This document shows positions 1-64,000 of a stretch of DNA of 64,000 nt, in pieces. Location: contig CANFVE010000002.1 in assembly GCA_947450365.1 (NCBI GenBank), positions 62,001 through 126,000 on the forward strand, in the 5' to 3' direction. Position 1 is the first letter of the stretch. Every line of letters begins with the position of its first letter. The stretch comes from Cytophagaceae bacterium. GTDB taxonomy: Bacteria > Bacteroidota > Bacteroidia > Cytophagales > Spirosomataceae. A program made the translations under genes and the position numbers. The notes under the pieces are model-generated. The model was not told where the DNA came from, did not search any database, and saw only the letters and a program-made list of their open reading frames with translations.

Positions 1-681
1 GATGCCCCGGTTCCTGTAACCCGCGTCAAATTAGTCGTAGGCGAACGCATCGAAATCCTAGTCGATTTAAGCAAAGATGCCCAAGGTTCTAGCCTCGATT
101 TAAAAGCTTATAATGCAAATCAAGGTTTTGGGTTTGGGGGTAGCGAATCGGCAACGCAAGGGCAGTTTGGGAGCTTACTGAACAACAAAGACTTTAATCT
201 CTTGCACATCAATGTCGGCCCTCCAAATACCACCGCCATTACCTCCGTGCCCACGACTTTGGTCAAAAATACCTATTGGACGGCTGCGGATGCGACTAAT
301 AGTCGGACGATTACCGTCACCGGAGGCCAGCCGAATGGCCCTGCGTTCACCTTCGATAACAAAGCCTACGATCACCTCGTTTTCAACCAAACAATTAAAT
401 TAAATGCCATTGAAAAATGGACAATCGTTAATAATAACATTTTTGGCCATTCCTTTCATATCCATGATGTGCAATTCAAAATCCTTTCTCGCAGTTCAGG
501 CACCGTCGGAACCCATGAATCCGGCTGGAAAGATACAGTCTACTTGCCCGTAGGGGAATCGGTGACGGTCATCACAAAATACGAAGATTTTTCATCCTCG
601 AAGAATGCTTTCATGTACCACTGCCACTTTTCCAACCATGAAGATGGCGGGATGATGGGCCAATTTTTGGTTGTCCCCTAA
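1..681 (+). CDS. multicopper oxidase, C-terminal part (5' end outside window)
   Basis: The reading frame is open from base 1, so this is the last 226 codons of a larger gene. It carries the C-terminal cupredoxin copper-binding motifs of multicopper oxidases: HSFHIH at bases 448-465, and HCH followed by NHEDGGMM near 618-660, which supply type 1, 2 and 3 copper ligands including an axial Met. Family members are periplasmic or exported and oxidise metal ions or phenols with reduction of O2 to water; CotA/bilirubin-oxidase-like enzymes share the HEDxGMM ending. The substrate cannot be told from this fragment. An ATG at base 202 lies inside the domain and is not the real start. Confidence 0.85.
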   Translation, partial: DAPVPVTRVKLVVGERIEILVDLSKDAQGSSLDLKAYNANQGFGFGGSESATQGQFGSLLNNKDFNLLHINVGPPNTTAITSVPTTLVKNTYWTAADATNSRTITVTGGQPNGPAFTFDNKAYDHLVFNQTIKLNAIEKWTIVNNNIFGHSFHIHDVQFKILSRSSGTVGTHESGWKDTVYLPVGESVTVITKYEDFSSSKNAFMYHCHFSNHEDGGMMGQFLVVP

Positions 682-699
682 TTTTTCAAGGAGAAAATC

Positions 700-735
700 G
701 GCAATCAATAACAGCGCTCATAAAAGCTTGATTGC
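700..735. terminator. weak inverted repeat between convergent genes
   Basis: GCAATCAA at 701-708 pairs with TTGATTGC at 728-735 between two convergent genes. There is no good T-tract on either side, so this is a possible but weak terminator. Confidence 0.25.
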
Positions 736-753
736 AGATATGAATTTGACAAG

Positions 754-3099
754 CTATTCTCGAAGCCCCCAAGCATTCCATGTTTCGGGTTGGCTAAACT
801 CCGCTTGAATCGCAAATGAGGCCGGTTTCAAACCCACATAAAGAATGGCTCTCTCTCCTTTCTTCAGTGATAAGCGAATGCGAGTTCCTTCTTGGGACCA
901 AGCCTTCGAAGAGATTCCTAACACCTGAACTTTTTCAGTGAAATCCGTTTGTAATACGCACGGTTCACCGGCCTGGCTGATGACTTCGATGAATTTGGTT
1001 TGTCCATTTTCTCTCCGCGCAGAAACCAAAAACCCGCCCTCTGCTTTTAGATGATAAAAGGATGCATCCTTCCAAGTATAAGGCATCGCAGGAAATATCC
1101 GAATTAGACCTGAAAAGCATTGGAAAAGCATATCCAAGATGCTTCGCGAAGCGGAAATGGGAGACTCAAAGGTCGGGTTTTCTCGTTCACTGTACATCGT
1201 ATTCCGCGTGGCACTAGGAATTCGAGAAGGTCCTGGTGGTTTCCCGAATCGAGGAAGAATTTGCAGAGAACGATTTAACCATGTCAAGGCCTTATCTCCA
1301 TCTCCCAAAGATGCCCAAAGCGAAGAAGCTCCGGAAAATTTATACATGCAATTATCCCCGTCTAAATCCGTGAAATGTTGGACCGATGTTCGCATCATAG
1401 AAATGCGTTCAGGATCCTCAAACACATTCATTTCATACAAAGGGAATATGGAAAACAAATGGCTGTAATGCCGATGTGGTTTTGAAAAGGGAACGTCCTT
1501 TCCGATCATAATCCCGTTTTGATCAATCGAATAATCGGCCATATTCGCTAAGCGATCTTTCCAAATGGGGATATTGGGGTCCTTAATCTTCAATCGTTCC
1601 GCCGTCGAAAGGAGCGTAGCAAAACCCCATCGAGCTAACGCAATGTTTAAACTGGTTTCCTTGGCATTCCCATATTCATCCGAAAAAGTATAGGGAATGT
1701 GGTATTTCCCATCGACTTCTTTGTGAAGAATGCGGACATAGACTTGATAAGCCCGACGCATCATGGGATAAATTTTTTCGCGGAGGCGTTGGTCGTCCAT
1801 CGTCCGGCGATTATGTAAATAATACATCTGCATCAACCAAGGCAGAACAATGATATTAATTTCTTGCTCATTTTTCGGGTCATCCGATAAAAACAAGGGG
1901 GCAAATAATTCATCATAACCCACCGGATTGCGAATGGCGGCACAATCCGCCTGAAATTCGGGTGGAACATTCGCGATTAATTGGTCCTGATGCCGATCGA
2001 TCAATTGGTACAAATTATCCTCTAAATCACTGTGATTCGTGATGCCGAAGGTATAATAGGTTAGTTGCACATTTAAATTCATCCACAAACAGGGCCATTG
2101 AGTCGGTTTAAACCAGGGACCCATTAAGTCGATGACCGGTCGGTTCGGATGCGTCGCGCTGCCTAATTTGTATAATTGAATCCAATAAAAACTCTCCAAT
2201 CGGGCTTCTGGAATGGAAACAAAACTGGCCGGATAATACGCATGCCACCACGCTCGATGACTTTTTTCCATCTCGGCCATCGGAATTTTTAATCCGGCCT
2301 GTATCGTTTTGATGGCATCCTCCGCGGATCCATGCGCTGCCTGCCGATGTTTCGCCCAACGATTGGCTACGGTCAACAAAATCGTCCGTTCGCCCGATCT
2401 TGATTTTTGTTCAGTCCAGGCCGTCGCATAATCATCTCCCATCAACAGGGTTTGCGTGGCGCCTTGAATCTTTCCTGTTTGGAATTTTTCAAAGGGTGGA
2501 TTATGGACATAGGTAAATCCTTTTTCCCCACCCAAAGGCTTTTTAACAATGAAGCGTGGGCTATCCGCTAACTGGGGCCTGAACTGAATATTGGCCTCGT
2601 TTTCAGCACCCGTCGCTTGAACTTGTAACACGATTAATTCGTGCGCGGAGGGGACAAAGCAACGAAAGGTCAGGCTTCCGGCACTCGTTTTTATTTGCCC
2701 GCGGATTTCCGCATTCCATAGATCCGTGCGTAACTGGGAACTTAAAATTTTCCCCTTGGGGCTTAGTAATAATTGACCGATCGGCAAACGCTCTCGGCCA
2801 TAGGCAACCGGAGTTTCGAGAGATCGGTGGTCGTATACGTCGGTCCGACCAATCTCAAACCGAAGGGTATTCGCCAAGCTATCATCTTGAAAAACAATCG
2901 TCCCTAATATCCCATTCCCTACAAAAGCGCCTTCAAAATAATCCTTCGGAATTTTATTCCAGATGAGGTCATGTTTGGCGAGGTATGAAGGCCAATTGAC
3001 CCGCAATTCCACCCCAGGTTTGGCATGGGTCCTCCCTAAAATCAGTGAAAAGCTTACAAGAAAAATCAGGAAACAGGTCCTGGGGAAGGAAAAATACAT
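754..3099 (-). CDS. secreted GH95-like / DUF5703-type glycoside hydrolase
   Basis: A 781-residue protein with an N-terminal signal peptide (about residues 1-26, hydrophobic FLIFLVSFSLILG). The start of the mature protein (WPSYLAKHDLIWNKIP, then FEGAFVGNGILGTIVF) resembles the N-terminal beta-sandwich domain of DUF5703 and GH95 (alpha-L-fucosidase type) proteins. The middle (about 270-680) is Trp- and Tyr-rich and helical, as in an (alpha/alpha)6 barrel, and a small beta domain closes the protein (FYHLKAEGGFLVSARRENG). GH95 enzymes hydrolyse alpha-L-fucosides or galactosides, but I cannot confirm the catalytic residues, so substrate is open. It stands alone, divergent from the catabolic cluster at 3489, with an AAACCTATT element just upstream. 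Confidence 0.6.
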   Translation of the reverse strand: MYFSFPRTCFLIFLVSFSLILGRTHAKPGVELRVNWPSYLAKHDLIWNKIPKDYFEGAFVGNGILGTIVFQDDSLANTLRFEIGRTDVYDHRSLETPVAYGRERLPIGQLLLSPKGKILSSQLRTDLWNAEIRGQIKTSAGSLTFRCFVPSAHELIVLQVQATGAENEANIQFRPQLADSPRFIVKKPLGGEKGFTYVHNPPFEKFQTGKIQGATQTLLMGDDYATAWTEQKSRSGERTILLTVANRWAKHRQAAHGSAEDAIKTIQAGLKIPMAEMEKSHRAWWHAYYPASFVSIPEARLESFYWIQLYKLGSATHPNRPVIDLMGPWFKPTQWPCLWMNLNVQLTYYTFGITNHSDLEDNLYQLIDRHQDQLIANVPPEFQADCAAIRNPVGYDELFAPLFLSDDPKNEQEINIIVLPWLMQMYYLHNRRTMDDQRLREKIYPMMRRAYQVYVRILHKEVDGKYHIPYTFSDEYGNAKETSLNIALARWGFATLLSTAERLKIKDPNIPIWKDRLANMADYSIDQNGIMIGKDVPFSKPHRHYSHLFSIFPLYEMNVFEDPERISMMRTSVQHFTDLDGDNCMYKFSGASSLWASLGDGDKALTWLNRSLQILPRFGKPPGPSRIPSATRNTMYSERENPTFESPISASRSILDMLFQCFSGLIRIFPAMPYTWKDASFYHLKAEGGFLVSARRENGQTKFIEVISQAGEPCVLQTDFTEKVQVLGISSKAWSQEGTRIRLSLKKGERAILYVGLKPASFAIQAEFSQPETWNAWGLRE

Positions 3100-3110
3100 T
3101 GGTTGAATTA

Positions 3111-3119
3111 AATAGGTTT
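3111..3119 (-). promoter_or_regulatory. AAACCTATT leader element
   Basis: Read on the minus strand, AAACCTATT lies 11 nt before the start codon of the GH95-like gene. It is one of the recurrent (A/G)CCTAT elements at starts in this window. Confidence 0.4.
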
Positions 3120-3231
3120 ATTTTAATGTCCAAAGATTGCCATTCTTTTTGGATAGGCCAAATACATTCCCAGAGATCATTTTAAAGCTAATTCGTAACC
3201 AAACAAAATACGAATGTTTGTACCGATTTAC

Positions 3232-3418
3232 CAAAAGGGTACAAGTTTGGAGTTTAAAAAAATATTTGTCGAACGGAATTGAATACTTTTGATTACCCGA
3301 TTCCTATGGAATCAATAAAAAAGCAATTCGAGTTTCGATTCTGATATGTAGACTCGTGTGCTTTGTGTTCTAAATAAAATATAGGCCCCTTCATTGATTT
3401 TGAAGGGGCTTTTTTTTG
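3232..3418 (+). ncRNA. candidate small RNA or leader upstream of an orphan terminator
   Basis: No plus-strand gene precedes the strong terminator at 3385-3418, yet that terminator has a clear plus-strand orientation (T-tract on its right). The sequence before it contains short inverted repeats such as GATTCC-TAT-GGAATC near 3299. The simplest reading is a free-standing small RNA; alternatives are an attenuated leader of the gene at 3489 or a leftover terminator. The 5' end is a guess. No known RNA family was recognised. Confidence 0.3.
3385..3418 (+). terminator. intrinsic terminator
   Basis: A perfect 9-bp stem, GCCCCTTCA (3385-3393) with TGAAGGGGC (3401-3409), has a 7-nt loop and is followed by eight Ts. 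It points rightward and has no annotated plus-strand gene in front of it. Confidence 0.75.
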
Positions 3419-3438
3419 TTTGTTCCTTACATCAAGTG

Positions 3439-3466
3439 TTTGATACATTTTTATGATGTATATTTA
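3439..3466 (+). promoter_or_regulatory. candidate Bacteroidota promoter for the 3489 operon
   Basis: TTTG at 3439-3442 and TATATTTA at 3459-3466 fit the TTG / TAnnTTTG pattern with a slightly short 16-nt spacer. The predicted start of transcription falls near 3472, which puts the AAACCTAT element (3478-3485) at the very 5' end of the mRNA and leaves a leader of only about 15 nt. Confidence 0.35.
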
Positions 3467-3477
3467 ATCCAAAATCT

Positions 3478-3485
3478 AAACCTAT
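3478..3485 (+). promoter_or_regulatory. AAACCTAT leader element
   Basis: AAACCTAT sits 3 nt before the start codon at 3489. No purine-rich ribosome-binding site is visible in the leader. Confidence 0.4.
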
Positions 3486-3488
3486 CAC

Positions 3489-5936
3489 ATGAATCTATTT
3501 CGCTCGCTTTGGCTGGTGGTCTTTTTTTGCCATGCTGCCTTTTCCCAAATACAAAAAGCGCCTGCCTATCCGCTCGTTGTCCATGACCCTTATTTTAGTA
3601 TTTGGTCTTTTACAGATCAAGCCAATGCCTCGGTGACGAAACATTGGACGGGGACGGATCATTCGTTGGTAGGATTATTGACCGTCGACCAAAAAACCTA
3701 CCAATTTCTCGGTTCTTTACCTTTTCCGGTCGAATCAGTCGTTCCCATCGCCGAGCGCTCTGTGCCGATTCCCTGCCAATACACGGAGGATGAACCCGCT
3801 GCGAATTGGACGGAAGCGGGCTTTAACGATGCTTCCTGGAAATCAGGCAAATTGCCTTTTGGCAAAGGTTATTCAAACACCTGGGCTACTTCCTGGCCGT
3901 CTAAAAATATTTGGGTACGTCGGACATTCCAATATGAAGAAGTGGATATCGAAAAACTGATTCTGTTATTGCGGCACGATGATGATGTGGAGGTATACTT
4001 GAATAATCACAAAATCTATTTCTGTCAAAATTGTAATACCAAGAAAATCAAGGCCATCGAGCTCGCGCAAGAGCTTAAAAAATACCTGCAAAAAGGAAAA
4101 AATATCCTGGCGATGCACGGAACGAATTTGCGGGGCAACGCTTGGTTAGACGCTGGTTTTGGGAAACAAAAAAATGCGAAGCAACTAAATCTTGCCAAAC
4201 AAATTTCCGTCGAAATGACCGCTACACAAACCAAATATGTGTTTGCCTGTGGACCCGTGCAACTAAATCTAACCTTTACCTCCCCATTGATTGCCTCAAA
4301 TTTAGATTTACTGAGTCGCCCTGTGTCCTATGTGGACATGCAGGTGAAATCGCTCGACAAGAAAATTCATGACACCGAGCTTACTTTTGCCATGTCCACA
4401 GACGTCGCTCGTAACGAAACAAACCAGGCGCAGCAAACCGTATACCGCAGCGCAGGAAATCTTCGATATGTGAAAACAGGCGTAATAAACCAACAAATAT
4501 TGGCCAAAAAAGGGGATGACCTTCGCATCGATTGGGGCTATGGCTATATGGCCACGACCCAGTTGGATCATCAACTGAGCACCAAATCCATCACCGATCT
4601 CATTAATCTCAGCGAAGGAAATCAGCGGGAAAATGCCAGCGCTGCATCTCAAGTTTTTCTGTGCAATCAATGGCGCACCCAAACGGGCGCGATGGGCAAA
4701 AAAACAAATTTTATGTTGGCCTATGACGACTTGTATTCGATACAGTATTTTGGCAAAAACCTACAGGCTTGGTGGGTGAAAAAACACCAAACGATGGAAA
4801 ATTTGCTCAAAACTTCAGATCGGGAACACGAAAAGATCATGCAGATTTGTGGGCAATTTGATAAAAAACTCGTGGCAGATGCCCTTTCCGCAGGCGGAAA
4901 GGAATATGCGGATCTTTGTGTGGCTGCGTACCGACAATCCCTTGCCGCTCACAAACTAGTCCGTGGCGAACACGATGAAGTGTTATTTCCGCAAAAAGAA
5001 AATTTTAGCAACGGTTCCATTTGGACCGTAGACGTAACCTATCCTTCTGCACCGCTCAGCCTCTTGTACAACACAGACTTGCTCAAAGGCATGGTGGAAC
5101 CCCTCATGTATTACAGCGAAAGTGGGCAATGGAAAAAACCGTTTCCAGCGCATGACATTGGGACCTATCCATTGGCCAACGGCCAAACCTATCCCGAGGA
5201 TATGCCCGTGGAAGAGGCCGGTAATATGATCATTCTGACGGGTGCCATTTGTAAGGAAGACGGTAATGCGCGCTTTGCCAAGAAACACTGGGAGACCCTA
5301 ACCCGTTGGGTGAATTTTTTAGTGAAAGATGGCCTGGATCCGGTGAATCAATTGTGCACAGATGATTTCGCCGGACATCTAGAACGGAATGCGAATTTAT
5401 CCTTGAAGGCCATCAATGGCATCGGGGCCTATGCTCAAATGGCCAGAACGCTGGGTATGAAATCCACGGCGGATTCGATGCAGCGCATTGCCCAAGGTTA
5501 TGTTAAAAAATGGATGCAGATGGCCGATGAAGGCGATCATTATGCCTTAACGTTTAATAAAAACAATACTTGGAGCCAGAAATACAATTTGGTTTGGGAT
5601 AAATTATTGGGCTTGCATTTATTTCCAAAGGAGGTCTATCAAAAGGAAATTGCTTATTATTTGACGAAGCAGAATGAATACGGCTTGCCCTTGGATAGTC
5701 GGAAGACCTATACGAAAAGCGACTGGATTATCTGGACGGCTACTCTGGCGGATACTCCTCGTGACTTTCAAGCAATCATTCATCCTATGTATAAATTCAT
5801 GCAAGAAGGTTCTAGTCGGGTTCCTTTCAGCGACTGGCATGAAACCAAAACGGGTGCGCATGTAGGCTTTCAGGCCCGAAGTGTGGTGGGTGGATTTTTT
5901 ATCAAATCCTTAGAAAAACATTGGGCAAAAAAATAA
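3489..5936 (+). CDS. DUF4964/DUF5127/DUF4965/DUF1793 glutaminase-like secreted protein
   Basis: An 815-residue protein with a signal peptide (about 1-19). Domain order looks like DUF4964 (about 20-95, with PLVVHDPYFSIWSF), DUF5127 (about 240-400), DUF4965 (about 410-580) and a DUF1793 (alpha/alpha) barrel (about 590-810). This architecture is annotated as glutaminase GtaA-like, but in Bacteroidota it usually sits in glycan loci, so a carbohydrate role is as likely. A jelly-roll segment (about 100-235, NWTEAGFNDASWKSG and LLLRHDDDVEVYLNNHKIY) is inserted between the first two domains and resembles the beta-sandwich of GH2-type enzymes. It is the first gene of the plus-strand run; the lyase follows after 4 nt. 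Confidence 0.8.
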   Translation: MNLFRSLWLVVFFCHAAFSQIQKAPAYPLVVHDPYFSIWSFTDQANASVTKHWTGTDHSLVGLLTVDQKTYQFLGSLPFPVESVVPIAERSVPIPCQYTEDEPAANWTEAGFNDASWKSGKLPFGKGYSNTWATSWPSKNIWVRRTFQYEEVDIEKLILLLRHDDDVEVYLNNHKIYFCQNCNTKKIKAIELAQELKKYLQKGKNILAMHGTNLRGNAWLDAGFGKQKNAKQLNLAKQISVEMTATQTKYVFACGPVQLNLTFTSPLIASNLDLLSRPVSYVDMQVKSLDKKIHDTELTFAMSTDVARNETNQAQQTVYRSAGNLRYVKTGVINQQILAKKGDDLRIDWGYGYMATTQLDHQLSTKSITDLINLSEGNQRENASAASQVFLCNQWRTQTGAMGKKTNFMLAYDDLYSIQYFGKNLQAWWVKKHQTMENLLKTSDREHEKIMQICGQFDKKLVADALSAGGKEYADLCVAAYRQSLAAHKLVRGEHDEVLFPQKENFSNGSIWTVDVTYPSAPLSLLYNTDLLKGMVEPLMYYSESGQWKKPFPAHDIGTYPLANGQTYPEDMPVEEAGNMIILTGAICKEDGNARFAKKHWETLTRWVNFLVKDGLDPVNQLCTDDFAGHLERNANLSLKAINGIGAYAQMARTLGMKSTADSMQRIAQGYVKKWMQMADEGDHYALTFNKNNTWSQKYNLVWDKLLGLHLFPKEVYQKEIAYYLTKQNEYGLPLDSRKTYTKSDWIIWTATLADTPRDFQAIIHPMYKFMQEGSSRVPFSDWHETKTGAHVGFQARSVVGGFFIKSLEKHWAKK

Positions 5937-5940
5937 GTCA

Positions 5941-8124
5941 ATGATGAAAAAAATCTTGTTTTTACATGTTATCCTAGCTTTTTCAGGGACGCTGATGGCG
6001 CAATCGAATGAGCTAAATCTGATTAAAAGTCGGATTGTGGCGGAATTATTTGCCAATCCGGCAGATGATCGGCAGGTAGGGCAAGCGCTTTCTCACCTGC
6101 AGGGCGATGGGAGTTTTACCAATATCGATTATTCGGATTTAAGTACGACGGCTAGTTTTCCGCATGGTCGGCATACGAGCGATATAGCCCAAATGGCCAA
6201 GGCCTTTAACAGTCCTAAATCTACCTATTATAAAAGTCCCATCGTCAAGGACGCCATGATTCGGGGCTTGCATTATTGGATTCAAAAGGATTATGTAGGG
6301 GATAATTGGCACGACAATCAAATCACCACCCCGACGAATTTAATCAATGTGGTCGTGGCCATGGGTCAAGATTTGCCTCTTGATCTTTTGGACAAATTAA
6401 AACCGATCATCGGTCGGGCCAACATGAGCGCTTCCGGCGCCAGACCCAGCGGTGACCGCATCGTCATTGCCGGAATTTTAGCGAAAAATATGCTTTTTTT
6501 AGGTAATGAAACCGAATTTAATGCGATTATCCGCATCATCGAAAGTGACATGAAATTTGCCAATGGCGAGCGGGGCATGCAACAAGATTATAGTTTTCAC
6601 CACCGCCCTGACCGCGTTAATAATACCATTTCGTATGGCTACACGAAATTCGCGAATACCTATGGGGAATGGGTGTCCTATGTCGCGGGGACAAAATTTC
6701 AATTTTCGAAGGAGAAAATTAACCAGTTGGTCGATTATTATTTAGATGGCGTCTATAAGCAATTAGTCTATGGTGTTTACGAAGATGTGGGCGTGAAAAA
6801 TCGGGATATCACGAATAAATCGGCGCATCAACCGCGAGGAACCCTGGAAATCGACCGCATGCTGGCTGCCACCGACCACCGAAAAAAGGAATTGGAAGAA
6901 ATCAAAGCCTTGCGAAAAGGAGAGGCGAAACCGACGGCTTCCTTTGCCAAATTCTTTTGGCAAACGGAACATTTTGTCTTCCAAAGACCTCATTTCTACA
7001 CCAGCGTCCGCATGTTCTCTACCCGCAATCAAAACATGGAGCAGCCCTATAATGGTCCTGGGAAAACCACTGCCCATCGGGCCGATGGAACGAATTATTT
7101 GTCTCTGACCGGAGATGAGTACCAGGGGATTTGGCCTGTTTATAACTGGCAAAAAATCAGCGGAACGACCATCATGCAAAAACCTGAATTGCCCAGTGCC
7201 AAAGACATTCAAAAGGAGGGACTCACGGATTTTGTGGGTGCGGTGACAGATGACCGCTACGGGGCAGTGGCCTTTGATTTTAAAAGTCCACATGATTTAT
7301 TGGAAGCGAAAAAATCGTGGTTCTTTTTCGATGAGGAATATGTCTGTCTAGGGGCGGGCATTAAACCGAAAAAATCATTGCCAGTCTATACGACGATCAA
7401 CCAAGTGCTGCTTCGAAGTGACGTGCGCATGGAACAAAATGGGATTCGCCAAACGCTACCGAATGGTAATCGCGCCGTGGAACGTGTAAATTGGGTCCTT
7501 CAAGATCGCGTGGGTTATTTATTTCCGGAACCGACGACGATTCATATTTCGAACCAAACGGAAAAAGGTCGGTGGTCTGACATCACCGACCAAAAAAACA
7601 TCAGCCAAGAAATCATCAGCGAACCTGTATTTTCGCTTTGGTTCGACCATGGGGATAAAATTAACGCGACCGACATCCACGGCAAACGCCTGTTGCCCCG
7701 TGCCCCTTCATATGCCTACATTGTCGTACCCAATGTGACGGAGGAAGCCCTCGCCGCATCGAGTGCTAGCCATCGGAATATCGAAATTTTAGCGAATACC
7801 GAACAGGTGCAAGCCGTCAAGCATTCGAAATTGGGCCTGGTGCAAGCTGCATTTTACCAAGCAGGCTCGGTGGACTTTGCTCCGGGGCAATCGATAAAAT
7901 TAGGTAGTCAAGGCATGGTCATGTGTCAGTTGAAAGGGAATAAAATCACCCAACTGACTGTCGCAGATCCTTCTCGCCGACTGTCTCAAGTCCTGATTAC
8001 CCTACCCGGATTATACATAGCTAAAGGTGCCTTTCCTGATAAGAAGGAAAATAAAACCTTGTGGATCATCGATGTTCCTCAGGGTGCCTATGCTGGAAAA
8101 AGTGTGACCATTTCGATACCTTAA
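5941..8124 (+). CDS. polysaccharide lyase family 8 (chondroitin/hyaluronate/xanthan lyase type)
   Basis: A 727-residue secreted protein (signal peptide about 1-20) with the PL8 layout: an N-terminal alpha/alpha toroid followed by beta-sandwiches. WHDNQITTP (about residue 102) matches the substrate-site Asn region. QDYSFHHRPDRVNNTISYG (about 216-233) carries the expected His (220/221) and Tyr (232). GDEYQGIWPVYNW (about 396-408) matches the conserved Glu segment of chondroitinase AC. PL8 enzymes cleave uronic-acid-containing polymers by beta-elimination. The His-to-Tyr spacing is longer than in the classic FlavoAC enzyme, so the polymer may not be a standard glycosaminoglycan. Only 4 nt from the upstream gene and 3 nt from the next. 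Confidence 0.82.
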   Translation: MMKKILFLHVILAFSGTLMAQSNELNLIKSRIVAELFANPADDRQVGQALSHLQGDGSFTNIDYSDLSTTASFPHGRHTSDIAQMAKAFNSPKSTYYKSPIVKDAMIRGLHYWIQKDYVGDNWHDNQITTPTNLINVVVAMGQDLPLDLLDKLKPIIGRANMSASGARPSGDRIVIAGILAKNMLFLGNETEFNAIIRIIESDMKFANGERGMQQDYSFHHRPDRVNNTISYGYTKFANTYGEWVSYVAGTKFQFSKEKINQLVDYYLDGVYKQLVYGVYEDVGVKNRDITNKSAHQPRGTLEIDRMLAATDHRKKELEEIKALRKGEAKPTASFAKFFWQTEHFVFQRPHFYTSVRMFSTRNQNMEQPYNGPGKTTAHRADGTNYLSLTGDEYQGIWPVYNWQKISGTTIMQKPELPSAKDIQKEGLTDFVGAVTDDRYGAVAFDFKSPHDLLEAKKSWFFFDEEYVCLGAGIKPKKSLPVYTTINQVLLRSDVRMEQNGIRQTLPNGNRAVERVNWVLQDRVGYLFPEPTTIHISNQTEKGRWSDITDQKNISQEIISEPVFSLWFDHGDKINATDIHGKRLLPRAPSYAYIVVPNVTEEALAASSASHRNIEILANTEQVQAVKHSKLGLVQAAFYQAGSVDFAPGQSIKLGSQGMVMCQLKGNKITQLTVADPSRRLSQVLITLPGLYIAKGAFPDKKENKTLWIIDVPQGAYAGKSVTISIP

Positions 8125-8127
8125 CCG

Positions 8128-9030
8128 ATGGAAAATACAAGTCGACGACATTTTTTAAAAACCAGTTCTTTGCTTTTAGGAATGCCTGTTATTCCCATGA
8201 TGGCGCCGAAAAAACCTCTTTTGTCCTTCTCCACCTTAGGCTGTCCAGCTTGGAGTTTTGATAAAATTATTCAATGCGCAGTCGAGCATGGTTATCAGGG
8301 TCTTGAAATCAGGGGCATTTTAGGGGAATTGAATTTGCCCAATATTTCGATGTTTTCGCCTGCACATATTGCGTCCACGCGGAGGCAGGTGGCGGATGTG
8401 GGATTGCAAATTATTAATTTAGGTTCCTCGGCAAATATGCATTTCATCGAAGCCACCAAGCGGAAAAGTAATTTGGATGAGGCTAAAAAATTTATTGAAC
8501 TAGCTCAAATGTTGAATTGTCCATTTGTGCGGGTATTCCCAAATGATTTGCCTAAAGACCAAAATGAGGCAAAAACGGTGGATATCATCATTCAAAGCCT
8601 ACAAGAATTGGGGGAATTTGCGAAGGGGACTGGGGTGAAGGTGTTGCTGGAATCCCATGGCAAAGTCATTCAAAGTGACATGCTTTTGCATATTATGCAA
8701 AGCGTGAATCATTCGCAGGTGGGCTTGGTATGGGATTATTTCAATATGTGGTCGGTCACCAAAGAGGACCCAGGTCTTGTGTATACTCGCTTGAAAAAAT
8801 ACATTCTGCACACACATATCAAGGATGCCAATATGCAAGCAAATGAGGAGGAATATACGTTGATCGGCCAAGGAAACGCTCCGCTACACGATGCGCTTCA
8901 TGCCTTAAAAAAAGGGGGATATGAGGGCTATTATAGTTTTGAGTGGGAGAAATTGTGGCATCCGGAAATTCCGGATCCGTCGATTGCGATTCCGCATTTT
9001 GCCAAAAACTTTAGAAAATATTGGGTCTGA
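8128..9030 (+). CDS. TIM-barrel sugar phosphate isomerase/epimerase, Tat-type leader
   Basis: A 300-residue AP-endonuclease-2-like TIM barrel of the sugar phosphate isomerase/epimerase family. The N-terminus has a twin-arginine-like signal (SRRHFLKTSSLLLG). The barrel shows FSTLGCPAWSFDKII at its start, ESHG near residue 172, WDYFNMW near 204, HTHIKDA near 229, and a final SFEWEK. These supply the Glu/Asp/His metal ligands usual for the fold. In secreted sugar clusters this family pairs with Gfo/Idh and GMC dehydrogenases and can act on 3-keto sugars; that role is inferred from context. It is tightly linked to the lyase (3 nt) and the GMC gene (2 nt). Confidence 0.8.
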   Translation: MENTSRRHFLKTSSLLLGMPVIPMMAPKKPLLSFSTLGCPAWSFDKIIQCAVEHGYQGLEIRGILGELNLPNISMFSPAHIASTRRQVADVGLQIINLGSSANMHFIEATKRKSNLDEAKKFIELAQMLNCPFVRVFPNDLPKDQNEAKTVDIIIQSLQELGEFAKGTGVKVLLESHGKVIQSDMLLHIMQSVNHSQVGLVWDYFNMWSVTKEDPGLVYTRLKKYILHTHIKDANMQANEEEYTLIGQGNAPLHDALHALKKGGYEGYYSFEWEKLWHPEIPDPSIAIPHFAKNFRKYWV

Positions 9031-9032
9031 AG

Positions 9033-10724
9033 ATGAAAGAGAAACAAACGTATGATGCCATTGTGATAGGTTCGGGGATCAGTGGCGGTTGGTCCGCCAA
9101 AGAACTCACTGAACGGGGCCTAAAAACATTGTTACTGGATCGCGGTCGGGACGTCAAGCATGTGGTTGATTATCCTACGACCTTAACGCAACCTTGGGAA
9201 TTCAAACATGGTGGCCAAGTGCCTTTGGCACTTAAAAAGGAATATGGAATTGCCAGTAAAAACTTCATTTTTTCTGAGGCGACAGCCCATTTTTTAACCA
9301 AAGATGAAGAACAGCCTTACATTCAAGATCGACCCTATGATTGGATTCGGGCCTATCATGTGGGAGGCCGATCTTTGTTGTGGGGCCGCCATACGCAGCG
9401 CTGGAGTGATTTTGATTTTACGGGTCCAGCGCGTGATGGATTTGCGGTGGATTGGCCGATTCGCTATCAGGATTTGGCGCCATGGTATAGCCATGTGGAG
9501 AAATTTGTGGGTATTTCGGGAAATAAGGATGGCTTAGAAACCTTGCCTGATGGGGACTTTATTAAACCCTATGAATTGTCCTGTGTGGAAAAACATTTTG
9601 GGAAGGTTGTGCATGAAAAATATCCGGATCGTCATGTCATCATCGCCCGGACGGCCAACCTTAGCCAGGCGGATAAAATTCATCAATCTGTCGGAAGAAG
9701 CAAATGTCAACACCGCAATTTATGTGAACGTGGTTGTCCCTATGGAGGCTATTTTAGCAGCAATTCGGCTACCTTACCGGCGGCCTACCAGACGGGAAAT
9801 TTGACCTTAAAACCCCATTCCGTTGTTCATTCGATTATTTATGATGAGCAGAAAAAGAAGGCGGTGGGTGTGCGGGTTATCCATGCGCTCACGCATGAAG
9901 CGGAGGAATATTTTGCTTCCGTTATTTTTGTCAATGCGTCGCCTTTGGCTACGAATCAGATTTTATTGAATTCCATTTCCTCCCGTTTCCCGAATGGATT
10001 GGGAAATGATTCGGGGATTTTGGGTACCCATATGGCTTTTCATAGTTATCGGGGGAGAATTACGGCGGAATATGATGGGGATTTGGGCTTTACGACGGAA
10101 GGTCGGCGACCTACTTCAGGCTATATTCCGCGTTTCCGAAATGTGTACAAGCAAGAAACTGATTTTTTACGAGGTTATGCGAGTAATTTATCGGCGAGCC
10201 GGGTGGTGGAAAATGCAAAGGATTTATTGGGAGAGTCCTTGAAGAATCAGTTATTGGCCCAGAAACTGGGAAATTGGCATATCAACGTAGGTATGATGGG
10301 TGAAACCATCCCCAAAGCCAGTTCGCAGGTTCGTTTGGATGCGGAGGCGAAAGATCCATATGGCATTCCGCAATTAAGGGTGTCGATTGGATATGATGCA
10401 AATGACGAGAAGATGCTGAAGGATTTTCACCAACAATTCACCGAGATGTACCAAGCCGCCGGTTTTAAAAATATCCAGCCGATTGACACCAAACGTCTTC
10501 CTGGAAATGAAAACCATGAGATGGGTGGGGTACGCATGGGGCGGGACCCGAAGACCTCGATGTTGAATGCCTTTAACCAATTGCATCATTGCAAAAACGT
10601 TTTTGTGACGGATGGTTCCTGCATGACTTCGACGTCTACCCAGAACCCATCCTTGACCTATATGGCCCTGACAGCCAGGGCGGTAGATTTTGCGGTGCGG
10701 GAGCGGAGGAAGTTGAATTTATAA
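9033..10724 (+). CDS. GMC family FAD-dependent oxidoreductase
   Basis: A 563-residue GMC oxidoreductase. The FAD-binding motif GSGISGGWSAKEL (about residues 14-26) and the C-terminal pair H (ENHEMGGVRMGRDP) and N (TQNPSLTYMALTARA) are present. A CQHRNLCERGC segment (about 220-230) is Cys-rich, as in quinone- or cytochrome-linked sugar dehydrogenases of this family. The likely job is oxidation of a sugar or glycoside, plausibly at C3. I chose the ATG at 9033; a TTG at 9021 in frame overlaps the upstream stop and adds only four residues. No signal peptide is seen, and no companion gluconate-dehydrogenase-type subunit 3 or cytochrome gene is adjacent. Confidence 0.85.
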   Translation: MKEKQTYDAIVIGSGISGGWSAKELTERGLKTLLLDRGRDVKHVVDYPTTLTQPWEFKHGGQVPLALKKEYGIASKNFIFSEATAHFLTKDEEQPYIQDRPYDWIRAYHVGGRSLLWGRHTQRWSDFDFTGPARDGFAVDWPIRYQDLAPWYSHVEKFVGISGNKDGLETLPDGDFIKPYELSCVEKHFGKVVHEKYPDRHVIIARTANLSQADKIHQSVGRSKCQHRNLCERGCPYGGYFSSNSATLPAAYQTGNLTLKPHSVVHSIIYDEQKKKAVGVRVIHALTHEAEEYFASVIFVNASPLATNQILLNSISSRFPNGLGNDSGILGTHMAFHSYRGRITAEYDGDLGFTTEGRRPTSGYIPRFRNVYKQETDFLRGYASNLSASRVVENAKDLLGESLKNQLLAQKLGNWHINVGMMGETIPKASSQVRLDAEAKDPYGIPQLRVSIGYDANDEKMLKDFHQQFTEMYQAAGFKNIQPIDTKRLPGNENHEMGGVRMGRDPKTSMLNAFNQLHHCKNVFVTDGSCMTSTSTQNPSLTYMALTARAVDFAVRERRKLNL

Positions 10725-10774
10725 TTGAACACATGCGGAATAGAAATAATTTCTTCATATTTACTTGAGTTTAC

Positions 10775-10784
10775 AAACCTATTT
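10775..10784 (+). promoter_or_regulatory. AAACCTATTT leader element
   Basis: AAACCTATTT lies 3 nt before the start codon at 10788, in the largest gap (63 nt) of the plus-strand cluster. It suggests a second transcription start inside the cluster. Confidence 0.4.
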
Positions 10785-10787
10785 AAG

Positions 10788-12131
10788 ATGAAAAATACAC
10801 GTAGAACCTTTCTGAAAAAGGCATCGTCTGGCGCCTTTGTATTAACTCTTGGAGGCGTGCTTCCTTCCTTTTCCGCGAAAAGTTACCAAAATATCCAGGG
10901 TGCAAATGAGAAAATACGGGTGGCATGTATGGGGGTAAATAGTCGCGGTTTGGCAGTTGGGAAAAATTTCGCCCATCAAAAAAACTGCGAAGTGATTCAT
11001 GTCTGTGATGTGGATTCAAGGGCAGCGGATATTTGCATTGATGCGATTGGGAAAATCCAAGCCCAAAAACCCCGTGCCACTCCTGATTTTAGGATAGCCC
11101 TAGAGGATAAAGATTTGGATGCACTGATCGTGACAGCCCCAGATCATTGGCATGCGCCTGCCGCTTTATTGGCCTGTTCGGCAGGTAAACACGTATATTT
11201 AGAAAAACCATGTAGCCATAATCCGAATGAGGGGGAGATGCTTATAAAATCTGCGGAAAAACATAAGCGCATCTTGCAAATGGGAAACCAAAGGCGCTCT
11301 TGGCCCAATGTCGCCGCAGCCATTGCTGAATTACATGCAGGGGTGATTGGACGCCCATATTTTGCCAAAACTTGGTATACGAATAATCGTGCATCGATCG
11401 GAATCGGAAAAGAAACAGCGGTCCCATCTTGGTTAAATTATGATTTATGGCAAGGGCCCGCACCAAGAAAGGCATTTAAGGATAATTTGATTCATTATAA
11501 TTGGCATTGGTTTTGGCATTGGGGAACGGGAGAAGCGCTTAATAATGGCACGCACATGGTGGATTTGGCACGATGGGGTTTGCAGGTGGAATACCCGACA
11601 AAAGTTAGTTCTACCGGAGGACGCTACATGTATCAGGATGATTGGGAAACACCAGATACCCAGGTGATTAATTTGGAATTTGCGAATAAATCCATGATTT
11701 CATGGGAGGGAAGAAGTTGTAATGGAAAATCCGTCGAAGCCAATAGCGTTGGGATTATTTTTTATGCGGAACAAGGCAGCATGGTCATCGAAAGTGGAAA
11801 TTCCTATAAGATTTATGACCTGAAAAATAACCTGGTGAAAGAGGTGAAAAATAATTTTACAGTGGATGCTCGTAATCTTTCTGATCCTTCTCAAAACTTG
11901 GATGCACTTCACATTCTCAATTTTTTTGATGGCATTCGCCTAGGAACTCGTTTGAATTCAGATATTGTGAGCGGGCATCAAAGTACGCTTCTGGTCCAAT
12001 TGGGCAATATTTCCCAACGCGTAGGTCGAAGCCTCCAAATCGATCCGAAAAACGGCCATATTTTGAATGATAAGGCTGCTATGAAATTTTGGTCTCGTAC
12101 GTACCAACCGGGTTGGGAACCCAGCCTATAA
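10788..12131 (+). CDS. Gfo/Idh/MocA family oxidoreductase, Tat leader
   Basis: A 447-residue secreted oxidoreductase. The start at 10788 gives a clean Tat leader (TRRTFLKKASSG); the open frame continues 21 codons upstream but only as non-leader sequence. The Rossmann domain follows (VACMGVNSRGLAVG, VCDVDSRA), then PDHWHAPAALLACSAGKHVYLEKPC with the family's EKP catalytic Lys. The C-terminus (GHILNDKAAMKFWSRTYQPG) closely resembles that of the paralogue at 30048. Members use tightly bound NAD(P), which fits export by Tat in folded form. Context suggests oxidation or reduction of sugar intermediates from the PL8/GMC genes upstream. Confidence 0.85.
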   Translation: MKNTRRTFLKKASSGAFVLTLGGVLPSFSAKSYQNIQGANEKIRVACMGVNSRGLAVGKNFAHQKNCEVIHVCDVDSRAADICIDAIGKIQAQKPRATPDFRIALEDKDLDALIVTAPDHWHAPAALLACSAGKHVYLEKPCSHNPNEGEMLIKSAEKHKRILQMGNQRRSWPNVAAAIAELHAGVIGRPYFAKTWYTNNRASIGIGKETAVPSWLNYDLWQGPAPRKAFKDNLIHYNWHWFWHWGTGEALNNGTHMVDLARWGLQVEYPTKVSSTGGRYMYQDDWETPDTQVINLEFANKSMISWEGRSCNGKSVEANSVGIIFYAEQGSMVIESGNSYKIYDLKNNLVKEVKNNFTVDARNLSDPSQNLDALHILNFFDGIRLGTRLNSDIVSGHQSTLLVQLGNISQRVGRSLQIDPKNGHILNDKAAMKFWSRTYQPGWEPSL

Positions 12132-12133
12132 AC

Positions 12134-13270
12134 ATGGAATCATCTGTCAATTTACTCGAAAACCAAGAGCAATTTTTAAGTAAACGCCTCTATTCCCTGG
12201 ACGCTTTACGGGGCTTTGATATGTTTTGGATTATTGGCGCCGAAGACATCATTCATGGCTTAGCTGCTTATACCCATTCCCCATTTTGGGAAGCATTTTC
12301 AGCCCAATTGCGCCACCCCGTTTGGAATGGTTTTACCATGTACGACTTAATTTTTCCGCTATTTATTTTCTTGGCAGGGGTATCTACGCCCTATTCGATC
12401 GGGAAAGCCTTGGGAGATGGTGTGGCAAAACACATCTTATTGCGTCGTGTGATTAAACGAGGCCTTATTCTGTTTGCTTTAGGCCTTATCTATAATAATG
12501 GCTTGACCTTGAGGCCTTTGGCCGACATTCGATTTTCGAGCGTTTTAGGTCGAATTGGTATCACGTATATGTTGGCCAATATGCTGTACCTCTATGTGAA
12601 GGAACGCTGGTTGGTCATCTGGTTTGCGGGGCTATTAATTGGTTATTATGTACTATTGAAATTCTTTTCTGCGCCTGGATTTGCTCCGGGGGATTTAGGT
12701 ATGGAAGGTAATTTTGCTTCCTATGTAGATCGGATGTTGTTGCCGGGAAAATTAAGCCTGGGTATTCATGATACCGTGGGTTTATTTAATAATATTCCCG
12801 CCATAGGAAATGCATTAGCGGGAATTATGGTCGGAAATTTTCTTAAAAAAACGAATTTGGGTGGTCGGGAAAAGGCCTTATATCTCGCTTCAGTGGGTCT
12901 TATTTCATGCCTGATGGCGCAGGTATGGAATTTGGATTTTCCGATCAATAAAAACCTATGGTCAAGTTCTTTTGTCCTACAAACAGTCGGATTGAGCTTA
13001 GTATTATTTGCCCTATTTTATTATGTGATTGATGTATTAGGGTATAAAAAATGGGCATTTGCGTTTCAGGTTATCGGGGTGAATTCCATTTTGATCTATT
13101 TGTCTGAAAAATTTCTGGAATGGGAATATACAGCTAAAAAGCTTTTTGAATGGGCGTATCAATTGGCCGGCGAGTCCCTAAGCCCCATTTGTATAGCCAC
13201 GGCTATCTTATTCATCAAATGGCTTTTTCTTCGTTTACTTTACCAAAAGAATTTATTTTTACGCGTTTAA
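12134..13270 (+). CDS. NagX-like (DUF5009, heparan-alpha-glucosaminide acetyltransferase type) membrane protein
   Basis: A 378-residue polytopic protein with about ten membrane helices. SLDALRGFDMFWIIGAEDIIH near the N-terminus and MYDLIFPLFIFLAGVSTPYSIG are hallmarks of the DUF1624/DUF5009 family that includes eukaryotic HGSNAT and bacterial NagX. These are transmembrane acyltransferases acting on amino sugars, and in Bacteroidota they co-occur with nagA, nagB and GlcNAc transport. I use the ATG at 12134, directly after the upstream stop; an in-frame start at 12089 would overlap the upstream gene. It is followed by nagB after 8 nt. Confidence 0.8.
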   Translation: MESSVNLLENQEQFLSKRLYSLDALRGFDMFWIIGAEDIIHGLAAYTHSPFWEAFSAQLRHPVWNGFTMYDLIFPLFIFLAGVSTPYSIGKALGDGVAKHILLRRVIKRGLILFALGLIYNNGLTLRPLADIRFSSVLGRIGITYMLANMLYLYVKERWLVIWFAGLLIGYYVLLKFFSAPGFAPGDLGMEGNFASYVDRMLLPGKLSLGIHDTVGLFNNIPAIGNALAGIMVGNFLKKTNLGGREKALYLASVGLISCLMAQVWNLDFPINKNLWSSSFVLQTVGLSLVLFALFYYVIDVLGYKKWAFAFQVIGVNSILIYLSEKFLEWEYTAKKLFEWAYQLAGESLSPICIATAILFIKWLFLRLLYQKNLFLRV

Positions 13271-13273
13271 TAT

Positions 13274-13281
13274 AACCTATG
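13274..13281 (+). promoter_or_regulatory. AACCTATG element overlapping the nagB start
   Basis: AACCTATG includes the nagB ATG itself. This is the short-spacing form of the recurrent element and sits inside an operon, which speaks for a translational rather than a promoter role. Confidence 0.35.
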
Positions 13282-14022
13282 ACACCCTATTTTATTGCTC
13301 ATACTCCCCAAGAACTCGGAATCGCCGCAGGTCAACGCGCGGCTTCATTAATCAAGGAAACAATTAACCAAAAGGGTTCTGCTAATATCATTTTAGCCAC
13401 AGGAACAAGCCAGTTCGAAACGATACGGGAATTAATCAGTGACCCAGAAATCGCTTGGGAACATGTGCAAATGTTTCATTTGGATGAATATATTGGATTG
13501 CCCATAACGCACAAGGCCAGTTTTCGAAATTATTTACTTGAGCGCTTCGTAAATTTAGTTCCTACCCTCCAAATGGCACATTTGATTCATGGCGAAATTG
13601 ATCCTGAAGCCGAATGTAAACGATTAGGAGCGCTCATTCATCAGCATCCAATCGATGTGGCGCTCGTCGGAATCGGAGAAAATGGGCATTTAGCGTTTAA
13701 TGATCCACCTGCAGATTTTGAGACCGAAAATCCGTATATCGTCGTGGCCTTGGATGAGGCTTGTCGAGCCCAACAAATGGGCGAAGGCTGGTTCGATAGC
13801 CTCGAAGATGTTCCTAAAAAGGCCATCAGCATGTCCATTAAACAAATCTTGAAATCCCGTCACATCATTTGTTCGGTCCCAGGTGAACGCAAAGCACAAG
13901 CCGTTAACGATTGCCTGCGCTCAGATATTTCGCCTCTTTTTCCCGCGAGTATTCTGCAATCCCATCCGAATTGTGAGGTGTATCTAGATACTGAATCCGC
14001 TAAGCTTTTGCCTCATGCATAA
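13279..14022 (+). CDS. nagB: glucosamine-6-phosphate deaminase
   Basis: A 247-residue member of the NagB/6-phosphogluconolactonase superfamily. LATGTSQFETIREL near residue 40 is the phosphate-binding loop, FHLDEYIGL (about 66) the catalytic Asp strand, and GIGENGHLAFNDPPADF (about 134) the active-site loop with its His. The enzyme converts glucosamine-6-phosphate to fructose-6-phosphate and ammonia. The loop reads GENGH where E. coli NagB has GNDGH, a variant consistent with the shorter Bacteroidota form. Its last 8 bases overlap the start of nagA, indicating coupled translation. Together the two genes complete GlcNAc-6-P catabolism. Confidence 0.9.
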   Translation: MTPYFIAHTPQELGIAAGQRAASLIKETINQKGSANIILATGTSQFETIRELISDPEIAWEHVQMFHLDEYIGLPITHKASFRNYLLERFVNLVPTLQMAHLIHGEIDPEAECKRLGALIHQHPIDVALVGIGENGHLAFNDPPADFETENPYIVVALDEACRAQQMGEGWFDSLEDVPKKAISMSIKQILKSRHIICSVPGERKAQAVNDCLRSDISPLFPASILQSHPNCEVYLDTESAKLLPHA

Positions 14023-15214
14023 TTCCTCGGGCCGACTTAAAATTTTCAATGGCCAGGTGATAGGTCCAGATGCGATCCATTCAGGCGCCTGCCTGCTCGT
14101 AGAGCATGGAAAAATTGTAGGCATTGAGCCTATGGATACGGAATTTCCAGAGGCTAAAATCGTGGATGCGCATGGCAATTATATCTCACCAGGTTTTATA
14201 GATATCCATGTGCACGGAGGTGGAGGTAGTGATTTTATGGATGGTACCGTGGAGGCCTTTTTGACGATCGCCCAAACTCACGCGAGGCATGGGACGACAT
14301 CTCTTTTGCCCACCACGCTAACCAGTGAAAAGGAGGATCTAATTCAGACGTTGGAGGCTTTTGGAAAAGCTGAAAAAATGAATTCCCAAGGGGCGAATTT
14401 TATGGGAATGCATTTGGAGGGGCCCTATTTTGCGATGTCCCAACGAGGCGCTCAGGACCCCAAATACATCCGAAATCCTAATCCTGCCGAATATGAAGAA
14501 ATTCTGAATAGCTATTCGTGCATCAAACGATGGAGTGCCGCACCTGAATTACCAGGAGCCGTGGATTTTGGAAAATTTGTGACGTCTAAAGGGGTTTTAG
14601 CAGCCATTGCGCATACGGATGCGATTTACGAGGAGGTTTTGGAAGCCTACGAAAAAGGGGGATATTCATTAGCGACGCATTTCTATTCGGCGATGTCTGG
14701 AGTGACTCGAAGGAATGCCTATCGATATGCGGGGGTGGTGGAATCAGCATATTTGTTGGACGACATGAACGTGGAAATCATCGCTGATGGTGTTCATTTG
14801 CCAGCGCCATTGTTGAAATTAATCTATAAAATTAAAGGTCCCCATCGGATTGCCTTGATTACGGATGCGATGCGTGCGGCGGATATGCCCGCCGGAAATT
14901 CAATATTGGGTTCGCTGAAAAATGGCTTAGAGGTCTTGGTCGAAGATGGGGTGGCAAAATTACCCGACCGGACGGCTTTTGCTGGAAGTGTGGCCACGGC
15001 TGATCGATTGGTGAGGACGATGCTGGATATGGCGGAAGTTCCTTTGTTTGAAACTATCCAAATGATGTGCCATAGTCCTGCGAGGATTATGGGAGTAGAA
15101 TCGCAAAAAGGAAGTTTGGCCAAGGGCAAAGATGCCGATATCGTTTTATTTAATGCAGGCATCGAAATCCAAGAAACCTTTGTGATGGGTCGTTCTATTT
15201 ATACAAAAGCCTAA
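14015..15214 (+). CDS. nagA: N-acetylglucosamine-6-phosphate deacetylase
   Basis: A 399-residue amidohydrolase of the NagA family. Metal and catalytic motifs are all visible: HVHGGGGSDFMDGT (about residue 66), HLEGPYF (about 133), IAHTDA (about 195), THFYSAMSG (about 220) and LITDAMRAADMP (about 279). It removes acetate from GlcNAc-6-P to give GlcN-6-P for NagB. Translation is probably coupled to nagB through the 8-nt overlap. Its stop codon (15212-15214) overlaps that of the convergent DUF1080 gene (15211-15213), so no space for a separate terminator exists between them. Confidence 0.93.
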   Translation: MHNSSGRLKIFNGQVIGPDAIHSGACLLVEHGKIVGIEPMDTEFPEAKIVDAHGNYISPGFIDIHVHGGGGSDFMDGTVEAFLTIAQTHARHGTTSLLPTTLTSEKEDLIQTLEAFGKAEKMNSQGANFMGMHLEGPYFAMSQRGAQDPKYIRNPNPAEYEEILNSYSCIKRWSAAPELPGAVDFGKFVTSKGVLAAIAHTDAIYEEVLEAYEKGGYSLATHFYSAMSGVTRRNAYRYAGVVESAYLLDDMNVEIIADGVHLPAPLLKLIYKIKGPHRIALITDAMRAADMPAGNSILGSLKNGLEVLVEDGVAKLPDRTAFAGSVATADRLVRTMLDMAEVPLFETIQMMCHSPARIMGVESQKGSLAKGKDADIVLFNAGIEIQETFVMGRSIYTKA

Positions 15215-15933
15215 TCCAATTCCTTTATTTTAATGTTCCGAAAGGCGACATTGTGCCCATGGTCTTGTAGGAGAATATAGCCCTCCTTTCGTTGATCATA
15301 GCCGGGGATATCTTTGAATTTACTTTGTTGGAAACCCTTTTTAAACTCGGCGGATTGTCGGTCCACCGATACGATTAATTTTCCATCCAAATAATGTTCG
15401 ATATGGTCACCCTTGACAATGATTCGGGAACGATGCCAACGGCCGACACGTACATCCGCTTTATTCGGAGCTATGATGTTGTATACGGCTCCTGTTTTAT
15501 GATCCTCGGGCAAGTGTTTATCGTTATAAATGAAATCTGGATCATCAATCAGCTGATATTCATATCCGATCAATGAGCTAGAATTTTGTGGTTTTTGTGC
15601 TAGCTCCTCCACAAAATACTTGACCCCTGAATTACCTAATTTTCCTAATTTCCAATCGAATTGGAGGTCGAAATTTTTGTATTTCTTGCGTGTGATGATG
15701 TCGCCCCCATCGCCTGATTCTTTGCCGGCAGAAAGTTCCCCGAGTAATTGTTGGTCCCGAATGGCCCAGCCATGGGAGGGGAATTGGGATTGGTAAGCAC
15801 CTCGCCAACCCTCAGATGATTTCCCATCAAACAATAGGGTATATCCATTCGATTTTTCGTGTTGGGTCAAGGTGTTTTGTTGGCACGCGAAACAACAAAC
15901 TGATACAAGTATGAAATAGGTTATTTTTTTCAT
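15211..15933 (-). CDS. DUF1080 / 3-keto-disaccharide hydrolase-like lipoprotein
   Basis: A 240-residue lipoprotein (leader ending VCCFAC, lipobox Cys at about 16) with one DUF1080 domain: LLFDGKSSEGWRGA, ITRKKYKNFDLQFDWKLG, NSGVKYFVEE, HRSRIIVKGDHIEHYLDGK and a final GYILLQDHGHNVAFRNIKIKEL. The fold is a concanavalin-like jelly roll. PF06439 now carries the name 3-keto-disaccharide hydrolase, because members cleave glycosides already oxidised at C3. This gives the strongest functional hint for an oxidative glycoside pathway here. It is the last gene of a minus-strand operon with a Gfo/Idh gene (11 nt away) and an MFS permease. Confidence 0.85.
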   Translation of the reverse strand: MKKITYFILVSVCCFACQQNTLTQHEKSNGYTLLFDGKSSEGWRGAYQSQFPSHGWAIRDQQLLGELSAGKESGDGGDIITRKKYKNFDLQFDWKLGKLGNSGVKYFVEELAQKPQNSSSLIGYEYQLIDDPDFIYNDKHLPEDHKTGAVYNIIAPNKADVRVGRWHRSRIIVKGDHIEHYLDGKLIVSVDRQSAEFKKGFQQSKFKDIPGYDQRKEGYILLQDHGHNVAFRNIKIKELD

Positions 15934-15944
15934 GTGGTTAGAGA

Positions 15945-16934
15945 TTAATGTTGGAGTTTGATTCGGGCGCCATGTTTCCTTTTGCTGCGATCGGCAGCTT
16001 CCATAAAGGCGAAAATCTCAAGAGTTTCGGCTTTTTCCACGGGTGAAACTCCACTTTTGAAAAAGGAAATGATTTGGATCAAAAGAGGGTCATAGCCATT
16101 ATAGGGCCCTAGGGTTAAAACGCCTGATTTGCCAAATGCCGTACCACCATATTCTTGTTTTCCGGCTTTTAGACCGCGGAAAGTTCCAATTCGGCCATCT
16201 GCCCAAATGCCGGTACATACTTCTTGGTCTTCTGATATGCTTCGTTGGACCGAAACGCAACCCGTCCCCATGACCGAAAATAGCATTTCGACGCCATGAA
16301 TGCCATACCAAAAAAGATCTGGATGTGTTTTTTCGAATTTCATCGGGCTGTAGGTATCCGCGCCCAATACGGCACCGATTTTCCCTTGTTTGATTTCTGG
16401 CATTCCCGTAGCAAATCGCAACGATGACGCGGAAAAAATGGGTACTCGGTATTTTTCAGCTTCTTGGAATATCGCCTTGGCATCGGATAAGGATGCGGCA
16501 AACGGCTTATCGATGAAAGTGGTTTTACCAGCTTTAAATACTTCAATGGCTTGTTCGAGGTGCAAGCGGCCATCGTTGGTTTCAAGTAATACATAATCCA
16601 CCTGGTCTACAAGCGCTTGGATGGAAGAAACGATTTCCACTCCTAATTTTTTCACATCTTCTGTGTAGCCTGGAATCCGCTCGGTACTGGAAAGGATATC
16701 GCGACTTCCTTGAGGATAAGCCGCCACAATTTTAAACCCGTCATACATGGGATTAGCCGTGGATGCATTCAGCGATTTTGTAAAAGCCACGCTATGCGAG
16801 GAATCGAGCCCGATGATGCCGATTCGTTTTCCTTTTTCAACAGTTTCAGAATATCCTCGGCTTACAAAGGGCAAGGCCATGCCAGCAAGGGCCAAAGGTT
16901 TGATGAAATTTCTTCTCGTTACGTTTGTGTTCAT
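15945..16934 (-). CDS. Gfo/Idh/MocA family oxidoreductase (short form), Tat leader
   Basis: A 329-residue protein with a twin-arginine leader (TRRNFIKPLALAGMALP). The Rossmann fold shows GIIGLDSSHSVAFT (about residue 38) and later VLLETNDGRLHLEQAIEVFKAG and FIDKPFAASLSDA, where IDKP stands for the usual EKP. It is shorter than the other three Gfo/Idh proteins in the window and lacks their long C-terminal extension. The role is probably NAD(P)-dependent redox of a sugar intermediate. It lies 7 nt after the MFS gene and 11 nt before the DUF1080 gene, so all three are probably one transcript. Confidence 0.82.
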   Translation of the reverse strand: MNTNVTRRNFIKPLALAGMALPFVSRGYSETVEKGKRIGIIGLDSSHSVAFTKSLNASTANPMYDGFKIVAAYPQGSRDILSSTERIPGYTEDVKKLGVEIVSSIQALVDQVDYVLLETNDGRLHLEQAIEVFKAGKTTFIDKPFAASLSDAKAIFQEAEKYRVPIFSASSLRFATGMPEIKQGKIGAVLGADTYSPMKFEKTHPDLFWYGIHGVEMLFSVMGTGCVSVQRSISEDQEVCTGIWADGRIGTFRGLKAGKQEYGGTAFGKSGVLTLGPYNGYDPLLIQIISFFKSGVSPVEKAETLEIFAFMEAADRSKRKHGARIKLQH

Positions 16935-16941
16935 AGCATAT

Positions 16942-18261
16942 TTATGGACGAGACCAATATCTGATTTGATGTCCTTTCACCGCATAAAAAATCAAATATA
17001 GGTAACATGGAATCAATACGACATAGGCCATTTGTAGATCATATATATCGGCTAAATAGCCATAAATTAAGGGAAGGATTGCATTTCCACAGAGTCCCAT
17101 GATGAGAATCGATGCACCGATTTTAGTAAATTTTCCCAAGCCATCCAATGCCAAAGGCCAAATACCTGCCCAAATTAATGAATTGGACAAACCCAATAAA
17201 ACCACAAACCAGATACTGATATCTGCCTGCAAACCTGCCAACTCGATCGTACCATGGCTAATTAAAATACCACAACTAAACAGTAAACCCAAGCCAGTGC
17301 ATACACGAAGGGCATTGACCTGGCTAATGAAACGGGGAATCGCAAGGATGCCTACGATATACCCGCATATCGTGGCGGCTAAGGTAAAGGATGGGAAAAC
17401 TTTCGCTTCCATGAGTCCGATTTGCATCGAACCTGCATAACCGATGACCGTGTCGATGGCAATAACCTGCGTACCTACATGTAAAAAGATGGCAAAAGCA
17501 CCTAAAATAAGATGAGGGAATTGTAGGATACTTTTCTTACTGGAGTTGGTATTCAAATCGGTATTAGGTGCCTCATCCGTGTCAATTTCAGGCAAAGGTG
17601 AAAAACGGACCCCTAGGCCTAATAAAAACAACAGGATTCCTACACAAAAATAGGGAAGCTTTACACGGGAAATGAATTCATCCAAAGCTATTGCGCGCGC
17701 AGGACCGGTCATATGTTCGAGTTGTTTAAATAGGTCACTGTCGGTTGCCTTTAATATGACGGCTGCAAAAACGAGTGGGGCTAAAATTCCGGCACCTTTG
17801 TTGCAAATACCCATGATGCTGATGCGTTGGGCCGCGCGCTCTTTGGGACCTAAAAGGGTAATGTAAGGATTGGCGGCTGTTTGTAAAATGGCCAAACCCG
17901 TTCCTAAGGTGAATAAACCTAGGAGAAAAATGGAATAGGTACGTCCCATGGCGGCTGGAATAAAAATAAATGCGCCGATTGACATAATCCAAAACCCTAG
18001 CATGATTCCTTTCTTAAATCCGATTGACTTCAGCACATAGGAGGCCGGAACGGACATGATGAAATAGGAAATGTAAAAAGCGAAGGTGACCAAATAAGCC
18101 TGAAAATTGCTCAATTCGCAAGCAATTTTAAAATAGGGAATCAAGATGGAATTCGCCCAAGACACGAAGCCGAAAATAAAAAACATCATGCCGATGAGCA
18201 AAATGGAAATTTGAGTATCTCGTTGGCTTAAAGAGCTGACGGGTACGGCTTTGTTCATCAT
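16942..18261 (-). CDS. MFS sugar permease, FucP/GluP-like (FHS family)
   Basis: A 439-residue transporter with about 12 membrane helices. The first helix IGMMFFIFGFVSWANSILIPYFK and the segment LGTGLAILQTAANPYITLLGP are signature regions of the fucose/glucose-galactose/GlcNAc proton symporter group (FucP, GluP, NagP). The substrate is probably a monosaccharide released by the neighbouring enzymes; GlcNAc is plausible because nagA and nagB are adjacent. It heads the minus-strand operon and shares a 165-nt divergent promoter region with the Gfo/Idh gene at 18427. Confidence 0.85.
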   Translation of the reverse strand: MMNKAVPVSSLSQRDTQISILLIGMMFFIFGFVSWANSILIPYFKIACELSNFQAYLVTFAFYISYFIMSVPASYVLKSIGFKKGIMLGFWIMSIGAFIFIPAAMGRTYSIFLLGLFTLGTGLAILQTAANPYITLLGPKERAAQRISIMGICNKGAGILAPLVFAAVILKATDSDLFKQLEHMTGPARAIALDEFISRVKLPYFCVGILLFLLGLGVRFSPLPEIDTDEAPNTDLNTNSSKKSILQFPHLILGAFAIFLHVGTQVIAIDTVIGYAGSMQIGLMEAKVFPSFTLAATICGYIVGILAIPRFISQVNALRVCTGLGLLFSCGILISHGTIELAGLQADISIWFVVLLGLSNSLIWAGIWPLALDGLGKFTKIGASILIMGLCGNAILPLIYGYLADIYDLQMAYVVLIPCYLYLIFYAVKGHQIRYWSRP

Positions 18262-18266
18262 GTTAA

Positions 18267-18275
18267 TTAGGTTTT
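18267..18275 (-). promoter_or_regulatory. AAAACCTAA leader element
   Basis: On the minus strand AAAACCTAA lies 5 nt before the MFS start codon and about 11 nt after the predicted -7 box. It is a CCTAA variant of the recurrent leader element. Confidence 0.35.
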
Positions 18276-18286
18276 TCTAACAAAAA

Positions 18287-18317
18287 TTAAGTTAGGAGGA
18301 TTTTTTTAAAGAAGCAA
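18287..18317 (-). promoter_or_regulatory. promoter of the MFS-Gfo/Idh-DUF1080 operon
   Basis: On the minus strand TTG (18317-18315) is followed after 20 nt by TAACTTAA (18294-18287), close to the Bacteroidota TTG/TAnnTTTG pattern. Transcription would start about 7 nt further on, giving a leader of roughly 20 nt. Confidence 0.45.
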
Positions 18318-18368
18318 TTTATTGCCCGGAACTTCCGACTAGGCAGCACCTGATCCAAGAATATGCCA

Positions 18369-18400
18369 TTGATTTATTTCAATAAAAATTCTTATTTTTA
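18369..18400 (+). promoter_or_regulatory. promoter of the 18427 gene
   Basis: TTG at 18369-18371 and TATTTTTA at 18393-18400 are separated by 21 nt. The AAACCTATT element follows at 18412-18420, at about the predicted 5' end of the mRNA. Confidence 0.45.
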
Positions 18401-18411
18401 ATTTCATTTTT

Positions 18412-18420
18412 AAACCTATT
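18412..18420 (+). promoter_or_regulatory. AAACCTATT leader element
   Basis: AAACCTATT lies 6 nt before the start codon at 18427. It is a close match to the elements at 3111, 10775, 27062 and 31408. Confidence 0.4.
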
Positions 18421-18426
18421 AAAATC

Positions 18427-19857
18427 ATGACAGTATCTAGACGAAGTTTTTTGGAAAAAAGCGCGCTGGCAAGTAGCTTTTTCATCGTTCCGAGGAACGT
18501 ATTGGGTGGCAAAGGTTTTCGTGCGCCGAGTGATCAATTGAACATCGCCGGTGTCGGGATTAATGGCAAGGGGATGTCGGATGTGAATAATGCCTACAAC
18601 GAAGGCGTGAATAACATTACCGCCTTGTGTGATGTGGATTTAACCCGGGCAAAACCTTTATTTGATAAATATGCCAAAGCGGGCCGTTATCAGGATTGGC
18701 GGGTGATGTTGGAGAAAGAAAAAGGCATCGACGCCGTGACGATATCCACTCCAGACCATAACCATGCTGCCATCGCCATGGCTGCTATGCAATTAGGCAA
18801 GCACGTATACGTGCAAAAGCCGATGGCTCACAATATTTTTGAGGTACGGACGATGACAGAGGCCGCTCGGAATTATAAAGTTGTGTCCCAAATGGGTAAC
18901 CAAGGGGCCTCGAGTCCAGGGACTCAGCAAGTGGTAAAATGGTTTGATGAAGGCATCATCGGAAAAGTACATACCGTAAATATTTGGACGAATCGTCCGA
19001 TTTGGCCCCAAGGAATTCCAGTTCCTACGGGCAAGCATGATAAGCCTACCGACATAGATTGGGATGTATGGTTAGGGCCTGCTTCCCTCGTGGATTATAA
19101 TCCAGCCTATCATCCCTTCAAATGGCGAGGATGGTGGAATTTCGGAACAGGTGCCCTCGGAGACATGGGGTGCCATTTAATCGATGCGCCATTCCGCGCC
19201 TTAGGTTTGGGATACCCGACCGAAGTGGAGGCCAGCGTAGGTGCGGTCTTTGTCGCTGGAAATCAGCCGGAATACATTCCAGAGGGATGTCCGCCATCGG
19301 CAGCGATCCAATTAAAATTCCCTGCATCCAAGAAAAATAAATCTGCGGTGACGATGAACTGGACCGATGGCGGAATTCGGGGTTTCCACCCAGATTTAAT
19401 TCCGGCAGATGATTCGATTGGAACCGCGGATAATAGCAATGGGGTGATTATGATGGGTTCCAAAGGTGTCTTAGTCCATGCGACCTATGGCTTAGAACCG
19501 CGCATTTATTTGAATAATGGGCAAAAAATCGAGATGCCGAAGCAAGAACCCAATAACCTCAAAGAATATGGCCATCAAGCCATGTGGGCGGAGGCATGTA
19601 AGGCTGGATTTAATAGCAAGGAGCATCAAAGTCTTAGCTCTAAATTCGATTTTGCGGGTCCTTTGTCAGAGACTGTATTAATGGGTAATTTGGCCATTCG
19701 AAGTTTTAATGTGCGCACGCCGATTCCGAATACGAATCGCTTCAACTACCCAGGTCGTAAGAAATTACTTTGGGATGGTCAAAACATGAAAATCACGAAT
19801 TTCGAAGATGCAAATCAATTTGTGAAACGGGATTATCGAGCAGGTTGGAAATTATAG
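18427..19857 (+). CDS. Gfo/Idh/MocA family oxidoreductase (long form), Tat leader
   Basis: A 476-residue protein with a Tat leader (SRRSFLEKSALASSFF). The nucleotide-binding part shows GVGINGKGMSDV and ALCDVDLTRA; TPDHNHAAIAMAAMQLGKHVYVQKP carries the family Lys in a QKP rather than EKP context. The C-terminal alpha/beta domain is long and Trp-rich (WRGWWNFGTGALGDMGCHL), as in secreted Bacteroidota members that act on glycans. It is divergent from the MFS operon and is followed after 4 nt by a small secreted protein, suggesting a two-gene unit. Confidence 0.85.
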   Translation: MTVSRRSFLEKSALASSFFIVPRNVLGGKGFRAPSDQLNIAGVGINGKGMSDVNNAYNEGVNNITALCDVDLTRAKPLFDKYAKAGRYQDWRVMLEKEKGIDAVTISTPDHNHAAIAMAAMQLGKHVYVQKPMAHNIFEVRTMTEAARNYKVVSQMGNQGASSPGTQQVVKWFDEGIIGKVHTVNIWTNRPIWPQGIPVPTGKHDKPTDIDWDVWLGPASLVDYNPAYHPFKWRGWWNFGTGALGDMGCHLIDAPFRALGLGYPTEVEASVGAVFVAGNQPEYIPEGCPPSAAIQLKFPASKKNKSAVTMNWTDGGIRGFHPDLIPADDSIGTADNSNGVIMMGSKGVLVHATYGLEPRIYLNNGQKIEMPKQEPNNLKEYGHQAMWAEACKAGFNSKEHQSLSSKFDFAGPLSETVLMGNLAIRSFNVRTPIPNTNRFNYPGRKKLLWDGQNMKITNFEDANQFVKRDYRAGWKL

Positions 19858-19861
19858 GCCT

Positions 19862-20575
19862 ATGAAAAAGTATTTGTTGGCTTTTTGTCTGTTGCCTTTG
19901 CTTTCTGTGGGCCAACAAGCGCTCTTTCTCGGGGCTTGGGGCCTGGAAGATGCGCAAGGTAAACTCATGTTCCTACTTACCGATCATATTTTTAGTTTAA
20001 ATCGCTACCACATCGCGGATAAGAAATTTCTGGGAAGCGAGGGTGGTACCTGGCGTAAAGACGGAAATGACCTGATTCTGACCTATGAATGGTCTTCCTC
20101 GGATACGGCTAACGTGGGCAAGGAATTCAAAACTAGTATTCGCCTTTCAGCGAGTGAATTGCGATTAGGATTGTTTTCCAAGGCGCTTAAAAAACTGGAT
20201 GCGGGTTCGCCAGGGGCATTGATGGGGGAATGGATTATCTCAGGAAATTACTCGAATGATGTGGTTGCCAAACGCCCGAGTCCTTTTTATCCGCGTCGGA
20301 CCATGAAGATCCTAACTGGAAATCATTTTCAATGGATTGCCTACAATGTGAAAACGAAAGAGTTTTTTGGCACCGGCGGAGGAACCTATACCACATCCTC
20401 CGATGGAAAATACGAGGAAACGATCGAATTTTTCACGAAAGCTGCTTCTAGTATCGGCAAACGTGTCACCTTCGATTATTCGTTTAAAGACGGCGATTGG
20501 CGACATAAGGGTCAGAAATCAACCGGCGGACCTTTGGACGAATGCTGGACTCCACGGAGTTTTTATGTGAAGTAG
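19862..20575 (+). CDS. secreted protein with two similar lipocalin-like halves
   Basis: A 237-residue protein with a signal peptide (about 1-18). The two halves look related: LGAWGLEDAQGKLMFLLTDHIFSLNRY with GSEGGTWRKDGNDL in the first, and MGEWIISG with RRTMKILTGNHFQWIAYN and GTGGGTYTTSSDGKY in the second. This suggests a duplicated small beta-barrel. Relatives are usually labelled only as membrane or secreted protein. GCCTATG overlaps its start codon, and it follows the Gfo/Idh gene by 4 nt. Function unknown; a binding role for a glycan or intermediate would fit the context. Confidence 0.6.
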   Translation: MKKYLLAFCLLPLLSVGQQALFLGAWGLEDAQGKLMFLLTDHIFSLNRYHIADKKFLGSEGGTWRKDGNDLILTYEWSSSDTANVGKEFKTSIRLSASELRLGLFSKALKKLDAGSPGALMGEWIISGNYSNDVVAKRPSPFYPRRTMKILTGNHFQWIAYNVKTKEFFGTGGGTYTTSSDGKYEETIEFFTKAASSIGKRVTFDYSFKDGDWRHKGQKSTGGPLDECWTPRSFYVK

Positions 20576-20648
20576 GTAAACCTCTGGATGGGCTGACAAA
20601 ATCCTCTTCGATTGATGCATGTCGATCAAATGACAGGTAAAATTAATA

Positions 20649-20684
20649 AAAAAAATCCCCTCAAGAAAAGGGGATTTTTTTATT
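20649..20684. terminator. bidirectional intrinsic terminator
   Basis: AAAAAATCCCC (20650-20660) pairs with GGGGATTTTTT (20670-20680) around a 9-nt loop. It lies between the convergent genes ending at 20575 and 20728 and has an A-run on one side and a T-run on the other, so it can serve both. Confidence 0.8.
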
Positions 20685-20727
20685 TTAAACGTGTAGTTAA
20701 AAATCAGATTCGGATTTTAAATAATTG

Positions 20728-21951
20728 TTAATCCGCGATGCTTTGATAGACCATTTGGCGGAGGGCCATGTGATGATCGATTGTGTGATTGCTTTCTTGG
20801 GTCATGAAGATGGCGATGAGTTTCTCTTTCGGGTCAATGAAAAAGTGGGTATTATTCGCCCCAGACCAATAAAATAGTCCGGTCGAGGCGGCTGTTAGGG
20901 TAGCTGCTCCGTTCGTCACAACGGCGAAACCGAGGCCCCAACCGGTACCCGGCATTTGGAATAAATTTCCTGTATGATTGGACGTCATTAATTCGACCGT
21001 CTTGCGGCTCAAATATTGTTTGCCTTGGTAAGTTCCGCCTGCCATGACCATTTGGCAAAAAGTCGCATAATCACTGGCCGTCGCAAAGAGGCCATTCACA
21101 CCGCTCCACACCTTTACATTTTCGAAAGGGGCTTGCATTTTGGAAACGCTTAATACACCATTGGCGCCTTTGGTATGGAGTGTGACGATTTTATTTTGTT
21201 GGTCTTTGGGCACATTGTAACCGGTATTTTTCATGCCCAAAGGTTCGAATAAACGAGTTTTCAAGAATTCGTCGGTGCTCATCCCGGAGAATTTTTCAAT
21301 CAGAGCGCTCATGACATCTGGTCCAGCGCTATAATTCCATTGAGTGCCGGGTTGGGCCAATAAAGGAAATTTAGTGATGTTGCTTACACGTTCTTGGATG
21401 GAGGTGATGGTTGGTTTAAAATATCCTGCGCGGAAACGTCTTTCAACGGGATTCGGGCTTAATCCATGGGTTAAACCGGAACTGTGGCTCATGAGCTGGG
21501 CGATGGTGATTTGTGATTTTAAGCTATCGGTGGGGGCATCGGGTCCATCTTGGTTGCTGCGCACGACGCGGAGATTTTTGAATTCCGGAAGGTATTTGGA
21601 TACGGGGTCGTCTAATTTAAAATGCCCTTCTTCATAAAGCATCATGAAAGCCACGGAAATGATGGGTTTGGTCATGGATTGGATGTAGAACAAATCATCT
21701 GTTTTCATGGGGCTTTTGTTGTCAATGTTTTTATAGCCATTGGCCGCCAGGTGTACGACTTTTCCGTTTCGAATGACCATGGTGACGGCGCCGGGGATAT
21801 TGCCTTTGGCCATTTGGTCTTTTACATATTTTTCGAGGCGAGGGAGGCGGTTGACATTAACACCGGCGACGATGTTGGGAGCTTGTTGGGCTATTAATGA
21901 GGATTGGCTAATAAGGCCAATGAAGAGTAATAGGAGTTTCAAGTTTTTCAT
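20728..21951 (-). CDS. serine hydrolase, class C beta-lactamase-like (EstB/penicillin-binding family)
   Basis: A 407-residue secreted protein. I place the start at 21951, where MKNLKLLLLFIGLISQSSLIAQ forms a signal peptide; the frame is open 17 codons further but without leader character. The active-site SxxK is QSMTKP (Ser92, Lys95), and the second motif is NYSAG (about 206), a variant of the usual YxN. These proteins are esterases, D-aminopeptidases or beta-lactamase-related hydrolases and are rarely true beta-lactamases. The gene stands alone downstream of a shared terminator. Confidence 0.82.
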   Translation of the reverse strand: MKNLKLLLLFIGLISQSSLIAQQAPNIVAGVNVNRLPRLEKYVKDQMAKGNIPGAVTMVIRNGKVVHLAANGYKNIDNKSPMKTDDLFYIQSMTKPIISVAFMMLYEEGHFKLDDPVSKYLPEFKNLRVVRSNQDGPDAPTDSLKSQITIAQLMSHSSGLTHGLSPNPVERRFRAGYFKPTITSIQERVSNITKFPLLAQPGTQWNYSAGPDVMSALIEKFSGMSTDEFLKTRLFEPLGMKNTGYNVPKDQQNKIVTLHTKGANGVLSVSKMQAPFENVKVWSGVNGLFATASDYATFCQMVMAGGTYQGKQYLSRKTVELMTSNHTGNLFQMPGTGWGLGFAVVTNGAATLTAASTGLFYWSGANNTHFFIDPKEKLIAIFMTQESNHTIDHHMALRQMVYQSIAD

Positions 21952-22027
21952 GTGTAGTTTGGGTCTATGGTGGTGGGAAAATGAGTTAAAAAGTTTATGC
22001 ACGTATGCCTAGGGTAAAAGGTTTATG

Positions 22028-23209
22028 TTAAGATTGAATGGAATGTAGGAGTGAATTTACTTGGTTTGAGACGACATCGATATCATATTGCTCACAGGCA
22101 AACCGAAATCCCTTTTCCTTCATTTGCTTTGTTTGGTCGGGGTCTTGGATACACTGGAGAAGGCAATCGGCTAGTTCTTCTTTTTCGATATCAAAAACGA
22201 TGCCTGCATGCGCTTTTTGGATATCCTCGGCGATGCCGACTTGATTGGCGAGAATCACGGGCAATTGGCAATACATCGCTTCCACCGCGGAAATCCCAAA
22301 ATTTTCAGAATAGGAGGAAAGGACAAATAGGTCACTATCCACCATGATTTGTTTCGTTTCTTCCCGATTCAGCATGCCTGTGAAACGAATATAGGGCCGA
22401 ATATTCAGCGCATCGATTTTTTTCTCAAGGGTCGCTTGGTAGCCTTTTTCGTCTCCTCCCGCGATAATAAAGCATACATCTTGGTTTTGTTGGATGAGTT
22501 GATAAACGGCGTCTAGGGTAATTTCAATGCCTTTAATTTTGGCGATTCTACCAAAATGCAAGATAGCGATGCTTTCTGGCCGAATAGCTAATTGAGTTCT
22601 GAATTTACCTCTGGAAGGTAGGTTTTCGAAGTCTTGTTTTTTGACAATATTGGGAATAATCGCAGCGTTTACTTTGATTTTCAAGAATTCAATAAGTTTT
22701 CGATGTTCTACGTTTGTGGTGAAAAACACATGCCTGGCGTGGATCAACATGCGTTTGACATAGAGGAAATACAAGGCTCTTTTAATGAAGGTAGAATTTC
22801 CGTGAAACGATTCTGGGTTAAAGGTTCCGTGTGTAAAAACGATGTAGGGGATTTTATAAAAGCGGGCAACAAAAAAAGCAGCCAGGAATGGGAAATTCCA
22901 AATGCCTTGTAAAACGATTAAGTCGTAATTTTTTGCCTGTCGAATGAGCCAAGAAATCAGTGAAAATGAAAAGGTGAAATTCGATGGCCCAATGAATTTT
23001 TTGTAGATTTTGGTGTGGGTGGGACTGAGCTTGTTTTCGGTGTTGTAGGTGATGGATGTTAATTGATCTTTGTCGAGGCCTTGTTGGGTCGTCAACGTAG
23101 TCACCTCATGGTTTTTTTCTAAAATTTCAGTAAAAGTAAGCGTACTAAATATGGGCCCTCCGATGGATATAGCTGGAAAAAAGGAAGGGGATATTTGCAA
23201 TATTTTCAT
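22028..23209 (-). CDS. glycosyltransferase family 4
   Basis: A 393-residue GT-B glycosyltransferase. The N-terminal acceptor domain starts MKILQISPSFFPAISIGGP; the C-terminal donor domain has ILHFGRIAKIKGIEITLDA (about 215) and the E-x7-E motif SENFGISAVEAM (about 300). Members transfer sugars from nucleotide donors in the cytoplasm, typically for lipopolysaccharide or exopolysaccharide. A second GT4 gene lies 116 nt upstream in the same direction. Confidence 0.85.
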   Translation of the reverse strand: MKILQISPSFFPAISIGGPIFSTLTFTEILEKNHEVTTLTTQQGLDKDQLTSITYNTENKLSPTHTKIYKKFIGPSNFTFSFSLISWLIRQAKNYDLIVLQGIWNFPFLAAFFVARFYKIPYIVFTHGTFNPESFHGNSTFIKRALYFLYVKRMLIHARHVFFTTNVEHRKLIEFLKIKVNAAIIPNIVKKQDFENLPSRGKFRTQLAIRPESIAILHFGRIAKIKGIEITLDAVYQLIQQNQDVCFIIAGGDEKGYQATLEKKIDALNIRPYIRFTGMLNREETKQIMVDSDLFVLSSYSENFGISAVEAMYCQLPVILANQVGIAEDIQKAHAGIVFDIEKEELADCLLQCIQDPDQTKQMKEKGFRFACEQYDIDVVSNQVNSLLHSIQS

Positions 23210-23325
23210 TTGGAAATGTAACGTTTGGTCTTGTTTGCTATTGCTGTTTCCGTTTTTGAGATAATTTACTTTTGAATGCAGCTGTAAGACGAATGCAAAT
23301 TAGAAAAATAAACGTGGAAAATTAA

Positions 23326-24459
23326 TTACCTATTATTTTCCTCCCAAGGTGGAAGTGGTAGGTCTTTTCTGTTTTGATGGATAAAATCAAAGATGTCTTT
23401 AAAATATTGTGCCCCTGATTGATCGGTAAAACATTTGGCGTAACGTTTGATTTCAGAGGATTCTTGAGCCGATAGTGGACCATGCTGGATTTGTTGGCGC
23501 AGTAGCTCGATAAATTCGGATGGATGGTGATAAATACCCCCAACGTTTGAAAATTTCACAGCCGTACTCGAACCACATTGATCACTTACAATGACAGGTT
23601 TTCCAGCCATTAATGCCTCTGTCACCACGACGCCCCAGCCATCGTGGGTAGAAGGTAAAACAAGCAAATCGCCGGATTGGAGGATACTTGGGATATTCGA
23701 CATGTTGACTGCCGGATTAAAAACAACTTTGGATTTTAGCGATGCTGAGTTTTCGACAAATTCGATGAGGTTATTTTTTTCAGGACCATCCCCGTAAATT
23801 TTTAATTCAAACGTAAGGTCCTTCAAATGTTCCAATGCCTTTAGTAGGCTGATGACATTTTTTCGTTTGGATACATGTCCGATGAATAAAATCGTGTAGA
23901 CGTCATGTTGTGAATAATCTACCTGAAAACCCTTGATGAAATACGTGAAATCTATGATCCGATTCGCGGGAATGGAAAGATTAATCAAGCTATTTTTGGT
24001 TCCGGCGCCGATGGCGAAAAAATAATCGGGCTGATGCGAATATAGGGGGCTAAATAGGATTTTATATTTTAGGGTTTTCGGGATGTAGTTGAGGGTATTA
24101 AATTTTACTCGTTCGATCATGCAAATCCATTTTGCTTTGGATTTTTTGATGTGTTCGCCAAAGCCTGTGGGAAGGTATTTTTTGGAAATGCCATTGGTTA
24201 AATGAATCGTATTTTCATTAAATAGTTCATCCCTGTATAGGTTCAAATCTTTTTTTGCATCGACTATTTTCAGGTTATGTAAAACATCCGCATCGACTTC
24301 CCAGCCCTGGTTATCTCTGGAATCTTCATCAAAGCCATAGGTGAAATAATAGACCTCCTTGCAGTATTTTTTTAATGCATGGGCAAAATATATCATATGT
24401 GGCGATAGGATGGGTTGCCAAAAAACAAGCGTTACGTTTTTTAAATCGCTAGGGGTCAT
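23326..24459 (-). CDS. glycosyltransferase family 4
   Basis: A 377-residue GT-B enzyme. LFIGHVSKRKNVISLLKAL (about 195) begins the donor-binding half, and THDGWGVVVTEALMAGKPV (about 270-288) is the GT4 E-containing motif. The N-terminal half is divergent, so the acceptor is unknown. It is transcribed in the same direction as the GT4 gene at 22028 and the AlkB-like gene at 24527; gaps of 67 and 116 nt leave open whether they are one operon. Confidence 0.8.
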   Translation of the reverse strand: MTPSDLKNVTLVFWQPILSPHMIYFAHALKKYCKEVYYFTYGFDEDSRDNQGWEVDADVLHNLKIVDAKKDLNLYRDELFNENTIHLTNGISKKYLPTGFGEHIKKSKAKWICMIERVKFNTLNYIPKTLKYKILFSPLYSHQPDYFFAIGAGTKNSLINLSIPANRIIDFTYFIKGFQVDYSQHDVYTILFIGHVSKRKNVISLLKALEHLKDLTFELKIYGDGPEKNNLIEFVENSASLKSKVVFNPAVNMSNIPSILQSGDLLVLPSTHDGWGVVVTEALMAGKPVIVSDQCGSSTAVKFSNVGGIYHHPSEFIELLRQQIQHGPLSAQESSEIKRYAKCFTDQSGAQYFKDIFDFIHQNRKDLPLPPWEENNR

Positions 24460-24526
24460 GCTGAATATGAAAGATCGCCTTTGGGTTTATTGGCCAGTTT
24501 CACTGCTAAATTAGTGGATAGGCTCG

Positions 24527-25588
24527 TTATTGTTGGGGTAATAGCGAATATTTTCTCATTTGTTCATGCATGACACGAAACCAAAGGGGAGGAATAAGTG
24601 CCAAAATAATCATGCCGGGATAGCCGGTGGGCATTTGAGGGGCATCGTCGAAATGCCTTAATACTTGGTATTTTCGGGCGGCTAAATAATGGTGGTCGCT
24701 GTGCCGGCTAAGTTCAAATAACATCAATCGACCCAGGATGTGATTGCTATTCCAACTATTTGCCGGCTGTACCCGTTCGAATATATGCTCCTTCACTTCT
24801 TTTCTCCTTAAGCCATAATGCTCAATGTAATTGACGGTTTCGAGCAATCCGGCACCTAATAATGCGGAGGCAATGAAAAAGCACATGATGGTAAAGCCAA
24901 AGCTGAAAAAGATACACGTTAAAAATGTAATCTGAATGATTTGAAATAAAACCATTTCGTTGAATAACCAGGGCAAATTGCGTTTTTTCTTTCTGGCTTC
25001 ATCGATGGCAATTTTCCAAGCTTCTCGCTGAGTGCCTATGAATGTTTGAATCCAAAACGAATAGAGGTTTTGTTTGTAGGAAGCGCTGCTGGGATCCAGT
25101 GGCGTGGCTACATGTTTGTGATGGCCCTTATTGTGCTCGATAAAAAAGTGCATATACAGGCTCGTGAGCAGGAGGGTTTTGGCAAGAAACTGTTCAAAAG
25201 GCTTGATTCGATGGCCTAATTCGTGTCCCACATTGATTCCAAAGGCGCCACAAAGTAGCCCCATGCCGATAATCCGGCCCAAACTATCGAGAAAACGAAG
25301 ATTGGATTGAGAAAAACTAGTTAAAAAAAGGTACAGCATGGCCCCATGGGCGGGAACGATGGCCCATAAAAGGACATCGTACATGGGATTGGATTTGGCG
25401 ATTTGTTCTTCTGCATCACTTAGATTTATGGGTTCAGGCTGCAAGAATAATTCGGCTAGAGGAATGAAGGCAAACATAAAAAGCAGGGGACCCCAACAGT
25501 ATAAGCCCGTTCTGGTAAACGCCAAATAGCCGATGCCAAATAAGACAAAGGGACATAGATACCGAAAACAGCGGGTGAACGACGCCAA
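24527..25588 (-). CDS. alkane 1-monooxygenase (AlkB)-like membrane di-iron hydroxylase
   Basis: A 353-residue integral membrane protein with several helices and the histidine boxes of the AlkB/fatty acid desaturase superfamily: NVGHELGHR (about 122-130), EHNKGHHKHV (about 150-159), NYIEHYGLRRKE (about 253) and the closing HSDHHYLAARKYQVL (about 295). The NYxEHYGLxR segment is characteristic of AlkB proper. It hydroxylates the terminal methyl of alkanes or fatty acyl chains with O2 and electrons from rubredoxin. No rubredoxin is adjacent. A divergent AraC-type regulator lies 243 nt away. Confidence 0.88.
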   Translation of the reverse strand: MASFTRCFRYLCPFVLFGIGYLAFTRTGLYCWGPLLFMFAFIPLAELFLQPEPINLSDAEEQIAKSNPMYDVLLWAIVPAHGAMLYLFLTSFSQSNLRFLDSLGRIIGMGLLCGAFGINVGHELGHRIKPFEQFLAKTLLLTSLYMHFFIEHNKGHHKHVATPLDPSSASYKQNLYSFWIQTFIGTQREAWKIAIDEARKKKRNLPWLFNEMVLFQIIQITFLTCIFFSFGFTIMCFFIASALLGAGLLETVNYIEHYGLRRKEVKEHIFERVQPANSWNSNHILGRLMLFELSRHSDHHYLAARKYQVLRHFDDAPQMPTGYPGMIILALIPPLWFRVMHEQMRKYSLLPQQ

Positions 25589-25831
25589 GGAATGTTCAAT
25601 TTTATTTGATAAATCTACAAAAAAACAGGAACATTTTTAGAATTGAGAAATTTGAAGAATAGGATTACTTGGGGGATTTTAAAAAATGAACCCCTGGATG
25701 TATGATTTTATAATAATGTCGAAAATCAGTTGATTAAGTTTATTATTTGGTTCAAAAGCTTTTGGATTTTGTCCATTTTTTTAGAATTTTTGTCTAAGTT
25801 TCTAGTTCTATATTTTATACTGCTTAGCCTC

Positions 25832-26980
25832 ATGTTTGAATATGTGCCGTATTTATCCTTTTTGACGAGTGGATTGGGGCTATTCTTTATTGCATTTCTT
25901 GGCATTCGATTTCGGCAGATTCCGTCGGTGTATGGACTTATGTTCATCATTTTTGCGTTGGTGTTTTTGGAGTTTTACATTTATGCCTTGACGTCTAAGC
26001 ATATTTACCAAATGCTTTTTTTGCTTCGTACGCCCAATATTATACGGGCCTTTTTGCCTATCGTTTTATACTTATATGTGCGCGCGAAGTTGCATCCACA
26101 GCATAAAATTGCAGGATTTCAATGGCTTCATTTTGTGTTTCCGGTAGGTGTTTTGATAGCGTTGATGCCAGATTTATTCATGTCGACCGAAGCCAAAACG
26201 GCGATTTTGGATGCGTATTATCGGCAAAATAATTTCTTTATTTCGACCCCATCGGGATGGATTCCGGCGGGATTTGTCCAACCGGTTTCCATTTCTGTTG
26301 GGATTATCTATGGAATCGCGAGTTTGCTAATCATTCGTCGGACGAAAAAAAAATATGGTGCGGATTATGTGTATGTAAACCGACAAAACCTCGTGTGGTT
26401 AAATCTGTTAACTTGGGCAGTTACGGTTTATTTTTTATTGCAGTTGTATCAGTATGTAAACCTATTTTTGAACAATTCTTTTGATCCTCCTTCTCAAATC
26501 ATCAAATGTTTATTGGGAATCACCTTGTTTTTCTATTTCATGACTACGCCGAATGTTCAGGAAAATATGGACGGTTGCATCATTCCCGTGAACAAGCCTT
26601 CCCCAAGTCCCCAGGTGATTGAACCGACCTTACTGCCTGAGTTCAGTCAGGATGCGATGGCGATACAGCTAGACCAACAAGTTAAGGTATCCCAAGATTT
26701 TTTAAATAAAGATTTTGACCTTCCTCGGATGGCCGAAAGTTTTGAAATGTCACCGGTAAAATTATCGAAGTTGATCCGAAAATATTACGGCATTTCATTT
26801 ACCGAATTCACGAATCGCCTTCGGATTCAAGCATTTCTCAAACAAGCCACGAATCTCAATCCCTACACGCTAGAAACCCATATGTACCAAAGTGGTTTTT
26901 CAAATCGCTCCACCTTTTATGTGGCGTTTAAAAAATATGTGGGGGTGAATCCCAGTTTTTATCTGCGCGAAAGGCCTTAA
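25832..26980 (+). CDS. AraC-family regulator with N-terminal membrane domain
   Basis: About 382 residues from the ATG at 25832; the frame extends to a TTG at 25730, which would add another hydrophobic segment, so the start is uncertain. The N-terminal part (about 1-230) has six to seven predicted membrane helices. The last 100 residues form an AraC double helix-turn-helix (VSQDFLNKDFDLPRMAESFEM, then YQSGFSNRSTFYVAFKKYVG). These membrane-embedded AraC proteins presumably sense a lipid or envelope signal. It lies between divergent AlkB-like and downstream fatty acid hydroxylase and ceramidase genes and is a natural candidate to control them. Confidence 0.8.
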   Translation: MFEYVPYLSFLTSGLGLFFIAFLGIRFRQIPSVYGLMFIIFALVFLEFYIYALTSKHIYQMLFLLRTPNIIRAFLPIVLYLYVRAKLHPQHKIAGFQWLHFVFPVGVLIALMPDLFMSTEAKTAILDAYYRQNNFFISTPSGWIPAGFVQPVSISVGIIYGIASLLIIRRTKKKYGADYVYVNRQNLVWLNLLTWAVTVYFLLQLYQYVNLFLNNSFDPPSQIIKCLLGITLFFYFMTTPNVQENMDGCIIPVNKPSPSPQVIEPTLLPEFSQDAMAIQLDQQVKVSQDFLNKDFDLPRMAESFEMSPVKLSKLIRKYYGISFTEFTNRLRIQAFLKQATNLNPYTLETHMYQSGFSNRSTFYVAFKKYVGVNPSFYLRERP

Positions 26981-27061
26981 TTGATTCCAGATCAATCTCC
27001 TTGTTTTGTCAATTTTATTTGTCATATTGGCCTCGGTTTTTGACAATTTAAAATAACTTAA

Positions 27062-27070
27062 CAACCTATT
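27062..27070 (+). promoter_or_regulatory. CAACCTATT leader element
   Basis: CAACCTATT lies 3 nt before the start codon at 27074, in the same position as the elements in front of the sugar genes. Confidence 0.4.
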
Positions 27071-27073
27071 TCG

Positions 27074-28345
27074 ATGGAAAAATATGGCCAAGTGCTTCTT
27101 TTCGTTATGCCTATTTTTTTAAGCATGATTCTTTTGAAAAAGGCCTATGAGAAATTTATTAAAAAGCAGTCCATTAATCCCTTGGACACCGTCAGCAGCC
27201 TGACCTCGGCGATCACGATGATCACCAAAAATGTCCTTGGTCTAAGTTTTACCGTACTGAGTTATCAATGGATGGAGGAACATGTTGCGCTTACGCATCT
27301 TCAGACGACTTGGGCAACCTACCTGATTGCCTTTGTGGTACTTGATTTTTCGCATTATTGGATTCATCGGATCGAACATGCGAATAATTTTTTCTGGAAT
27401 AGCCATATCGTACATCATAGCAGTGAGGAATTTGATTTGGCCTGTGCGGTACGCCAACCGATTTCGTCTTTTGTCAAAATTTTCACCCTGTTCATGTTGC
27501 CCGCCGCGCTGTTGGGTGTATCCCCTCAGGTGATTGCGACTGTCACGCCTATTCAATTTTTTGCCCAGTTTTGGTACCACACGAGGCACATTCATCGCAT
27601 GGGATTTCTAGAATATTTGTTGGTAACGCCTGCCCATCACCGGGTGCATCATGCGATCAATGAGGAATATTTGGACAAAAATTTATCCCAAATCTTCATC
27701 ATCTGGGATAAGCTGTTTGGGACCTTTCAGGAGGAAAGGCCAGATGTGGTGCCGGTGTATGGTATTACGCGACCGATGCGGACATGGAATCCGATCAAGA
27801 TTAATTTTGTCCATCTATGGCTATTGATGCAAGATTCTTGGCGCGCTTCCAATTGGGGTGACAAATGGAAAGTTTGGACGAGCCCGACGGGCTGGCGTCC
27901 CGCGGATGTTGCCCGCGCGAACCCTGTATTTAAAATCGAAGATGTCTATCATTTTGATAAGTATTCCTTTCGACGTTCGACAGGTTTCATGGCGTGGATT
28001 TGGTTTCAACTCGCTGTTTTATTGGCTTTTACAGCGTATATGTTAGGTCATATTGGGGCGATTGGCTTTCCGTTAATGTTTCTCAATGGTGGATTTATCT
28101 TCGTTTTTGTGTTTGCGCTGACTGATTTTATGGATGCCAATCGATCGTTTATTTTGTGGGAGGCATTGAAACTGGCCTATGGATCTATTGTGCTGTGGTA
28201 TGTGGGCGATTGGTTTGGTATGGAGGCAAATGTGGTCGATTCGAATAGGTGCTTGCTGGGTTATTTTGTGATTTCGATGGTTGTCACGCTTTTGTTGGCC
28301 AAGTCCTTTCAATCAAATCCGGTAAATCAGAAAATGGGGGTTTAA
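27074..28345 (+). CDS. sterol desaturase / fatty acid hydroxylase superfamily membrane protein
   Basis: A 423-residue polytopic protein with the di-iron histidine boxes of the superfamily: HYWIHRIEH (about 93-101), NSHIVHHSSEEF (about 108-119) and HHRVHH (about 188-193), followed by WDKLFGTFQEE. The C-terminal part (about 300-410) adds further membrane helices, as in alkylglycerol monooxygenase-type members. The substrate is probably a fatty acyl or ether lipid, not a sterol. The ceramidase gene follows 12 nt later, so both may act on the same lipid. Confidence 0.85.
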   Translation: MEKYGQVLLFVMPIFLSMILLKKAYEKFIKKQSINPLDTVSSLTSAITMITKNVLGLSFTVLSYQWMEEHVALTHLQTTWATYLIAFVVLDFSHYWIHRIEHANNFFWNSHIVHHSSEEFDLACAVRQPISSFVKIFTLFMLPAALLGVSPQVIATVTPIQFFAQFWYHTRHIHRMGFLEYLLVTPAHHRVHHAINEEYLDKNLSQIFIIWDKLFGTFQEERPDVVPVYGITRPMRTWNPIKINFVHLWLLMQDSWRASNWGDKWKVWTSPTGWRPADVARANPVFKIEDVYHFDKYSFRRSTGFMAWIWFQLAVLLAFTAYMLGHIGAIGFPLMFLNGGFIFVFVFALTDFMDANRSFILWEALKLAYGSIVLWYVGDWFGMEANVVDSNRCLLGYFVISMVVTLLLAKSFQSNPVNQKMGV

Positions 28346-28357
28346 TTTGGTTTTGGT

Positions 28358-29779
28358 ATGAAAAAAAGCAGAAAAATTGGTCTTGTATTGGGAGGGATTT
28401 TGGGCGGAATCTTGGTGTTTGTATTTTCTTTGATTTCGTGTCGTGTGGATAAGACACCCTATTTCCAGACGACTTATTATCAAAAAACGCAAAAACGATT
28501 GGATAGTCTTCAAAAAACACGAACGCAAAGTGAGGATTTTGTAGAGGCAGGATTTTCGAAGGTGAGTATTAGTCCGAGCGTGGGTTTTGTGCAGGATAAT
28601 ATTTTGTTGGGCCAATTTAAGGAAGTTCCGCTGGCTGGTTATGGGGCTCGGAAAGGGAAGGGGGCGACAGGTATTCATGATAGTATTTTTGTGAAGGCGG
28701 CGGCGATCAGGGTGGGGCCACAATTGGCGGTGATTGTTGGGGCAGATTTGTTGATTATGCCTCCCAATATCATCGATGAGGTTACGTTGATGCTCGAGAA
28801 GAAAGGCGTTCACCGTCATCAGGTTTTTTATTCGGCTTCACATACGCATTCGAGTGTAGGGGCTTGGGGACCAGGTTTTGTGGGTGAACAATTTGCAGGG
28901 CCTCCGAATCCGAATATCAATCAGTGGCTTGCCCAACAAATCGCTTTAGCCGTTACCGGTGCCATTGCGGATCTTAAACCCGCTCGGATTGGGAATGGTT
29001 TTTTTGATGCGGCACCCTATACGCGCAATCGACTGATTGGTGAATCGGGAACAAAAAATAATGACTTTACTTTTATTTCGATCCAACAAACAAATGGGCG
29101 AAAGGCCGTCATCGGATCCTTTGGCGCACATGCCACCACCATTGGGGCCGATAATATGCAATTTAGTGCCGATTACCCCGGTTATTGGCAACGAAAAATG
29201 GAACAGGGTTCCGTCGATCTCGCTATTTTTTGTGGAGGCTCCGTGGGGAGTCAAAGTCCCGCTGGGAAGGGCGAAGGCTTTGATAAACCAAAAAATCTGG
29301 GTGAATCGCTGGCGGATAGTTTGCAGGTTCGCTTAACGCAGGTGCCATTAGTAGAAAAACTGAGTGTATCCACGATGTCTTTGAAAATGGATTTGCCTGA
29401 ATATCATATTCGATTAACGACGAATATCCATTTAACAAGCTGGCTGAGTAAAAAGTTGATGCCCTATCCTGAACATGTGTATTTGCAAGTGATTAAACTG
29501 GGGAATTTGATTTGGTTGACCACACCTTGTGATTTCAGTGGGGAATTTGCTCGGCAATTAAAAGACGCCTTGGCTGTCAAAGGATATCAAGCCAACGTGA
29601 CCAGTTTTAATGGCAGTTATGTGGGCTATATTATTCCAGGAAAATACTTTTATTTGGATGCCTATGAGCCGAAAACGATGGGATGGTTCGGACCTTACAT
29701 GGGCGAATATACGTTTGAATTACTCCGTCATTTAACTGAAATTGTTACGCAGCCAGTTCAAAAAGTCAGGGCAATGTAG
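28358..29779 (+). CDS. neutral/alkaline non-lysosomal ceramidase family protein
   Basis: A 473-residue protein with an N-terminal membrane anchor (about 7-27). It matches the N-terminal catalytic domain of neutral ceramidases (PF04734): VEAGFSKVSISPS, SASHTHSSVGAWGPG (about 163-177) with zinc-binding His, and GSFGAHATTIGADNMQFSADYPGYW (about 250-275). The usual C-terminal domain of full ceramidases is absent. The enzyme would hydrolyse N-acyl bonds of ceramides or related sphingolipids, which Bacteroidota make. It probably forms an operon with the hydroxylase gene upstream. Confidence 0.82.
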   Translation: MKKSRKIGLVLGGILGGILVFVFSLISCRVDKTPYFQTTYYQKTQKRLDSLQKTRTQSEDFVEAGFSKVSISPSVGFVQDNILLGQFKEVPLAGYGARKGKGATGIHDSIFVKAAAIRVGPQLAVIVGADLLIMPPNIIDEVTLMLEKKGVHRHQVFYSASHTHSSVGAWGPGFVGEQFAGPPNPNINQWLAQQIALAVTGAIADLKPARIGNGFFDAAPYTRNRLIGESGTKNNDFTFISIQQTNGRKAVIGSFGAHATTIGADNMQFSADYPGYWQRKMEQGSVDLAIFCGGSVGSQSPAGKGEGFDKPKNLGESLADSLQVRLTQVPLVEKLSVSTMSLKMDLPEYHIRLTTNIHLTSWLSKKLMPYPEHVYLQVIKLGNLIWLTTPCDFSGEFARQLKDALAVKGYQANVTSFNGSYVGYIIPGKYFYLDAYEPKTMGWFGPYMGEYTFELLRHLTEIVTQPVQKVRAM

Positions 29780-29841
29780 GTCTGCCACTGCTCGTGTTTC
29801 ATGGATAGATGAAAAGTGCTTGGTTGTTTTGAGTCGGTGTG

Positions 29842-29972
29842 ACATATACATGAAAGGGACCTGGAAAAATTTTGGCCCTGCGACATGTATATATGAAAAG
29901 AGCCCGGAATTGGCCCTTTAACATGGATATATGAAAAGAGCCCGGTACACTACCGAGCTCTTCGTCAAATCA
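29842..29972. repeat. three degenerate direct repeats ending in a hairpin
   Basis: Three similar units start at 29842, 29883 and 29921; each reads roughly ACATGtATATATGAAAAG followed by AGCCCGG (spacings 41 and 38 nt). The last unit runs into a hairpin of AAGAGCCCGGT with ACCGAGCTCTT (11 bp, one mismatch) at about 29936-29962. It lies between convergent genes, so the hairpin may act as a terminator. Confidence 0.55.
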
Positions 29973-30047
29973 TTGGGAATCGTACACGCTTCGTTTTTAA
30001 ATTCCTTGGTTTGGTAAATTATGAAATCGAAGCTTTTTCGTAATAAC

Positions 30048-31394
30048 TTATAATTTGGGTTCCCAGCCTTTTTCATATTCCCGTCCCCAAAGCTTCATTC
30101 CTTCCTTATCCAAAATATGGCCATCGGCCGGATTTACTTGGAACGATTTGCCGATCCGGTAGGAAATATTGGCATAATGGCACATCATTTGGCTGATGGC
30201 GCCCTCTTCGATAGGCGAGTTTAATTTGGTCTCCGTTCCACGAATCACATTGAAGAAATTCGCCACGTGGGTATCCGTCATGTCGCCACCGCCGCCAAGC
30301 GCATTGCCGGCTTCGGATCCGTTCGACTTGCTATCTTTGATTTTCTTTCCACTGCGATCGAAAAGCGTATAGCCTTGTCGGTTGACAAACACCGTTCCTT
30401 CACTCCCATATATGATGGTTCCTCGATCGCTTCCGTAGGTTTGGTATCCGGACCGACTTTTGCCATCCCATTGGATTACTTTGTTTTCAGGAAAACGGAA
30501 AGTGGCTTCCATGGTGTCGTACATGGTCCAGCCGTCATTTTTAAAATGCCTTTTCGCCGCTTCTACTTCGACTTGATTCGGGTATTTTACTTGTAAAGCC
30601 CATCGAGCCACGTCTAATTCATGCGTCGCATTATTTCCTGTTTCGGCAGTACCCCAATGCCAGCCGTACCAATGCCAATTATAATCCCAGGTTTCCGAGG
30701 TGTACTCACGATGTGGCGCGGGACCTTGCCATAAATTCCAATCCAAACCTTCTGGGATAGGTGCCTTTTTTTCGTGAGGCACTTCGCCGCGCTCGTTGGA
30801 ATAAAAGGCAACGGCCTTATACACGTCACCAATGACTCCTTTGTGAATTTCGGCAATGATTTCTTGGGATTCTTTGGCAGAACGCTGCTGGTTCCCCATT
30901 TGAACTACCTTACCATATTTTTTCTGAAAAGCCACGAGCAATTCCCCTTCGCGAGGATTTTGGCTACATGGTTTTTCGATGTACACGTGCTTGCCGGCTT
31001 GCATCGCCATCCAAGTACCCGGTGCGTGCCAGTGGTCAGGGGTGGCATTGAAGATCGCATCGACATTTTTATCGTTCCAAACATCGTGAATGTCATTCAC
31101 CAAAGTTGCCTTTCCACTTACTTTTCCTTGCAAATCGCGGCCTACTTTTTCGCGTTGTTTTTTCATCACATCGCAGATATAGGCGACATCGACGTTGTTC
31201 TTTTGATTTTTTAGCGCGCCATAATACGCACTGACCCGACGGCCACAGCCCATTAAAGCAACTTGTAAGCGGTCATTTGCCCCAATAATTCTGGAATAAT
31301 TTTTGGCACTGAAACCATTGTTGATATTTCCTAATGTAATGCCAGCGGCACCTAAGGCAACTTGTTGGATGAATTTTCTACGATTATTTCGCAT
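30048..31394 (-). CDS. Gfo/Idh/MocA family oxidoreductase, Tat-like leader
   Basis: A 448-residue secreted oxidoreductase with leader NNRRKFIQQVALGAAG. ALMGCGRRVSAYYG and ICDVMKKQREKVG mark the Rossmann domain; PDHWHAPGTWMAMQAGKHVYIEKPC holds the EKP Lys. It is a close paralogue of the protein at 10788, sharing even the C-terminal GHILDKEGMKLWGREYEKG, although the genes are 20 kb apart. Its own AAAACCTATT element precedes it. The GH31 gene upstream on the same strand suggests a role with alpha-linked glycosides. Confidence 0.85.
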   Translation of the reverse strand: MRNNRRKFIQQVALGAAGITLGNINNGFSAKNYSRIIGANDRLQVALMGCGRRVSAYYGALKNQKNNVDVAYICDVMKKQREKVGRDLQGKVSGKATLVNDIHDVWNDKNVDAIFNATPDHWHAPGTWMAMQAGKHVYIEKPCSQNPREGELLVAFQKKYGKVVQMGNQQRSAKESQEIIAEIHKGVIGDVYKAVAFYSNERGEVPHEKKAPIPEGLDWNLWQGPAPHREYTSETWDYNWHWYGWHWGTAETGNNATHELDVARWALQVKYPNQVEVEAAKRHFKNDGWTMYDTMEATFRFPENKVIQWDGKSRSGYQTYGSDRGTIIYGSEGTVFVNRQGYTLFDRSGKKIKDSKSNGSEAGNALGGGGDMTDTHVANFFNVIRGTETKLNSPIEEGAISQMMCHYANISYRIGKSFQVNPADGHILDKEGMKLWGREYEKGWEPKL

Positions 31395-31407
31395 GAGTAA
31401 TTGTTTA

Positions 31408-31417
31408 ATAGGTTTTT
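31408..31417 (-). promoter_or_regulatory. AAAAACCTATT-type leader element
   Basis: On the minus strand AAAAACCTATT lies 13 nt before the start codon of the Gfo/Idh gene at 31394. Confidence 0.4.
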
Positions 31418-31529
31418 AAAACTCCCTTTTTCAGGAGTCATTTAATTTTTCAAAGCTTAAAAATAAGAAATTTTGATTATCAATGAATTGATTTTTTTAA
31501 TCAGTTTTCCTTCGAAAATTAAAAGTGAG

Positions 31530-31581
31530 TTCCTTTACCTTTGGCAAACCGGCAAGGATTGCCAAAGGTAGGGCTAAAGGA
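31530..31581. repeat. palindromic element, CCTTTGGCAA family
   Basis: ACCTTTGGCAAACC (31537-31550) and GGATTGCCAAAGGT (31556-31569) form a 14-bp stem with one mismatch around GGCAA. An outer pair TTCCTTTA / TAAAGGAA extends it, and AAAGGAAGGGGCC is then directly repeated twice. The same core recurs at 43663-43736 and 44706-44957. It could also end the GH31 transcript. Confidence 0.65.
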
Positions 31582-31612
31582 AGGGGCCAAAGGAAGGGGC
31601 CCTATGAAAAGG

Positions 31613-33748
31613 TTAGTTCGTCATGAAAACCCATTTGACCTCTTTTACATATCCCATGGGTGCGATTTCAGGTTGATTTCCTACGAGTTTGCCTTGTGCA
31701 TCTTTTTGAACCGAGAAACGAGTCAACGAATAAGCCCCCTTTTCAAAATCAAATGTTTTACCATCATCGTCATATAGCATAAAGGAACCAGGCGCTTGCC
31801 CATAATGCCGTAATTCCAATGGCCATTTTTCGCCTGATTTCGGCGCCTGGCGATGCACAGGAACCATGGGGATAATCCCCCCATCCCGGACAAATAAAGG
31901 TATTTTTTCTAGCGGGGGCTCTATTTTAATTAATTGATTTTCTCCCACAAAAGCACCCGTATAAAAGTCAAACCATTTGCCTTTTGGTAAAATAACTTGT
32001 CTCGTTTTCTCACCCGCAAACATCGGTGCGACTAAGATATCATCGCCCATCATATATTGATCCTTGATGTCTTTCCGAATAGCCATTTGATACGGATTAT
32101 TCGTGGCGTCAAATTGCCCCCGCTCCATCGTCGACTGATCCACAAATCCATCAACCAATTGCATCGCCCGAAATGGCGGTTTCCCCTCTCTCCGATACGC
32201 AGCGAAGGTGGTATACATGTACGGCAACAAGCGCATGCGTAAATTCGCCACCTCCTTCACCGCATCCGCCACCTCAGGAAATGTCCAGGGTTTGGTTCCA
32301 TCCGCCCAGGCATTAATCATCGCCATTGGTGAAAAACAGGCCGATTGCATCCGACGAATCCATTCCTCCGCCGTTTTTGACGCACGAACCTCCGGCGTCC
32401 ACAGAACCCCAATAAAACTACTATTCACCAAAGCCGTAATAAAATCTTTGTGGTTGTAATAATCATTGTAAATCACAAAGGGCAAATGTGCCGCCCCCGC
32501 ATTTGAGGCCCGAACCAATCCATAGGTGCGTTTATTGATTTCTTGATACCAATCTGCCGTCATCTGTTGAACCATCGATCCGTACATTTGCCGCATTTGC
32601 TCCGCACTTGTGCCCGATGGAAATGTCGCCACATCCGGCCAAACCCAATTGTCATAGCCATCCACCTCATCGATTTTGTAGCCACCCACCCCGATGTTCA
32701 AATGGTTTTTGGTAAAGTGATCTTTGTACAATTGACGAGTTTTTGCCAACGTAAAATCAGGCACCAAGCCATTCCAAACCGTATGAGATCCCGTTAAATT
32801 TTTCACCAAAGGATACAATGAAGACTTGGGTGACACATAGGGATTCAACCATAAATTAGCCGAAACGCCCTTGGCGGCCAATTGATCCAAAAATAATTTC
32901 GGACTCGGAAACCTTGTCGGATCCCATTCAAATGTACACGGATAGGACATGCTATGCCAGCCGGGTTCCACGCCGATGAAATCCAAGGGAAAATCATGCT
33001 CCTCAAAACTCGCTACTTCCTTTAAAATATCATCTTGGGAATATAAGGTAGGCACCCGTTGTGTAAAACCCAAACCCCATTTAGGAGGTAAATACCCCCC
33101 ACCATTAAGTAAATTGTAGCGTTGAACCACCTGCATCGGGCTTGGTCCCGCAAACACATAAAGGCTTGTCCCGTTTGCTGGAACTAACACTTCGACAGCA
33201 TCTGAATAGGGTTGTGCGCTCCATTTTTTATTGGTATTTCGGTCCTGTAATTCGGGCGGATTTTTCGAATCGACCCGCACGCCAGTCCCCGCATAGACCG
33301 TGATGTATTGGGCCGCATCGATCAATACGCCATAGCCTTTCGAGGAAACATAAAATGGAACGGGCGCATGGCTTCGCCCATTATCTTTTCCCCCAAAATG
33401 ATCCATGTGCAGGTTTAATATCCGGCCCCGCTGGTTCACCGACTGAAAATTCAAGCCTAGCCCAAACAACTGCTCATCGCGCTGCAGGGGAAATTTCAAA
33501 TACGTTTTGCCCTGAATGATTTTAATTTCAATGGCTCCTTTGTCTAGGGGGAAGGTGGTTTTTGGGAGTTGCTGGAGCGCAGACAAATTCACATGGCCAC
33601 CGGCGGCTTGAAGCAGGCTATGTCGTTGGGTTTGCCCCACCACCGCTTTCCATATGCCCGGATAGGTCTCTTTCCATACCACAGAGGTCTGGGCCCGTAG
33701 AATCGTTTGCGACAAAAATAAGATGGATAGTATTTTAAGAATTTTCAT
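31613..33748 (-). CDS. glycoside hydrolase family 31
   Basis: A 711-residue secreted enzyme (signal peptide about 1-19, ending LRAQ). The N-terminal beta-sandwich (FPLQRDEQLFGLGLNFQSVNQRG) precedes the barrel. FIGVEPGWHSMSYPCTFEWDPTRFP begins the catalytic domain, and GGYKIDEVDGYD (about 360) holds the nucleophile Asp; a later Asp in VIYNDYYNH is the probable acid/base. GH31 includes alpha-glucosidases, alpha-xylosidases and sulfoquinovosidases; the subsite residues do not let me choose. The Gfo/Idh gene follows after 218 nt on the same strand. Confidence 0.88.
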   Translation of the reverse strand: MKILKILSILFLSQTILRAQTSVVWKETYPGIWKAVVGQTQRHSLLQAAGGHVNLSALQQLPKTTFPLDKGAIEIKIIQGKTYLKFPLQRDEQLFGLGLNFQSVNQRGRILNLHMDHFGGKDNGRSHAPVPFYVSSKGYGVLIDAAQYITVYAGTGVRVDSKNPPELQDRNTNKKWSAQPYSDAVEVLVPANGTSLYVFAGPSPMQVVQRYNLLNGGGYLPPKWGLGFTQRVPTLYSQDDILKEVASFEEHDFPLDFIGVEPGWHSMSYPCTFEWDPTRFPSPKLFLDQLAAKGVSANLWLNPYVSPKSSLYPLVKNLTGSHTVWNGLVPDFTLAKTRQLYKDHFTKNHLNIGVGGYKIDEVDGYDNWVWPDVATFPSGTSAEQMRQMYGSMVQQMTADWYQEINKRTYGLVRASNAGAAHLPFVIYNDYYNHKDFITALVNSSFIGVLWTPEVRASKTAEEWIRRMQSACFSPMAMINAWADGTKPWTFPEVADAVKEVANLRMRLLPYMYTTFAAYRREGKPPFRAMQLVDGFVDQSTMERGQFDATNNPYQMAIRKDIKDQYMMGDDILVAPMFAGEKTRQVILPKGKWFDFYTGAFVGENQLIKIEPPLEKIPLFVRDGGIIPMVPVHRQAPKSGEKWPLELRHYGQAPGSFMLYDDDGKTFDFEKGAYSLTRFSVQKDAQGKLVGNQPEIAPMGYVKEVKWVFMTN

Positions 33749-33811
33749 AGTGATTAAAATTAAGAGATTTTTTGTTTAAAATTTCCTCTTTTCAAGTAAG
33801 AAGATAGAAAT

Positions 33812-33910
33812 TTGAATAAACCGGTAGACATGGTCGATTCTAAATTGATATTGGAAGAAGCGGCCGCAGCCGCGGCAGCATCAGCTACCGCAGCTCCTGC
33901 CACCAAATAA
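33812..33910 (+). CDS. tiny Ala-rich peptide ORF, possible small gene
   Basis: The ATG at 33830 opens a 26-codon frame that is GC-rich in an AT-rich gap: MVDSKLILEE, then seven Ala, then SATAAPATK and a stop. An in-frame TTG at 33812 would add six residues (starting NKPVD). A strong terminator follows 28 nt after the stop, and no other gene lies between it and the GH31 start. Ordering (ORF, then terminator) suggests a small transcribed gene. Function unknown; no homologue recognised. Confidence 0.4.
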   Translation: MNKPVDMVDSKLILEEAAAAAAASATAAPATK

Positions 33911-33937
33911 GGATTAAGCCTGATTTAATCGAATTTT

Positions 33938-33968
33938 AAGAGGTCTCTAGGCATAGAGGCCTCTTTTT
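33938..33968 (+). terminator. intrinsic terminator
   Basis: AAGAGGTCTCTA (33938-33949) pairs with TAGAGGCCTCTT (33954-33965; one G-T pair) around a 4-nt loop and is followed by Ts. It points rightward, after the tiny Ala-rich ORF. Confidence 0.8.
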
Positions 33969-34074
33969 GTATCAACATCGCTTAAAACTTAATTGAAAAA
34001 AAATGCTGACCTAATCATACTTAAATAATAGAAGAATAATCTTACCTTTCCTTTTTACTTTTAAAAATATACAC

Positions 34075-34341
34075 ATGAAAAGAATTCAAGTGATTTTGAC
34101 GCTCGATATGGAGAATCTGCCTTCCAATTTTTCAGAAATATTGAAGGAGGAACAAGCCATTGTAGCCGCGTGGAAGTCGGAGGGTTTTCTGGAACATTTG
34201 TTTTTACGAGATACAAAAAATGGGGCGATTCTGATTTTTAAGGATAAGGAGGAAACAGAAGTGAAAACGCTTATGGAAAATCTTCCGTTTATGAAAATTA
34301 AAAAAAGTGTTGAATATTTTAATTTGATTCAGCAATTTTAA
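34075..34341 (+). CDS. muconolactone isomerase-like small protein
   Basis: An 88-residue protein with a ferredoxin-like alpha/beta pattern. The order of elements matches the muconolactone delta-isomerase family: an N-terminal strand with NLPSNFSEILKEEQ, a helix with AWKSEGFLEHLFLRD, a strand GAILIFKDKEE, and MENLPFMK near the end. Many members outside aromatic degradation are stand-alone proteins of unknown substrate, and no aromatic catabolic genes are nearby. No Shine-Dalgarno is seen. Confidence 0.6.
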   Translation: MKRIQVILTLDMENLPSNFSEILKEEQAIVAAWKSEGFLEHLFLRDTKNGAILIFKDKEETEVKTLMENLPFMKIKKSVEYFNLIQQF

Positions 34342-34395
34342 ATCAATATGTCAAATCGAAAGAACCTGAATCTATTGCCATAAAAAATCTTTTGT

Positions 34396-35256
34396 ATGAA
34401 TCAGCGATTTACCTTCATTCTATTTTTTTTAGCTTCTTTTCATGCGTTCGCCCAACAAGGGTATTTCATCAAAAGCAAAGACCAAACCGAAATTTATATC
34501 GAAGAAAAGGGTCAAGGGACGCCCGTTGTCCTACTTTCCGGTGGCCCAGGACTTAATCCTTATTATGTATATCCCATTCATGAGAAGCTAAGTACACAGG
34601 TACGTTCGATCATTTTACACCAGCGGGGTACCGGTAAAACCATCATGCCCCGCATCGATTCCTTATCCCTTTCGCTCGACAAATACATCGAAGACCTCGA
34701 AGCCCTTCGCATTCATTTAAACGTAAAAAAACTCATATTAATCGGACAATCCTGGGGAGGAATGCTTTCTATGGAATATTGTTCTCGCTATCCAGAAAAA
34801 GTCGAAAAATTAGTCCTCGTTGGTTCCGGTAGTCCTAGCATGAATTTTACCAATTATTTCTCAGATAATATCAACAGCCGACTTTTGCCCGAAGATTTAC
34901 TCGAAAATCCCGGATTAACCCGTTTGTGGCCCGGCTATTTTTTTGATCGCGCCTCAGCATTAGCCACCAAACCTGGGTTAACCAATATCAGTGGCCAAGC
35001 CGGTATTAATAAAATCATGGTCGGTGATTACGCGGCCAAAGAGGAAAAACGATTGGCCAATTTGAAAAAATATAAGGGGCAAGCGTACATCATTCAAGGC
35101 TATCAAGATCCCGTCTCATTCGCGGCCTATGAAATTAAAGAGCATATTCCGCAGGCTACATTACTCTTTATCAAACAAAGCGGCCACATGCCCTGGTTTG
35201 AAAAAGAACCTGTTCAAAAACAATTTTTTGAGGTCTTATTGGGCTCACTGAAATAG
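34396..35256 (+). CDS. secreted alpha/beta hydrolase, prolyl aminopeptidase-like
   Basis: A 286-residue protein with a signal peptide (about 1-19). LLSGGPGLNPYYVYP gives the oxyanion HGGPG-type loop, HQRGTGKT the following strand, and GQSWGGMLSMEYC (about 119) the nucleophile elbow. SGHMPWFEKE (about 265) supplies the catalytic His. The pattern fits family S33 (proline iminopeptidase), although many homologues are esterases. It is not tightly linked to its neighbours. Confidence 0.8.
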   Translation: MNQRFTFILFFLASFHAFAQQGYFIKSKDQTEIYIEEKGQGTPVVLLSGGPGLNPYYVYPIHEKLSTQVRSIILHQRGTGKTIMPRIDSLSLSLDKYIEDLEALRIHLNVKKLILIGQSWGGMLSMEYCSRYPEKVEKLVLVGSGSPSMNFTNYFSDNINSRLLPEDLLENPGLTRLWPGYFFDRASALATKPGLTNISGQAGINKIMVGDYAAKEEKRLANLKKYKGQAYIIQGYQDPVSFAAYEIKEHIPQATLLFIKQSGHMPWFEKEPVQKQFFEVLLGSLK

Positions 35257-35329
35257 AGGATTGAGGCCTAATTTGATCTTGTCCCAACAATTCTTCGTGC
35301 TTTCTTGTTAATAAACCAAATTCAATGCT

Positions 35330-35578
35330 ATGTCCCACTGGAACACCGAAAATAATTCGCTCATTAAGTCTTTTCAATTCACAAGTTTTGAAACGGCCAT
35401 GCGATTTATGCAAGAGGCTGTTCCCTTTATCTCGGAAACGGATCATCATCCGACTTGGTCGAATACCTACAATCAAGTGCATATTTCCTTATGTACTCAT
35501 GATGCAGGTAATGCAGTGACGGAAAAGGATTGGGCATTGGCGCAGTATTTGGATACTTTATTTTTGAAAATCAACTAA
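35330..35578 (+). CDS. 4a-hydroxytetrahydrobiopterin dehydratase (PCD/PhhB family)
   Basis: An 82-residue protein, slightly shorter than the usual 95-110. It contains the pterin dehydratase signature: ETDHHPTWSNTYNQVHISLCTH, then a Asp in TEKDWALA. It recycles the 4a-carbinolamine form of the pterin cofactor used by aromatic amino acid hydroxylases. No phenylalanine hydroxylase gene is in the window. The SOUL-family gene follows after 11 nt and is probably co-transcribed. Confidence 0.85.
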   Translation: MSHWNTENNSLIKSFQFTSFETAMRFMQEAVPFISETDHHPTWSNTYNQVHISLCTHDAGNAVTEKDWALAQYLDTLFLKIN

Positions 35579-35583
35579 GCTAA

Positions 35584-35591
35584 TTACCTAT
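35584..35591 (+). promoter_or_regulatory. TTACCTAT element overlapping a start codon
   Basis: TTACCTAT ends within the ATG at 35590, as at nagB. Confidence 0.35.
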
Positions 35592-36186
35592 GAAAGCATT
35601 TTACATCGTTGCGGGTCTTGGTATTGTATTTCTTATGGTACAGTCCTACAAATTGTTGAGCAATACCCTTAAAACCGAAAATCAGAAATACCGATTAATC
35701 CTCAAAGAGGATGGTTTCGAGATACGCTTTTATCCTTCGGCTACCTTTGCCAAAATAAACAGCCCCGGAACGAATTATAAGTCGGTGGCTAGCAGTGGCT
35801 TCAACAAATTAGCCGGCTATATTTTTGGTGGAAATGACCAAGGAAAAAGCATCGCCATGACCGCGCCTGTTCGCATGGAAATGAGTGACAAAGGTTCTAC
35901 GATGAGTTTTGTCATGCCCGAAAAATACCAAGCGTCCGATTTACCCAAACCCAAAGATGCCAGCGTTCAAATCGTGAAATCTAGCCCGCAATATGTGGCA
36001 GTTATTCGATTTGGGGGCTATGCAGATGATGAAAAGATCAAAGAAAAACGGGATATTTTATTGAAATTAATTCATAACAAGGGCATTAAAGTCGTTGGGG
36101 AATATACGTTTTTGGGCTATAATGCGCCATTCCAATTTTGGGGAAGAACGAATGAGGTGGCTATTCCGATTGAGTGGAAAGAATAA
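35590..36186 (+). CDS. SOUL family heme-binding protein
   Basis: A 198-residue protein with one N-terminal membrane segment (about 4-20). The SOUL/HBP domain is recognisable from GFEIRFYPSATFAKI, SGFNKLAGYIFGGND, IAMTAPVRMEM and SFVMPEKY, ending NAPFQFWGRTNEVAIPI. Family members bind heme or porphyrins; the bacterial role is unclear. The anchor probably places it on the periplasmic side. Downstream of the pterin dehydratase by 11 nt. Confidence 0.88.
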   Translation: MKAFYIVAGLGIVFLMVQSYKLLSNTLKTENQKYRLILKEDGFEIRFYPSATFAKINSPGTNYKSVASSGFNKLAGYIFGGNDQGKSIAMTAPVRMEMSDKGSTMSFVMPEKYQASDLPKPKDASVQIVKSSPQYVAVIRFGGYADDEKIKEKRDILLKLIHNKGIKVVGEYTFLGYNAPFQFWGRTNEVAIPIEWKE

Positions 36187-36236
36187 TTTGCTCTTGAGCC
36201 TATACCCATTTCAACTGAAATTTCTTACATTCGACT

Positions 36237-38615
36237 ATGAGAAAACTGATCCTACTTTTTGTCTTAATTAGCCTAAGTGCCCAAGCCCAAATCGCTGATA
36301 AGATCCAATCCATGAAAGCCTATTCTGGCTATTTTAATTTTTACCACGACGAGGCAAATGACAAAATTTACCTCGAAGTCAATAAGCTCAACCAAGAATT
36401 TCTCTATGCCTATTCACTCGCGCAGGGGGTTGGGAATAACGATCTGGGGTTAGACCGTGGCCAATTAGGCAATGAGCAAGTCGTGTATTTCGAAAAACAA
36501 GGGAATAAAATTTTCTTGGTCCAACCGAATACCCGCTACCGGGCAAATACAACAAATCCGCTAGAGAAAATATCGGTTCAACAGGCCTTCGCCAAATCCA
36601 TCCTCTTCGGGTTTAAAATCGAACATACGCTCAACGGCGCCTACCTCATCGATTTCACCGATTTCCTCATGCAAGACGTGCATGGTGTCCTAAAACGCCT
36701 GTCCATGGCGAAACAAGGCACCTATGCTCTGGACAAATCCAAAAGCTCCCTGGCCCTCGAACATACCAAATCCTTTCCCAAAAACTCGGAGTTCGAAGCG
36801 CGTTTAACGTTTGCCGGCAATGGAACTGGCCCTGAAATTCGGTCCGTGGCACCCAACGCTGATTTTGTCACCGTAGTCGAGCATCATTCCTTGATCGAAT
36901 TGCCGGATGCCCATTACCAACCGCGTCTTTTTGATCCTCGTTCCGGCGCTAATGCCATCACCTTTCAGGATTATGCCTCCCCGGTCCAAGAGGTCATCGA
37001 GAAAAAATGGATTACCCGCCATCGCTTAGAAAAAAAGAACCCAAATGCCGCTGTGAGCGAGGCCGTAAAACCAATCATTTACTATTTGGACAATGGTACC
37101 CCAGAACCGATTCGTTCAGCGCTCATGGAAGGAGGCCGCTGGTGGAACCAGGCCTTTGAGGCCATCGGGTACAAGGATGCCTTTCAAATCAAATTACTGC
37201 CCGAAGACGCCGACCCCATGGATGTGCGCTATCACGTGATTCAGTGGGTACATCGTTCGACCCGTGGCTGGAGTTATGGCGCCAGCATCTCTGATCCACG
37301 AACTGGAGAAATCATGAAAGGCCATGTGAGCCTGGGAAGCCTTCGGATTCGCCAAGATTTTTTAATTGCACAGGCGTTGATGAATGCGCCTTTTGGGGTG
37401 GATGGAACAAACAATGGACCGATGCTCGCGATGGCCTTGGCTCGGATACGCCAATTGGCCGCGCATGAAATCGGTCATACCCTTGGTTTTGCCCATAATT
37501 ACGCAGCTAGTGCGCGTGCGAATACCAGTGTGATGGATTATCCTCATCCTCAAATCGATTTTAAAGGGGATCAAATGGATTTTTCGCATGCCTATGATAC
37601 CAAAATCGGAGATTGGGATAAAGTATCCGTGGATTATGCCTATGGAGATCACAAAAGTCAGACAGATTTAAACCGAGTGCTCGACAATGCCTATGAAAAA
37701 GGACTTCGCTTCATCACGGATGCGGATGCCCGCAATCCTGGCGGCGCTCATATGTATGCACATCTTTGGGATAATGGAACGACGATTGTGGATGAATTGA
37801 AACACCTGTTGGCCCTCCGTCAAAAAGCCATAGCTAATTTTTCGGTAGCGAATATTCGGCCTAACGAAACCTATTCGCACCTCGAAGACGTGTTTGTTCC
37901 GCTCTATTTTTTACATCGCTATCAAACAGAAGCCGTTTCGAAAATCATCGGCGGTTCGGAATATAATTATGCCGTTCGAGGGGGCAAGGAACTCGTGCTT
38001 TCCCCAGCGCCACTTGCTCTTCAAATGGACGCACTTCATGCAATCACGAATACCTTGGATGCAAAAACGTTGGCCATTCCCAAAGAAAAGCTTGCCTTAT
38101 TTCCACCCCGTGCGTTCAATTATGACCGCTCGCGCGAATCCTTCAAAGGGAAAACGGGAATTACCTTTGATCCCCTCGGGGCGGTGGAGGCTGCGGCGGA
38201 TTTTACCTTGGACTTTTTATTGCATCCAGATCGGTTATCGAGATTAGCGGGCAATAAGGCAGTAGATGCAAAACAATTAGGGCTTCAAGAAACCCTGGCA
38301 TGGCTAAATCAGTCCACGATCTTCAAAGCACAATCGGATACCTACCTGCAAGCGACGCAAGAAACGATCAATTTCAAAGTAGTTTCTTCGCTCTTGAATG
38401 TCTTGAATGCTCCAAGCATTTCCCCACTGGCCGCCGCTCAGGTGCACGAATCGGTCCAACAGATTCGCGCCCATTATGGAAAACATGCAAGTGCGATGGC
38501 CAAGTACATCGTTCAAACCATCGATCAATTTAAAGCCAATCCCAATGACTGGAAACCGATGCAAACGCCAATCATCCCGGATGGCGCGCCGATCGGCATG
38601 GATTGTCTAGATTAA
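36237..38615 (+). CDS. secreted zinc metalloprotease (DUF5117/DUF4953 type)
   Basis: A 792-residue secreted protein (signal peptide about 1-17). The zinc site AAHEIGHTLGFAHN (His410, Glu411, His414, His420) is the HExxHxxGxxH motif of metzincin-like proteases. The N-terminal region before it (about 20-280) matches DUF5117/DUF5118, typical of this Bacteroidota/Gemmatimonadota group. The natural substrate is unknown. The protein ends in a helical domain, and the gene has no close partner; the FMO gene follows after 20 nt. Confidence 0.88.
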   Translation: MRKLILLFVLISLSAQAQIADKIQSMKAYSGYFNFYHDEANDKIYLEVNKLNQEFLYAYSLAQGVGNNDLGLDRGQLGNEQVVYFEKQGNKIFLVQPNTRYRANTTNPLEKISVQQAFAKSILFGFKIEHTLNGAYLIDFTDFLMQDVHGVLKRLSMAKQGTYALDKSKSSLALEHTKSFPKNSEFEARLTFAGNGTGPEIRSVAPNADFVTVVEHHSLIELPDAHYQPRLFDPRSGANAITFQDYASPVQEVIEKKWITRHRLEKKNPNAAVSEAVKPIIYYLDNGTPEPIRSALMEGGRWWNQAFEAIGYKDAFQIKLLPEDADPMDVRYHVIQWVHRSTRGWSYGASISDPRTGEIMKGHVSLGSLRIRQDFLIAQALMNAPFGVDGTNNGPMLAMALARIRQLAAHEIGHTLGFAHNYAASARANTSVMDYPHPQIDFKGDQMDFSHAYDTKIGDWDKVSVDYAYGDHKSQTDLNRVLDNAYEKGLRFITDADARNPGGAHMYAHLWDNGTTIVDELKHLLALRQKAIANFSVANIRPNETYSHLEDVFVPLYFLHRYQTEAVSKIIGGSEYNYAVRGGKELVLSPAPLALQMDALHAITNTLDAKTLAIPKEKLALFPPRAFNYDRSRESFKGKTGITFDPLGAVEAAADFTLDFLLHPDRLSRLAGNKAVDAKQLGLQETLAWLNQSTIFKAQSDTYLQATQETINFKVVSSLLNVLNAPSISPLAAAQVHESVQQIRAHYGKHASAMAKYIVQTIDQFKANPNDWKPMQTPIIPDGAPIGMDCLD

Positions 38616-38635
38616 GAATATAAATAAGAGAACAA

Positions 38636-39946
38636 ATGACGAAAGTTTGTGTAATCGGTGCTGGACCTTCTGGCATTACAGCGCTAAAAAATCTGATTGA
38701 TCAAGGATTAGATGTGATGTGTTATGACTTTAATTCAGACGTAGGGGGCAATTGGATTTACAATGAAAACAAAAGTCACTCAAGTGTATTTGAAGCTACC
38801 CACATTATCAGCTCGAAAACGCTTTCGCAATATGAAGATTTCACCTTTGATGATTTTGAGCCGGGGCTTCCTGATTATCCATCGCATGACCAATTAAGGC
38901 GATATTTTCAGGCCTATGCTGCGAAATTTAAGTTGTATGCACATATTCAGTTTAATACCCAAGTTCTATCCTGCGAACTAAATCCAGAGAATCAATGGGT
39001 GGTTCAGACGGTCAAAGAGGGTGTAACTAGCACTGAACTATTTTCCCATTTGGTGGTGTGCAATGGACATCACTGGTTGCCTCGATTCCCTTCTTATCCG
39101 GGGAATTTTACGGGTGAGTATTTGCATTCACATGATTTTAAAAAAGCGGCACCGTTCAAGGACAAACGTGTGCTGGTGATAGGAGGAGGAAATTCGGCCT
39201 GTGATGTGGCGGTGGAAACGAGTCGGGTGAGTGCGAAAACAACGATTAGTTGGCGCCGCGGCTACCGCATCGTTCCTAAATTTTTATTCGGAAAACCGAG
39301 TGATGTGGTGGCTTCTCGATTTGCCTTTTTACCGACGTGGTTAAAATTTTTCTTGTCAGAATTATCCGTCAAGATTTTTTCGGGTTCTAATAAGCATTAC
39401 GGCCTCCCTGAGCCGGAACATGCGATTACGGGCACGCATCCGACGATCAACGAGGAACTTTTATACAAAGTTCGCCACGGGAAAGTATTTCCCAAAGGCG
39501 ACATCGAGCGTTTTGACGGTAACATGGTTCATTATAAAGATGGGTCTTTGGAGGAATTTGATACAATTATTGCCTGTACGGGCTATATTTTGGAACATCC
39601 CTTTTTTCGAAAAGACTTTTTAAATTATAGTGAGGGGGATGTGCCTCTGTATTTGAAAATGCTGCACGACAAATATGAAAATCTATTTTTTGTGGGGATG
39701 TTTCAGCCCTTGGGATGCATTTGGCCGGCGGCGGAATTACAAAGTAAAATAGTCGCAAGGGCTATTAAGGGCCTTTGGCAACGACCGAAAAATATCGCTG
39801 AGTTATGCCAACGAGAAGTCACCCATCCCCATTTAAAACAAATCAAAACCCCACGTCATACAATTACCGTAGACTTTCATCTATTTACGAAGCAACTCAA
39901 AAAACACTTGCCGAAAAATTACCTAAGTAAAACCGCACGCGGATGA
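38636..39946 (+). CDS. flavin-containing monooxygenase (FMO-type)
   Basis: A 436-residue two-dinucleotide-binding protein. CVIGAGPSGITALKNL (about 4-19) binds FAD; FTGEYLHSHDF (about 158) is the FxGxxxHxxx(F/W) fingerprint; VIGGGNSACDVAVE (about 181) binds NADPH; TIACTGYI (about 310) is the FATGY-like motif. The enzyme would use NADPH and O2 to oxidise a nucleophilic heteroatom or a ketone. The next gene overlaps by 4 nt and encodes an alpha/beta hydrolase, an arrangement that would suit an oxidation-then-hydrolysis pair. Confidence 0.85.
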   Translation: MTKVCVIGAGPSGITALKNLIDQGLDVMCYDFNSDVGGNWIYNENKSHSSVFEATHIISSKTLSQYEDFTFDDFEPGLPDYPSHDQLRRYFQAYAAKFKLYAHIQFNTQVLSCELNPENQWVVQTVKEGVTSTELFSHLVVCNGHHWLPRFPSYPGNFTGEYLHSHDFKKAAPFKDKRVLVIGGGNSACDVAVETSRVSAKTTISWRRGYRIVPKFLFGKPSDVVASRFAFLPTWLKFFLSELSVKIFSGSNKHYGLPEPEHAITGTHPTINEELLYKVRHGKVFPKGDIERFDGNMVHYKDGSLEEFDTIIACTGYILEHPFFRKDFLNYSEGDVPLYLKMLHDKYENLFFVGMFQPLGCIWPAAELQSKIVARAIKGLWQRPKNIAELCQREVTHPHLKQIKTPRHTITVDFHLFTKQLKKHLPKNYLSKTARG

Positions 39947-40650
39947 AGGAAACTATCGTTTTTGTTCATGGAATGAGTCACGGGGCCTGGTGCTGGGAGG
40001 AAAGTTTCATTCCTTATTTTGAAGGTTTGGGTTATCATTGTTTGGCCATGAATCTACCTGGACATGACATGCCGGGCGCTACGAAGGCGATTCACTATTC
40101 ATTGGATGCCTATGTGGAGGCTTTGTCAAAAACCGTGGCTACGCTGGAGAAAGATCCGATTATCGTGGGGCATTCGATGGGCGGGATGATTCTGCAAAAA
40201 TACTTGGTCAAAGGCCGTTGTAAAAAGGCGATTTTATTGGCTTCTGTGCCACCCTCTGGGGTATTATGGCCAAGTCTACGGGTTTTAGCAAAGCATCTTG
40301 GCGGGTTGAAATACCTATTTCAGTTAAACTTATTAGGTGTTTTCAGGAAATACCCGAGTTTGATGTTTGGCTCGAATCCGAAGACAAAAGACTATGTGGA
40401 TAAGATGTGTGCAGAATCATTTTGGGCCTATGTACAATTGATGATTCCCTTTCGTCGGCTTAGGAAAGGAATACCGATGCTGGTCATGGGCGGAACGGAA
40501 GACCAGTTGATTTCGGTGGAGGAATGCCAACAAACGGCCAATGCCTATGGGGCTGAATTGGCCATGATGGAAGGAGGTTCGCATGATTTGATGCTCGATT
40601 CGAATAGCCGAAGCTATGCGGATCGGATGCATGACTGGTTGCAGTGCTGA
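39943..40650 (+). CDS. alpha/beta hydrolase
   Basis: A 235-residue cytoplasmic alpha/beta hydrolase. VHGMSHGAWCWEE (about 7-19) is the oxyanion segment, GHSMGGMILQ (about 77) the nucleophile elbow, GGTEDQLIS the acid strand, and GGSHDLMLD (about 207) the catalytic His. It overlaps the FMO gene by 4 nt (ATGA), so translation is coupled. It could open an ester produced by a Baeyer-Villiger-type reaction of its partner; that link is inference. Confidence 0.8.
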   Translation: MKETIVFVHGMSHGAWCWEESFIPYFEGLGYHCLAMNLPGHDMPGATKAIHYSLDAYVEALSKTVATLEKDPIIVGHSMGGMILQKYLVKGRCKKAILLASVPPSGVLWPSLRVLAKHLGGLKYLFQLNLLGVFRKYPSLMFGSNPKTKDYVDKMCAESFWAYVQLMIPFRRLRKGIPMLVMGGTEDQLISVEECQQTANAYGAELAMMEGGSHDLMLDSNSRSYADRMHDWLQC

Positions 40651-40752
40651 GTTAGCTCCCTAATATCCTTTATTGGTAAACATTAATCGATTAACGGATG
40701 AGTCATTAAAATTATGTGAATAATCAATACATTTATAAAACCTTGAAGAGCC

Positions 40753-42117
40753 ATGATCCGATTATTTTTCTTTTTTAGTGTTACTTTATTTCTTTTGGCC
40801 TGTAATATGGAAGGAAAGGAGTTGGCTATCCTCAATACGCCCCTTTTAACTTTTAAGGATCCTGAATTTTACCTGAGTCTACCTAGGCAAAAATCTTTTT
40901 TTCAGAAAATAGACAAGCCGGGTCAAGGGGTTTCGGGTTCTATCATTCAGCTGTTTCCCGAACAAACATTTCAAAGCATGGATGGTTTTGGGTTTACTTT
41001 GACTGGCGGAAGTGCCCAAGTGATTCAACGTCTCGAACCCGTAAAAAAGGCTACTTTATTGCAAGAATTATTTGGTAAAAATGGGATATCTGTATTGCGC
41101 ATCAGTGTGGGGGCCTCGGATTTAGATTCGAGCGTATTTACCTATGAGGATGTGGAAGGTAAATTCAGCTTGGAAAAGTCGAAGGCGGATTTGATTCCCG
41201 TACTCCAGCAAATCCTTGCCATCAATCCCTCCATCAAAATCATGGCCTCCCCGTGGTCTCCACCAGCTTGGATGAAGGATAATTTGTATAGCAAAGGGGG
41301 CTCGCTGATGGAAAAATACTATGATAGCTATGCAAATTATTTAGCGACTTACATTCAGGCTATGGCCAAAGAAGGCATTCCGATTTGGGCGCTTACGCCC
41401 CAAAATGAGCCATTGAATCCGGGTAATAATCCAAGTATGTATATGACCTCGAAGATGCAGGCAAATTTTATTAAAACAGCCTTAGGTCCTGTGTTTCAAA
41501 AGCAAAATATTCAAACAAAAATCATTGTCTTTGACCATAATTGCAATCATCCTGAATATGCGATTGATCTGTTGAATGATCCGGAGGTTCGAAAATATGT
41601 GAACGGATCTGCATTTCATTTATACGAAGGGGAAATTTCTTCGCTCAGCAAAGTGAAAGCCGCGCATCCAGATAAGGAGGTGTATTTTACGGAGCAATGG
41701 ACGGGAGCGAAGGGTGATTTTACGGGAGATTTTATGTGGCACGTGAAAAATGTCGTTTTGGGTGCGGTGAATAATCATGCCAAAACAGCCATTGAATGGA
41801 ATTTGGCTTCAGATCCGAGCTATGGTCCGCATACGCCGGGAGGTTGTACGGAGTGTTTAGGCGCCTTGACCATCGATGGGCAGGAAATTACGCGAAATCA
41901 GTCCTATTACATCGTGATGCAGGCGGCCCGATTTGTGCCGGCGGGATCCGTTCGAATTGGGGTTTCAGTACCTCAGGGGATTCAGGCAGCGGCTTTTCAG
42001 CGACCAGATGGGAAATTGGTTATCCTGATTCAAAATGAAGGTGCCAAAAAGGACATTAGCTTGGATCGATTGAATTTCGAGCTAGCAGCAGAATCTGTGA
42101 TGGCTGTTGTGCTTTGA
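40753..42117 (+). CDS. glycoside hydrolase family 30 lipoprotein
   Basis: A 454-residue lipoprotein (LFLLACNME, lipobox Cys about 17). DGFGFTLTGGSAQVI opens the catalytic domain, SPWSPPAWMKDN follows, LTPQNEP (about 220) has the acid/base Glu, and YFTEQWTGA (about 315) the nucleophile Glu. The C-terminal beta domain is short. GH30 includes glucosylceramidase, endo-1,6-beta-glucanase and xylanases; sequence here is closest in style to the glucosylceramidase/1,6-glucanase group. Given the ceramidase at 28358, a glycosphingolipid substrate is thinkable, but the genes are 11 kb apart. Confidence 0.88.
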   Translation: MIRLFFFFSVTLFLLACNMEGKELAILNTPLLTFKDPEFYLSLPRQKSFFQKIDKPGQGVSGSIIQLFPEQTFQSMDGFGFTLTGGSAQVIQRLEPVKKATLLQELFGKNGISVLRISVGASDLDSSVFTYEDVEGKFSLEKSKADLIPVLQQILAINPSIKIMASPWSPPAWMKDNLYSKGGSLMEKYYDSYANYLATYIQAMAKEGIPIWALTPQNEPLNPGNNPSMYMTSKMQANFIKTALGPVFQKQNIQTKIIVFDHNCNHPEYAIDLLNDPEVRKYVNGSAFHLYEGEISSLSKVKAAHPDKEVYFTEQWTGAKGDFTGDFMWHVKNVVLGAVNNHAKTAIEWNLASDPSYGPHTPGGCTECLGALTIDGQEITRNQSYYIVMQAARFVPAGSVRIGVSVPQGIQAAAFQRPDGKLVILIQNEGAKKDISLDRLNFELAAESVMAVVL

Positions 42118-42191
42118 GAAAAAAATAATTGCTGCGGAATTAGGCCAACGATTTCCGAAAACATCCCGTGGCTTTTTCATGTTTAGTCAAC

Positions 42192-43652
42192 ATGGAAAAA
42201 TCGCCAATGAATGTGGTTTGGTTTAAGCGTGATCTTCGGTTTACCGATCATGAGCCCTTATATCGGGCCTTAGAGGAGGATATCCCGGTCTTATTGGTTT
42301 ATTTCTTCGAGCCATCCATGATGGCCTATCCCGATAGTGATGTGCGGCATTGGCGATTTGTGCACGAATCCTTAATGGAGATGCAGGGTCGTTTGGAGGA
42401 TCGCAAGGGTCAATTGTATATATTTCATTCGGAGGTAATTCCTGTATTTCAAGCATTACAAGAGCAATATGAGATCAAGACCCTATTTTCTCATGAGGAA
42501 ATAGGGAATGGGCTTAGTTTTCGAAGAGATTTGGAAGTCCAACGATTTTGCGTTCACCAAAAAATTACCTGGAAAGAGGCGCCCTCTGGGGGCGCGATTC
42601 GCAAATTAAGTTCTCGTAAAACTTGGAAAAAACAATGGGAGGAGACGATGCGTCGGCAACCGTTTTTGGTTCGTGAGACGAATTGGAATATGTGCGCCTT
42701 GGATCCTGTTTGGTATGATCAAATAAAAGGACCGGCCCTTCCCTTGGAATTCACCCAGCGAAATCCGGTCTTTCAGGAGGGAGGGGAATTTTGGGGATGG
42801 AAATACATGAAGGGATTTGTGGAGACTCGGCATGTTGGATACAGCGCCTCGATCAGTAAACCAGAGGCAAGTAGGCGGTCATGCAGTCGGATTTCGCCTT
42901 ATTTGGCCTATGGCAATTTGAGTATGCGAATGGTTTATTTGTATACGCTTCAGGCCTATGAAACTGCGAAAAATAAGCGCGCGATGCAGAATTTTATTTC
43001 ACGGCTGCATTGGCAAGGGCATTTTATACAAAAATTTGAAGATGAGTGTCGGATGGAATATGAGCCTTTGAATAAGGCTTATTTGGGCCTTGAGAAGCCT
43101 CGGGATGAGCGGCTCATTCTGGCATGGCAAATGGGGAAAACGGGTGTGCCCTTGATTGATGCTTGTATGCGTTGTGTCGTGGCCACGGGCTATTTGAATT
43201 TCCGGATGCGGGCGATGGTTGTTTCGTTTTTTGTATTTAATCTCTGGCAAAATTGGCTTGATTTAGCCCATTTTTTGGCGAGGGCTTTTCTTGATTATGA
43301 GCCGGGGATCCATTACCCGCAGATTCAAATGCAGGCTGGATTGACCGGAGTTAATACGATTCGCATGTATAATCCGATTAAGAATTCGTACGATCACGAT
43401 CCGGATGGGATTTTTATCAAAAAATGGGTGCCTGAATTAAAACAGGTTCCGGGGAATTTGGTGCATGAGCCATGGAAGTTGACCGCCATGGAACAGGAAT
43501 TATATGGAGTAAAGATTGGCATCGATTATCCGGAACCGGTGGTGGATTTACAAGCCACTCGGAAAATGGCCGCGGATGAAGTTTGGGGCTTACGGAAAAC
43601 CAAAAAGGCGCGTAAAGAATCCGAACGGATTCTGAAGAAACATGTGAATTAG
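42192..43652 (+). CDS. cryptochrome/DNA photolyase family protein
   Basis: About 486 residues from the ATG at 42192 (42207 is equally possible; a GTG at 42168 is in frame). [16 protein letters not shown] starts the antenna-binding Rossmann domain. The FAD domain shows [52 protein letters not shown] and [19 protein letters not shown]. Photolyases repair UV-induced pyrimidine dimers with blue light; cryptochromes signal. Class is uncertain. Presence of such an enzyme fits a sunlit aquatic habitat. Confidence 0.85.
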
Positions 43653-43662
43653 TAGCCCTTTG

Positions 43663-43736
43663 GCAATCCTTATCAATCCTTTGGCAATCCTTACCAATCA
43701 TTTTAAAGCACATGGTAATGACAAGGTTTGCCAAAG
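43663..43736. repeat. palindromic element with duplicated left arm, CCTTTGGCAA family
   Basis: CCTTTGGCAATCCTTA occurs twice in tandem (period about 22 nt), and the inverted arm AAGGTTTGCCAAAG ends near 43736. The inner arms can pair over a loop of about 35 nt. It shares its core with the elements at 31530-31581 and 44706-44957. Confidence 0.65.
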
Positions 43737-43740
43737 TTAA

Positions 43741-43777
43741 ATACCCCTAGAAAACCAGTTAGGAATCCTAGGGGTAT
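43741..43777. terminator. terminator-like hairpin between convergent genes
   Basis: ATACCCCTAG (43741-43750) pairs perfectly with CTAGGGGTAT (43768-43777). The T-tract is weak, so strength is uncertain. Confidence 0.5.
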
Positions 43778-43800
43778 TATCACTTCCATCCGATTGTCGT

Positions 43801-44592
43801 TTAATTAAACGTTCCCACGGCATATTTCATAATAGCCGATTGTTTGATATCGCGTAATTCACTTAACTTCTTCGTGAATTGTTGTGGAGTCAAATTAAAG
43901 TAGTTTTTGGCTCCATTGATATAAATCTGGCTTGAGTCAAAATCCAGTTTTGATAAGTCTTTTAAGAATGTAACCGCAGTATATTGCCCAATACCATCTG
44001 AGGAAATAGGAGCAAGATGTTGCCATAATGCCCATTCTTGGATGTTGCCAGCTTTAATTCGGTCCATTTGCATCAATTTGAATTTCTTTATGTAGTCAAG
44101 ATACATTAGGTTATTGCCAGGCGTTGGTTGAATCGATTCTACAATAATCAATGAATTCAAGTCATTAGATGGACCTGTCCATTCGATAGATTTAGTAATC
44201 TTATTGCGAATAACTGATTGAACCTTATCTGTATCGTCGATTAATGTCGCTAAACTTGGGTCGGCTTTGACTAATTCAGCGCCCATGGCGTCGGGATACT
44301 GCGTGATGGCATTTAGATCCGTCGACGCGTTTAGTGAAACGTAATCGTAATCTACGGATTCTGATTTGTATTGGTTGAAAACTGTGTAAGCAGCCCAGCC
44401 GGTAATTAGCCCAAGCGATTTACGCTTTTGATGAACAATTTTCCAACGTTTTTCTAGGGCAATGGCCTCCTCAAGTGTATGGCCCGGCTTCAACTTGTGA
44501 TAGGCAATATTAATGTAGGTTGTTTTGTTTTGCGCAAACGTAGAAACGCTTAGGGCAAAAAACGCGACGAGTAATAGGCTGAGTTTTTTCAT
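43801..44592 (-). CDS. secreted protein of unknown function
   Basis: A 263-residue protein; the start at 44592 gives a signal peptide (MKKLSLLLVAFFALSVSTFAQ), whereas the frame extends 10 codons upstream without leader character. The mature part may contain two ferredoxin-like (dimeric alpha/beta barrel) repeats: INIAYHKLKPGHTLEEAI with WAAYTVF, and DYIKKFKLMQMDRIKAG with EWALWQHLAP. I do not recognise the family with certainty. The 506-nt gap to the divergent esterase gene holds the 48-bp tandem array. Confidence 0.6.
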   Translation of the reverse strand: MKKLSLLLVAFFALSVSTFAQNKTTYINIAYHKLKPGHTLEEAIALEKRWKIVHQKRKSLGLITGWAAYTVFNQYKSESVDYDYVSLNASTDLNAITQYPDAMGAELVKADPSLATLIDDTDKVQSVIRNKITKSIEWTGPSNDLNSLIIVESIQPTPGNNLMYLDYIKKFKLMQMDRIKAGNIQEWALWQHLAPISSDGIGQYTAVTFLKDLSKLDFDSSQIYINGAKNYFNLTPQQFTKKLSELRDIKQSAIMKYAVGTFN

Positions 44593-44705
44593 GGTTTTTG
44601 ATTGATTTTTAGTTTGGTGCAATTAGTGACAATCGGAAATTTTATCTAAAATTTTGAAGAATAATTTTGTACCCTTTTTCATTTTTGGGAACATAAAGGT
44701 GTAAT

Positions 44706-44957
44706 CTTTGGCAAACCTCGCAACTGAAATTCACTTGGGTTTTATGGGTTAAGGATTGCCAAAGGGCGCAACTGAAATTTACTTGGGTTTTGTGGGTAAG
44801 GATTGCCAAAGGGCGCAACTGAAATTCACTTGGGTTTTATAGGTTAAGGATTGCCAAAGGGCGCAACTGAAATTCACTTGGGTTTTATGGGTTAAGGATT
44901 GCCAAAGGGCGCAACTGAAATTCACTTGGGTTTTATGGGTTAAGGATTGCCAATGGG
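44706..44957. repeat. five-copy 48-bp tandem repeat flanked by an inverted arm
   Basis: Units start at 44719, 44767, 44814, 44862 and 44910, with lengths of 48, 47, 48, 48 and about 48 nt. Each begins CGCAACTGAAATT, continues ACTTGGGTTTT and ends AAGGATTGCCAAAGGG; unit 2 has one base less. Just left of unit 1 lies the inverted arm CTTTGGCAAACC (44706-44717), complementary to the unit ends. The array fills a divergent promoter region. No spacers, so it is not a CRISPR. Confidence 0.85.
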
Positions 44958-45098
44958 TACCTAAAGGCCGGTAAAATTGCTATTCTGAATTTTTTTGGGC
45001 AAATTAGAAACGATTTAACCTTATTTCTCTAGTCACGTTTACTAATCCGAAAAAAAATACTTCTCTTGTTTAACGTGCAAAAAATCTATTTTACCATC

Positions 45099-46613
45099 AT
45101 GAAGCCCAAAGCACTAATTTTTTCTGCTCTCTTTTTATGTCTACTTCTTTTTTTTGAATCATTTTCTCTCATCGCGCAGCCAAATAAAACCATCGTCAAA
45201 ACCCAAGGTGGTTTGGTTAAAGGTGTCCTCAATGCCAATAAATCCGTGGTGGCATTTAAGGGAATTCCCTTTGCTGCGGCGCCGGTAGGAGATCTTCGTT
45301 GGCGTGCCCCACAAGCCCCGCTTCCTTGGAAAGGCATTCGAGATGCGGCCCGATTCGGTGCTAGCGCTATGCAAATCAAGCAAGGTTCTCGCAATCCTTG
45401 GACGGAAGAATTTATGGTACAAAATGACATTAGCGAGGATTGCCTATTTTTAAATATTTGGACGCCAGAGACAAAGCCCTCAAAAAAACAGGCGGTTCTT
45501 GTGTACATCCATGGCGGAGGTTTTGTCGAAGGTTCCGGTGGGGTGGATGTGTATGACGGGGAGGAACTTGCGAAAAAGGGGATTGTGGTGGTGACGGTCA
45601 ACTACCGACTCGGCGTATTCGGCTTCCTCGCGCATCCAGAATTATCTGCCGAATCACCGCATGGCGTATCGGGAAATTATGGAATATTGGATCAGTTAGC
45701 AGCCTTACAATGGATTAAAAAGAATATCGCTGCTTTTGGTGGGGATCCTTCCCGCGTCACCATCGCCGGTCAATCCGCCGGAGCTAGTTCCGTAAATGCA
45801 TTGATCATGGCACCTCAAGCAGCTGGATTATTTCATCGGGCAATTACAGAAAGTGGTACCAAATATTCCACAGGGGCTCAAACCATTCCTTCCTTATCCG
45901 ATGCAGAAAAATTAGGCTTCAAATATGCTCAAGTAAAAGGGGCTAAGTCAATCGCTCAATTACGTGCCATGTCTTCGGAACAATTGATGAAACCAGATAC
46001 GACCAAACCACAAATTCGCTTTGGTCGGGTGATCGACGGCCATTACCAGCCAACGGATATGCTTACCCTATTTGCCCAAGGAAAACAACATGATACGCCT
46101 TTTTTGAATGGATATAATGCTGATGAAACGATGTATGTAGGAAATAAAGATCAGGATTTCGTAAAAGTTTATGGAGCCCATAATAAAATGATAGAAAAAA
46201 AAGCGGGCCAACAGCAATCTCTTTTAAATGCCCATTTGTGGTCGGAGCATCGGGCCAAAACCGCTAAAACGAATGCCTACACGTATTTCTTCACGCGTGC
46301 GATCCCATGGCCGGAACACCCGGAATTCGGTGCCTTTCATACGGGCGAAGTTCCCTATGTATTTAATAATCTCAAAATGATTAAGCGCCCATGGACTTCC
46401 TTGGATACCTTAGTCGCGGAGCAAATGTCCTCCTATTGGGTGAATTTCGTGAATTCAGGAAATCCGAATGGAAAGGGATTGCCAAATTGGGCAGCCTATC
46501 AGCCACAAACCAAGCAAGTCATGGAAATCGGTACTCAAACAAAGATGATTCCCATCACGGATAATCAGGAACAATACGAATTTTTAAAGTGGCAATTGAT
46601 GCAAGTTAGATAG
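45099..46613 (+). CDS. carboxylesterase type B, secreted
   Basis: A 504-residue protein from the ATG at 45099 (MKPKALIFSALFLCLLLFF, a signal peptide); the open frame begins 11 codons earlier. GGLVKGVLNANKSVVAFKGIPFAAAPVGDLRW and EDCLFLNIWTP are type B signatures. The nucleophile is Ser226 in IAGQSAGASSVN (AGQSAG instead of the common GESAG), the acid is in NADETMYVG, and the His in FHTGEVPYVF. It hydrolyses carboxylic esters; the substrate is unknown. Confidence 0.9.
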   Translation: MKPKALIFSALFLCLLLFFESFSLIAQPNKTIVKTQGGLVKGVLNANKSVVAFKGIPFAAAPVGDLRWRAPQAPLPWKGIRDAARFGASAMQIKQGSRNPWTEEFMVQNDISEDCLFLNIWTPETKPSKKQAVLVYIHGGGFVEGSGGVDVYDGEELAKKGIVVVTVNYRLGVFGFLAHPELSAESPHGVSGNYGILDQLAALQWIKKNIAAFGGDPSRVTIAGQSAGASSVNALIMAPQAAGLFHRAITESGTKYSTGAQTIPSLSDAEKLGFKYAQVKGAKSIAQLRAMSSEQLMKPDTTKPQIRFGRVIDGHYQPTDMLTLFAQGKQHDTPFLNGYNADETMYVGNKDQDFVKVYGAHNKMIEKKAGQQQSLLNAHLWSEHRAKTAKTNAYTYFFTRAIPWPEHPEFGAFHTGEVPYVFNNLKMIKRPWTSLDTLVAEQMSSYWVNFVNSGNPNGKGLPNWAAYQPQTKQVMEIGTQTKMIPITDNQEQYEFLKWQLMQVR

Positions 46614-46684
46614 ATTGTCAGAATAAAGGGTGAATTTTAAAAATCCCTGAATGCATTAAATTGTCCAGATAATACCAATCATTA

Positions 46685-48112
46685 TTAATTCGTCACCATC
46701 CCCGGCTCTAACAAGGCGCGAGGTCTATTGCTTTCACCCGGCTTGGGAATTGCTCCAGATTGTATGGTTTTATGGGCATCCTTTTTCAATTGCATAAACG
46801 ATTTTTCTTGAACGCGATTGATAAATTCAAAAGTGTCATTTTTCCGAATGTATAACTCGGATCCTTTTTCCCCCATGCCCCAATCCGTATATCTCCAGTC
46901 TTTGTGAATGAGGGTTTGTCCCACTACATCTGTTTTCGTTTTGGGGTCATAATGAAAAACTAGACTTTGGGCATAGGTCGATGCATTCGTTTTTCCTTGC
47001 ATATAGGGAACGAGTGATTTGCCATCTAATTTTCCTGGATTTTTTTCTCCACTTAAGGCTAAAAGGGTAGGGTATAAGTCCACTAATTCAACCGGTTGGT
47101 CCAAGACTTTCCCCTTCGGTACCCCTGCCCCCGCGATGATAAAGGGTACCCTCGTAGAGGCGTCAAAGGCACTTAATTTTGCCCATAAACCTTCATGATC
47201 TCCTAAATGAAAGCCGTTGTCCCCCACCAAAACCACCACCGTATTTTCCCACAGGGATTCCCGATCTAACACATCCAGTAATTCGCCTACATGCGCATCC
47301 GTGAAAGAAATACAAGCATAATACCCTTGAATTGCGGCGGCTCGAGAATCGGGTTGGGCGAAGCCTGACAATTCTGTTTGCATCGCCACCGCAGGTATAT
47401 TAATCATTTTGGGATCTTCGCGAATCTGGATTTTATCAAGCGGATATAAATCAAAATATTTTTTGGGAGCAGTCCACGGCAAATGCGGTTTATGGAATCC
47501 AGCGGCTAAAAAGAAAGGTTGGTCTTTCTTGGCGACCACCAGGTCCTTTATCGTTTGCATATTTAAACCATCTCGTGTTTTACGCCCATCCGTGGTGAGC
47601 ACATATGCCTTGGGTCTTCCATCGCCTCCTCCATAACGGGTGTCTATCGCTGCTTTTTCTTCGGCATCGATGCTGGCCTCATCGGTGTAAAAATTCCAAG
47701 ATAAGTCATCGCTCATTTTGGCATTATGAAAAACTTTTCCGGCTCCAGCCGTATAATATCCTTGGTTTTTAAAATACTGAGGCAATAAAACGGCATCAGG
47801 TAATGCCTTTCTTGCAGGAACGTTTAAGACATAAACGCCGGTATTTTCGGGTCTTTTTCCACTTAAAAAAGAAACTCGGCTCGGATTGCAAAGAGGATAT
47901 TGACAATACGCCCGATCGAATCGAACACCCATGGCAGCTAATCGGTCAATATTGGGAGTTTTTACTTGTTTGTTACCATAGCATCCCAAACTTGTATTCA
48001 AATCATCCACGACGATTAAAAGCACATTGGTCTTTTTCGGACTTTTTTGGGCTGTTGACATAAATGCAATTCCAAGGCATACAAAGCCCAACACGTAAGT
48101 AGATAATTTCAT
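46685..48112 (-). CDS. sulfatase, iduronate-2-sulfatase-like
   Basis: A 475-residue secreted protein (signal peptide about 1-21). NVLLIVVDDLNTSLGCYG (about 29-46) gives metal-binding Asp residues. PLCNPSRVSFLSGKRP (Cys75) is the CxPSR motif in which Cys is converted to formylglycine, so a maturation enzyme must be encoded elsewhere. VGDNGFHLGDHEGLWAK (about 298) provides the second metal site. The closest style is S1-family iduronate-2-sulfatase. Sulfated glycans fit with the PL8 lyase, 40 kb away. An ACCTATTT element precedes the start. Confidence 0.88.
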   Translation of the reverse strand: MKLSTYVLGFVCLGIAFMSTAQKSPKKTNVLLIVVDDLNTSLGCYGNKQVKTPNIDRLAAMGVRFDRAYCQYPLCNPSRVSFLSGKRPENTGVYVLNVPARKALPDAVLLPQYFKNQGYYTAGAGKVFHNAKMSDDLSWNFYTDEASIDAEEKAAIDTRYGGGDGRPKAYVLTTDGRKTRDGLNMQTIKDLVVAKKDQPFFLAAGFHKPHLPWTAPKKYFDLYPLDKIQIREDPKMINIPAVAMQTELSGFAQPDSRAAAIQGYYACISFTDAHVGELLDVLDRESLWENTVVVLVGDNGFHLGDHEGLWAKLSAFDASTRVPFIIAGAGVPKGKVLDQPVELVDLYPTLLALSGEKNPGKLDGKSLVPYMQGKTNASTYAQSLVFHYDPKTKTDVVGQTLIHKDWRYTDWGMGEKGSELYIRKNDTFEFINRVQEKSFMQLKKDAHKTIQSGAIPKPGESNRPRALLEPGMVTN

Positions 48113-48123
48113 AGGATGTAAGT

Positions 48124-48132
48124 AAATAGGTA
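48124..48132 (-). promoter_or_regulatory. TACCTATTT leader element
   Basis: On the minus strand TACCTATTT lies about 11 nt before the sulfatase start codon. Confidence 0.35.
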
Positions 48133-48151
48133 AGGTAAATCAACGAGTTTA

Positions 48152-49447
48152 TTAATCGTTTGATCGTTCATTCAAGGCTTTTCGTTGAATTTTTCGGATA
48201 GCCGATTCAATCGATTTTTCAGGTTCTATAATATTATATTCTCCCCAAAAATCCGGGTCAGCTAAACTACGCACTTTATCTGTCATGATGACATTGGAAT
48301 TTAGCTTTTGCGTCGTCTGCTTGTCTTGGATGTCTTGATTTTTCCAATCTGTGACGGCCATTTCAAAGGTGGTGTTGTAAACTGTATTAAAAATTCGTCG
48401 GTCCCAATTTAATGTAAACGACAAATCGCCTCGAGAATAGGCAAAAATCCATTTGCCATCTTGTTTTCGGTAGTTAATTTGGTATCGCACTTCGGTTGGA
48501 TACAGGTCAACCCCCGCGGGTTTTTTGCGCGTAAATATCAATCCCGCCTTGACTTTATCCTCTACATTTAATTGGAAGGTAACGTTGATGATGGCAAGGC
48601 TTTTTGCATCGATGTACATTTTGCCGAAGTAAAGCGGATTTTCGATGGTTGGTTTTTGTTTGAAGGCTAAAACCAGCACCTGGTTGTCATCGATTTGGGT
48701 AACCTCCTCCAAACTAAAATCATAGATATTGAAAACCTCTTCTGAAAATATAAATCGGGGATATTTAATGATATCGATAAATAAGGAGGAAAATGGCCCT
48801 CCTTGTAATTTAAAATTGACGGTGTCTAATTTGACATAATCGGTATTTTTTCTGCCCTTGAATAGATTGATTTCATCCTGTAAATCTACTGAAAATGGCT
48901 GCTTTTGAATATGTAAAATGGACTCAGAAAGGGAGACGTAGGTGCGTCGTTTTCGAATGGTTTCTCGATAAAAACCCGTCATATCAATGGGTTCATCCCC
49001 ATAGTTTTGTAATCGATTGTTTAAAACGCCCAAAAATATATGTCTTGCATTGGTCATTTTAACGACCACTTCTTCAAGGAGCGTATGGCTAGGCTCCAAA
49101 TACAATACATTTTTTTCAGCCTTTAATTCTTGGATGGGAACCACCTTGTTTTTATATCCAAGAAATGAAATGATCAGGTTTGAATGCTGCTTTTCGGTAG
49201 GAATTTTAATGGAGAATTTCCCTTCACTATTGCTAATGGTCGAGATGGATGTCCCAGCGACACTAATGCTTGCAAAGATAAGTTCGTTTCGTGTTTTGCT
49301 GTCCAAAACGCTTCCTTTGAATTGCTTGAACGCACTTGAATCTGCAGCAGGTCCGAAAGAGCTTCGGGCTTCTGCCTGCAAATGAACTAGAAACAAGATG
49401 AGTATCCCGATGATTCCTCGAAAATAAACGTGCAGCTTAGTTTTCAT
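48152..49447 (-). CDS. carboxypeptidase-regulatory-domain outer-envelope protein
   Basis: A 431-residue protein with a leader (about 8-27). Residues about 43-125 form a carboxypeptidase D regulatory-like beta-sandwich (FKGSVLDSKTRNELIFASISVAG, SEGKFSIKIP, ISFLGYK) as found at the start of SusC and DUF5686 proteins. The rest is beta-rich with outer-membrane-like strands (LYFGKMYIDAKSLAIINVTFQL) but is too short for a TonB receptor barrel. Probably envelope-located; function unknown. It precedes the sulfatase gene by 39 nt on the same strand. Confidence 0.7.
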   Translation of the reverse strand: MKTKLHVYFRGIIGILILFLVHLQAEARSSFGPAADSSAFKQFKGSVLDSKTRNELIFASISVAGTSISTISNSEGKFSIKIPTEKQHSNLIISFLGYKNKVVPIQELKAEKNVLYLEPSHTLLEEVVVKMTNARHIFLGVLNNRLQNYGDEPIDMTGFYRETIRKRRTYVSLSESILHIQKQPFSVDLQDEINLFKGRKNTDYVKLDTVNFKLQGGPFSSLFIDIIKYPRFIFSEEVFNIYDFSLEEVTQIDDNQVLVLAFKQKPTIENPLYFGKMYIDAKSLAIINVTFQLNVEDKVKAGLIFTRKKPAGVDLYPTEVRYQINYRKQDGKWIFAYSRGDLSFTLNWDRRIFNTVYNTTFEMAVTDWKNQDIQDKQTTQKLNSNVIMTDKVRSLADPDFWGEYNIIEPEKSIESAIRKIQRKALNERSND

Positions 49448-49640
49448 ACGTTGGATCTAGTATACTTAATGATCAAAATGTTAATCAGTGGGTTGATGCG
49501 TAGAAATGGTCAACCTGTTTTCATTCTTCTATGTACTCGGTTTTTATCTGATTAGCAAAGTAAAAAACAATTCCATACGAAACTCAAATATATGAAATGA
49601 ATTTTTTGGAAAAGTAGTTTGTTGGCCTAGCCCTAAAACA

Positions 49641-49671
49641 AATAAATCCACCCTTGGGAGGTGGATTTATT
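49641..49671. terminator. intrinsic terminator
   Basis: AATAAATCCACC (49641-49652) pairs perfectly with GGTGGATTTATT (49660-49671), a 12-bp stem with a 7-nt loop. It most likely ends the minus-strand lipoprotein gene, with a T-rich run following on that strand. Confidence 0.7.
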
Positions 49672-49722
49672 AAGTTCAATTATTCAGCTTTTAATCAAGC
49701 CGAGAATTTTCGGGTTTGAAAA

Positions 49723-50205
49723 TTACTTGCTTGCCGGCGCCATAGCAGGAAGGTCAGAATTATAAATATCTCGGTGGAACATTAATTTTCCTTCAACTCT
49801 TTTCCATAGAATTAGGTATTTACCTTTATCGATTTCCTTGGCACCCTTCGCGAAAATTTTATAATTGCCTTCTTCGGTAACATAATTCTCATCCCCCCAA
49901 ACTTCCGCGGTGGTTAATTTCACCGAATCGATACCTGCTTGCAAATCTTTGGAAATTCTACTAACTAAGGCAGCTCTTCCCTCCACGGCTGGTGCATTGG
50001 GGTTCATCCATTTGGTGTCCTCTGTATAAAGATTGGCTAAACCGACTGAATCTGATTTACTGACAGCTGTTTCAAACGCCAAATTGGCCGCAGCTATTTC
50101 TTCTTTGGCAGAGGCTAAATCGAATTCTGCTTTTTTTTCTGTTTTGCTTTCACATGCCGTAAACATCACGGATCCTAGTAGGATGGGTAAGATTAATTTT
50201 TTCAT
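49723..50205 (-). CDS. SnoaL/DUF4440-like lipoprotein
   Basis: A 160-residue lipoprotein (lipobox VMFTAC, Cys about 18). The domain follows the NTF2-like/DUF4440 pattern: an N-terminal helix EEIAAANLAFETAVSKSDSVGLANLYTED, TKWMNPNAPAVEGRAAL, VWGDENYVTEEGNYKIFA, KYLILWKRVEGKLMFHRDIY. Such domains form cone-shaped pockets; some are enzymes, others binding proteins. No specific function can be given. Single-gene unit with its own terminator. Confidence 0.8.
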   Translation of the reverse strand: MKKLILPILLGSVMFTACESKTEKKAEFDLASAKEEIAAANLAFETAVSKSDSVGLANLYTEDTKWMNPNAPAVEGRAALVSRISKDLQAGIDSVKLTTAEVWGDENYVTEEGNYKIFAKGAKEIDKGKYLILWKRVEGKLMFHRDIYNSDLPAMAPASK

Positions 50206-50479
50206 TTTTTTATTGATTAGAATTAAGATTTGTTCTAATTACCAACAATTCAGTCTAATATGGAAGTAAACAAGAAATGACTTTGTTCCTTTTTGTATTT
50301 TTGGGAACAAGGTGGAGGGGATTTTATTGATGACAAGTTTTGAAATCGTTGTCAATTAAATCAATAATTTGAATGATACCATGATTTCGGTTCGCTCTAA
50401 AAACGCTCATAGGTATTTCAGGAGACTAAATTTCCACCAATCTTTCAGCTCCTCAAATCACCCATAAGAATAAGAGTAA

Positions 50480-50527
50480 ATGTCTACGCAAAAATCCCGG
50501 CTAAATAGTACTATTTTAGGTGTAAAT
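50480..50527 (+). pseudogene. possible 5' fragment of a gene split by the IS element
   Basis: An ATG at 50480 opens MSTQKSRLNSTILGVN, running directly into the left end of the IS3-type element. On the far side (51929-52090) an open frame without a start codon continues as TISARVEEPLLEKL. Joining the two would give about a 70-residue protein. The upstream 320 nt contain no other convincing gene. No target-site duplication could be made out, so the join is inferred. Confidence 0.3.
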
Positions 50528-50595
50528 TGTACTAACCCCCTAATAAACTAGACTAAATTTTAAAAAGAGTTTAGAACCAATTAAATTAGGGAATT

Positions 50596-50909
50596 ATGAA
50601 AAAAGAAAGAAGAGTTTTCAGTCCAGAAGATCGTTTAGCGATCCTTCAAGAAGCACAAAGGGAAGGAACTACAGCTACTTGCCGGATTATAATTTAGCAC
50701 CAAGTCTATATGCTAAGTGGAAAAATAAATACCTTTCAAAAGGAGTTGAAGGATTAAAGCCAGCTTACAAGCGAATCGATCCAGAGCTTAGGGCTTTAGA
50801 GGAAGAAAATGAACGATTAAAAAGAATCATTGCCAGACAAGCCTTGGAAATTGAATTTAAATCAGAGCTTTTAAAAAAAAGCCCTGTGCTAACCAAGACA
50901 AGAAGATGA
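50596..50909 (+). pseudogene. IS3-family transposase orfA, frameshifted
   Basis: The ATG at 50596 begins MKKERRVFSPEDRLAILQEA, a typical IS3 orfA helix-turn-helix start, but the frame ends at a TAG at 50695. The rest of orfA (YNLAPSLYAKWKNKYLSKG and a coiled coil to 50909) is in another frame. Adding one base near 50685 would restore ATCRDYNLAPS, so a single-base deletion is likely. This position is not the usual site of programmed frameshifting in the family (orfA/orfB junction). Confidence 0.75.
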
Positions 50910-51913
50910 TCGTTTCTCAATACTTTCAGCAGGCTCCTACACGCATGCTTTTATCTTGGTCAAACCTTCCTTCTAGCGTTTATTATTACAAGTCTACAGG
51001 TGGAAAACCTGGCGTTAAAGCGAGTTCTCATACATGGAAACAAGATGGTGATTGGGTCGAAAATCAAGTGGTTATCGAGCAAATTAAAGACATCCTTTCA
51101 CAAGAGTTTTGTTGCTATGGCTATGAAAATGTAACAGGGGAATTACGCAAGCTTGACTATTACATTAACAAGAAGAAGGTTTATCGATTAATGGACGAAC
51201 ATAACCTGCTTTTGGGTAAAGTGATACGAACGAGCGGTAAGCGTAAATTTGTTCAACATCGTAAGATTCAGGCGTCCTATCCAATGGAATACCTGTGCTT
51301 AGATATTAAATACGTCTATGTACACGGCGAAAAACGAAACTTTTTCTTGCTAACAATCATCGATGTATTTTCTCGAAAAATCGTGGATCAGATTTTTCAA
51401 AAAAGCATCAAGCAGATTGATGTATTCAATGCTTTTAGGCGAATAAACAACGTATACGGAATCAAAGGAGTAACCATTCGAAATGACAATGGATCACAAT
51501 TTATTGCCAACAACGTAAAGCAATATCTTCGCAAAGCGGAAGCCAATCAAGAGTTTACGCACATAGCAACGCCCGAAGAAAATTCCTACATCGAAGCCTT
51601 CCACTCCATCATTCAGCGGGAAGTTATCGATCGTTACGAGTTCAGTGGGTATTTTGACGCAAAACAAACCCTATTAGCACATACGATCTGGTATAACACA
51701 CGTAGATACCACAAAGCAATCAAAATGACCCCCAACGAAAAATGGAATCAGCATATCCACATCACAAACCAAAAACGTGACGAGCAAAATTTAGTAAAAA
51801 AACAACATGAAACCGGTGGTGATTCAAACCAAGATTATCAATACCTTAGACAAAATTTAAACCCAAAAACAAGTAATTATTACACAACTATTTCAACAAA
51901 TGTGTCCAAGTAA
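50906..51913 (+). CDS. IS3-family transposase orfB (DDE integrase core)
   Basis: A 335-residue transposase catalytic subunit. The N-terminal HTH_21 part (YGYENVTGELRKLDYYINKKKVYRLM) precedes the rve domain. The catalytic triad is Asp133 (CLDIKYVYV), Asp194 (IRNDNGSQF) and Glu230 (NSYIEAFHS), with 35 residues between the last two. The frame is intact. Its ATG overlaps the orfA stop (ATGA). With orfA broken, transposition activity is doubtful unless a ribosomal shift bypasses the lesion. Confidence 0.88.
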   Translation: MIVSQYFQQAPTRMLLSWSNLPSSVYYYKSTGGKPGVKASSHTWKQDGDWVENQVVIEQIKDILSQEFCCYGYENVTGELRKLDYYINKKKVYRLMDEHNLLLGKVIRTSGKRKFVQHRKIQASYPMEYLCLDIKYVYVHGEKRNFFLLTIIDVFSRKIVDQIFQKSIKQIDVFNAFRRINNVYGIKGVTIRNDNGSQFIANNVKQYLRKAEANQEFTHIATPEENSYIEAFHSIIQREVIDRYEFSGYFDAKQTLLAHTIWYNTRRYHKAIKMTPNEKWNQHIHITNQKRDEQNLVKKQHETGGDSNQDYQYLRQNLNPKTSNYYTTISTNVSK

Positions 51914-51928
51914 TAAGGGGTTTGTACA

Positions 51929-52090
51929 ACAATTTCTGCTAGGGTAGAGGAGCCTTTACTTGAAAAACTACGTTTGCTTTTGAATAAGAGGTATAATTTT
52001 AGGAAAGTACCGATGAACTCATTGAGTTATGTAATTCGAAGAGCTATTTTATTGAAAATAAGAGAACTTGAAAATACCACCGTTAAATAA
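51929..52090 (+). pseudogene. 3' part of a small DNA-binding-like gene cut by the IS
   Basis: The frame from the right IS end reads TISARVEEPLLEKLRLLL, later SLSYVIRRAILLKIRELEN, and stops at 52088-52090. It has no start codon of its own. Amphipathic pattern (strand followed by two helices) is like a ribbon-helix-helix repressor or antitoxin N-terminus. The rest of 52091-52328 is AT-rich and I see nothing else in it. Confidence 0.4.
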
Positions 52091-52328
52091 ATATTATTGG
52101 CAATCTGTACTGTAAAGAATATAAAATTATATATTTGAGAAATTTAGTTCTGAAATATTTAAAATAAATACAGTAGGAAGTGAATTTTGTATTGAATGGG
52201 TATTTCTGTCTTATTATCCATGGGTTTTAACGAGATTTCTAGGTTAAAGCTTCTCAAACAGTTTATTTCTTTTGTAGGATTTTAATAAATGGCTATTGCC
52301 TATTTATAATAATGTTTGAATTAGGCTT

Positions 52329-52745
52329 ATGATAACTTTAATTTCATCGTTTCTAATTTTATTTTCTTTTCTATTTCAAGAGACAACAGGTGATTGGATT
52401 TATTCAGGAACATCAGATGTCGGCAATGTTTTTTATTATAATTCTAAATATGTAAAAAAGGAAGGTGAAAAAATTACAATCTGGAATAAAATGGTTTTAG
52501 ATAAACCGAAAGTTAAAGATGGGAAGCAGTTCAGTTATGAATTGACTTTGGAGGAATGTAATTGCAAAAATATGTCAACAAAAATTCTTGTAGTGGGACA
52601 ATTTTCAATTAAAGACGAATTATTTAATTCGGTGAATTATGAAAATGATGAAGAGCGAATTGCTCCTGAAGGCTCAATAGTCCACGGATATATTACCCGG
52701 ATTTGTAAAAGATTCAATCAAAAGAAAAAACCACAAATAAGATAA
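52329..52745 (+). CDS. Adhesin_E-like secreted protein
   Basis: A 138-residue protein with a hydrophobic leader (about 1-16). DWIYSGTSDVGNVFYYNSKYVKKEGEKITIWNKM followed by SYELTLEECNCKN and PEGSIVHGYITRICK matches the pattern of surface-adhesin protein E domains: W..., FYYN..., and paired Cys residues. Such proteins are small secreted or envelope proteins with poorly known roles. It is the first gene of the AT-rich island and is followed by membrane protein genes in the same direction. Confidence 0.6.
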   Translation: MITLISSFLILFSFLFQETTGDWIYSGTSDVGNVFYYNSKYVKKEGEKITIWNKMVLDKPKVKDGKQFSYELTLEECNCKNMSTKILVVGQFSIKDELFNSVNYENDEERIAPEGSIVHGYITRICKRFNQKKKPQIR

Positions 52746-52815
52746 ATAATAGTATGATAAAACTAGCTATTACACAATTGCACTTTAAATTATTTACTTT
52801 AAAAAAAATAATATC

Positions 52816-53508
52816 ATGAAAGAATTTATTACCACTATTTTGACTTTTGTAATATATATTGCCTCATTTTTGAGCTATGGATTGGGTATTTTTCATTCGT
52901 TTAAAAAACATGGTGTAGCAGATGGAATTATTGGCACTATTGCATTTCCATGGGCAATATATCGGGGAGCTGAATTCTGGTGGCATGATGAAACTGGCGA
53001 TGTTGTTTGGGAAAAAAGACTACCCAATGATATGTATAGTTTAGCCTATTTTATATCTAGTATTGGAGAAAGTAATTCTGAAAAAATTAAAATTAATGAG
53101 GAGATTGAAAAATTTTCAGCAAAAATAAATAAATACCCAGATGATAAAAAAAAGTTCCTTGCTACCGGTACAAGAAAGCTAATTCTTTATACAAATTCAC
53201 TCGGTAAAATTTTTTTAATTTCATTAAACAATTATAAAAATAGCGGAAATATAAGCTTAGAAACCAATGTGTCAACCAAAAATTTAGAAAATCAATTATT
53301 TACCTATTATTTGAAGGATGTCGTTGATAACTCACAAAAGGCAATGGACGAAATGATTGGAAATTTAAAAAAAGATTTACCAAGTGATAAATTGTTAATC
53401 GATGAATCACAAATTAATTCTTTAGAACAACAATTAAGGTTAAAGATGGAATATCAGACTAAAGAATCCAATAGAATTTTTAAATTAATATTTAATGAGG
53501 ACCTCTAA
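52816..53508 (+). CDS. hypothetical protein with N-terminal membrane segments
   Basis: A 230-residue protein; the first 50 residues contain one or two membrane segments (FITTILTFVIYIASFLSYGLG and a short GIIGTIAFPWAIYRGAEFWW). The rest is polar and helical with many Lys and Asn, and would lie in the cytoplasm or periplasm. No family recognised. Neighbouring genes are similar small membrane proteins with AT-rich codons. Confidence 0.6.
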   Translation: MKEFITTILTFVIYIASFLSYGLGIFHSFKKHGVADGIIGTIAFPWAIYRGAEFWWHDETGDVVWEKRLPNDMYSLAYFISSIGESNSEKIKINEEIEKFSAKINKYPDDKKKFLATGTRKLILYTNSLGKIFLISLNNYKNSGNISLETNVSTKNLENQLFTYYLKDVVDNSQKAMDEMIGNLKKDLPSDKLLIDESQINSLEQQLRLKMEYQTKESNRIFKLIFNEDL

Positions 53509-53540
53509 ATACGCTTAAACAAATTTATATTTTTAAATAA

Positions 53541-54182
53541 ATGGAGTACTTTCAATTAACTATTGGAGCAACAATTACCCCTCTATTAATTGCATACTTA
53601 ATTTATGTTAAGGATAAGTATATTAAAAATGATTGTAAATTATTGCTTCAATTTTTCATAATCGGGTGTTTACTTTCTATACCTGCTGTAATAATTGAAT
53701 TACTTTTAGATAAACCTTTTTTACATAACAATATTTTAAAATGGTTCATAGGGGTTGCCTTGGTAGAAGAGGGTTTAAAATATATTGTACTATTAAAATT
53801 CAAGTCATCGTTAATTGACATTTATGACGGAATAAAGTATTCTACAATTATGTCCATGGGTTTTGCTATGGTTGAAAACGTATTATATGCTATAAAAAAT
53901 ACAGAAACAGGCTTTGATGTTGTTGCTCTTAGAATGTTTACTGCAATTCCAGGACATTTTATTTATGGCTTAATAATGGGGTATATTTTATGCTTAGGCG
54001 ACACAAAGATTAAATATAAATCAATATTAGTTTTTGTTTCACTCCTAATACCTGTAATAATTCATGGAGGCTATGATTATTTTATTAGCAACAATAATTT
54101 TTTAGGACTCTTTATTGACATAATAGCTTTTATATCATTTTATAAACCATTTAATAATTTTATAAATTTTAAACTCTCTTGA
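53541..54182 (+). CDS. PrsW-like intramembrane metalloprotease
   Basis: A 213-residue polytopic protein with about seven helices. The PrsW/CAAX-protease-like motifs are present: VEEGLKY (Glu76, Glu77), FAMVENVLYA (Glu112), GHFIYGLIMGY (His139) and IHGGYDYF (His about 179). Such glutamyl proteases cleave membrane proteins, for example anti-sigma factors. The substrate is unknown here; the adjacent membrane proteins of the island are candidates. The following gene starts 2 nt after its stop. Confidence 0.75.
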   Translation: MEYFQLTIGATITPLLIAYLIYVKDKYIKNDCKLLLQFFIIGCLLSIPAVIIELLLDKPFLHNNILKWFIGVALVEEGLKYIVLLKFKSSLIDIYDGIKYSTIMSMGFAMVENVLYAIKNTETGFDVVALRMFTAIPGHFIYGLIMGYILCLGDTKIKYKSILVFVSLLIPVIIHGGYDYFISNNNFLGLFIDIIAFISFYKPFNNFINFKLS

Positions 54183-54184
54183 TT

Positions 54185-54862
54185 ATGAAAAAATACTTTT
54201 TATTCGATGACGAACCAATTTCAGGTGTAAATTATGTTAGAAGAATGCTGGTTGGTTATTTTTTGATAATTATATTGATTGGTTTCTGGATAACTGCTGC
54301 AACGGCATATAAACGAGCTGGTGCTTTAGGTTGGAAAAAAGAGGTGAGGATAATAGTTGCTATACTAATTCCAATTTTAACAATTTCTAAGGCATTGGGT
54401 AAAACCAAAGGTTATAGTGATTTACCAATAAATCTATTTGATATTTTTGCTCTCATTGCTTTAGTGTTTCATATTATCCTATACTGGAGCAATGGAAATA
54501 AGGTGCCAGAAAATGTAAAAGAGGAAATAATTGAAATCAATGATATTAATGGTTTTGGTTTGGAGAAAATAGTTATTACTGAAAAGTACTTTGCAAATAA
54601 ACTTCACTTTAAACTAGATGCAGCTTTAACAAACTCTTTTACAAGGTTTAATCTCAAAAACAATTCTACTTGTTATTTGAATTTCCTTGATAATAACAAT
54701 AATGAAATTTGTTCCATAACACTTCCAAGAGAAATATTTAAAGTAAATAATAACAAATTTATTAAAAACAGGAAATGGTCTTATGAATCTTATTTGCAAA
54801 TAAGCGAGGAAAAATTTTCAAGAATATCAACTTTTTCTTTAACTCCATTAATTCCTAGATAA
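54185..54862 (+). CDS. hypothetical membrane protein
   Basis: A 225-residue protein from the ATG at 54185 (a TTG two codons earlier overlaps the upstream stop). Three membrane segments occupy about 25-115 (LVGYFLIIILIGFWITAAT, EVRIIVAILIPILTI, FALIALVFHIILYW). The last 110 residues are soluble and beta-rich. The ATAYKRAGALGW segment recalls small DUF805-like membrane proteins, but I cannot assign a family. Coupled to the PrsW-like gene by a 2-nt gap. Confidence 0.6.
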   Translation: MKKYFLFDDEPISGVNYVRRMLVGYFLIIILIGFWITAATAYKRAGALGWKKEVRIIVAILIPILTISKALGKTKGYSDLPINLFDIFALIALVFHIILYWSNGNKVPENVKEEIIEINDINGFGLEKIVITEKYFANKLHFKLDAALTNSFTRFNLKNNSTCYLNFLDNNNNEICSITLPREIFKVNNNKFIKNRKWSYESYLQISEEKFSRISTFSLTPLIPR

Positions 54863-54869
54863 AATACCA

Positions 54870-55181
54870 ATGCCAATCTCTATTGAATTTATAAACCTTA
54901 TTATTAGAAAATCAACCCTTGAGGAAAAGTATAAGGGTAGACTTGAGCAGTTCATTAAAGATGTTCCCAATAAATCATTCAGGGAAGATGATGAACTAGT
55001 TCGTTATGGATGTATGAATGGAAATACTTTAGAGAGATTTATTGATTTAATTCTTGAACGAGGTTTAGAATATAAAGACAAGAATACTATCGACTTTGTA
55101 GTTATCAATGCTCTTTCAGGTGCAACTTGGGATGTAGATTGGCTGGAATATGATTTAGAGAGTTGTTGGAAATTGGGTTAA
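54870..55181 (+). CDS. small hypothetical protein
   Basis: A 103-residue soluble protein beginning MPISIEFINLIIRKSTLEEKY and ending DVDWLEYDLESCWKLG; acidic overall. It contains DDELVRYGCMNGNTLERFIDLILERGL in the centre. It looks like the small orphan or immunity-type proteins found in polymorphic toxin loci, but no toxin is next to it. Starts 7 nt after the upstream gene. Confidence 0.55.
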   Translation: MPISIEFINLIIRKSTLEEKYKGRLEQFIKDVPNKSFREDDELVRYGCMNGNTLERFIDLILERGLEYKDKNTIDFVVINALSGATWDVDWLEYDLESCWKLG

Positions 55182-55206
55182 TTTAAAACAATAAAAAACT
55201 AAAATT

Positions 55207-55674
55207 ATGATTGGAGCCATTCCTAACCCGATAAAAACTCATATTGTCAGCTTTCCAATTGAAAAAGTGAAAGTTGCAGTTGAAAGAATTACTAAGATTT
55301 CAAAAAAATACAAATTGACTTCGAGTAATACTGTTTTCAATCAAACTACTTTAGAGGCGTACGAGCTTTTAAGTTTAGGGGTATATATTGATATTAGCTT
55401 ATCAGAAATTGCTGAGAATAAAACGCAAATAACGGTTGAGGTTAGAAGAAAAATAGGCTCATTTAATCAATCTTCTGAAGTCACATATGCCAATATTCAT
55501 TTAAATAAAATTTTCGAATTTTTAGGCAAAGCAATAGAGTTAGATGATTCAGCGTTTTCAGATTTCCAGAAAGAGGAAGTACAGTTCGAAATTAAAAAGA
55601 AGAAAGATGAAAAATTCATATTTGTCTATTTGCTCATTTCAATAATAATAATTGCATACTTATTAAGTAAATAA
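55207..55674 (+). CDS. tail-anchored hypothetical protein
   Basis: A 155-residue protein whose only membrane segment is at the very C-terminus (IFVYLLISIIIIAYLL, about 138-153), preceded by a Lys-rich patch KKKKDEK. The N-terminal 115 residues look like an alpha/beta domain (HIVSFPIEKVKVAVERITKI, KTQITVEVRRKIG). No family recognised. Last of the run of six plus-strand island genes. Confidence 0.6.
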   Translation: MIGAIPNPIKTHIVSFPIEKVKVAVERITKISKKYKLTSSNTVFNQTTLEAYELLSLGVYIDISLSEIAENKTQITVEVRRKIGSFNQSSEVTYANIHLNKIFEFLGKAIELDDSAFSDFQKEEVQFEIKKKKDEKFIFVYLLISIIIIAYLLSK

Positions 55675-56163
55675 AATAACTTCCCAACTTTGAAAATTCC
55701 CTCCCCCCTCATTACCCAAATAATGTTTTTTTAGCCTGTCATTTTACCACTTTTAACACTACCCCCTACAACCCCCGTTATTGGCAACATAAAGCACTGG
55801 GGTTCTATTGCGACAAAGACGCTCATTACCCGACGATAACACCTTACAAGGCAAGTATTATGCTACTGCAGAGTTGACTGCGTCGGCTTATATATGTTAA
55901 TCAACGACTGGTTCTTAAAAAAGGGAAACGAAAATACTGAACCGGGTGGATAGAGGATTAAGAAACCTAAATCCCAAAATCGCGCGCTTCTTGTTGAAAG
56001 TGAATATAAACCAGGACCGCTACTCAATAGCACAAGTACCTTAGTTTTGGTGATTAAATCTTTTGTTTTAGCTTTGCAATGAGCAGACGGCTCACCCTTA
56101 CTATTTAATGGAATTTATCTAAAAAAAGGGACTCCACAGAGACTCAAGATTTTTGGGCATAAA
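55675..56163. other. gene-free AT-rich stretch
   Basis: I see no convincing gene here. It holds a C-rich run near 55705, a short GAGC-AGACG-GCTC hairpin near 56083, and the segment CCCCCGTTATTGGCAAC near 55775, which superficially recalls a recombination site but lacks the paired boxes of one. Confidence 0.5.
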
Positions 56164-56218
56164 AAAACACCTTCTATTTAGCGTAAAAGGTGTTTTGATA
56201 AAATTGAGGTGGTCCCAC
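56164..56218 (-). other. tRNA 3'-end fragment plus terminator (possible integration scar)
   Basis: Read on the minus strand, GTGGGACCACC (56218-56208) equals the end of the acceptor stem of Bacteroidota elongator tRNA-Met-like genes. Ten nt further on lies a terminator: AAAACACCTT (56196-56187 complement) with AAGGTGTTTT, a 10-bp stem followed on the minus strand by Ts. The rest of the tRNA is missing to the right. This is what tRNA-directed integration leaves at one end. The match is short, so it is tentative. Confidence 0.45.
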
Positions 56219-56400
56219 TAGTTGACTAATTTAGTAGACTAATGAATCTAAAACGTATCAAAACCGAACCAGATTAATCTATTTGTATTTTTTCAGTGTC
56301 TTAACGGATTATAATTCGTTTAAATCCTATTCCTGTGCTCTCTTATTTGCTGCTCGATTTTAAAATAGAATTAATTTATTTTATTTAAAATGAATTAATT

Positions 56401-56417
56401 CTGACACATTAGGTCAA
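56401..56417 (+). promoter_or_regulatory. TGAC-N7-GTCA operator-like dyad, copy 1
   Basis: CTGACACATTAGGTCAA, 16 of 17 bases identical to 59325-59341. It starts 41 nt before a TAnnTTTT box (56442-56449) and 88 nt before the gene at 56489. Confidence 0.45.
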
Positions 56418-56488
56418 TCAAATTTTTCTAGCTTAATTTTCTATATTTTTATTTCAGCATGTTTAATTTATTAAAAATATTATGAATT

Positions 56489-57475
56489 ATGGCGACGATT
56501 ATTGACCTATTTACTCAAGAAAGTAAAGATTTGATTTTTTATAATTTTCCTGAATTAAAAAATCAATTTAAAACACTCTGGTATCCCTCTGCTTATTATG
56601 ATTTTCGGCCAATAAACTATTGGCAAGATGAAGAAAATATGCTGTTTGTGCATAATGATATTTTGGCACTAAATGAATTATTTACTCTTGGACGTCCCAA
56701 TCCTATTTTTAGACCTGGAATTTTCAATACAACTGGAATGTTAACTTCTAGTTATGGAATTATAAATATTGTTTGGTATTGGGAATTGCAACTAAATGAA
56801 ATATGCTGGAATCCCAATTTACATATTTTAAATTTCGGTTTAGATGAGAAAAAACGTCCAAAGGTTTATTTATTTGAAGTTGAATCAGTTGTTAATTCTA
56901 AAAGATTTCCATTGATTTATTTGTCCTTTGAAAATACAAATTTCTTTTACGACTATTTGATTCATGATAAAATTCAGATTGATATTTTAGTTCATGTTAA
57001 CGATGGTGGAGCCTCATTAGGCGGTAGTAATTATAAAATGGATTATATCTATCCATATTTAGATGATTTAGGTATTAGTGAAATTATGGTAGATTATACT
57101 TTTGAGGAAAAAAAACCATACATTATCGATTTCTTATATTTCAAACATTTTTCTCCTCCAAGTCTGAGGATTAAAAGGAATTTGGATCCTGCGGATGATA
57201 TTTTTAGGAGAAGAGATTTCGAAAGAGAAAATAGTCAAAGAGATTTTGAAAGGGAAATCAGGAGGAGAGATTTTGAAAGGAGAATGGAAGATCTTGATCG
57301 GCAACATGATCGCGATTTAAGAAATAATGAATTTATTCGTAATGAACATAGAAATTTTTATACTCGACCAGAAGAAGATCCAAGAATTTTGAAATTGTTT
57401 ACTGATTGGAAATTAATGGAAAAACAAAAAATGGATTTTGGTTATCATTATATTAGAAATTCAATGTTGGAATAG
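56489..57475 (+). CDS. hypothetical protein with RDFER repeats
   Basis: A 328-residue protein with no signal peptide. Residues about 1-225 are globular and rich in aromatic residues. Residues about 240-290 are a charged helical stretch with RDFER/RDFEREI repeated at 8-10 residue intervals and then RRMEDLDRQHDRDLRNNEF, likely a coiled coil. No family recognised. It is AT-rich like its neighbours and is preceded by an operator-like dyad. Confidence 0.65.
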   Translation: MATIIDLFTQESKDLIFYNFPELKNQFKTLWYPSAYYDFRPINYWQDEENMLFVHNDILALNELFTLGRPNPIFRPGIFNTTGMLTSSYGIINIVWYWELQLNEICWNPNLHILNFGLDEKKRPKVYLFEVESVVNSKRFPLIYLSFENTNFFYDYLIHDKIQIDILVHVNDGGASLGGSNYKMDYIYPYLDDLGISEIMVDYTFEEKKPYIIDFLYFKHFSPPSLRIKRNLDPADDIFRRRDFERENSQRDFEREIRRRDFERRMEDLDRQHDRDLRNNEFIRNEHRNFYTRPEEDPRILKLFTDWKLMEKQKMDFGYHYIRNSMLE

Positions 57476-57568
57476 TTTATTCATATCGCACCTTTTTAAA
57501 TTATCTATAGATATTATAATCCTCATGCATTTCTAGTAGAATTTGTTTTAACAAATATTTTAAAATCT

Positions 57569-58267
57569 ATGCATATGAATTTTATTGACATTGATTTTGA
57601 CTTTCGAAAGGATAGTAAATGTGGCGATCCTGATGTAGATAGCAAAAAGTTATACGAAATTCAAAAAACTCTTTGGAGTAAAAAATTGCCTAGTAACCAG
57701 GAATTTGAATTGAAAATAATAAGAAATAAAAATGGAAGAATGCTTTTGCAGAATACTGAATGTGGAGAATTTTCAAGTGATAGGATTTGTCCACATTATG
57801 TTGGGAAGTACAATGGTAAATTAGATGGTTGGTTACTAGATTTTGAAAAGGAAGAATTACAGCATAAAGTTCGAACAATTGGCGGTCACATTATTTTCCC
57901 AGCTAATTGGAGAAATGGGTTTACAATTAATCAAGCCAGAGGTGTTAACAAAAAAATTTGTGATAGGTTTGATTTAACCCTGGAATGTATTAGACGATTT
58001 TATTTGGAGAAACAAAGTCCTCTATTTGACACCTTTTTAAGATATAAGGACTTTTTTGATTTATTTGTAGACTTTAAAGGATTTACGGAATTCTTTTTTT
58101 TGCAGGATTTTATTGGTGAAGATGAACAAATCAATTTTTCATTGCCATTTGATGATTTTGTTCGTCCAGCATTACCTCAAACAGTAGAAGAGTACAGAAT
58201 TTATTATTTAAATATTCTTGAAATAATAAATAAAAGGAACAATAGACTATTAGCTAAACCTTATTAA
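57569..58267 (+). CDS. DUF6994-like protein
   Basis: A 232-residue protein. It starts NFIDIDFDFRKDS; further segments are LWSKKLPSNQEFEL, TINQARG (about 118), DRFDLTLECIRRFYL (about 131), SPLFDTFLRYKDFFDLFVDF and FFFLQDFI. These recall the DUF6994 family, small proteins of unknown function scattered in bacterial accessory regions. A second ATG two codons in could be the start. No signal peptide, AT-rich codons. Region 58268-58474 after it holds nothing recognisable. Confidence 0.65.
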   Translation: MHMNFIDIDFDFRKDSKCGDPDVDSKKLYEIQKTLWSKKLPSNQEFELKIIRNKNGRMLLQNTECGEFSSDRICPHYVGKYNGKLDGWLLDFEKEELQHKVRTIGGHIIFPANWRNGFTINQARGVNKKICDRFDLTLECIRRFYLEKQSPLFDTFLRYKDFFDLFVDFKGFTEFFFLQDFIGEDEQINFSLPFDDFVRPALPQTVEEYRIYYLNILEIINKRNNRLLAKPY

Positions 58268-58474
58268 GATTTGAATCTTAATTAATAGAAGGCGAGAAAA
58301 AGTGTATTAATGACAAGTGCATTTTGTATAATTGGAAATCAAAAAGAATCATATTCTCAAATTAATACATCTTTTGCCCCATTTTTTTCTTGTCCAATAA
58401 TATTAGTATCCAATCCCCAATGGTGGATTCTCGCGGACCAGATGTCTAAATTGGTTGGGTAAATGAAGAATGTT

Positions 58475-59212
58475 TTAATGAATCGTATAAGGTTTATGTT
58501 CGCTTAAATAATCATTCCACTCCTCCCGACTCCCCCGAAATACATTCAAGTCCGCTCGATGGGTTATTTCCATCAGGTCCGCATCAATGTTGAATTGCCA
58601 AAAAGTACAATCCATCTGTGCAGGACGCCATGCATTGGTCGAACTCAACCAAAGTGTGTGCTCATCAAATTCTTTTTTAACAAAATCTGAATATCCATCA
58701 CCATTGGTATAAATGATCGGCTTTTGCCCTGTTTTTTTCTGAATGTGATTCATGAAATCGCGTAACCGTTTAATTACTTTTTCTCTCCTGATTTTGGGGT
58801 TATTCTGCTGCTCAACATCTACAATCAGCGGAACGTGGAAAGTATGACCCTTAATGTTGGATAAGAAATGCTGAGCTTGTTCCTCTCCATCTGTATCAAA
58901 CCTAAAAAAATGATAGACGCCCAACGCAACACCCTTATCCTTGAATCCTTCATAGTGGTTTTCGAAATCGCGATCAATAAGCGTTTTTCCTTCCGTTGCT
59001 TTTAAAAAAACAAAGTCCAAACTGTCCAAACTCTCATAGATAATTTTTCCATTATGATGAGAAAGATCCAAACCCCTTACAGAATAATTGGAGGCAAGGT
59101 GCCACGGGTCTCGATTAGGTCGGTGCCTACGTGCAGGTTTCATTTGTTTCCAAACAAAAAATCCAACAAGGCCGAAAAATAATAAGAAGAAAAATGTGAT
59201 GCGTTTGAACAT
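58475..59212 (-). CDS. GH25 muramidase with N-terminal membrane anchor
   Basis: A 245-residue protein with an N-terminal membrane segment (about 4-22). The GH25 barrel runs from VRGLDLSHHNGKI (catalytic Asp) through VFLKATEGKT, LGVYHFFRF and VPLIVDVEQQ (catalytic Asp/Glu, about 130) to IIYTNGDGY and FWQFNID. It cleaves the beta-1,4 bond between MurNAc and GlcNAc in peptidoglycan. The anchor suggests action in the periplasm. The SEDS gene nearby is also concerned with peptidoglycan, although on the other strand. Confidence 0.9.
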   Translation of the reverse strand: MFKRITFFFLLFFGLVGFFVWKQMKPARRHRPNRDPWHLASNYSVRGLDLSHHNGKIIYESLDSLDFVFLKATEGKTLIDRDFENHYEGFKDKGVALGVYHFFRFDTDGEEQAQHFLSNIKGHTFHVPLIVDVEQQNNPKIRREKVIKRLRDFMNHIQKKTGQKPIIYTNGDGYSDFVKKEFDEHTLWLSSTNAWRPAQMDCTFWQFNIDADLMEITHRADLNVFRGSREEWNDYLSEHKPYTIH

Positions 59213-59324
59213 GTTTATTTAGTGGTTTAGCTCAACTTAAGGATCGTTAATTCAACAAAATTTATGAAATATAACGGAGATTTTTCGCTTTTATGCTAGC
59301 TAAAATTTGTCAGTAAAAATTTTC

Positions 59325-59341
59325 CTGACACATAAGGTCAA
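59325..59341 (+). promoter_or_regulatory. TGAC-N7-GTCA operator-like dyad, copy 2
   Basis: CTGACACATAAGGTCAA starts 43 nt before the TAGTTTTG box at 59368 and 81 nt before the start codon at 59406. Matching copies lie at 56401 and 63936. Confidence 0.45.
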
Positions 59342-59367
59342 CGACATGTAAGAGGCATAAAATTCTG

Positions 59368-59375
59368 TAGTTTTG
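59368..59375 (+). promoter_or_regulatory. -7 promoter box TAGTTTTG
   Basis: An exact TAnnTTTG box 31 nt before the start codon at 59406. No good TTG lies 19-21 nt upstream; the dyad at 59325-59341 ends close to where a -33 box would be, suggesting activator dependence. Confidence 0.4.
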
Positions 59376-59405
59376 CCGACCACTCCACCGAAATAATTGC
59401 CTATC

Positions 59406-59942
59406 ATGCTTGTGTTTTCAACCTTTATTCAGTCCCTTCAAAAGCAAGGTGCTCATGTAATCATTGTTTCAGATAGCCAAGCCGAATTTTCAGAACTAGA
59501 AGGGGTTCATCTCGTAGATGATTGGTTTAAATCATGGGATATTGTGGACCGCTTGGTCGGGGAGAAACGAAGGGTTTTAGATTTGAATGAATGGCAAGAT
59601 CAGCCGGAGGTATATGATGCCTTTGAGATGTTTGCGAATGCTGGATTGTTGGAAAAGGGTTTACTCTGGTTCGATTATGACCAGAGAACTGATAAAGACC
59701 GCATGGAAGTGCAAGGCTATTGGAAAGAGATAAAACACCTTATCGTCATGCTACAGGCGTCGGATCTATTTTTGACAAAGGCTGATTTACAAAGTTTATG
59801 GAAAGATTTGCAGGTAAACGATTTTGTGGTTGGACCCGATTTTTCTGTGTCTGAAGAGCGAGCGGATAATTACTTTGTTACAAATGCTTTGACGGTTATC
59901 ATCGAATTTCCCAAGGGAATGAACATAGTGGCTAAAGGCTAA
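59406..59942 (+). CDS. hypothetical protein
   Basis: A 178-residue protein from the ATG at 59406; a TTG three codons earlier is in frame. GCCTATC precedes the start. The first 75 residues could be an alpha/beta fold (HVIIVSDSQAEFSELEGVHLVDDW), but I recognise no family. It has no signal peptide. The SEDS gene follows after 38 nt in the same direction and may share its transcript, which hints at an envelope-related role. Confidence 0.6.
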   Translation: MLVFSTFIQSLQKQGAHVIIVSDSQAEFSELEGVHLVDDWFKSWDIVDRLVGEKRRVLDLNEWQDQPEVYDAFEMFANAGLLEKGLLWFDYDQRTDKDRMEVQGYWKEIKHLIVMLQASDLFLTKADLQSLWKDLQVNDFVVGPDFSVSEERADNYFVTNALTVIIEFPKGMNIVAKG

Positions 59943-59980
59943 CAGGTTATACATGAATGAAATCTTAAAATCTATTTTAA

Positions 59981-61144
59981 ATGAAAAGTAAGCTATACGC
60001 CTATTTCAAAGATCAATTGCTTGGTGACTATAAAATATGGTTCATCGTATTTATCCTAAATGCAATTGGGATGGTGGTCCAATTTTCGGCCAAAAGCCGA
60101 TTTACCATGGATGGGGCATTTGATCCCATCACGAGCTTGATTAAACCCGTGATTATTTTGCTGGGTTCTTTTTGGGTGATGGCTTGGGTGTCTCGACAAG
60201 ATTATGTCAGTGTTGTTAAATACATCAACCTCCTTCTTTTTCTTTCCTGGGGCCTCATCTTATTTGCCTATTTTTTTGGATCGGAAAAGGGTGGAGCTAG
60301 CCGTTGGGTAGATTTAGGTCCTGTCAGTTTTATGCCCTCGGACATGGCTAAATTATGTTTGACGATTAGTTTGGCGAAAATGTTTTCGACCCGACAAGCA
60401 GACCCCACCGCCTACACACCTTGGGTGATTTTGGCGATGCTTGCCCAAATCGGTATTACCTGTTTTCTCGTTATGCTTTCGAATGTCTCTACCAGTGCGA
60501 TTATTTTTGCTACAAGTTTTGTCATCATGATTTTTGGCCGAGTTCCGTGGAAATCCATCTCCATTATTTTGTGTTTGGTAGGGGCTTTGGCGGTAACAGT
60601 TATTTATGGGGGGATAGGCCAACGAGCAGAAACCGCGAAAAGTCGTATCGAAAATTACATCAAACGAGTTTTCACGAAAACGAATACCAAACAAAACAAG
60701 GAAGACGATAAGAATGAAAATTATCAATTGAAACAAAGTCTTTTTGCCATTTCCACTGGTGCTTTGACACCAAAAGGTCCTGGAAAAAGTCAGTTCAAAT
60801 TCCATTTGACGCAAGCCGAGTCTGATTTTGTCTACGCCATCATCATCGAAGAATACGGTATTTTCGCAGGCTTATTGATTCCGATTTTGTTTATTGCCCT
60901 TGTGTATCGAGGCGCTTTGGCGATCAAATATAGCGCTAAACCCATCGGAGGGCTTATGGCTGCCGGTTTGGCATTTTCGATTTCCACGCAGGCATTTATC
61001 AATATGCTGGTGAGCGTAGGTGCAGTTCCCGTGACAGGCCAACCGATTCCCATGGTCTCCGCCGGTGGAACGTCCTTGTTTTTTACTGCGATTTCGATAG
61101 GCTTAATTCTGTCGATTAGTAAGGATAAGAAGATGTATGGGTAA
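59981..61144 (+). CDS. SEDS family protein (FtsW/RodA/SpoVE)
   Basis: A 387-residue integral membrane protein with about ten helices. ASRWVDLGPVSFMPSDMAKL (about 107-126) is the SEDS signature region, and GQPIPMVSAGGTSLFFTAISIG (about 350) is the C-terminal GxPLPFxSxGG-type motif. A charged cytoplasmic loop lies at about 225-250. SEDS proteins polymerise lipid II into glycan strands with a class B PBP. No murein cluster genes are adjacent, so whether this is FtsW, RodA or an extra paralogue is unclear. Confidence 0.9.
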   Translation: MKSKLYAYFKDQLLGDYKIWFIVFILNAIGMVVQFSAKSRFTMDGAFDPITSLIKPVIILLGSFWVMAWVSRQDYVSVVKYINLLLFLSWGLILFAYFFGSEKGGASRWVDLGPVSFMPSDMAKLCLTISLAKMFSTRQADPTAYTPWVILAMLAQIGITCFLVMLSNVSTSAIIFATSFVIMIFGRVPWKSISIILCLVGALAVTVIYGGIGQRAETAKSRIENYIKRVFTKTNTKQNKEDDKNENYQLKQSLFAISTGALTPKGPGKSQFKFHLTQAESDFVYAIIIEEYGIFAGLLIPILFIALVYRGALAIKYSAKPIGGLMAAGLAFSISTQAFINMLVSVGAVPVTGQPIPMVSAGGTSLFFTAISIGLILSISKDKKMYG

Positions 61145-61244
61145 TAATTTAGGTCATTTTCGACTAATTTTTTTAAAGTGTTGGGGCAATAAATAACGAT
61201 AATTTATAATTTAAAATCAGAGCAATTGTTATAAATTTGATTTG

Positions 61245-61802
61245 ATGGAGAAAAACTTATACATCATTGGAGGTTGCAACGGAGCCGGTAAAACCACTGC
61301 CTCATTTACCATTTTACCCGACGTTTTAGATTGTAAGGAATTCGTAAATGCTGATGAAATCGCAAAGGGTTTATCTCCTTTTCAGCCTGAATTAGTTGCC
61401 TTTGAAGCTGGGCGAATCATGTTAACGAGAATTCATGATCTTATAGAGAAAGGTGAATCATTTTCTTTTGAAACGACTCTTGCCGCTAAGTCATACCATC
61501 ACTTAATTAAGAAAGCGAAAGCCAAAGGTTTCAATGTGACGTTATTGTTTTTTTGGCTTAGATCCGTTGAATTAGCAAAATATCGTGTTCAGATGCGTGT
61601 AAAGGAGGGAGGGCACAATATTCCTGAAGAATTGATAGAAAGAAGGTATAAATCAGGAATTAATAATTTGTTTGGTTTATATTTGCCCATCGTAGACGAT
61701 TGGTTTGTTTATGATAACTCAAATACTGAATCAGAACTTATTGCCCAAAAGAACAATATAATCAACCAAGAAAAATGGGAGCTATTAAACAAAAGCCATT
61801 AA
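61245..61802 (+). CDS. zeta-toxin-like P-loop kinase
   Basis: A 185-residue protein from the ATG at 61245 (the frame has a TTG one codon earlier). The Walker A loop GCNGAGKT (about 10-17) is followed by EFVNADEIAKGLSPF (about 35) and FSFETTLAAKSY (about 73), which match zeta toxin and related UDP-GlcNAc kinases, and LRSVELAKYRV and RRYKSGINNLF. It could phosphorylate UDP-sugars or another small molecule. Zeta toxins normally have the antitoxin gene upstream; here a small ORF overlaps the 3' end instead. Confidence 0.82.
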   Translation: MEKNLYIIGGCNGAGKTTASFTILPDVLDCKEFVNADEIAKGLSPFQPELVAFEAGRIMLTRIHDLIEKGESFSFETTLAAKSYHHLIKKAKAKGFNVTLLFFWLRSVELAKYRVQMRVKEGGHNIPEELIERRYKSGINNLFGLYLPIVDDWFVYDNSNTESELIAQKNNIINQEKWELLNKSH

Positions 61803-61930
61803 CAACTGCTGAAAAGTTGAAAATAGGTATGGCCCAGGTAAAAATCAATTTAATTGCCTACAAAAAGGCAAAGAATTCAGAATTAGTGGTCCTTCAAGGC
61901 GACAAAATTGTTTATCTGAAACCTGAATAG
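61775..61930 (+). CDS. 51-residue ORF overlapping the zeta-like gene, candidate antitoxin
   Basis: The ATG at 61775 lies inside the kinase gene (28-nt overlap, different frame). The product starts MGAIKQKPLTTAEKLKIGMAQ and ends VVLQGDKIVYLKPE: a helical start and a short beta end, basic. Tight overlap, same strand and small size fit a toxin-first toxin-antitoxin pair. No known antitoxin family recognised. Confidence 0.6.
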   Translation: MGAIKQKPLTTAEKLKIGMAQVKINLIAYKKAKNSELVVLQGDKIVYLKPE

Positions 61931-61945
61931 ACATTTTTAATGTTC

Positions 61946-62194
61946 CTATTTTAATACCAAAAACAAATCATGGGTATAAAGCCCTAAGTTCCAACCATAC
62001 ATTTTTCCATTCAAATCCCACGCGAGACAGGTTTTATTTCCCTGTTTATCCTCGACCCAACCGATGATTTGATGACCATGTTGCACCAATGTATTTATGG
62101 CCCCAATCATCACCGGTTGGCCTTCCCGTGTGACCACGTCAAAAGCCTCTGTGACATATAAATCCAATAAAAATTCGTGTTTCGTTTCGCTCAT
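61946..62194 (-). CDS. small hypothetical protein
   Basis: An 82-residue protein (MSETKHEFLLDLYVTEAFDVV to YGWNLGLYTHDLFLVLK) that looks like a small beta-rich domain. No family recognised. It begins 3 nt after the upstream gene in a minus-strand run of orphans and so is almost certainly co-transcribed with it. Confidence 0.6.
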   Translation of the reverse strand: MSETKHEFLLDLYVTEAFDVVTREGQPVMIGAINTLVQHGHQIIGWVEDKQGNKTCLAWDLNGKMYGWNLGLYTHDLFLVLK

Positions 62195-62197
62195 GGC

Positions 62198-63001
62198 TTA
62201 CTTGCTTAGGTAGATTTGTTCGAGGCCTTCGAAATCGACAAACATCCCATCACCTCGGTATAACGTATCCTTTTCGGATGAGATTTGGACCCCCGCGAAA
62301 TAGCCATTGAAGGGTAAGAGCTGTTCGTTCGATTGTTCAAATCCTCGCCATGGATCAATGGATGGAATGTCCTGTCCTGTGGAAGATTGGACGATAACCC
62401 AATTCTTGTTCCCTTCCTCATCAAGAAACCAGATTTGAGGATTGACGTCGATAAGGTCACAAAAGGAGAGGACCTCATGGCCTTCTTCCTCGATGTGTTG
62501 GCGAACTACTTGGATCGCAAAATTATGTATTTCCCAGGTCGACATCTCGGTGTCAATGTCCGTGGCCTCTAGTATAGGATCCACTAATTTTTGACCATCC
62601 ACATCAAATAAATTCCAAATCTCATCGACCGGCGTTAGGTTATAACCATGAGACATGGAGATGCAGTTGATTTTAAACAAACAGGGAATTAGGTTATATT
62701 CCATGCAAGCCTCGATCCATCGAGTACGCTGAATTTCAGTCAAGGATGAACCCGTTTCATCGATTAATTCAATCAAGACCGAAAAAATGGAGTTCTTAAA
62801 TCCAAAGGTCAAATGGTCGAATGCCGGATAGGTCAATTCGGCTTTGATCCATGTAAATCCTCGATGGCGAGAGTGTAATGGGCCGTTGTCAAATTGTCGA
62901 AATTGTTCCTGCAAGTGAACACCAGCTATTTGCCGCGCCTCCAAAAACAATTCACTCGGTTCAGGTCGGTCCATCAAATATTGAATGGAATGTTGGTTCA
63001 T
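62198..63001 (-). CDS. hypothetical protein
   Basis: A 267-residue cytoplasmic-type acidic protein. HRGFTWIKAELTYPAFDHLTFGFKNSIFSVLIEL (about 45-80) and DVNPQIWFLDEEGNKNWVIVQ (about 185-205) are its most structured parts. The DEEGNKNWVIV part resembles the WVEDKQGNKTCLAWD part of the downstream 82-residue protein, so the two may share a domain. No family recognised. CCCTATT is found upstream of its start. Confidence 0.6.
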   Translation of the reverse strand: MNQHSIQYLMDRPEPSELFLEARQIAGVHLQEQFRQFDNGPLHSRHRGFTWIKAELTYPAFDHLTFGFKNSIFSVLIELIDETGSSLTEIQRTRWIEACMEYNLIPCLFKINCISMSHGYNLTPVDEIWNLFDVDGQKLVDPILEATDIDTEMSTWEIHNFAIQVVRQHIEEEGHEVLSFCDLIDVNPQIWFLDEEGNKNWVIVQSSTGQDIPSIDPWRGFEQSNEQLLPFNGYFAGVQISSEKDTLYRGDGMFVDFEGLEQIYLSK

Positions 63002-63013
63002 GATGAATAGGGC

Positions 63014-63490
63014 TTAAAATTCTTTGGTGATTACTTGTTGGCCCCAGTGATGGTATTCCTTTTTAAACGCTGGCCTGGTAATCTCGACATCGTTTGGATA
63101 GCTAGTGATCAGATCGATTTGATTGAGTAAATGACTTCCGTCCAACAGGTTGAATACGACCTTAATCCGATGTTCACTTAAATAAGCCTTTGACTTTGCG
63201 TATAGAGAGAAGCGTTCTTCCTCTGAAAATAAATCATAGAGGGATTCGTGTTGGGTTTCGCGGTTCATTTCGATACCGTTGAGAACATAACTGACGATCA
63301 TGAGGTAAATATCATCGATCGTCTCGTGGACAGTAGGAATCATGACGAGGGGTTCTTGGGCTTCTTCTAAGTTGTATAGAATCAGCGCTGGCCGACTGTT
63401 TTCCGTAAACTGAATCAAATGGGAGGCTTGGATACCGCCATCGTTTGGATGGGCGTGGCCGATGAAGATGGTTGCAGTGGTGGTGGACAT
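63014..63490 (-). CDS. hypothetical protein
   Basis: A 158-residue protein from the ATG at 63490 (MSTTTATIFIGHAHPNDGG). The frame extends 43 codons upstream over the neighbouring gene but that part is not coding-like. The protein is alpha/beta with no signal peptide (RPALILYNLEEAQEPLVMIPTV; DLFSEEERFSLYAKSKAYLSEH). Function unknown. Lies 12 nt from the next gene in the minus-strand run. Confidence 0.6.
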   Translation of the reverse strand: MSTTTATIFIGHAHPNDGGIQASHLIQFTENSRPALILYNLEEAQEPLVMIPTVHETIDDIYLMIVSYVLNGIEMNRETQHESLYDLFSEEERFSLYAKSKAYLSEHRIKVVFNLLDGSHLLNQIDLITSYPNDVEITRPAFKKEYHHWGQQVITKEF

Positions 63491-63518
63491 AGTTTTTGAA
63501 ATTTTAATGTGGAACAAA

Positions 63519-63788
63519 TTAATCGCAATAAAAAATACCCCCTTTAATGATGCCTGCTTCCGAGGCACGTATGAGGTCTTGTAACAAAGAGGCTGGGTCA
63601 GATTTTGAGATGATAACACGACCGCCTATGTGGTTCAGTTTGGGAGGTAGTTTTTTGAAGCCAGATTTCGCGATAATTAAATCCCCGTTGATTGTTTCGA
63701 GACTTGGGAATTGAGTTTCATTCACTTGCTGGTTTCCCATGACATTCAGCTCGCCTCCGATGTGTTTTAGCTTAGGTACGTGTAACAT
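63519..63788 (-). CDS. short leucine-rich-repeat-like protein
   Basis: An 89-residue protein with three irregular repeats of about 22 residues: LKHIGGELNVMGNQQV, LETINGDLIIAKSGFKKL and LNHIGGRVIISKS. They have the spacing of bacterial leucine-rich repeats. Too short for a full solenoid, so it may be a fragment of a larger protein or a small effector-like domain. AACCTATG overlaps the start codon. Ends with a short non-repeat tail (GIIKGGIFYCD). Confidence 0.55.
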   Translation of the reverse strand: MLHVPKLKHIGGELNVMGNQQVNETQFPSLETINGDLIIAKSGFKKLPPKLNHIGGRVIISKSDPASLLQDLIRASEAGIIKGGIFYCD

Positions 63789-63793
63789 AGGTT
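63786..63793 (-). promoter_or_regulatory. AACCTATG element overlapping a start codon
   Basis: On the minus strand AACCTATG contains the ATG of the LRR-like gene, as at nagB. Confidence 0.35.
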
Positions 63794-63798
63794 CTGAT

Positions 63799-63897
63799 TT
63801 ATGATAAAAGGGTTACAAAGGATTGTAAAGGAATAGGGGATAGCTCAGGTTCCTGCAAGAAAAAGAGGGAATCGAGAAAATCTAGGAGTTCTTGCAT
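63799..63897 (-). CDS. tiny ORF upstream of the LRR-like gene
   Basis: A 32-codon frame (starting MQELLDFLDSLFFLQEPEL) ends 10 nt before the LRR-like gene on the same strand. It is hydrophobic and Leu-rich and could be a leader peptide, the remnant of a longer protein, or chance. Nothing else is seen in 63898-64000 besides the dyad at 63936. Confidence 0.3.
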   Translation of the reverse strand: MQELLDFLDSLFFLQEPELSPIPLQSFVTLLS

Positions 63898-63935
63898 ATG
63901 ATTAGGTTTATGTCATAAAATTCCAAAAGAGGAAA

Positions 63936-63950
63936 GACAAATAAGGTCAA
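63936..63950 (+). promoter_or_regulatory. operator-like dyad, copy 3 (partial)
   Basis: GACAAATAAGGTCAA matches 14 of 15 bases of the copy at 59325-59341. The gene it would control, if in the same orientation, lies beyond the window end. Confidence 0.3.
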
Positions 63951-64000
63951 TGAGTTAAAGATGACTTTATTTGGCGGAGAATTTCAATAAGTCTTAAAAT

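Follow-up and report, generated by a model that had tools for sequence, protein, structure and literature searches.

Two Gfo/Idh oxidoreductases with twin-arginine starts, here termed GfoA and GfoS, are encoded alongside the genes for N-acetylglucosamine (GlcNAc) uptake and catabolism in a Cytophagaceae bacterium. What is conserved of this arrangement beyond the genus Aquirufa is a core of GfoA, GfoS, NagA, NagB and a permease, which is NagP in most such loci and an SSF symporter in others. Tentatively, and with somewhat less than even confidence, we propose from the sequence that this core would form a periplasmic oxidoreductive module acting on a GlcNAc compound before its uptake. The neighbouring GtaA-type, PL8 lyase and GMC oxidoreductase genes look like recent local additions to the nag run.

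Results

The window (the whole stretch of 64,000 nucleotides that was analysed) comes from a freshwater bacterium and contains the following features.

3489..5936, + strand: GtaA-type protein (glutaminase A six-hairpin, DUF5127, DUF4964; Pfam), first gene of the + run
5941..8124, + strand: PL8 lyase, chondroitinase-AC-like (Pfam, NCBIfam, alignment to 1hm2, orthologues)
8128..9030, + strand: AP_endonuc_2 TIM-barrel protein, twin-arginine start (Pfam, sequence, congeners)
9021..10724, + strand: GMC oxidoreductase (Pfam, PDB, relatives)
10788..12131, + strand: GfoA, Gfo/Idh oxidoreductase, twin-arginine start (Pfam, profile, model and fold search, linkage)
12134..13270, + strand: nagX-like transmembrane glucosamine N-acetyltransferase (NCBIfam NagX; no Pfam match at 0.001)
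13279..14022, + strand: nagB-like glucosamine-6-phosphate deaminase (PF01182, NCBIfam nagB)
14015..15214, + strand: NagA (TIGR00221)
15211..15933, - strand: DUF1080 (3-keto-disaccharide hydrolase family) protein, lipoprotein-like start (PF06439, PDB profile)
15945..16934, - strand: GfoS, short Gfo/Idh protein, twin-arginine start (Pfam, model and fold search, linkage)
16942..18261, - strand: nagP-like MFS permease (NCBIfam NagP, gluP)
18427..19857, + strand: BT2158-like Gfo/Idh protein, twin-arginine start (NCBIfam BT_2158_fam)
19862..20575, + strand: DUF4488-like small protein, 3' of the BT2158-like gene (PF14869, 22.3 bits, below the cut-off of 27)

The + run has the order GtaA-PL8-TIM-GMC-GfoA-nagX-nagB-nagA, and the - run nagP-GfoS-DUF1080 faces it tail to tail. 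Genes are separated by 2-63 bases or else overlap slightly, nagA and the DUF1080 gene by 4 bases at their stops, and the BT2158-like gene is divergent from nagP. The starts of GfoA (10788) and of the NagX-like protein (12134) are internal ATG codons chosen within longer open reading frames. Pfam and NCBIfam scans recovered, in place, every gene that the initial annotation had named; the position at which it began, 3489, is the start of the GtaA-type gene, which it had left unnamed. A weak terminator scan, with 30 sites in the region against 20.9 ± 4.9 after shuffling, placed terminator-like hairpins at 3383-3411 and at 20649-20681, and a promoter scan was uninformative (26 sites found, 34.8 expected). 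Pfam scans of 28 window proteins revealed no SusC, SusD or GH88, which distinguishes the locus from a classic glycosaminoglycan polysaccharide utilisation locus, as had been remarked; for the organism the remark fails with respect to GH88, which has seven matches elsewhere in the genome, four of them strong.

Among the GlcNAc genes, NagA exceeds its curated cut-off (TIGR00221, 262.4 bits against 225.65). The NagB-like (139.6 bits, cut-off 236.9), NagP-like (374.6 bits, cut-off 625) and NagX-like (327.3 bits, cut-off 480) proteins score below theirs, but nagB, NagP and NagX are still their best-named NCBIfam matches, and the permease also exceeds the gluP cut-off (248.2 bits against 202.55). 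The protein encoded at 18427 matches BT_2158_fam over most of its length at 472.1 bits (cut-off 750) and BT_2159_fam at 21.6 bits (cut-off 650).

The nearest solved structure to GfoA, by both profile and predicted-fold search, is the glucoside-3-dehydrogenase of Alistipes (8tdf/8tdh), with 8tdf ranked first for the predicted model. Its BT_2158_fam score of 146.6 bits is far below the cut-off of 750, and its BT_2159_fam score is 27.0 bits against 650; GfoS matches neither family at 0.001 in NCBIfam. The first fold match of the GfoS model is YjhC, at 17% identity, and inositol dehydrogenases are found among the fold matches of both proteins. GfoA might instead act on sialic acid in the manner of RgNanOx or YjhC, a possibility raised by the sialidase-like gene (BNR_2) that precedes it in one relative's locus (L072). 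RgNanOx and YjhC rank 5 and 10 among the fold matches of the GfoA model, behind the 3-dehydrogenase, and their matches to its sequence profile are much weaker (about 2e-7 and 5e-6). Twin-arginine starts are present in all 76 GfoS and all 48 GfoA proteins within the set identity and coverage limits.

Loci of relatives were annotated with a longest-ORF script and their products named either after the window protein that BLAST matched best or with custom HMMs. For GfoS we surveyed the best 80 of at least 588 matches, i.e. those most like the Aquirufa protein, and termed a locus well-flanked when 8 kb was available on both sides. Among the 43 well-flanked loci of these best 80 of at least 588, GfoA occurs in 33 and at least one nag gene in 25; the 18 that have no nag gene divide into nine with GfoA and nine with neither GfoA nor DUF1080. 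Some GfoS loci adjoin glucuronyl-esterase-like or other genes, and the nag-less loci, some of them beside glucuronyl-esterase-like genes, therefore suggest that the pair may serve further sugars. A permease adjoins the pair in 40 of the 50 loci holding both Gfo proteins (NagP in 34, an SSF symporter in six, both in none), and LacI-type regulators lie near 19 of the 80 GfoS loci, all within the same best 80 of at least 588. The pair recurs with a permease and nagA/nagB in other Bacteroidota, beyond Aquirufa. Within the genus, where gene presence and absence were compared by Fisher tests, nagX and GfoS are jointly present in 20 of 38 genomes and jointly absent in the other 18; GfoA orthologues occur in 19 of the former and none of the latter. 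These patterns represent few independent gain or loss events, because the genes are adjacent.

The DUF1080 protein exceeds the PF06439 cut-off (154.4 bits against 26.8), and 8rr2 is its nearest named 3-keto enzyme in the PDB (profile, 4.6e-33). Its gene is present in all 15 fetched loci of other Aquirufa genomes that hold nagA and GfoS. It is absent from all 17 nagA-GfoS loci that were fetched from other genera and is near only four of the 43 well-flanked GfoS loci (best 80 of at least 588), so the cleaving step is not conserved and DUF1080 was rejected as a constant member of the module. The linkage of DUF1080 and Gfo/Idh genes to nagAB, as first annotated, is thus borne out, for DUF1080 within Aquirufa and for the Gfo/Idh pair also in other Bacteroidota, and the suggested comparison of gene order upheld DUF1080-nag linkage inside the genus while failing for DUF1080 outside it and for GMC.

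The PL8 protein exceeds the Pfam cut-offs for Lyase_8, Lyase_8_N and Lyase_8_C and scores 334 bits against an NCBIfam equivalog cut-off of 1000. We take the catalytic residues of chondroitinase AC to be Asn175, His225, Tyr234 and Arg288; in the alignment to 1hm2, Asp172 replaces Asn175, and His221, Tyr232 and Arg288 are kept. Asp stands at the Asn175 site in 20 of 21 PL8 orthologue rows. The GtaA-type gene occupies the same place in the related genome G019, which shares the gene order, as does G026 within the reach of its contigs. In some congeners, the place of GtaA-PL8-TIM-GMC is taken by SusC, SusD and a sialidase-like protein. Among the loci fetched, linkage of PL8 and TIM-GMC to nag genes is confined to the present genome and two close relatives. 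Neighbour controls comprised GMC and PL8 loci only: a nag gene lies near PL8 in one of 20 fetched relatives' loci, in addition to a third genome (locus L088), whose contig begins inside PL8, and the 20 fetched GMC loci have no orthologue of a nag gene, GfoA, GfoS or DUF1080 in the vicinity of GMC. A GMC orthologue is also present in eight genus genomes without nagX and GfoS, and TIM and GMC form a pair in congeners. The nearest solved structure to the GMC protein is the large subunit of fructose dehydrogenase; its gene lies between TIM and GfoA with no PF13618 small subunit beside it, and a 64% paralogue on contig 32 does have a PF13618 neighbour. PL8 and GMC, both of which had been placed in the pathway, were rejected as core members, since in the other relatives' loci fetched they stand apart from the nag genes.

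Discussion

We propose a series of steps for this module. What we observed are the gene content, its conservation, the Tat-like starts and the nearest sequences and folds; the reactions, their substrate, their position at C3 and the choice of GfoA over GfoS as the oxidising protein are our inference. GfoA would be exported folded via the Tat pathway, probably with its own NAD(P), and would oxidise the sugar, most likely at C3; GfoS, likewise Tat-exported, would reduce the keto product back to GlcNAc. NagX could N-acetylate glucosamine at the membrane, NagP would import GlcNAc, and a putative kinase step followed by NagA and NagB would yield fructose 6-phosphate. The Aquirufa module would also have gained a DUF1080 lipoprotein, which probably cleaves the glycosidic linkage in the 3-keto intermediate; outside Aquirufa another enzyme may cleave, or no bond may need breaking. 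GtaA, PL8, TIM and GMC would have been added to the + run within this species group. The original suggestion of 3-keto chemistry finds partial support here, in the Gfo/Idh pair, with GfoA nearest to a glucoside-3-dehydrogenase, and in DUF1080; its GMC and lyase steps are unsupported. A broader version, which we regard as possible yet doubtful, is that Bacteroidota possess a dedicated periplasmic oxidise-cleave-reduce route for GlcNAc glycosides, in which Tat-exported GfoA and GfoS would make and unmake a 3-keto amino sugar ahead of NagP or SSF uptake. In this version the enzyme that cleaves would be exchangeable, being DUF1080 in Aquirufa, and some lineages would add a PLP aminotransferase, likewise exported by Tat.

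A 3-keto glycan pathway of the BT2157-BT2159 type was reportedly described in Bacteroides thetaiotaomicron in Nature in 2024. The present locus resembles it in combining a DUF1080 protein with Gfo/Idh proteins bearing export signals; a possible further parallel is some likeness of GfoA and the 18427 protein to glycoside 3-dehydrogenases of the BT2158 type. The locus differs in that scores here fall below the equivalog cut-offs, GfoS is not BT2159-like, the genes are linked to those for taking up and degrading GlcNAc, and DUF1080 is missing from most relatives' loci among the matches listed. Our account of that pathway draws on the accessible parts of PMC9007349, PMC11300592 and PMC13273386 and on names in the PDB; the available part of PMC11300592 presents BT2158 as a glycoside 3-dehydrogenase of the periplasm. 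The LacABC and DUF1080 lactose pathway of Caulobacter follows the logic proposed here, periplasmic C3 oxidation and then DUF1080, but its oxidase is a three-part membrane dehydrogenase, whereas the GMC gene here has no PF13618 partner and is not a conserved partner itself (PMC9007349, available part). The nagPIBAF genes of Stenotrophomonas (PMC13055268) likewise comprise an MFS permease, a deacetylase and a deaminase, with LacI-type regulators being near some GfoS loci; the two exported Gfo/Idh proteins and NagX are additional here, and the accessible part of that paper names no such oxidoreductase, the word 'oxidoreductase' having no occurrence in its main text. None of the literature matches listed concerns this gene pair or combination.

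Several other readings were weighed. GfoA and GfoS could form a periplasmic redox epimerase converting a free N-acetylhexosamine, e.g. ManNAc or GalNAc, to GlcNAc before uptake, with no bond cleaved and DUF1080 a separate Aquirufa addition. Epimerisation fits because it uses an oxidation-reduction pair with no cleaving enzyme, and outside Aquirufa the pair does indeed persist in the absence of DUF1080, while a permease adjoins it in most of the loci with both Gfo proteins; sialic acid yields ManNAc, and the sialidase-like gene in L072 is in keeping with this. We nevertheless consider it unlikely, as the nearest solved structures to GfoA are glycoside 3-dehydrogenases and DUF1080 is fixed in the module within the genus. 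It is improbable that the substrates of the pair are sugars or cyclitols with no relation to GlcNAc, the nag genes being neighbours for another reason: the nag-less loci and the inositol dehydrogenases among the fold matches would accord with this, but nag genes accompany the majority of the well-flanked loci (best 80 of at least 588), and gain or loss follows nagX without exception across the genus, albeit over few independent events.

Very improbable, in our judgement, is that GfoA alone cleaves N-acetylhexosaminides through transient oxidation, as a GH109-kind NAD-dependent glycosidase. The GGHGG loop reportedly named for GH109 is absent from every GfoA row (0 of 24 and 0 of 35) and every GfoS row (0 of 28 and 0 of 37), and membership of either protein in GH109 was rejected on this ground. 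The GH109 enzyme 2ixa does match the GfoA profile at 6.3e-14, but only over positions 35-194, the NAD-binding part, and the NAD-dependent glycoside hydrolase 8qc6 ranks 45th among its fold matches. A secreted Gfo/Idh fold beside an N-acetylhexosamine permease and catabolic genes is a feature shared with the GH109 N-acetylgalactosaminidase, which in B. thetaiotaomicron lies next to a permease and a GalNAc kinase (PMC11992087, available part). The full scheme of the initial annotation had PL8 producing amino-sugar oligosaccharides from a glycosaminoglycan-like polymer, GMC oxidising C3, DUF1080 cleaving, a Gfo/Idh protein reducing and NagP importing. All of these genes lie in a single tightly packed run or in the run that faces it, in an order shared with G019 and G026 as described, and still the scheme is hardly probable at all: PL8 and GMC show no linkage to nag genes in the other relatives' loci fetched, GMC has no PF13618 partner beside it, and GH88 genes exist elsewhere in the genome. 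In the products of hyaluronan- and chondroitin-type lyases, moreover, the amino sugar is bonded at O3, and the lyase step is disfavoured because C3 is then blocked.

The periplasmic oxidoreductive module acting on a GlcNAc compound thus remains our preferred, if tentative, interpretation. GlcNAc ranks with the most common of natural sugars, and ordinary hydrolases are credited with releasing it. The linkage of an exported oxidoreductase pair to nag genes in many relatives hints at a putative oxidative amino-sugar route, and its wider linkage suggests that the pair may serve other sugars too. Aquirufa, Dyadobacter, Pedobacter and Larkinella provide culturable hosts of the module. If the proposal is true, the 3-keto pathway would extend from disaccharides and other glycosides, as treated in the accessible parts of the sources, to amino sugars, and many Bacteroidota would handle amino sugars by oxidation outside the cytoplasm.

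Gene organisation of the window

The window belongs to a genome of 2.66 Mb in 61 contigs, probably from Aquirufa, a freshwater genus. Pfam and NCBIfam scans confirmed the genes named in the initial annotation, which omitted a GtaA-type gene beginning at its own start coordinate. The features referred to here by coordinate are:

3489-5936 (+), GtaA-type protein (Pfam/NCBIfam)
5941-8124 (+), PL8, chondroitinase-AC-like lyase
10788-12131 (+), GfoA, Gfo/Idh protein
15945-16934 (-), GfoS, Gfo/Idh protein

The plus-strand run reads GtaA, PL8, TIM (an AP_endonuc_2 TIM-barrel protein), GMC (a GMC oxidoreductase), GfoA, nagX, nagB and nagA, neighbouring genes being 2 to 63 bases apart or overlapping slightly. 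The minus-strand run comprises nagP, GfoS and DUF1080 (PF06439, the 3-keto-disaccharide hydrolase family); at their stops, DUF1080 and nagA share 4 bases. Divergent from nagP lie genes for a BT2158-like Gfo/Idh protein (at 18427) and a DUF4488-like protein. Read by eye, TIM, GfoA, GfoS and the 18427 protein start with twin-arginine motifs, and DUF1080 with a lipoprotein-like signal. Elsewhere in the window, a further Gfo/Idh protein (30051-31394, minus strand; 41% identity to GfoA) adjoins a GH31 gene (31616-33748), and a fatty acid hydroxylase gene (27074-28342, plus strand) precedes a ceramidase-like (PF04734) gene (28358-29776, plus strand), whose family also adjoins GfoS in other genera. 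The G+C content drops to 0.28-0.30 at 52001-58000, compared with roughly 0.44 across the remainder of the first 48 kb, and the whole genome holds 15 PF06439 matches.

A conserved core of Gfo/Idh and nag genes

Loci of the nag genes and of GfoS were fetched and annotated, and gene order was compared across relatives. Both nagA and GfoS were present in 32 of the loci fetched, those of PL8 included, 15 from Aquirufa and 17 from other genera. DUF1080 accompanies them in all 15 Aquirufa loci, in which GfoA-nagX-nagB-nagA faces DUF1080-GfoS-nagP, and was found in 0 of the 17 loci of other genera by BLAST at 45% identity, which diverged copies may escape. Five loci (L077, L078, L079, L086, L123) keep the facing order without DUF1080, and nine (L109-L113, L120, L122, L124, L125) have the one-strand order GfoS-GfoA-nagP-(nagB)-nagA; in some of these, nagB is lacking or a second nagB-like gene takes its place. 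In L072 the plus run is headed by SusC, SusD and a BNR_2 protein, which by its motif we take to be sialidase-like, at the place where the window has GtaA-PL8-TIM-GMC; ORF sizes in L074 and L075 match these three genes, and L131 and L132, probably from the same genomes, have close BLAST matches.

A scan of named genomes based on the GfoS alignment gave at least 588 relatives, of which the best 80 were used, so that the sample consists of the relatives most like the query; in one of them (L197) the GfoS ORF was not found. Within 10 kb of GfoS, the remaining 79 loci hold GfoA in 52, nagP in 41, nagA in 34, nagB in 30, nagX in 12 and DUF1080 in 10. Where 8 kb is available on both sides (43 loci), GfoA is present in 33, at least one nag gene in 25 and DUF1080 in 4; nine have GfoA without nag genes, and nine have none of the three. 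Both Gfo proteins occur in 50 loci, on the same strand in 40 and at most 400 bases apart in 28. These 50 loci carry NagP in 34 cases, an SSF symporter in six (three of the six checked with Pfam), both in none and neither in 10, as if the product were carried by unrelated permeases; in L154, L172, L174, L189, L192 and L196 the symporter adjoins GfoS-GfoA and NagP is absent. The taxa among these best 80 of at least 588 include Aquirufa, Jiulongibacter, Emticicia, Dyadobacter, Larkinella, Runella, Pedobacter, Cyclobacterium, Terrimonas, Siphonobacter and Bacteroidales MAGs.

Among 38 Aquirufa genomes, nagX and GfoS occur together in 20 and are both missing in 18 (E 1e-40), a co-occurrence that amounts to block gain or loss in few independent events because the genes adjoin. 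The nagX counts include paralogues, and G027 shows just a paralogue-like nagX fragment. GfoA orthologues occur in 19 of the 20 genomes (the G004 copy is cut by a contig end), none being found in G027, and in 0 of the 18 others.

Additional genes recur among the best 80 of at least 588 loci: a DegT-type aminotransferase (15 loci), a ceramidase-like protein (11) and a 422-aa protein (11), which had no Pfam match and which we think is a beta-propeller. All 17 DegT proteins passing limits have a twin-arginine start. A search of 59 genomes found DegT in 11, all Aquirufa with the nag module, six of the genes lying within about 10 kb of it by coordinates; it was not found in the window's own genome. 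In L119 the twin-arginine DegT aminotransferase (6807-8201) forms one block with the ceramidase-like and 422-aa proteins, adjoining GfoS-GfoA-NagP, and similar blocks occur in L140 (Aquirufa aurantiipilula), L142 (A. beregesia), L167, L183 and L208.

The lyase and the TIM-GMC pair

The initial annotation made the PL8 lyase and GMC steps of the pathway, and neither assignment is borne out by gene linkage. PL8 occurs in 25 of 149 genomes (E 1e-30), the window's own included. A nag cluster adjoins it in one of 20 relatives' loci fetched (L042, genome G019, 90% identity), and also in G026 (L088), with an order identical to the window's on a contig starting inside PL8. The 64% relative in G017 is accompanied by genes for a GH88 protein and two heparinase-II/III-like proteins, by a BNR_4 protein and, upstream, by a 588-aa protein judged SusD-like from its start. 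Asp172 of the window's PL8 aligns to Asn175 of chondroitinase AC, and Asp stands at the catalytic-Asn position in 20 of 21 rows of its subfamily (the window's protein and L042-L060).

GMC orthologues (at least 84%) occur in 23 of the 38 Aquirufa genomes; nagX is present in 15 of these and missing from 8 (Fisher p 0.096). Orthologues of the nag genes, GfoA, GfoS and DUF1080 were found in none of the 20 GMC loci fetched, 19 from relatives and one an own paralogue. TIM lies immediately upstream of GMC in 10 of 11 congeneric loci (L089-L099). The TIM-GMC pair is a separate module; among the loci examined, it lies within the nag run in this genome and two near relatives only.

Predicted activities of GfoA and GfoS

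A profile of 24 GfoA proteins matched best 8tdf (9.6e-34) and 8tdh (2.6e-33), then DgpA (7.7e-19) and the GH109 structure 2ixa (6.3e-14). The GfoA model (pLDDT 82.5) gave as first fold match the Alistipes glucoside-3-dehydrogenase AL3 (TM 0.69-0.70, 21% identity). Next come DgpA1, RgNanOx and a glucuronide-3-dehydrogenase, with the later ranks lying near each other in score. The GfoS model (pLDDT 87.5) folds like Gfo/Idh enzymes generally, with YjhC at the top, and its profile reached just two chains at 1e-5. The twin-arginine motif is present in 76 of 76 GfoS and 48 of 48 GfoA proteins passing identity and coverage limits. A precedent for export of a Gfo/Idh protein through Tat with its cofactor bound is Zymomonas glucose-fructose oxidoreductase, whose precursor structure is among the GfoA profile matches.

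We propose that on the permease's periplasmic side the GfoA-GfoS pair would perform a single oxidation and a single reduction. GH109 enzymes are a precedent for oxidation-elimination beside a 2-acetamido group, being described as acting by elimination linked to transient oxidation (PMC10628242) and as releasing GalNAc (PMC11992087). BT2158 is described as a periplasmic glycoside 3-dehydrogenase required for disaccharide and glucosinolate use (PMC11300592). In PMC9007349, BT2157 bears the name 3-ketotrehalose hydrolase, and a lactose route through LacABC and DUF1080 is put forward. Among open-licence papers, none was found that links NagA, NagP or NagX to a Gfo/Idh protein or an oxidoreductase in Bacteroidetes, nor, among the matches listed, on the GfoA-GfoS pair; as only such papers were covered, this is a weak sign of novelty.

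The 3-keto route joined to GlcNAc catabolism, as initially suggested, loses GMC and the lyase and keeps the Gfo/Idh pair and DUF1080, helped by their conservation. Through these proteins such a route is plausible, its reactions being predicted.
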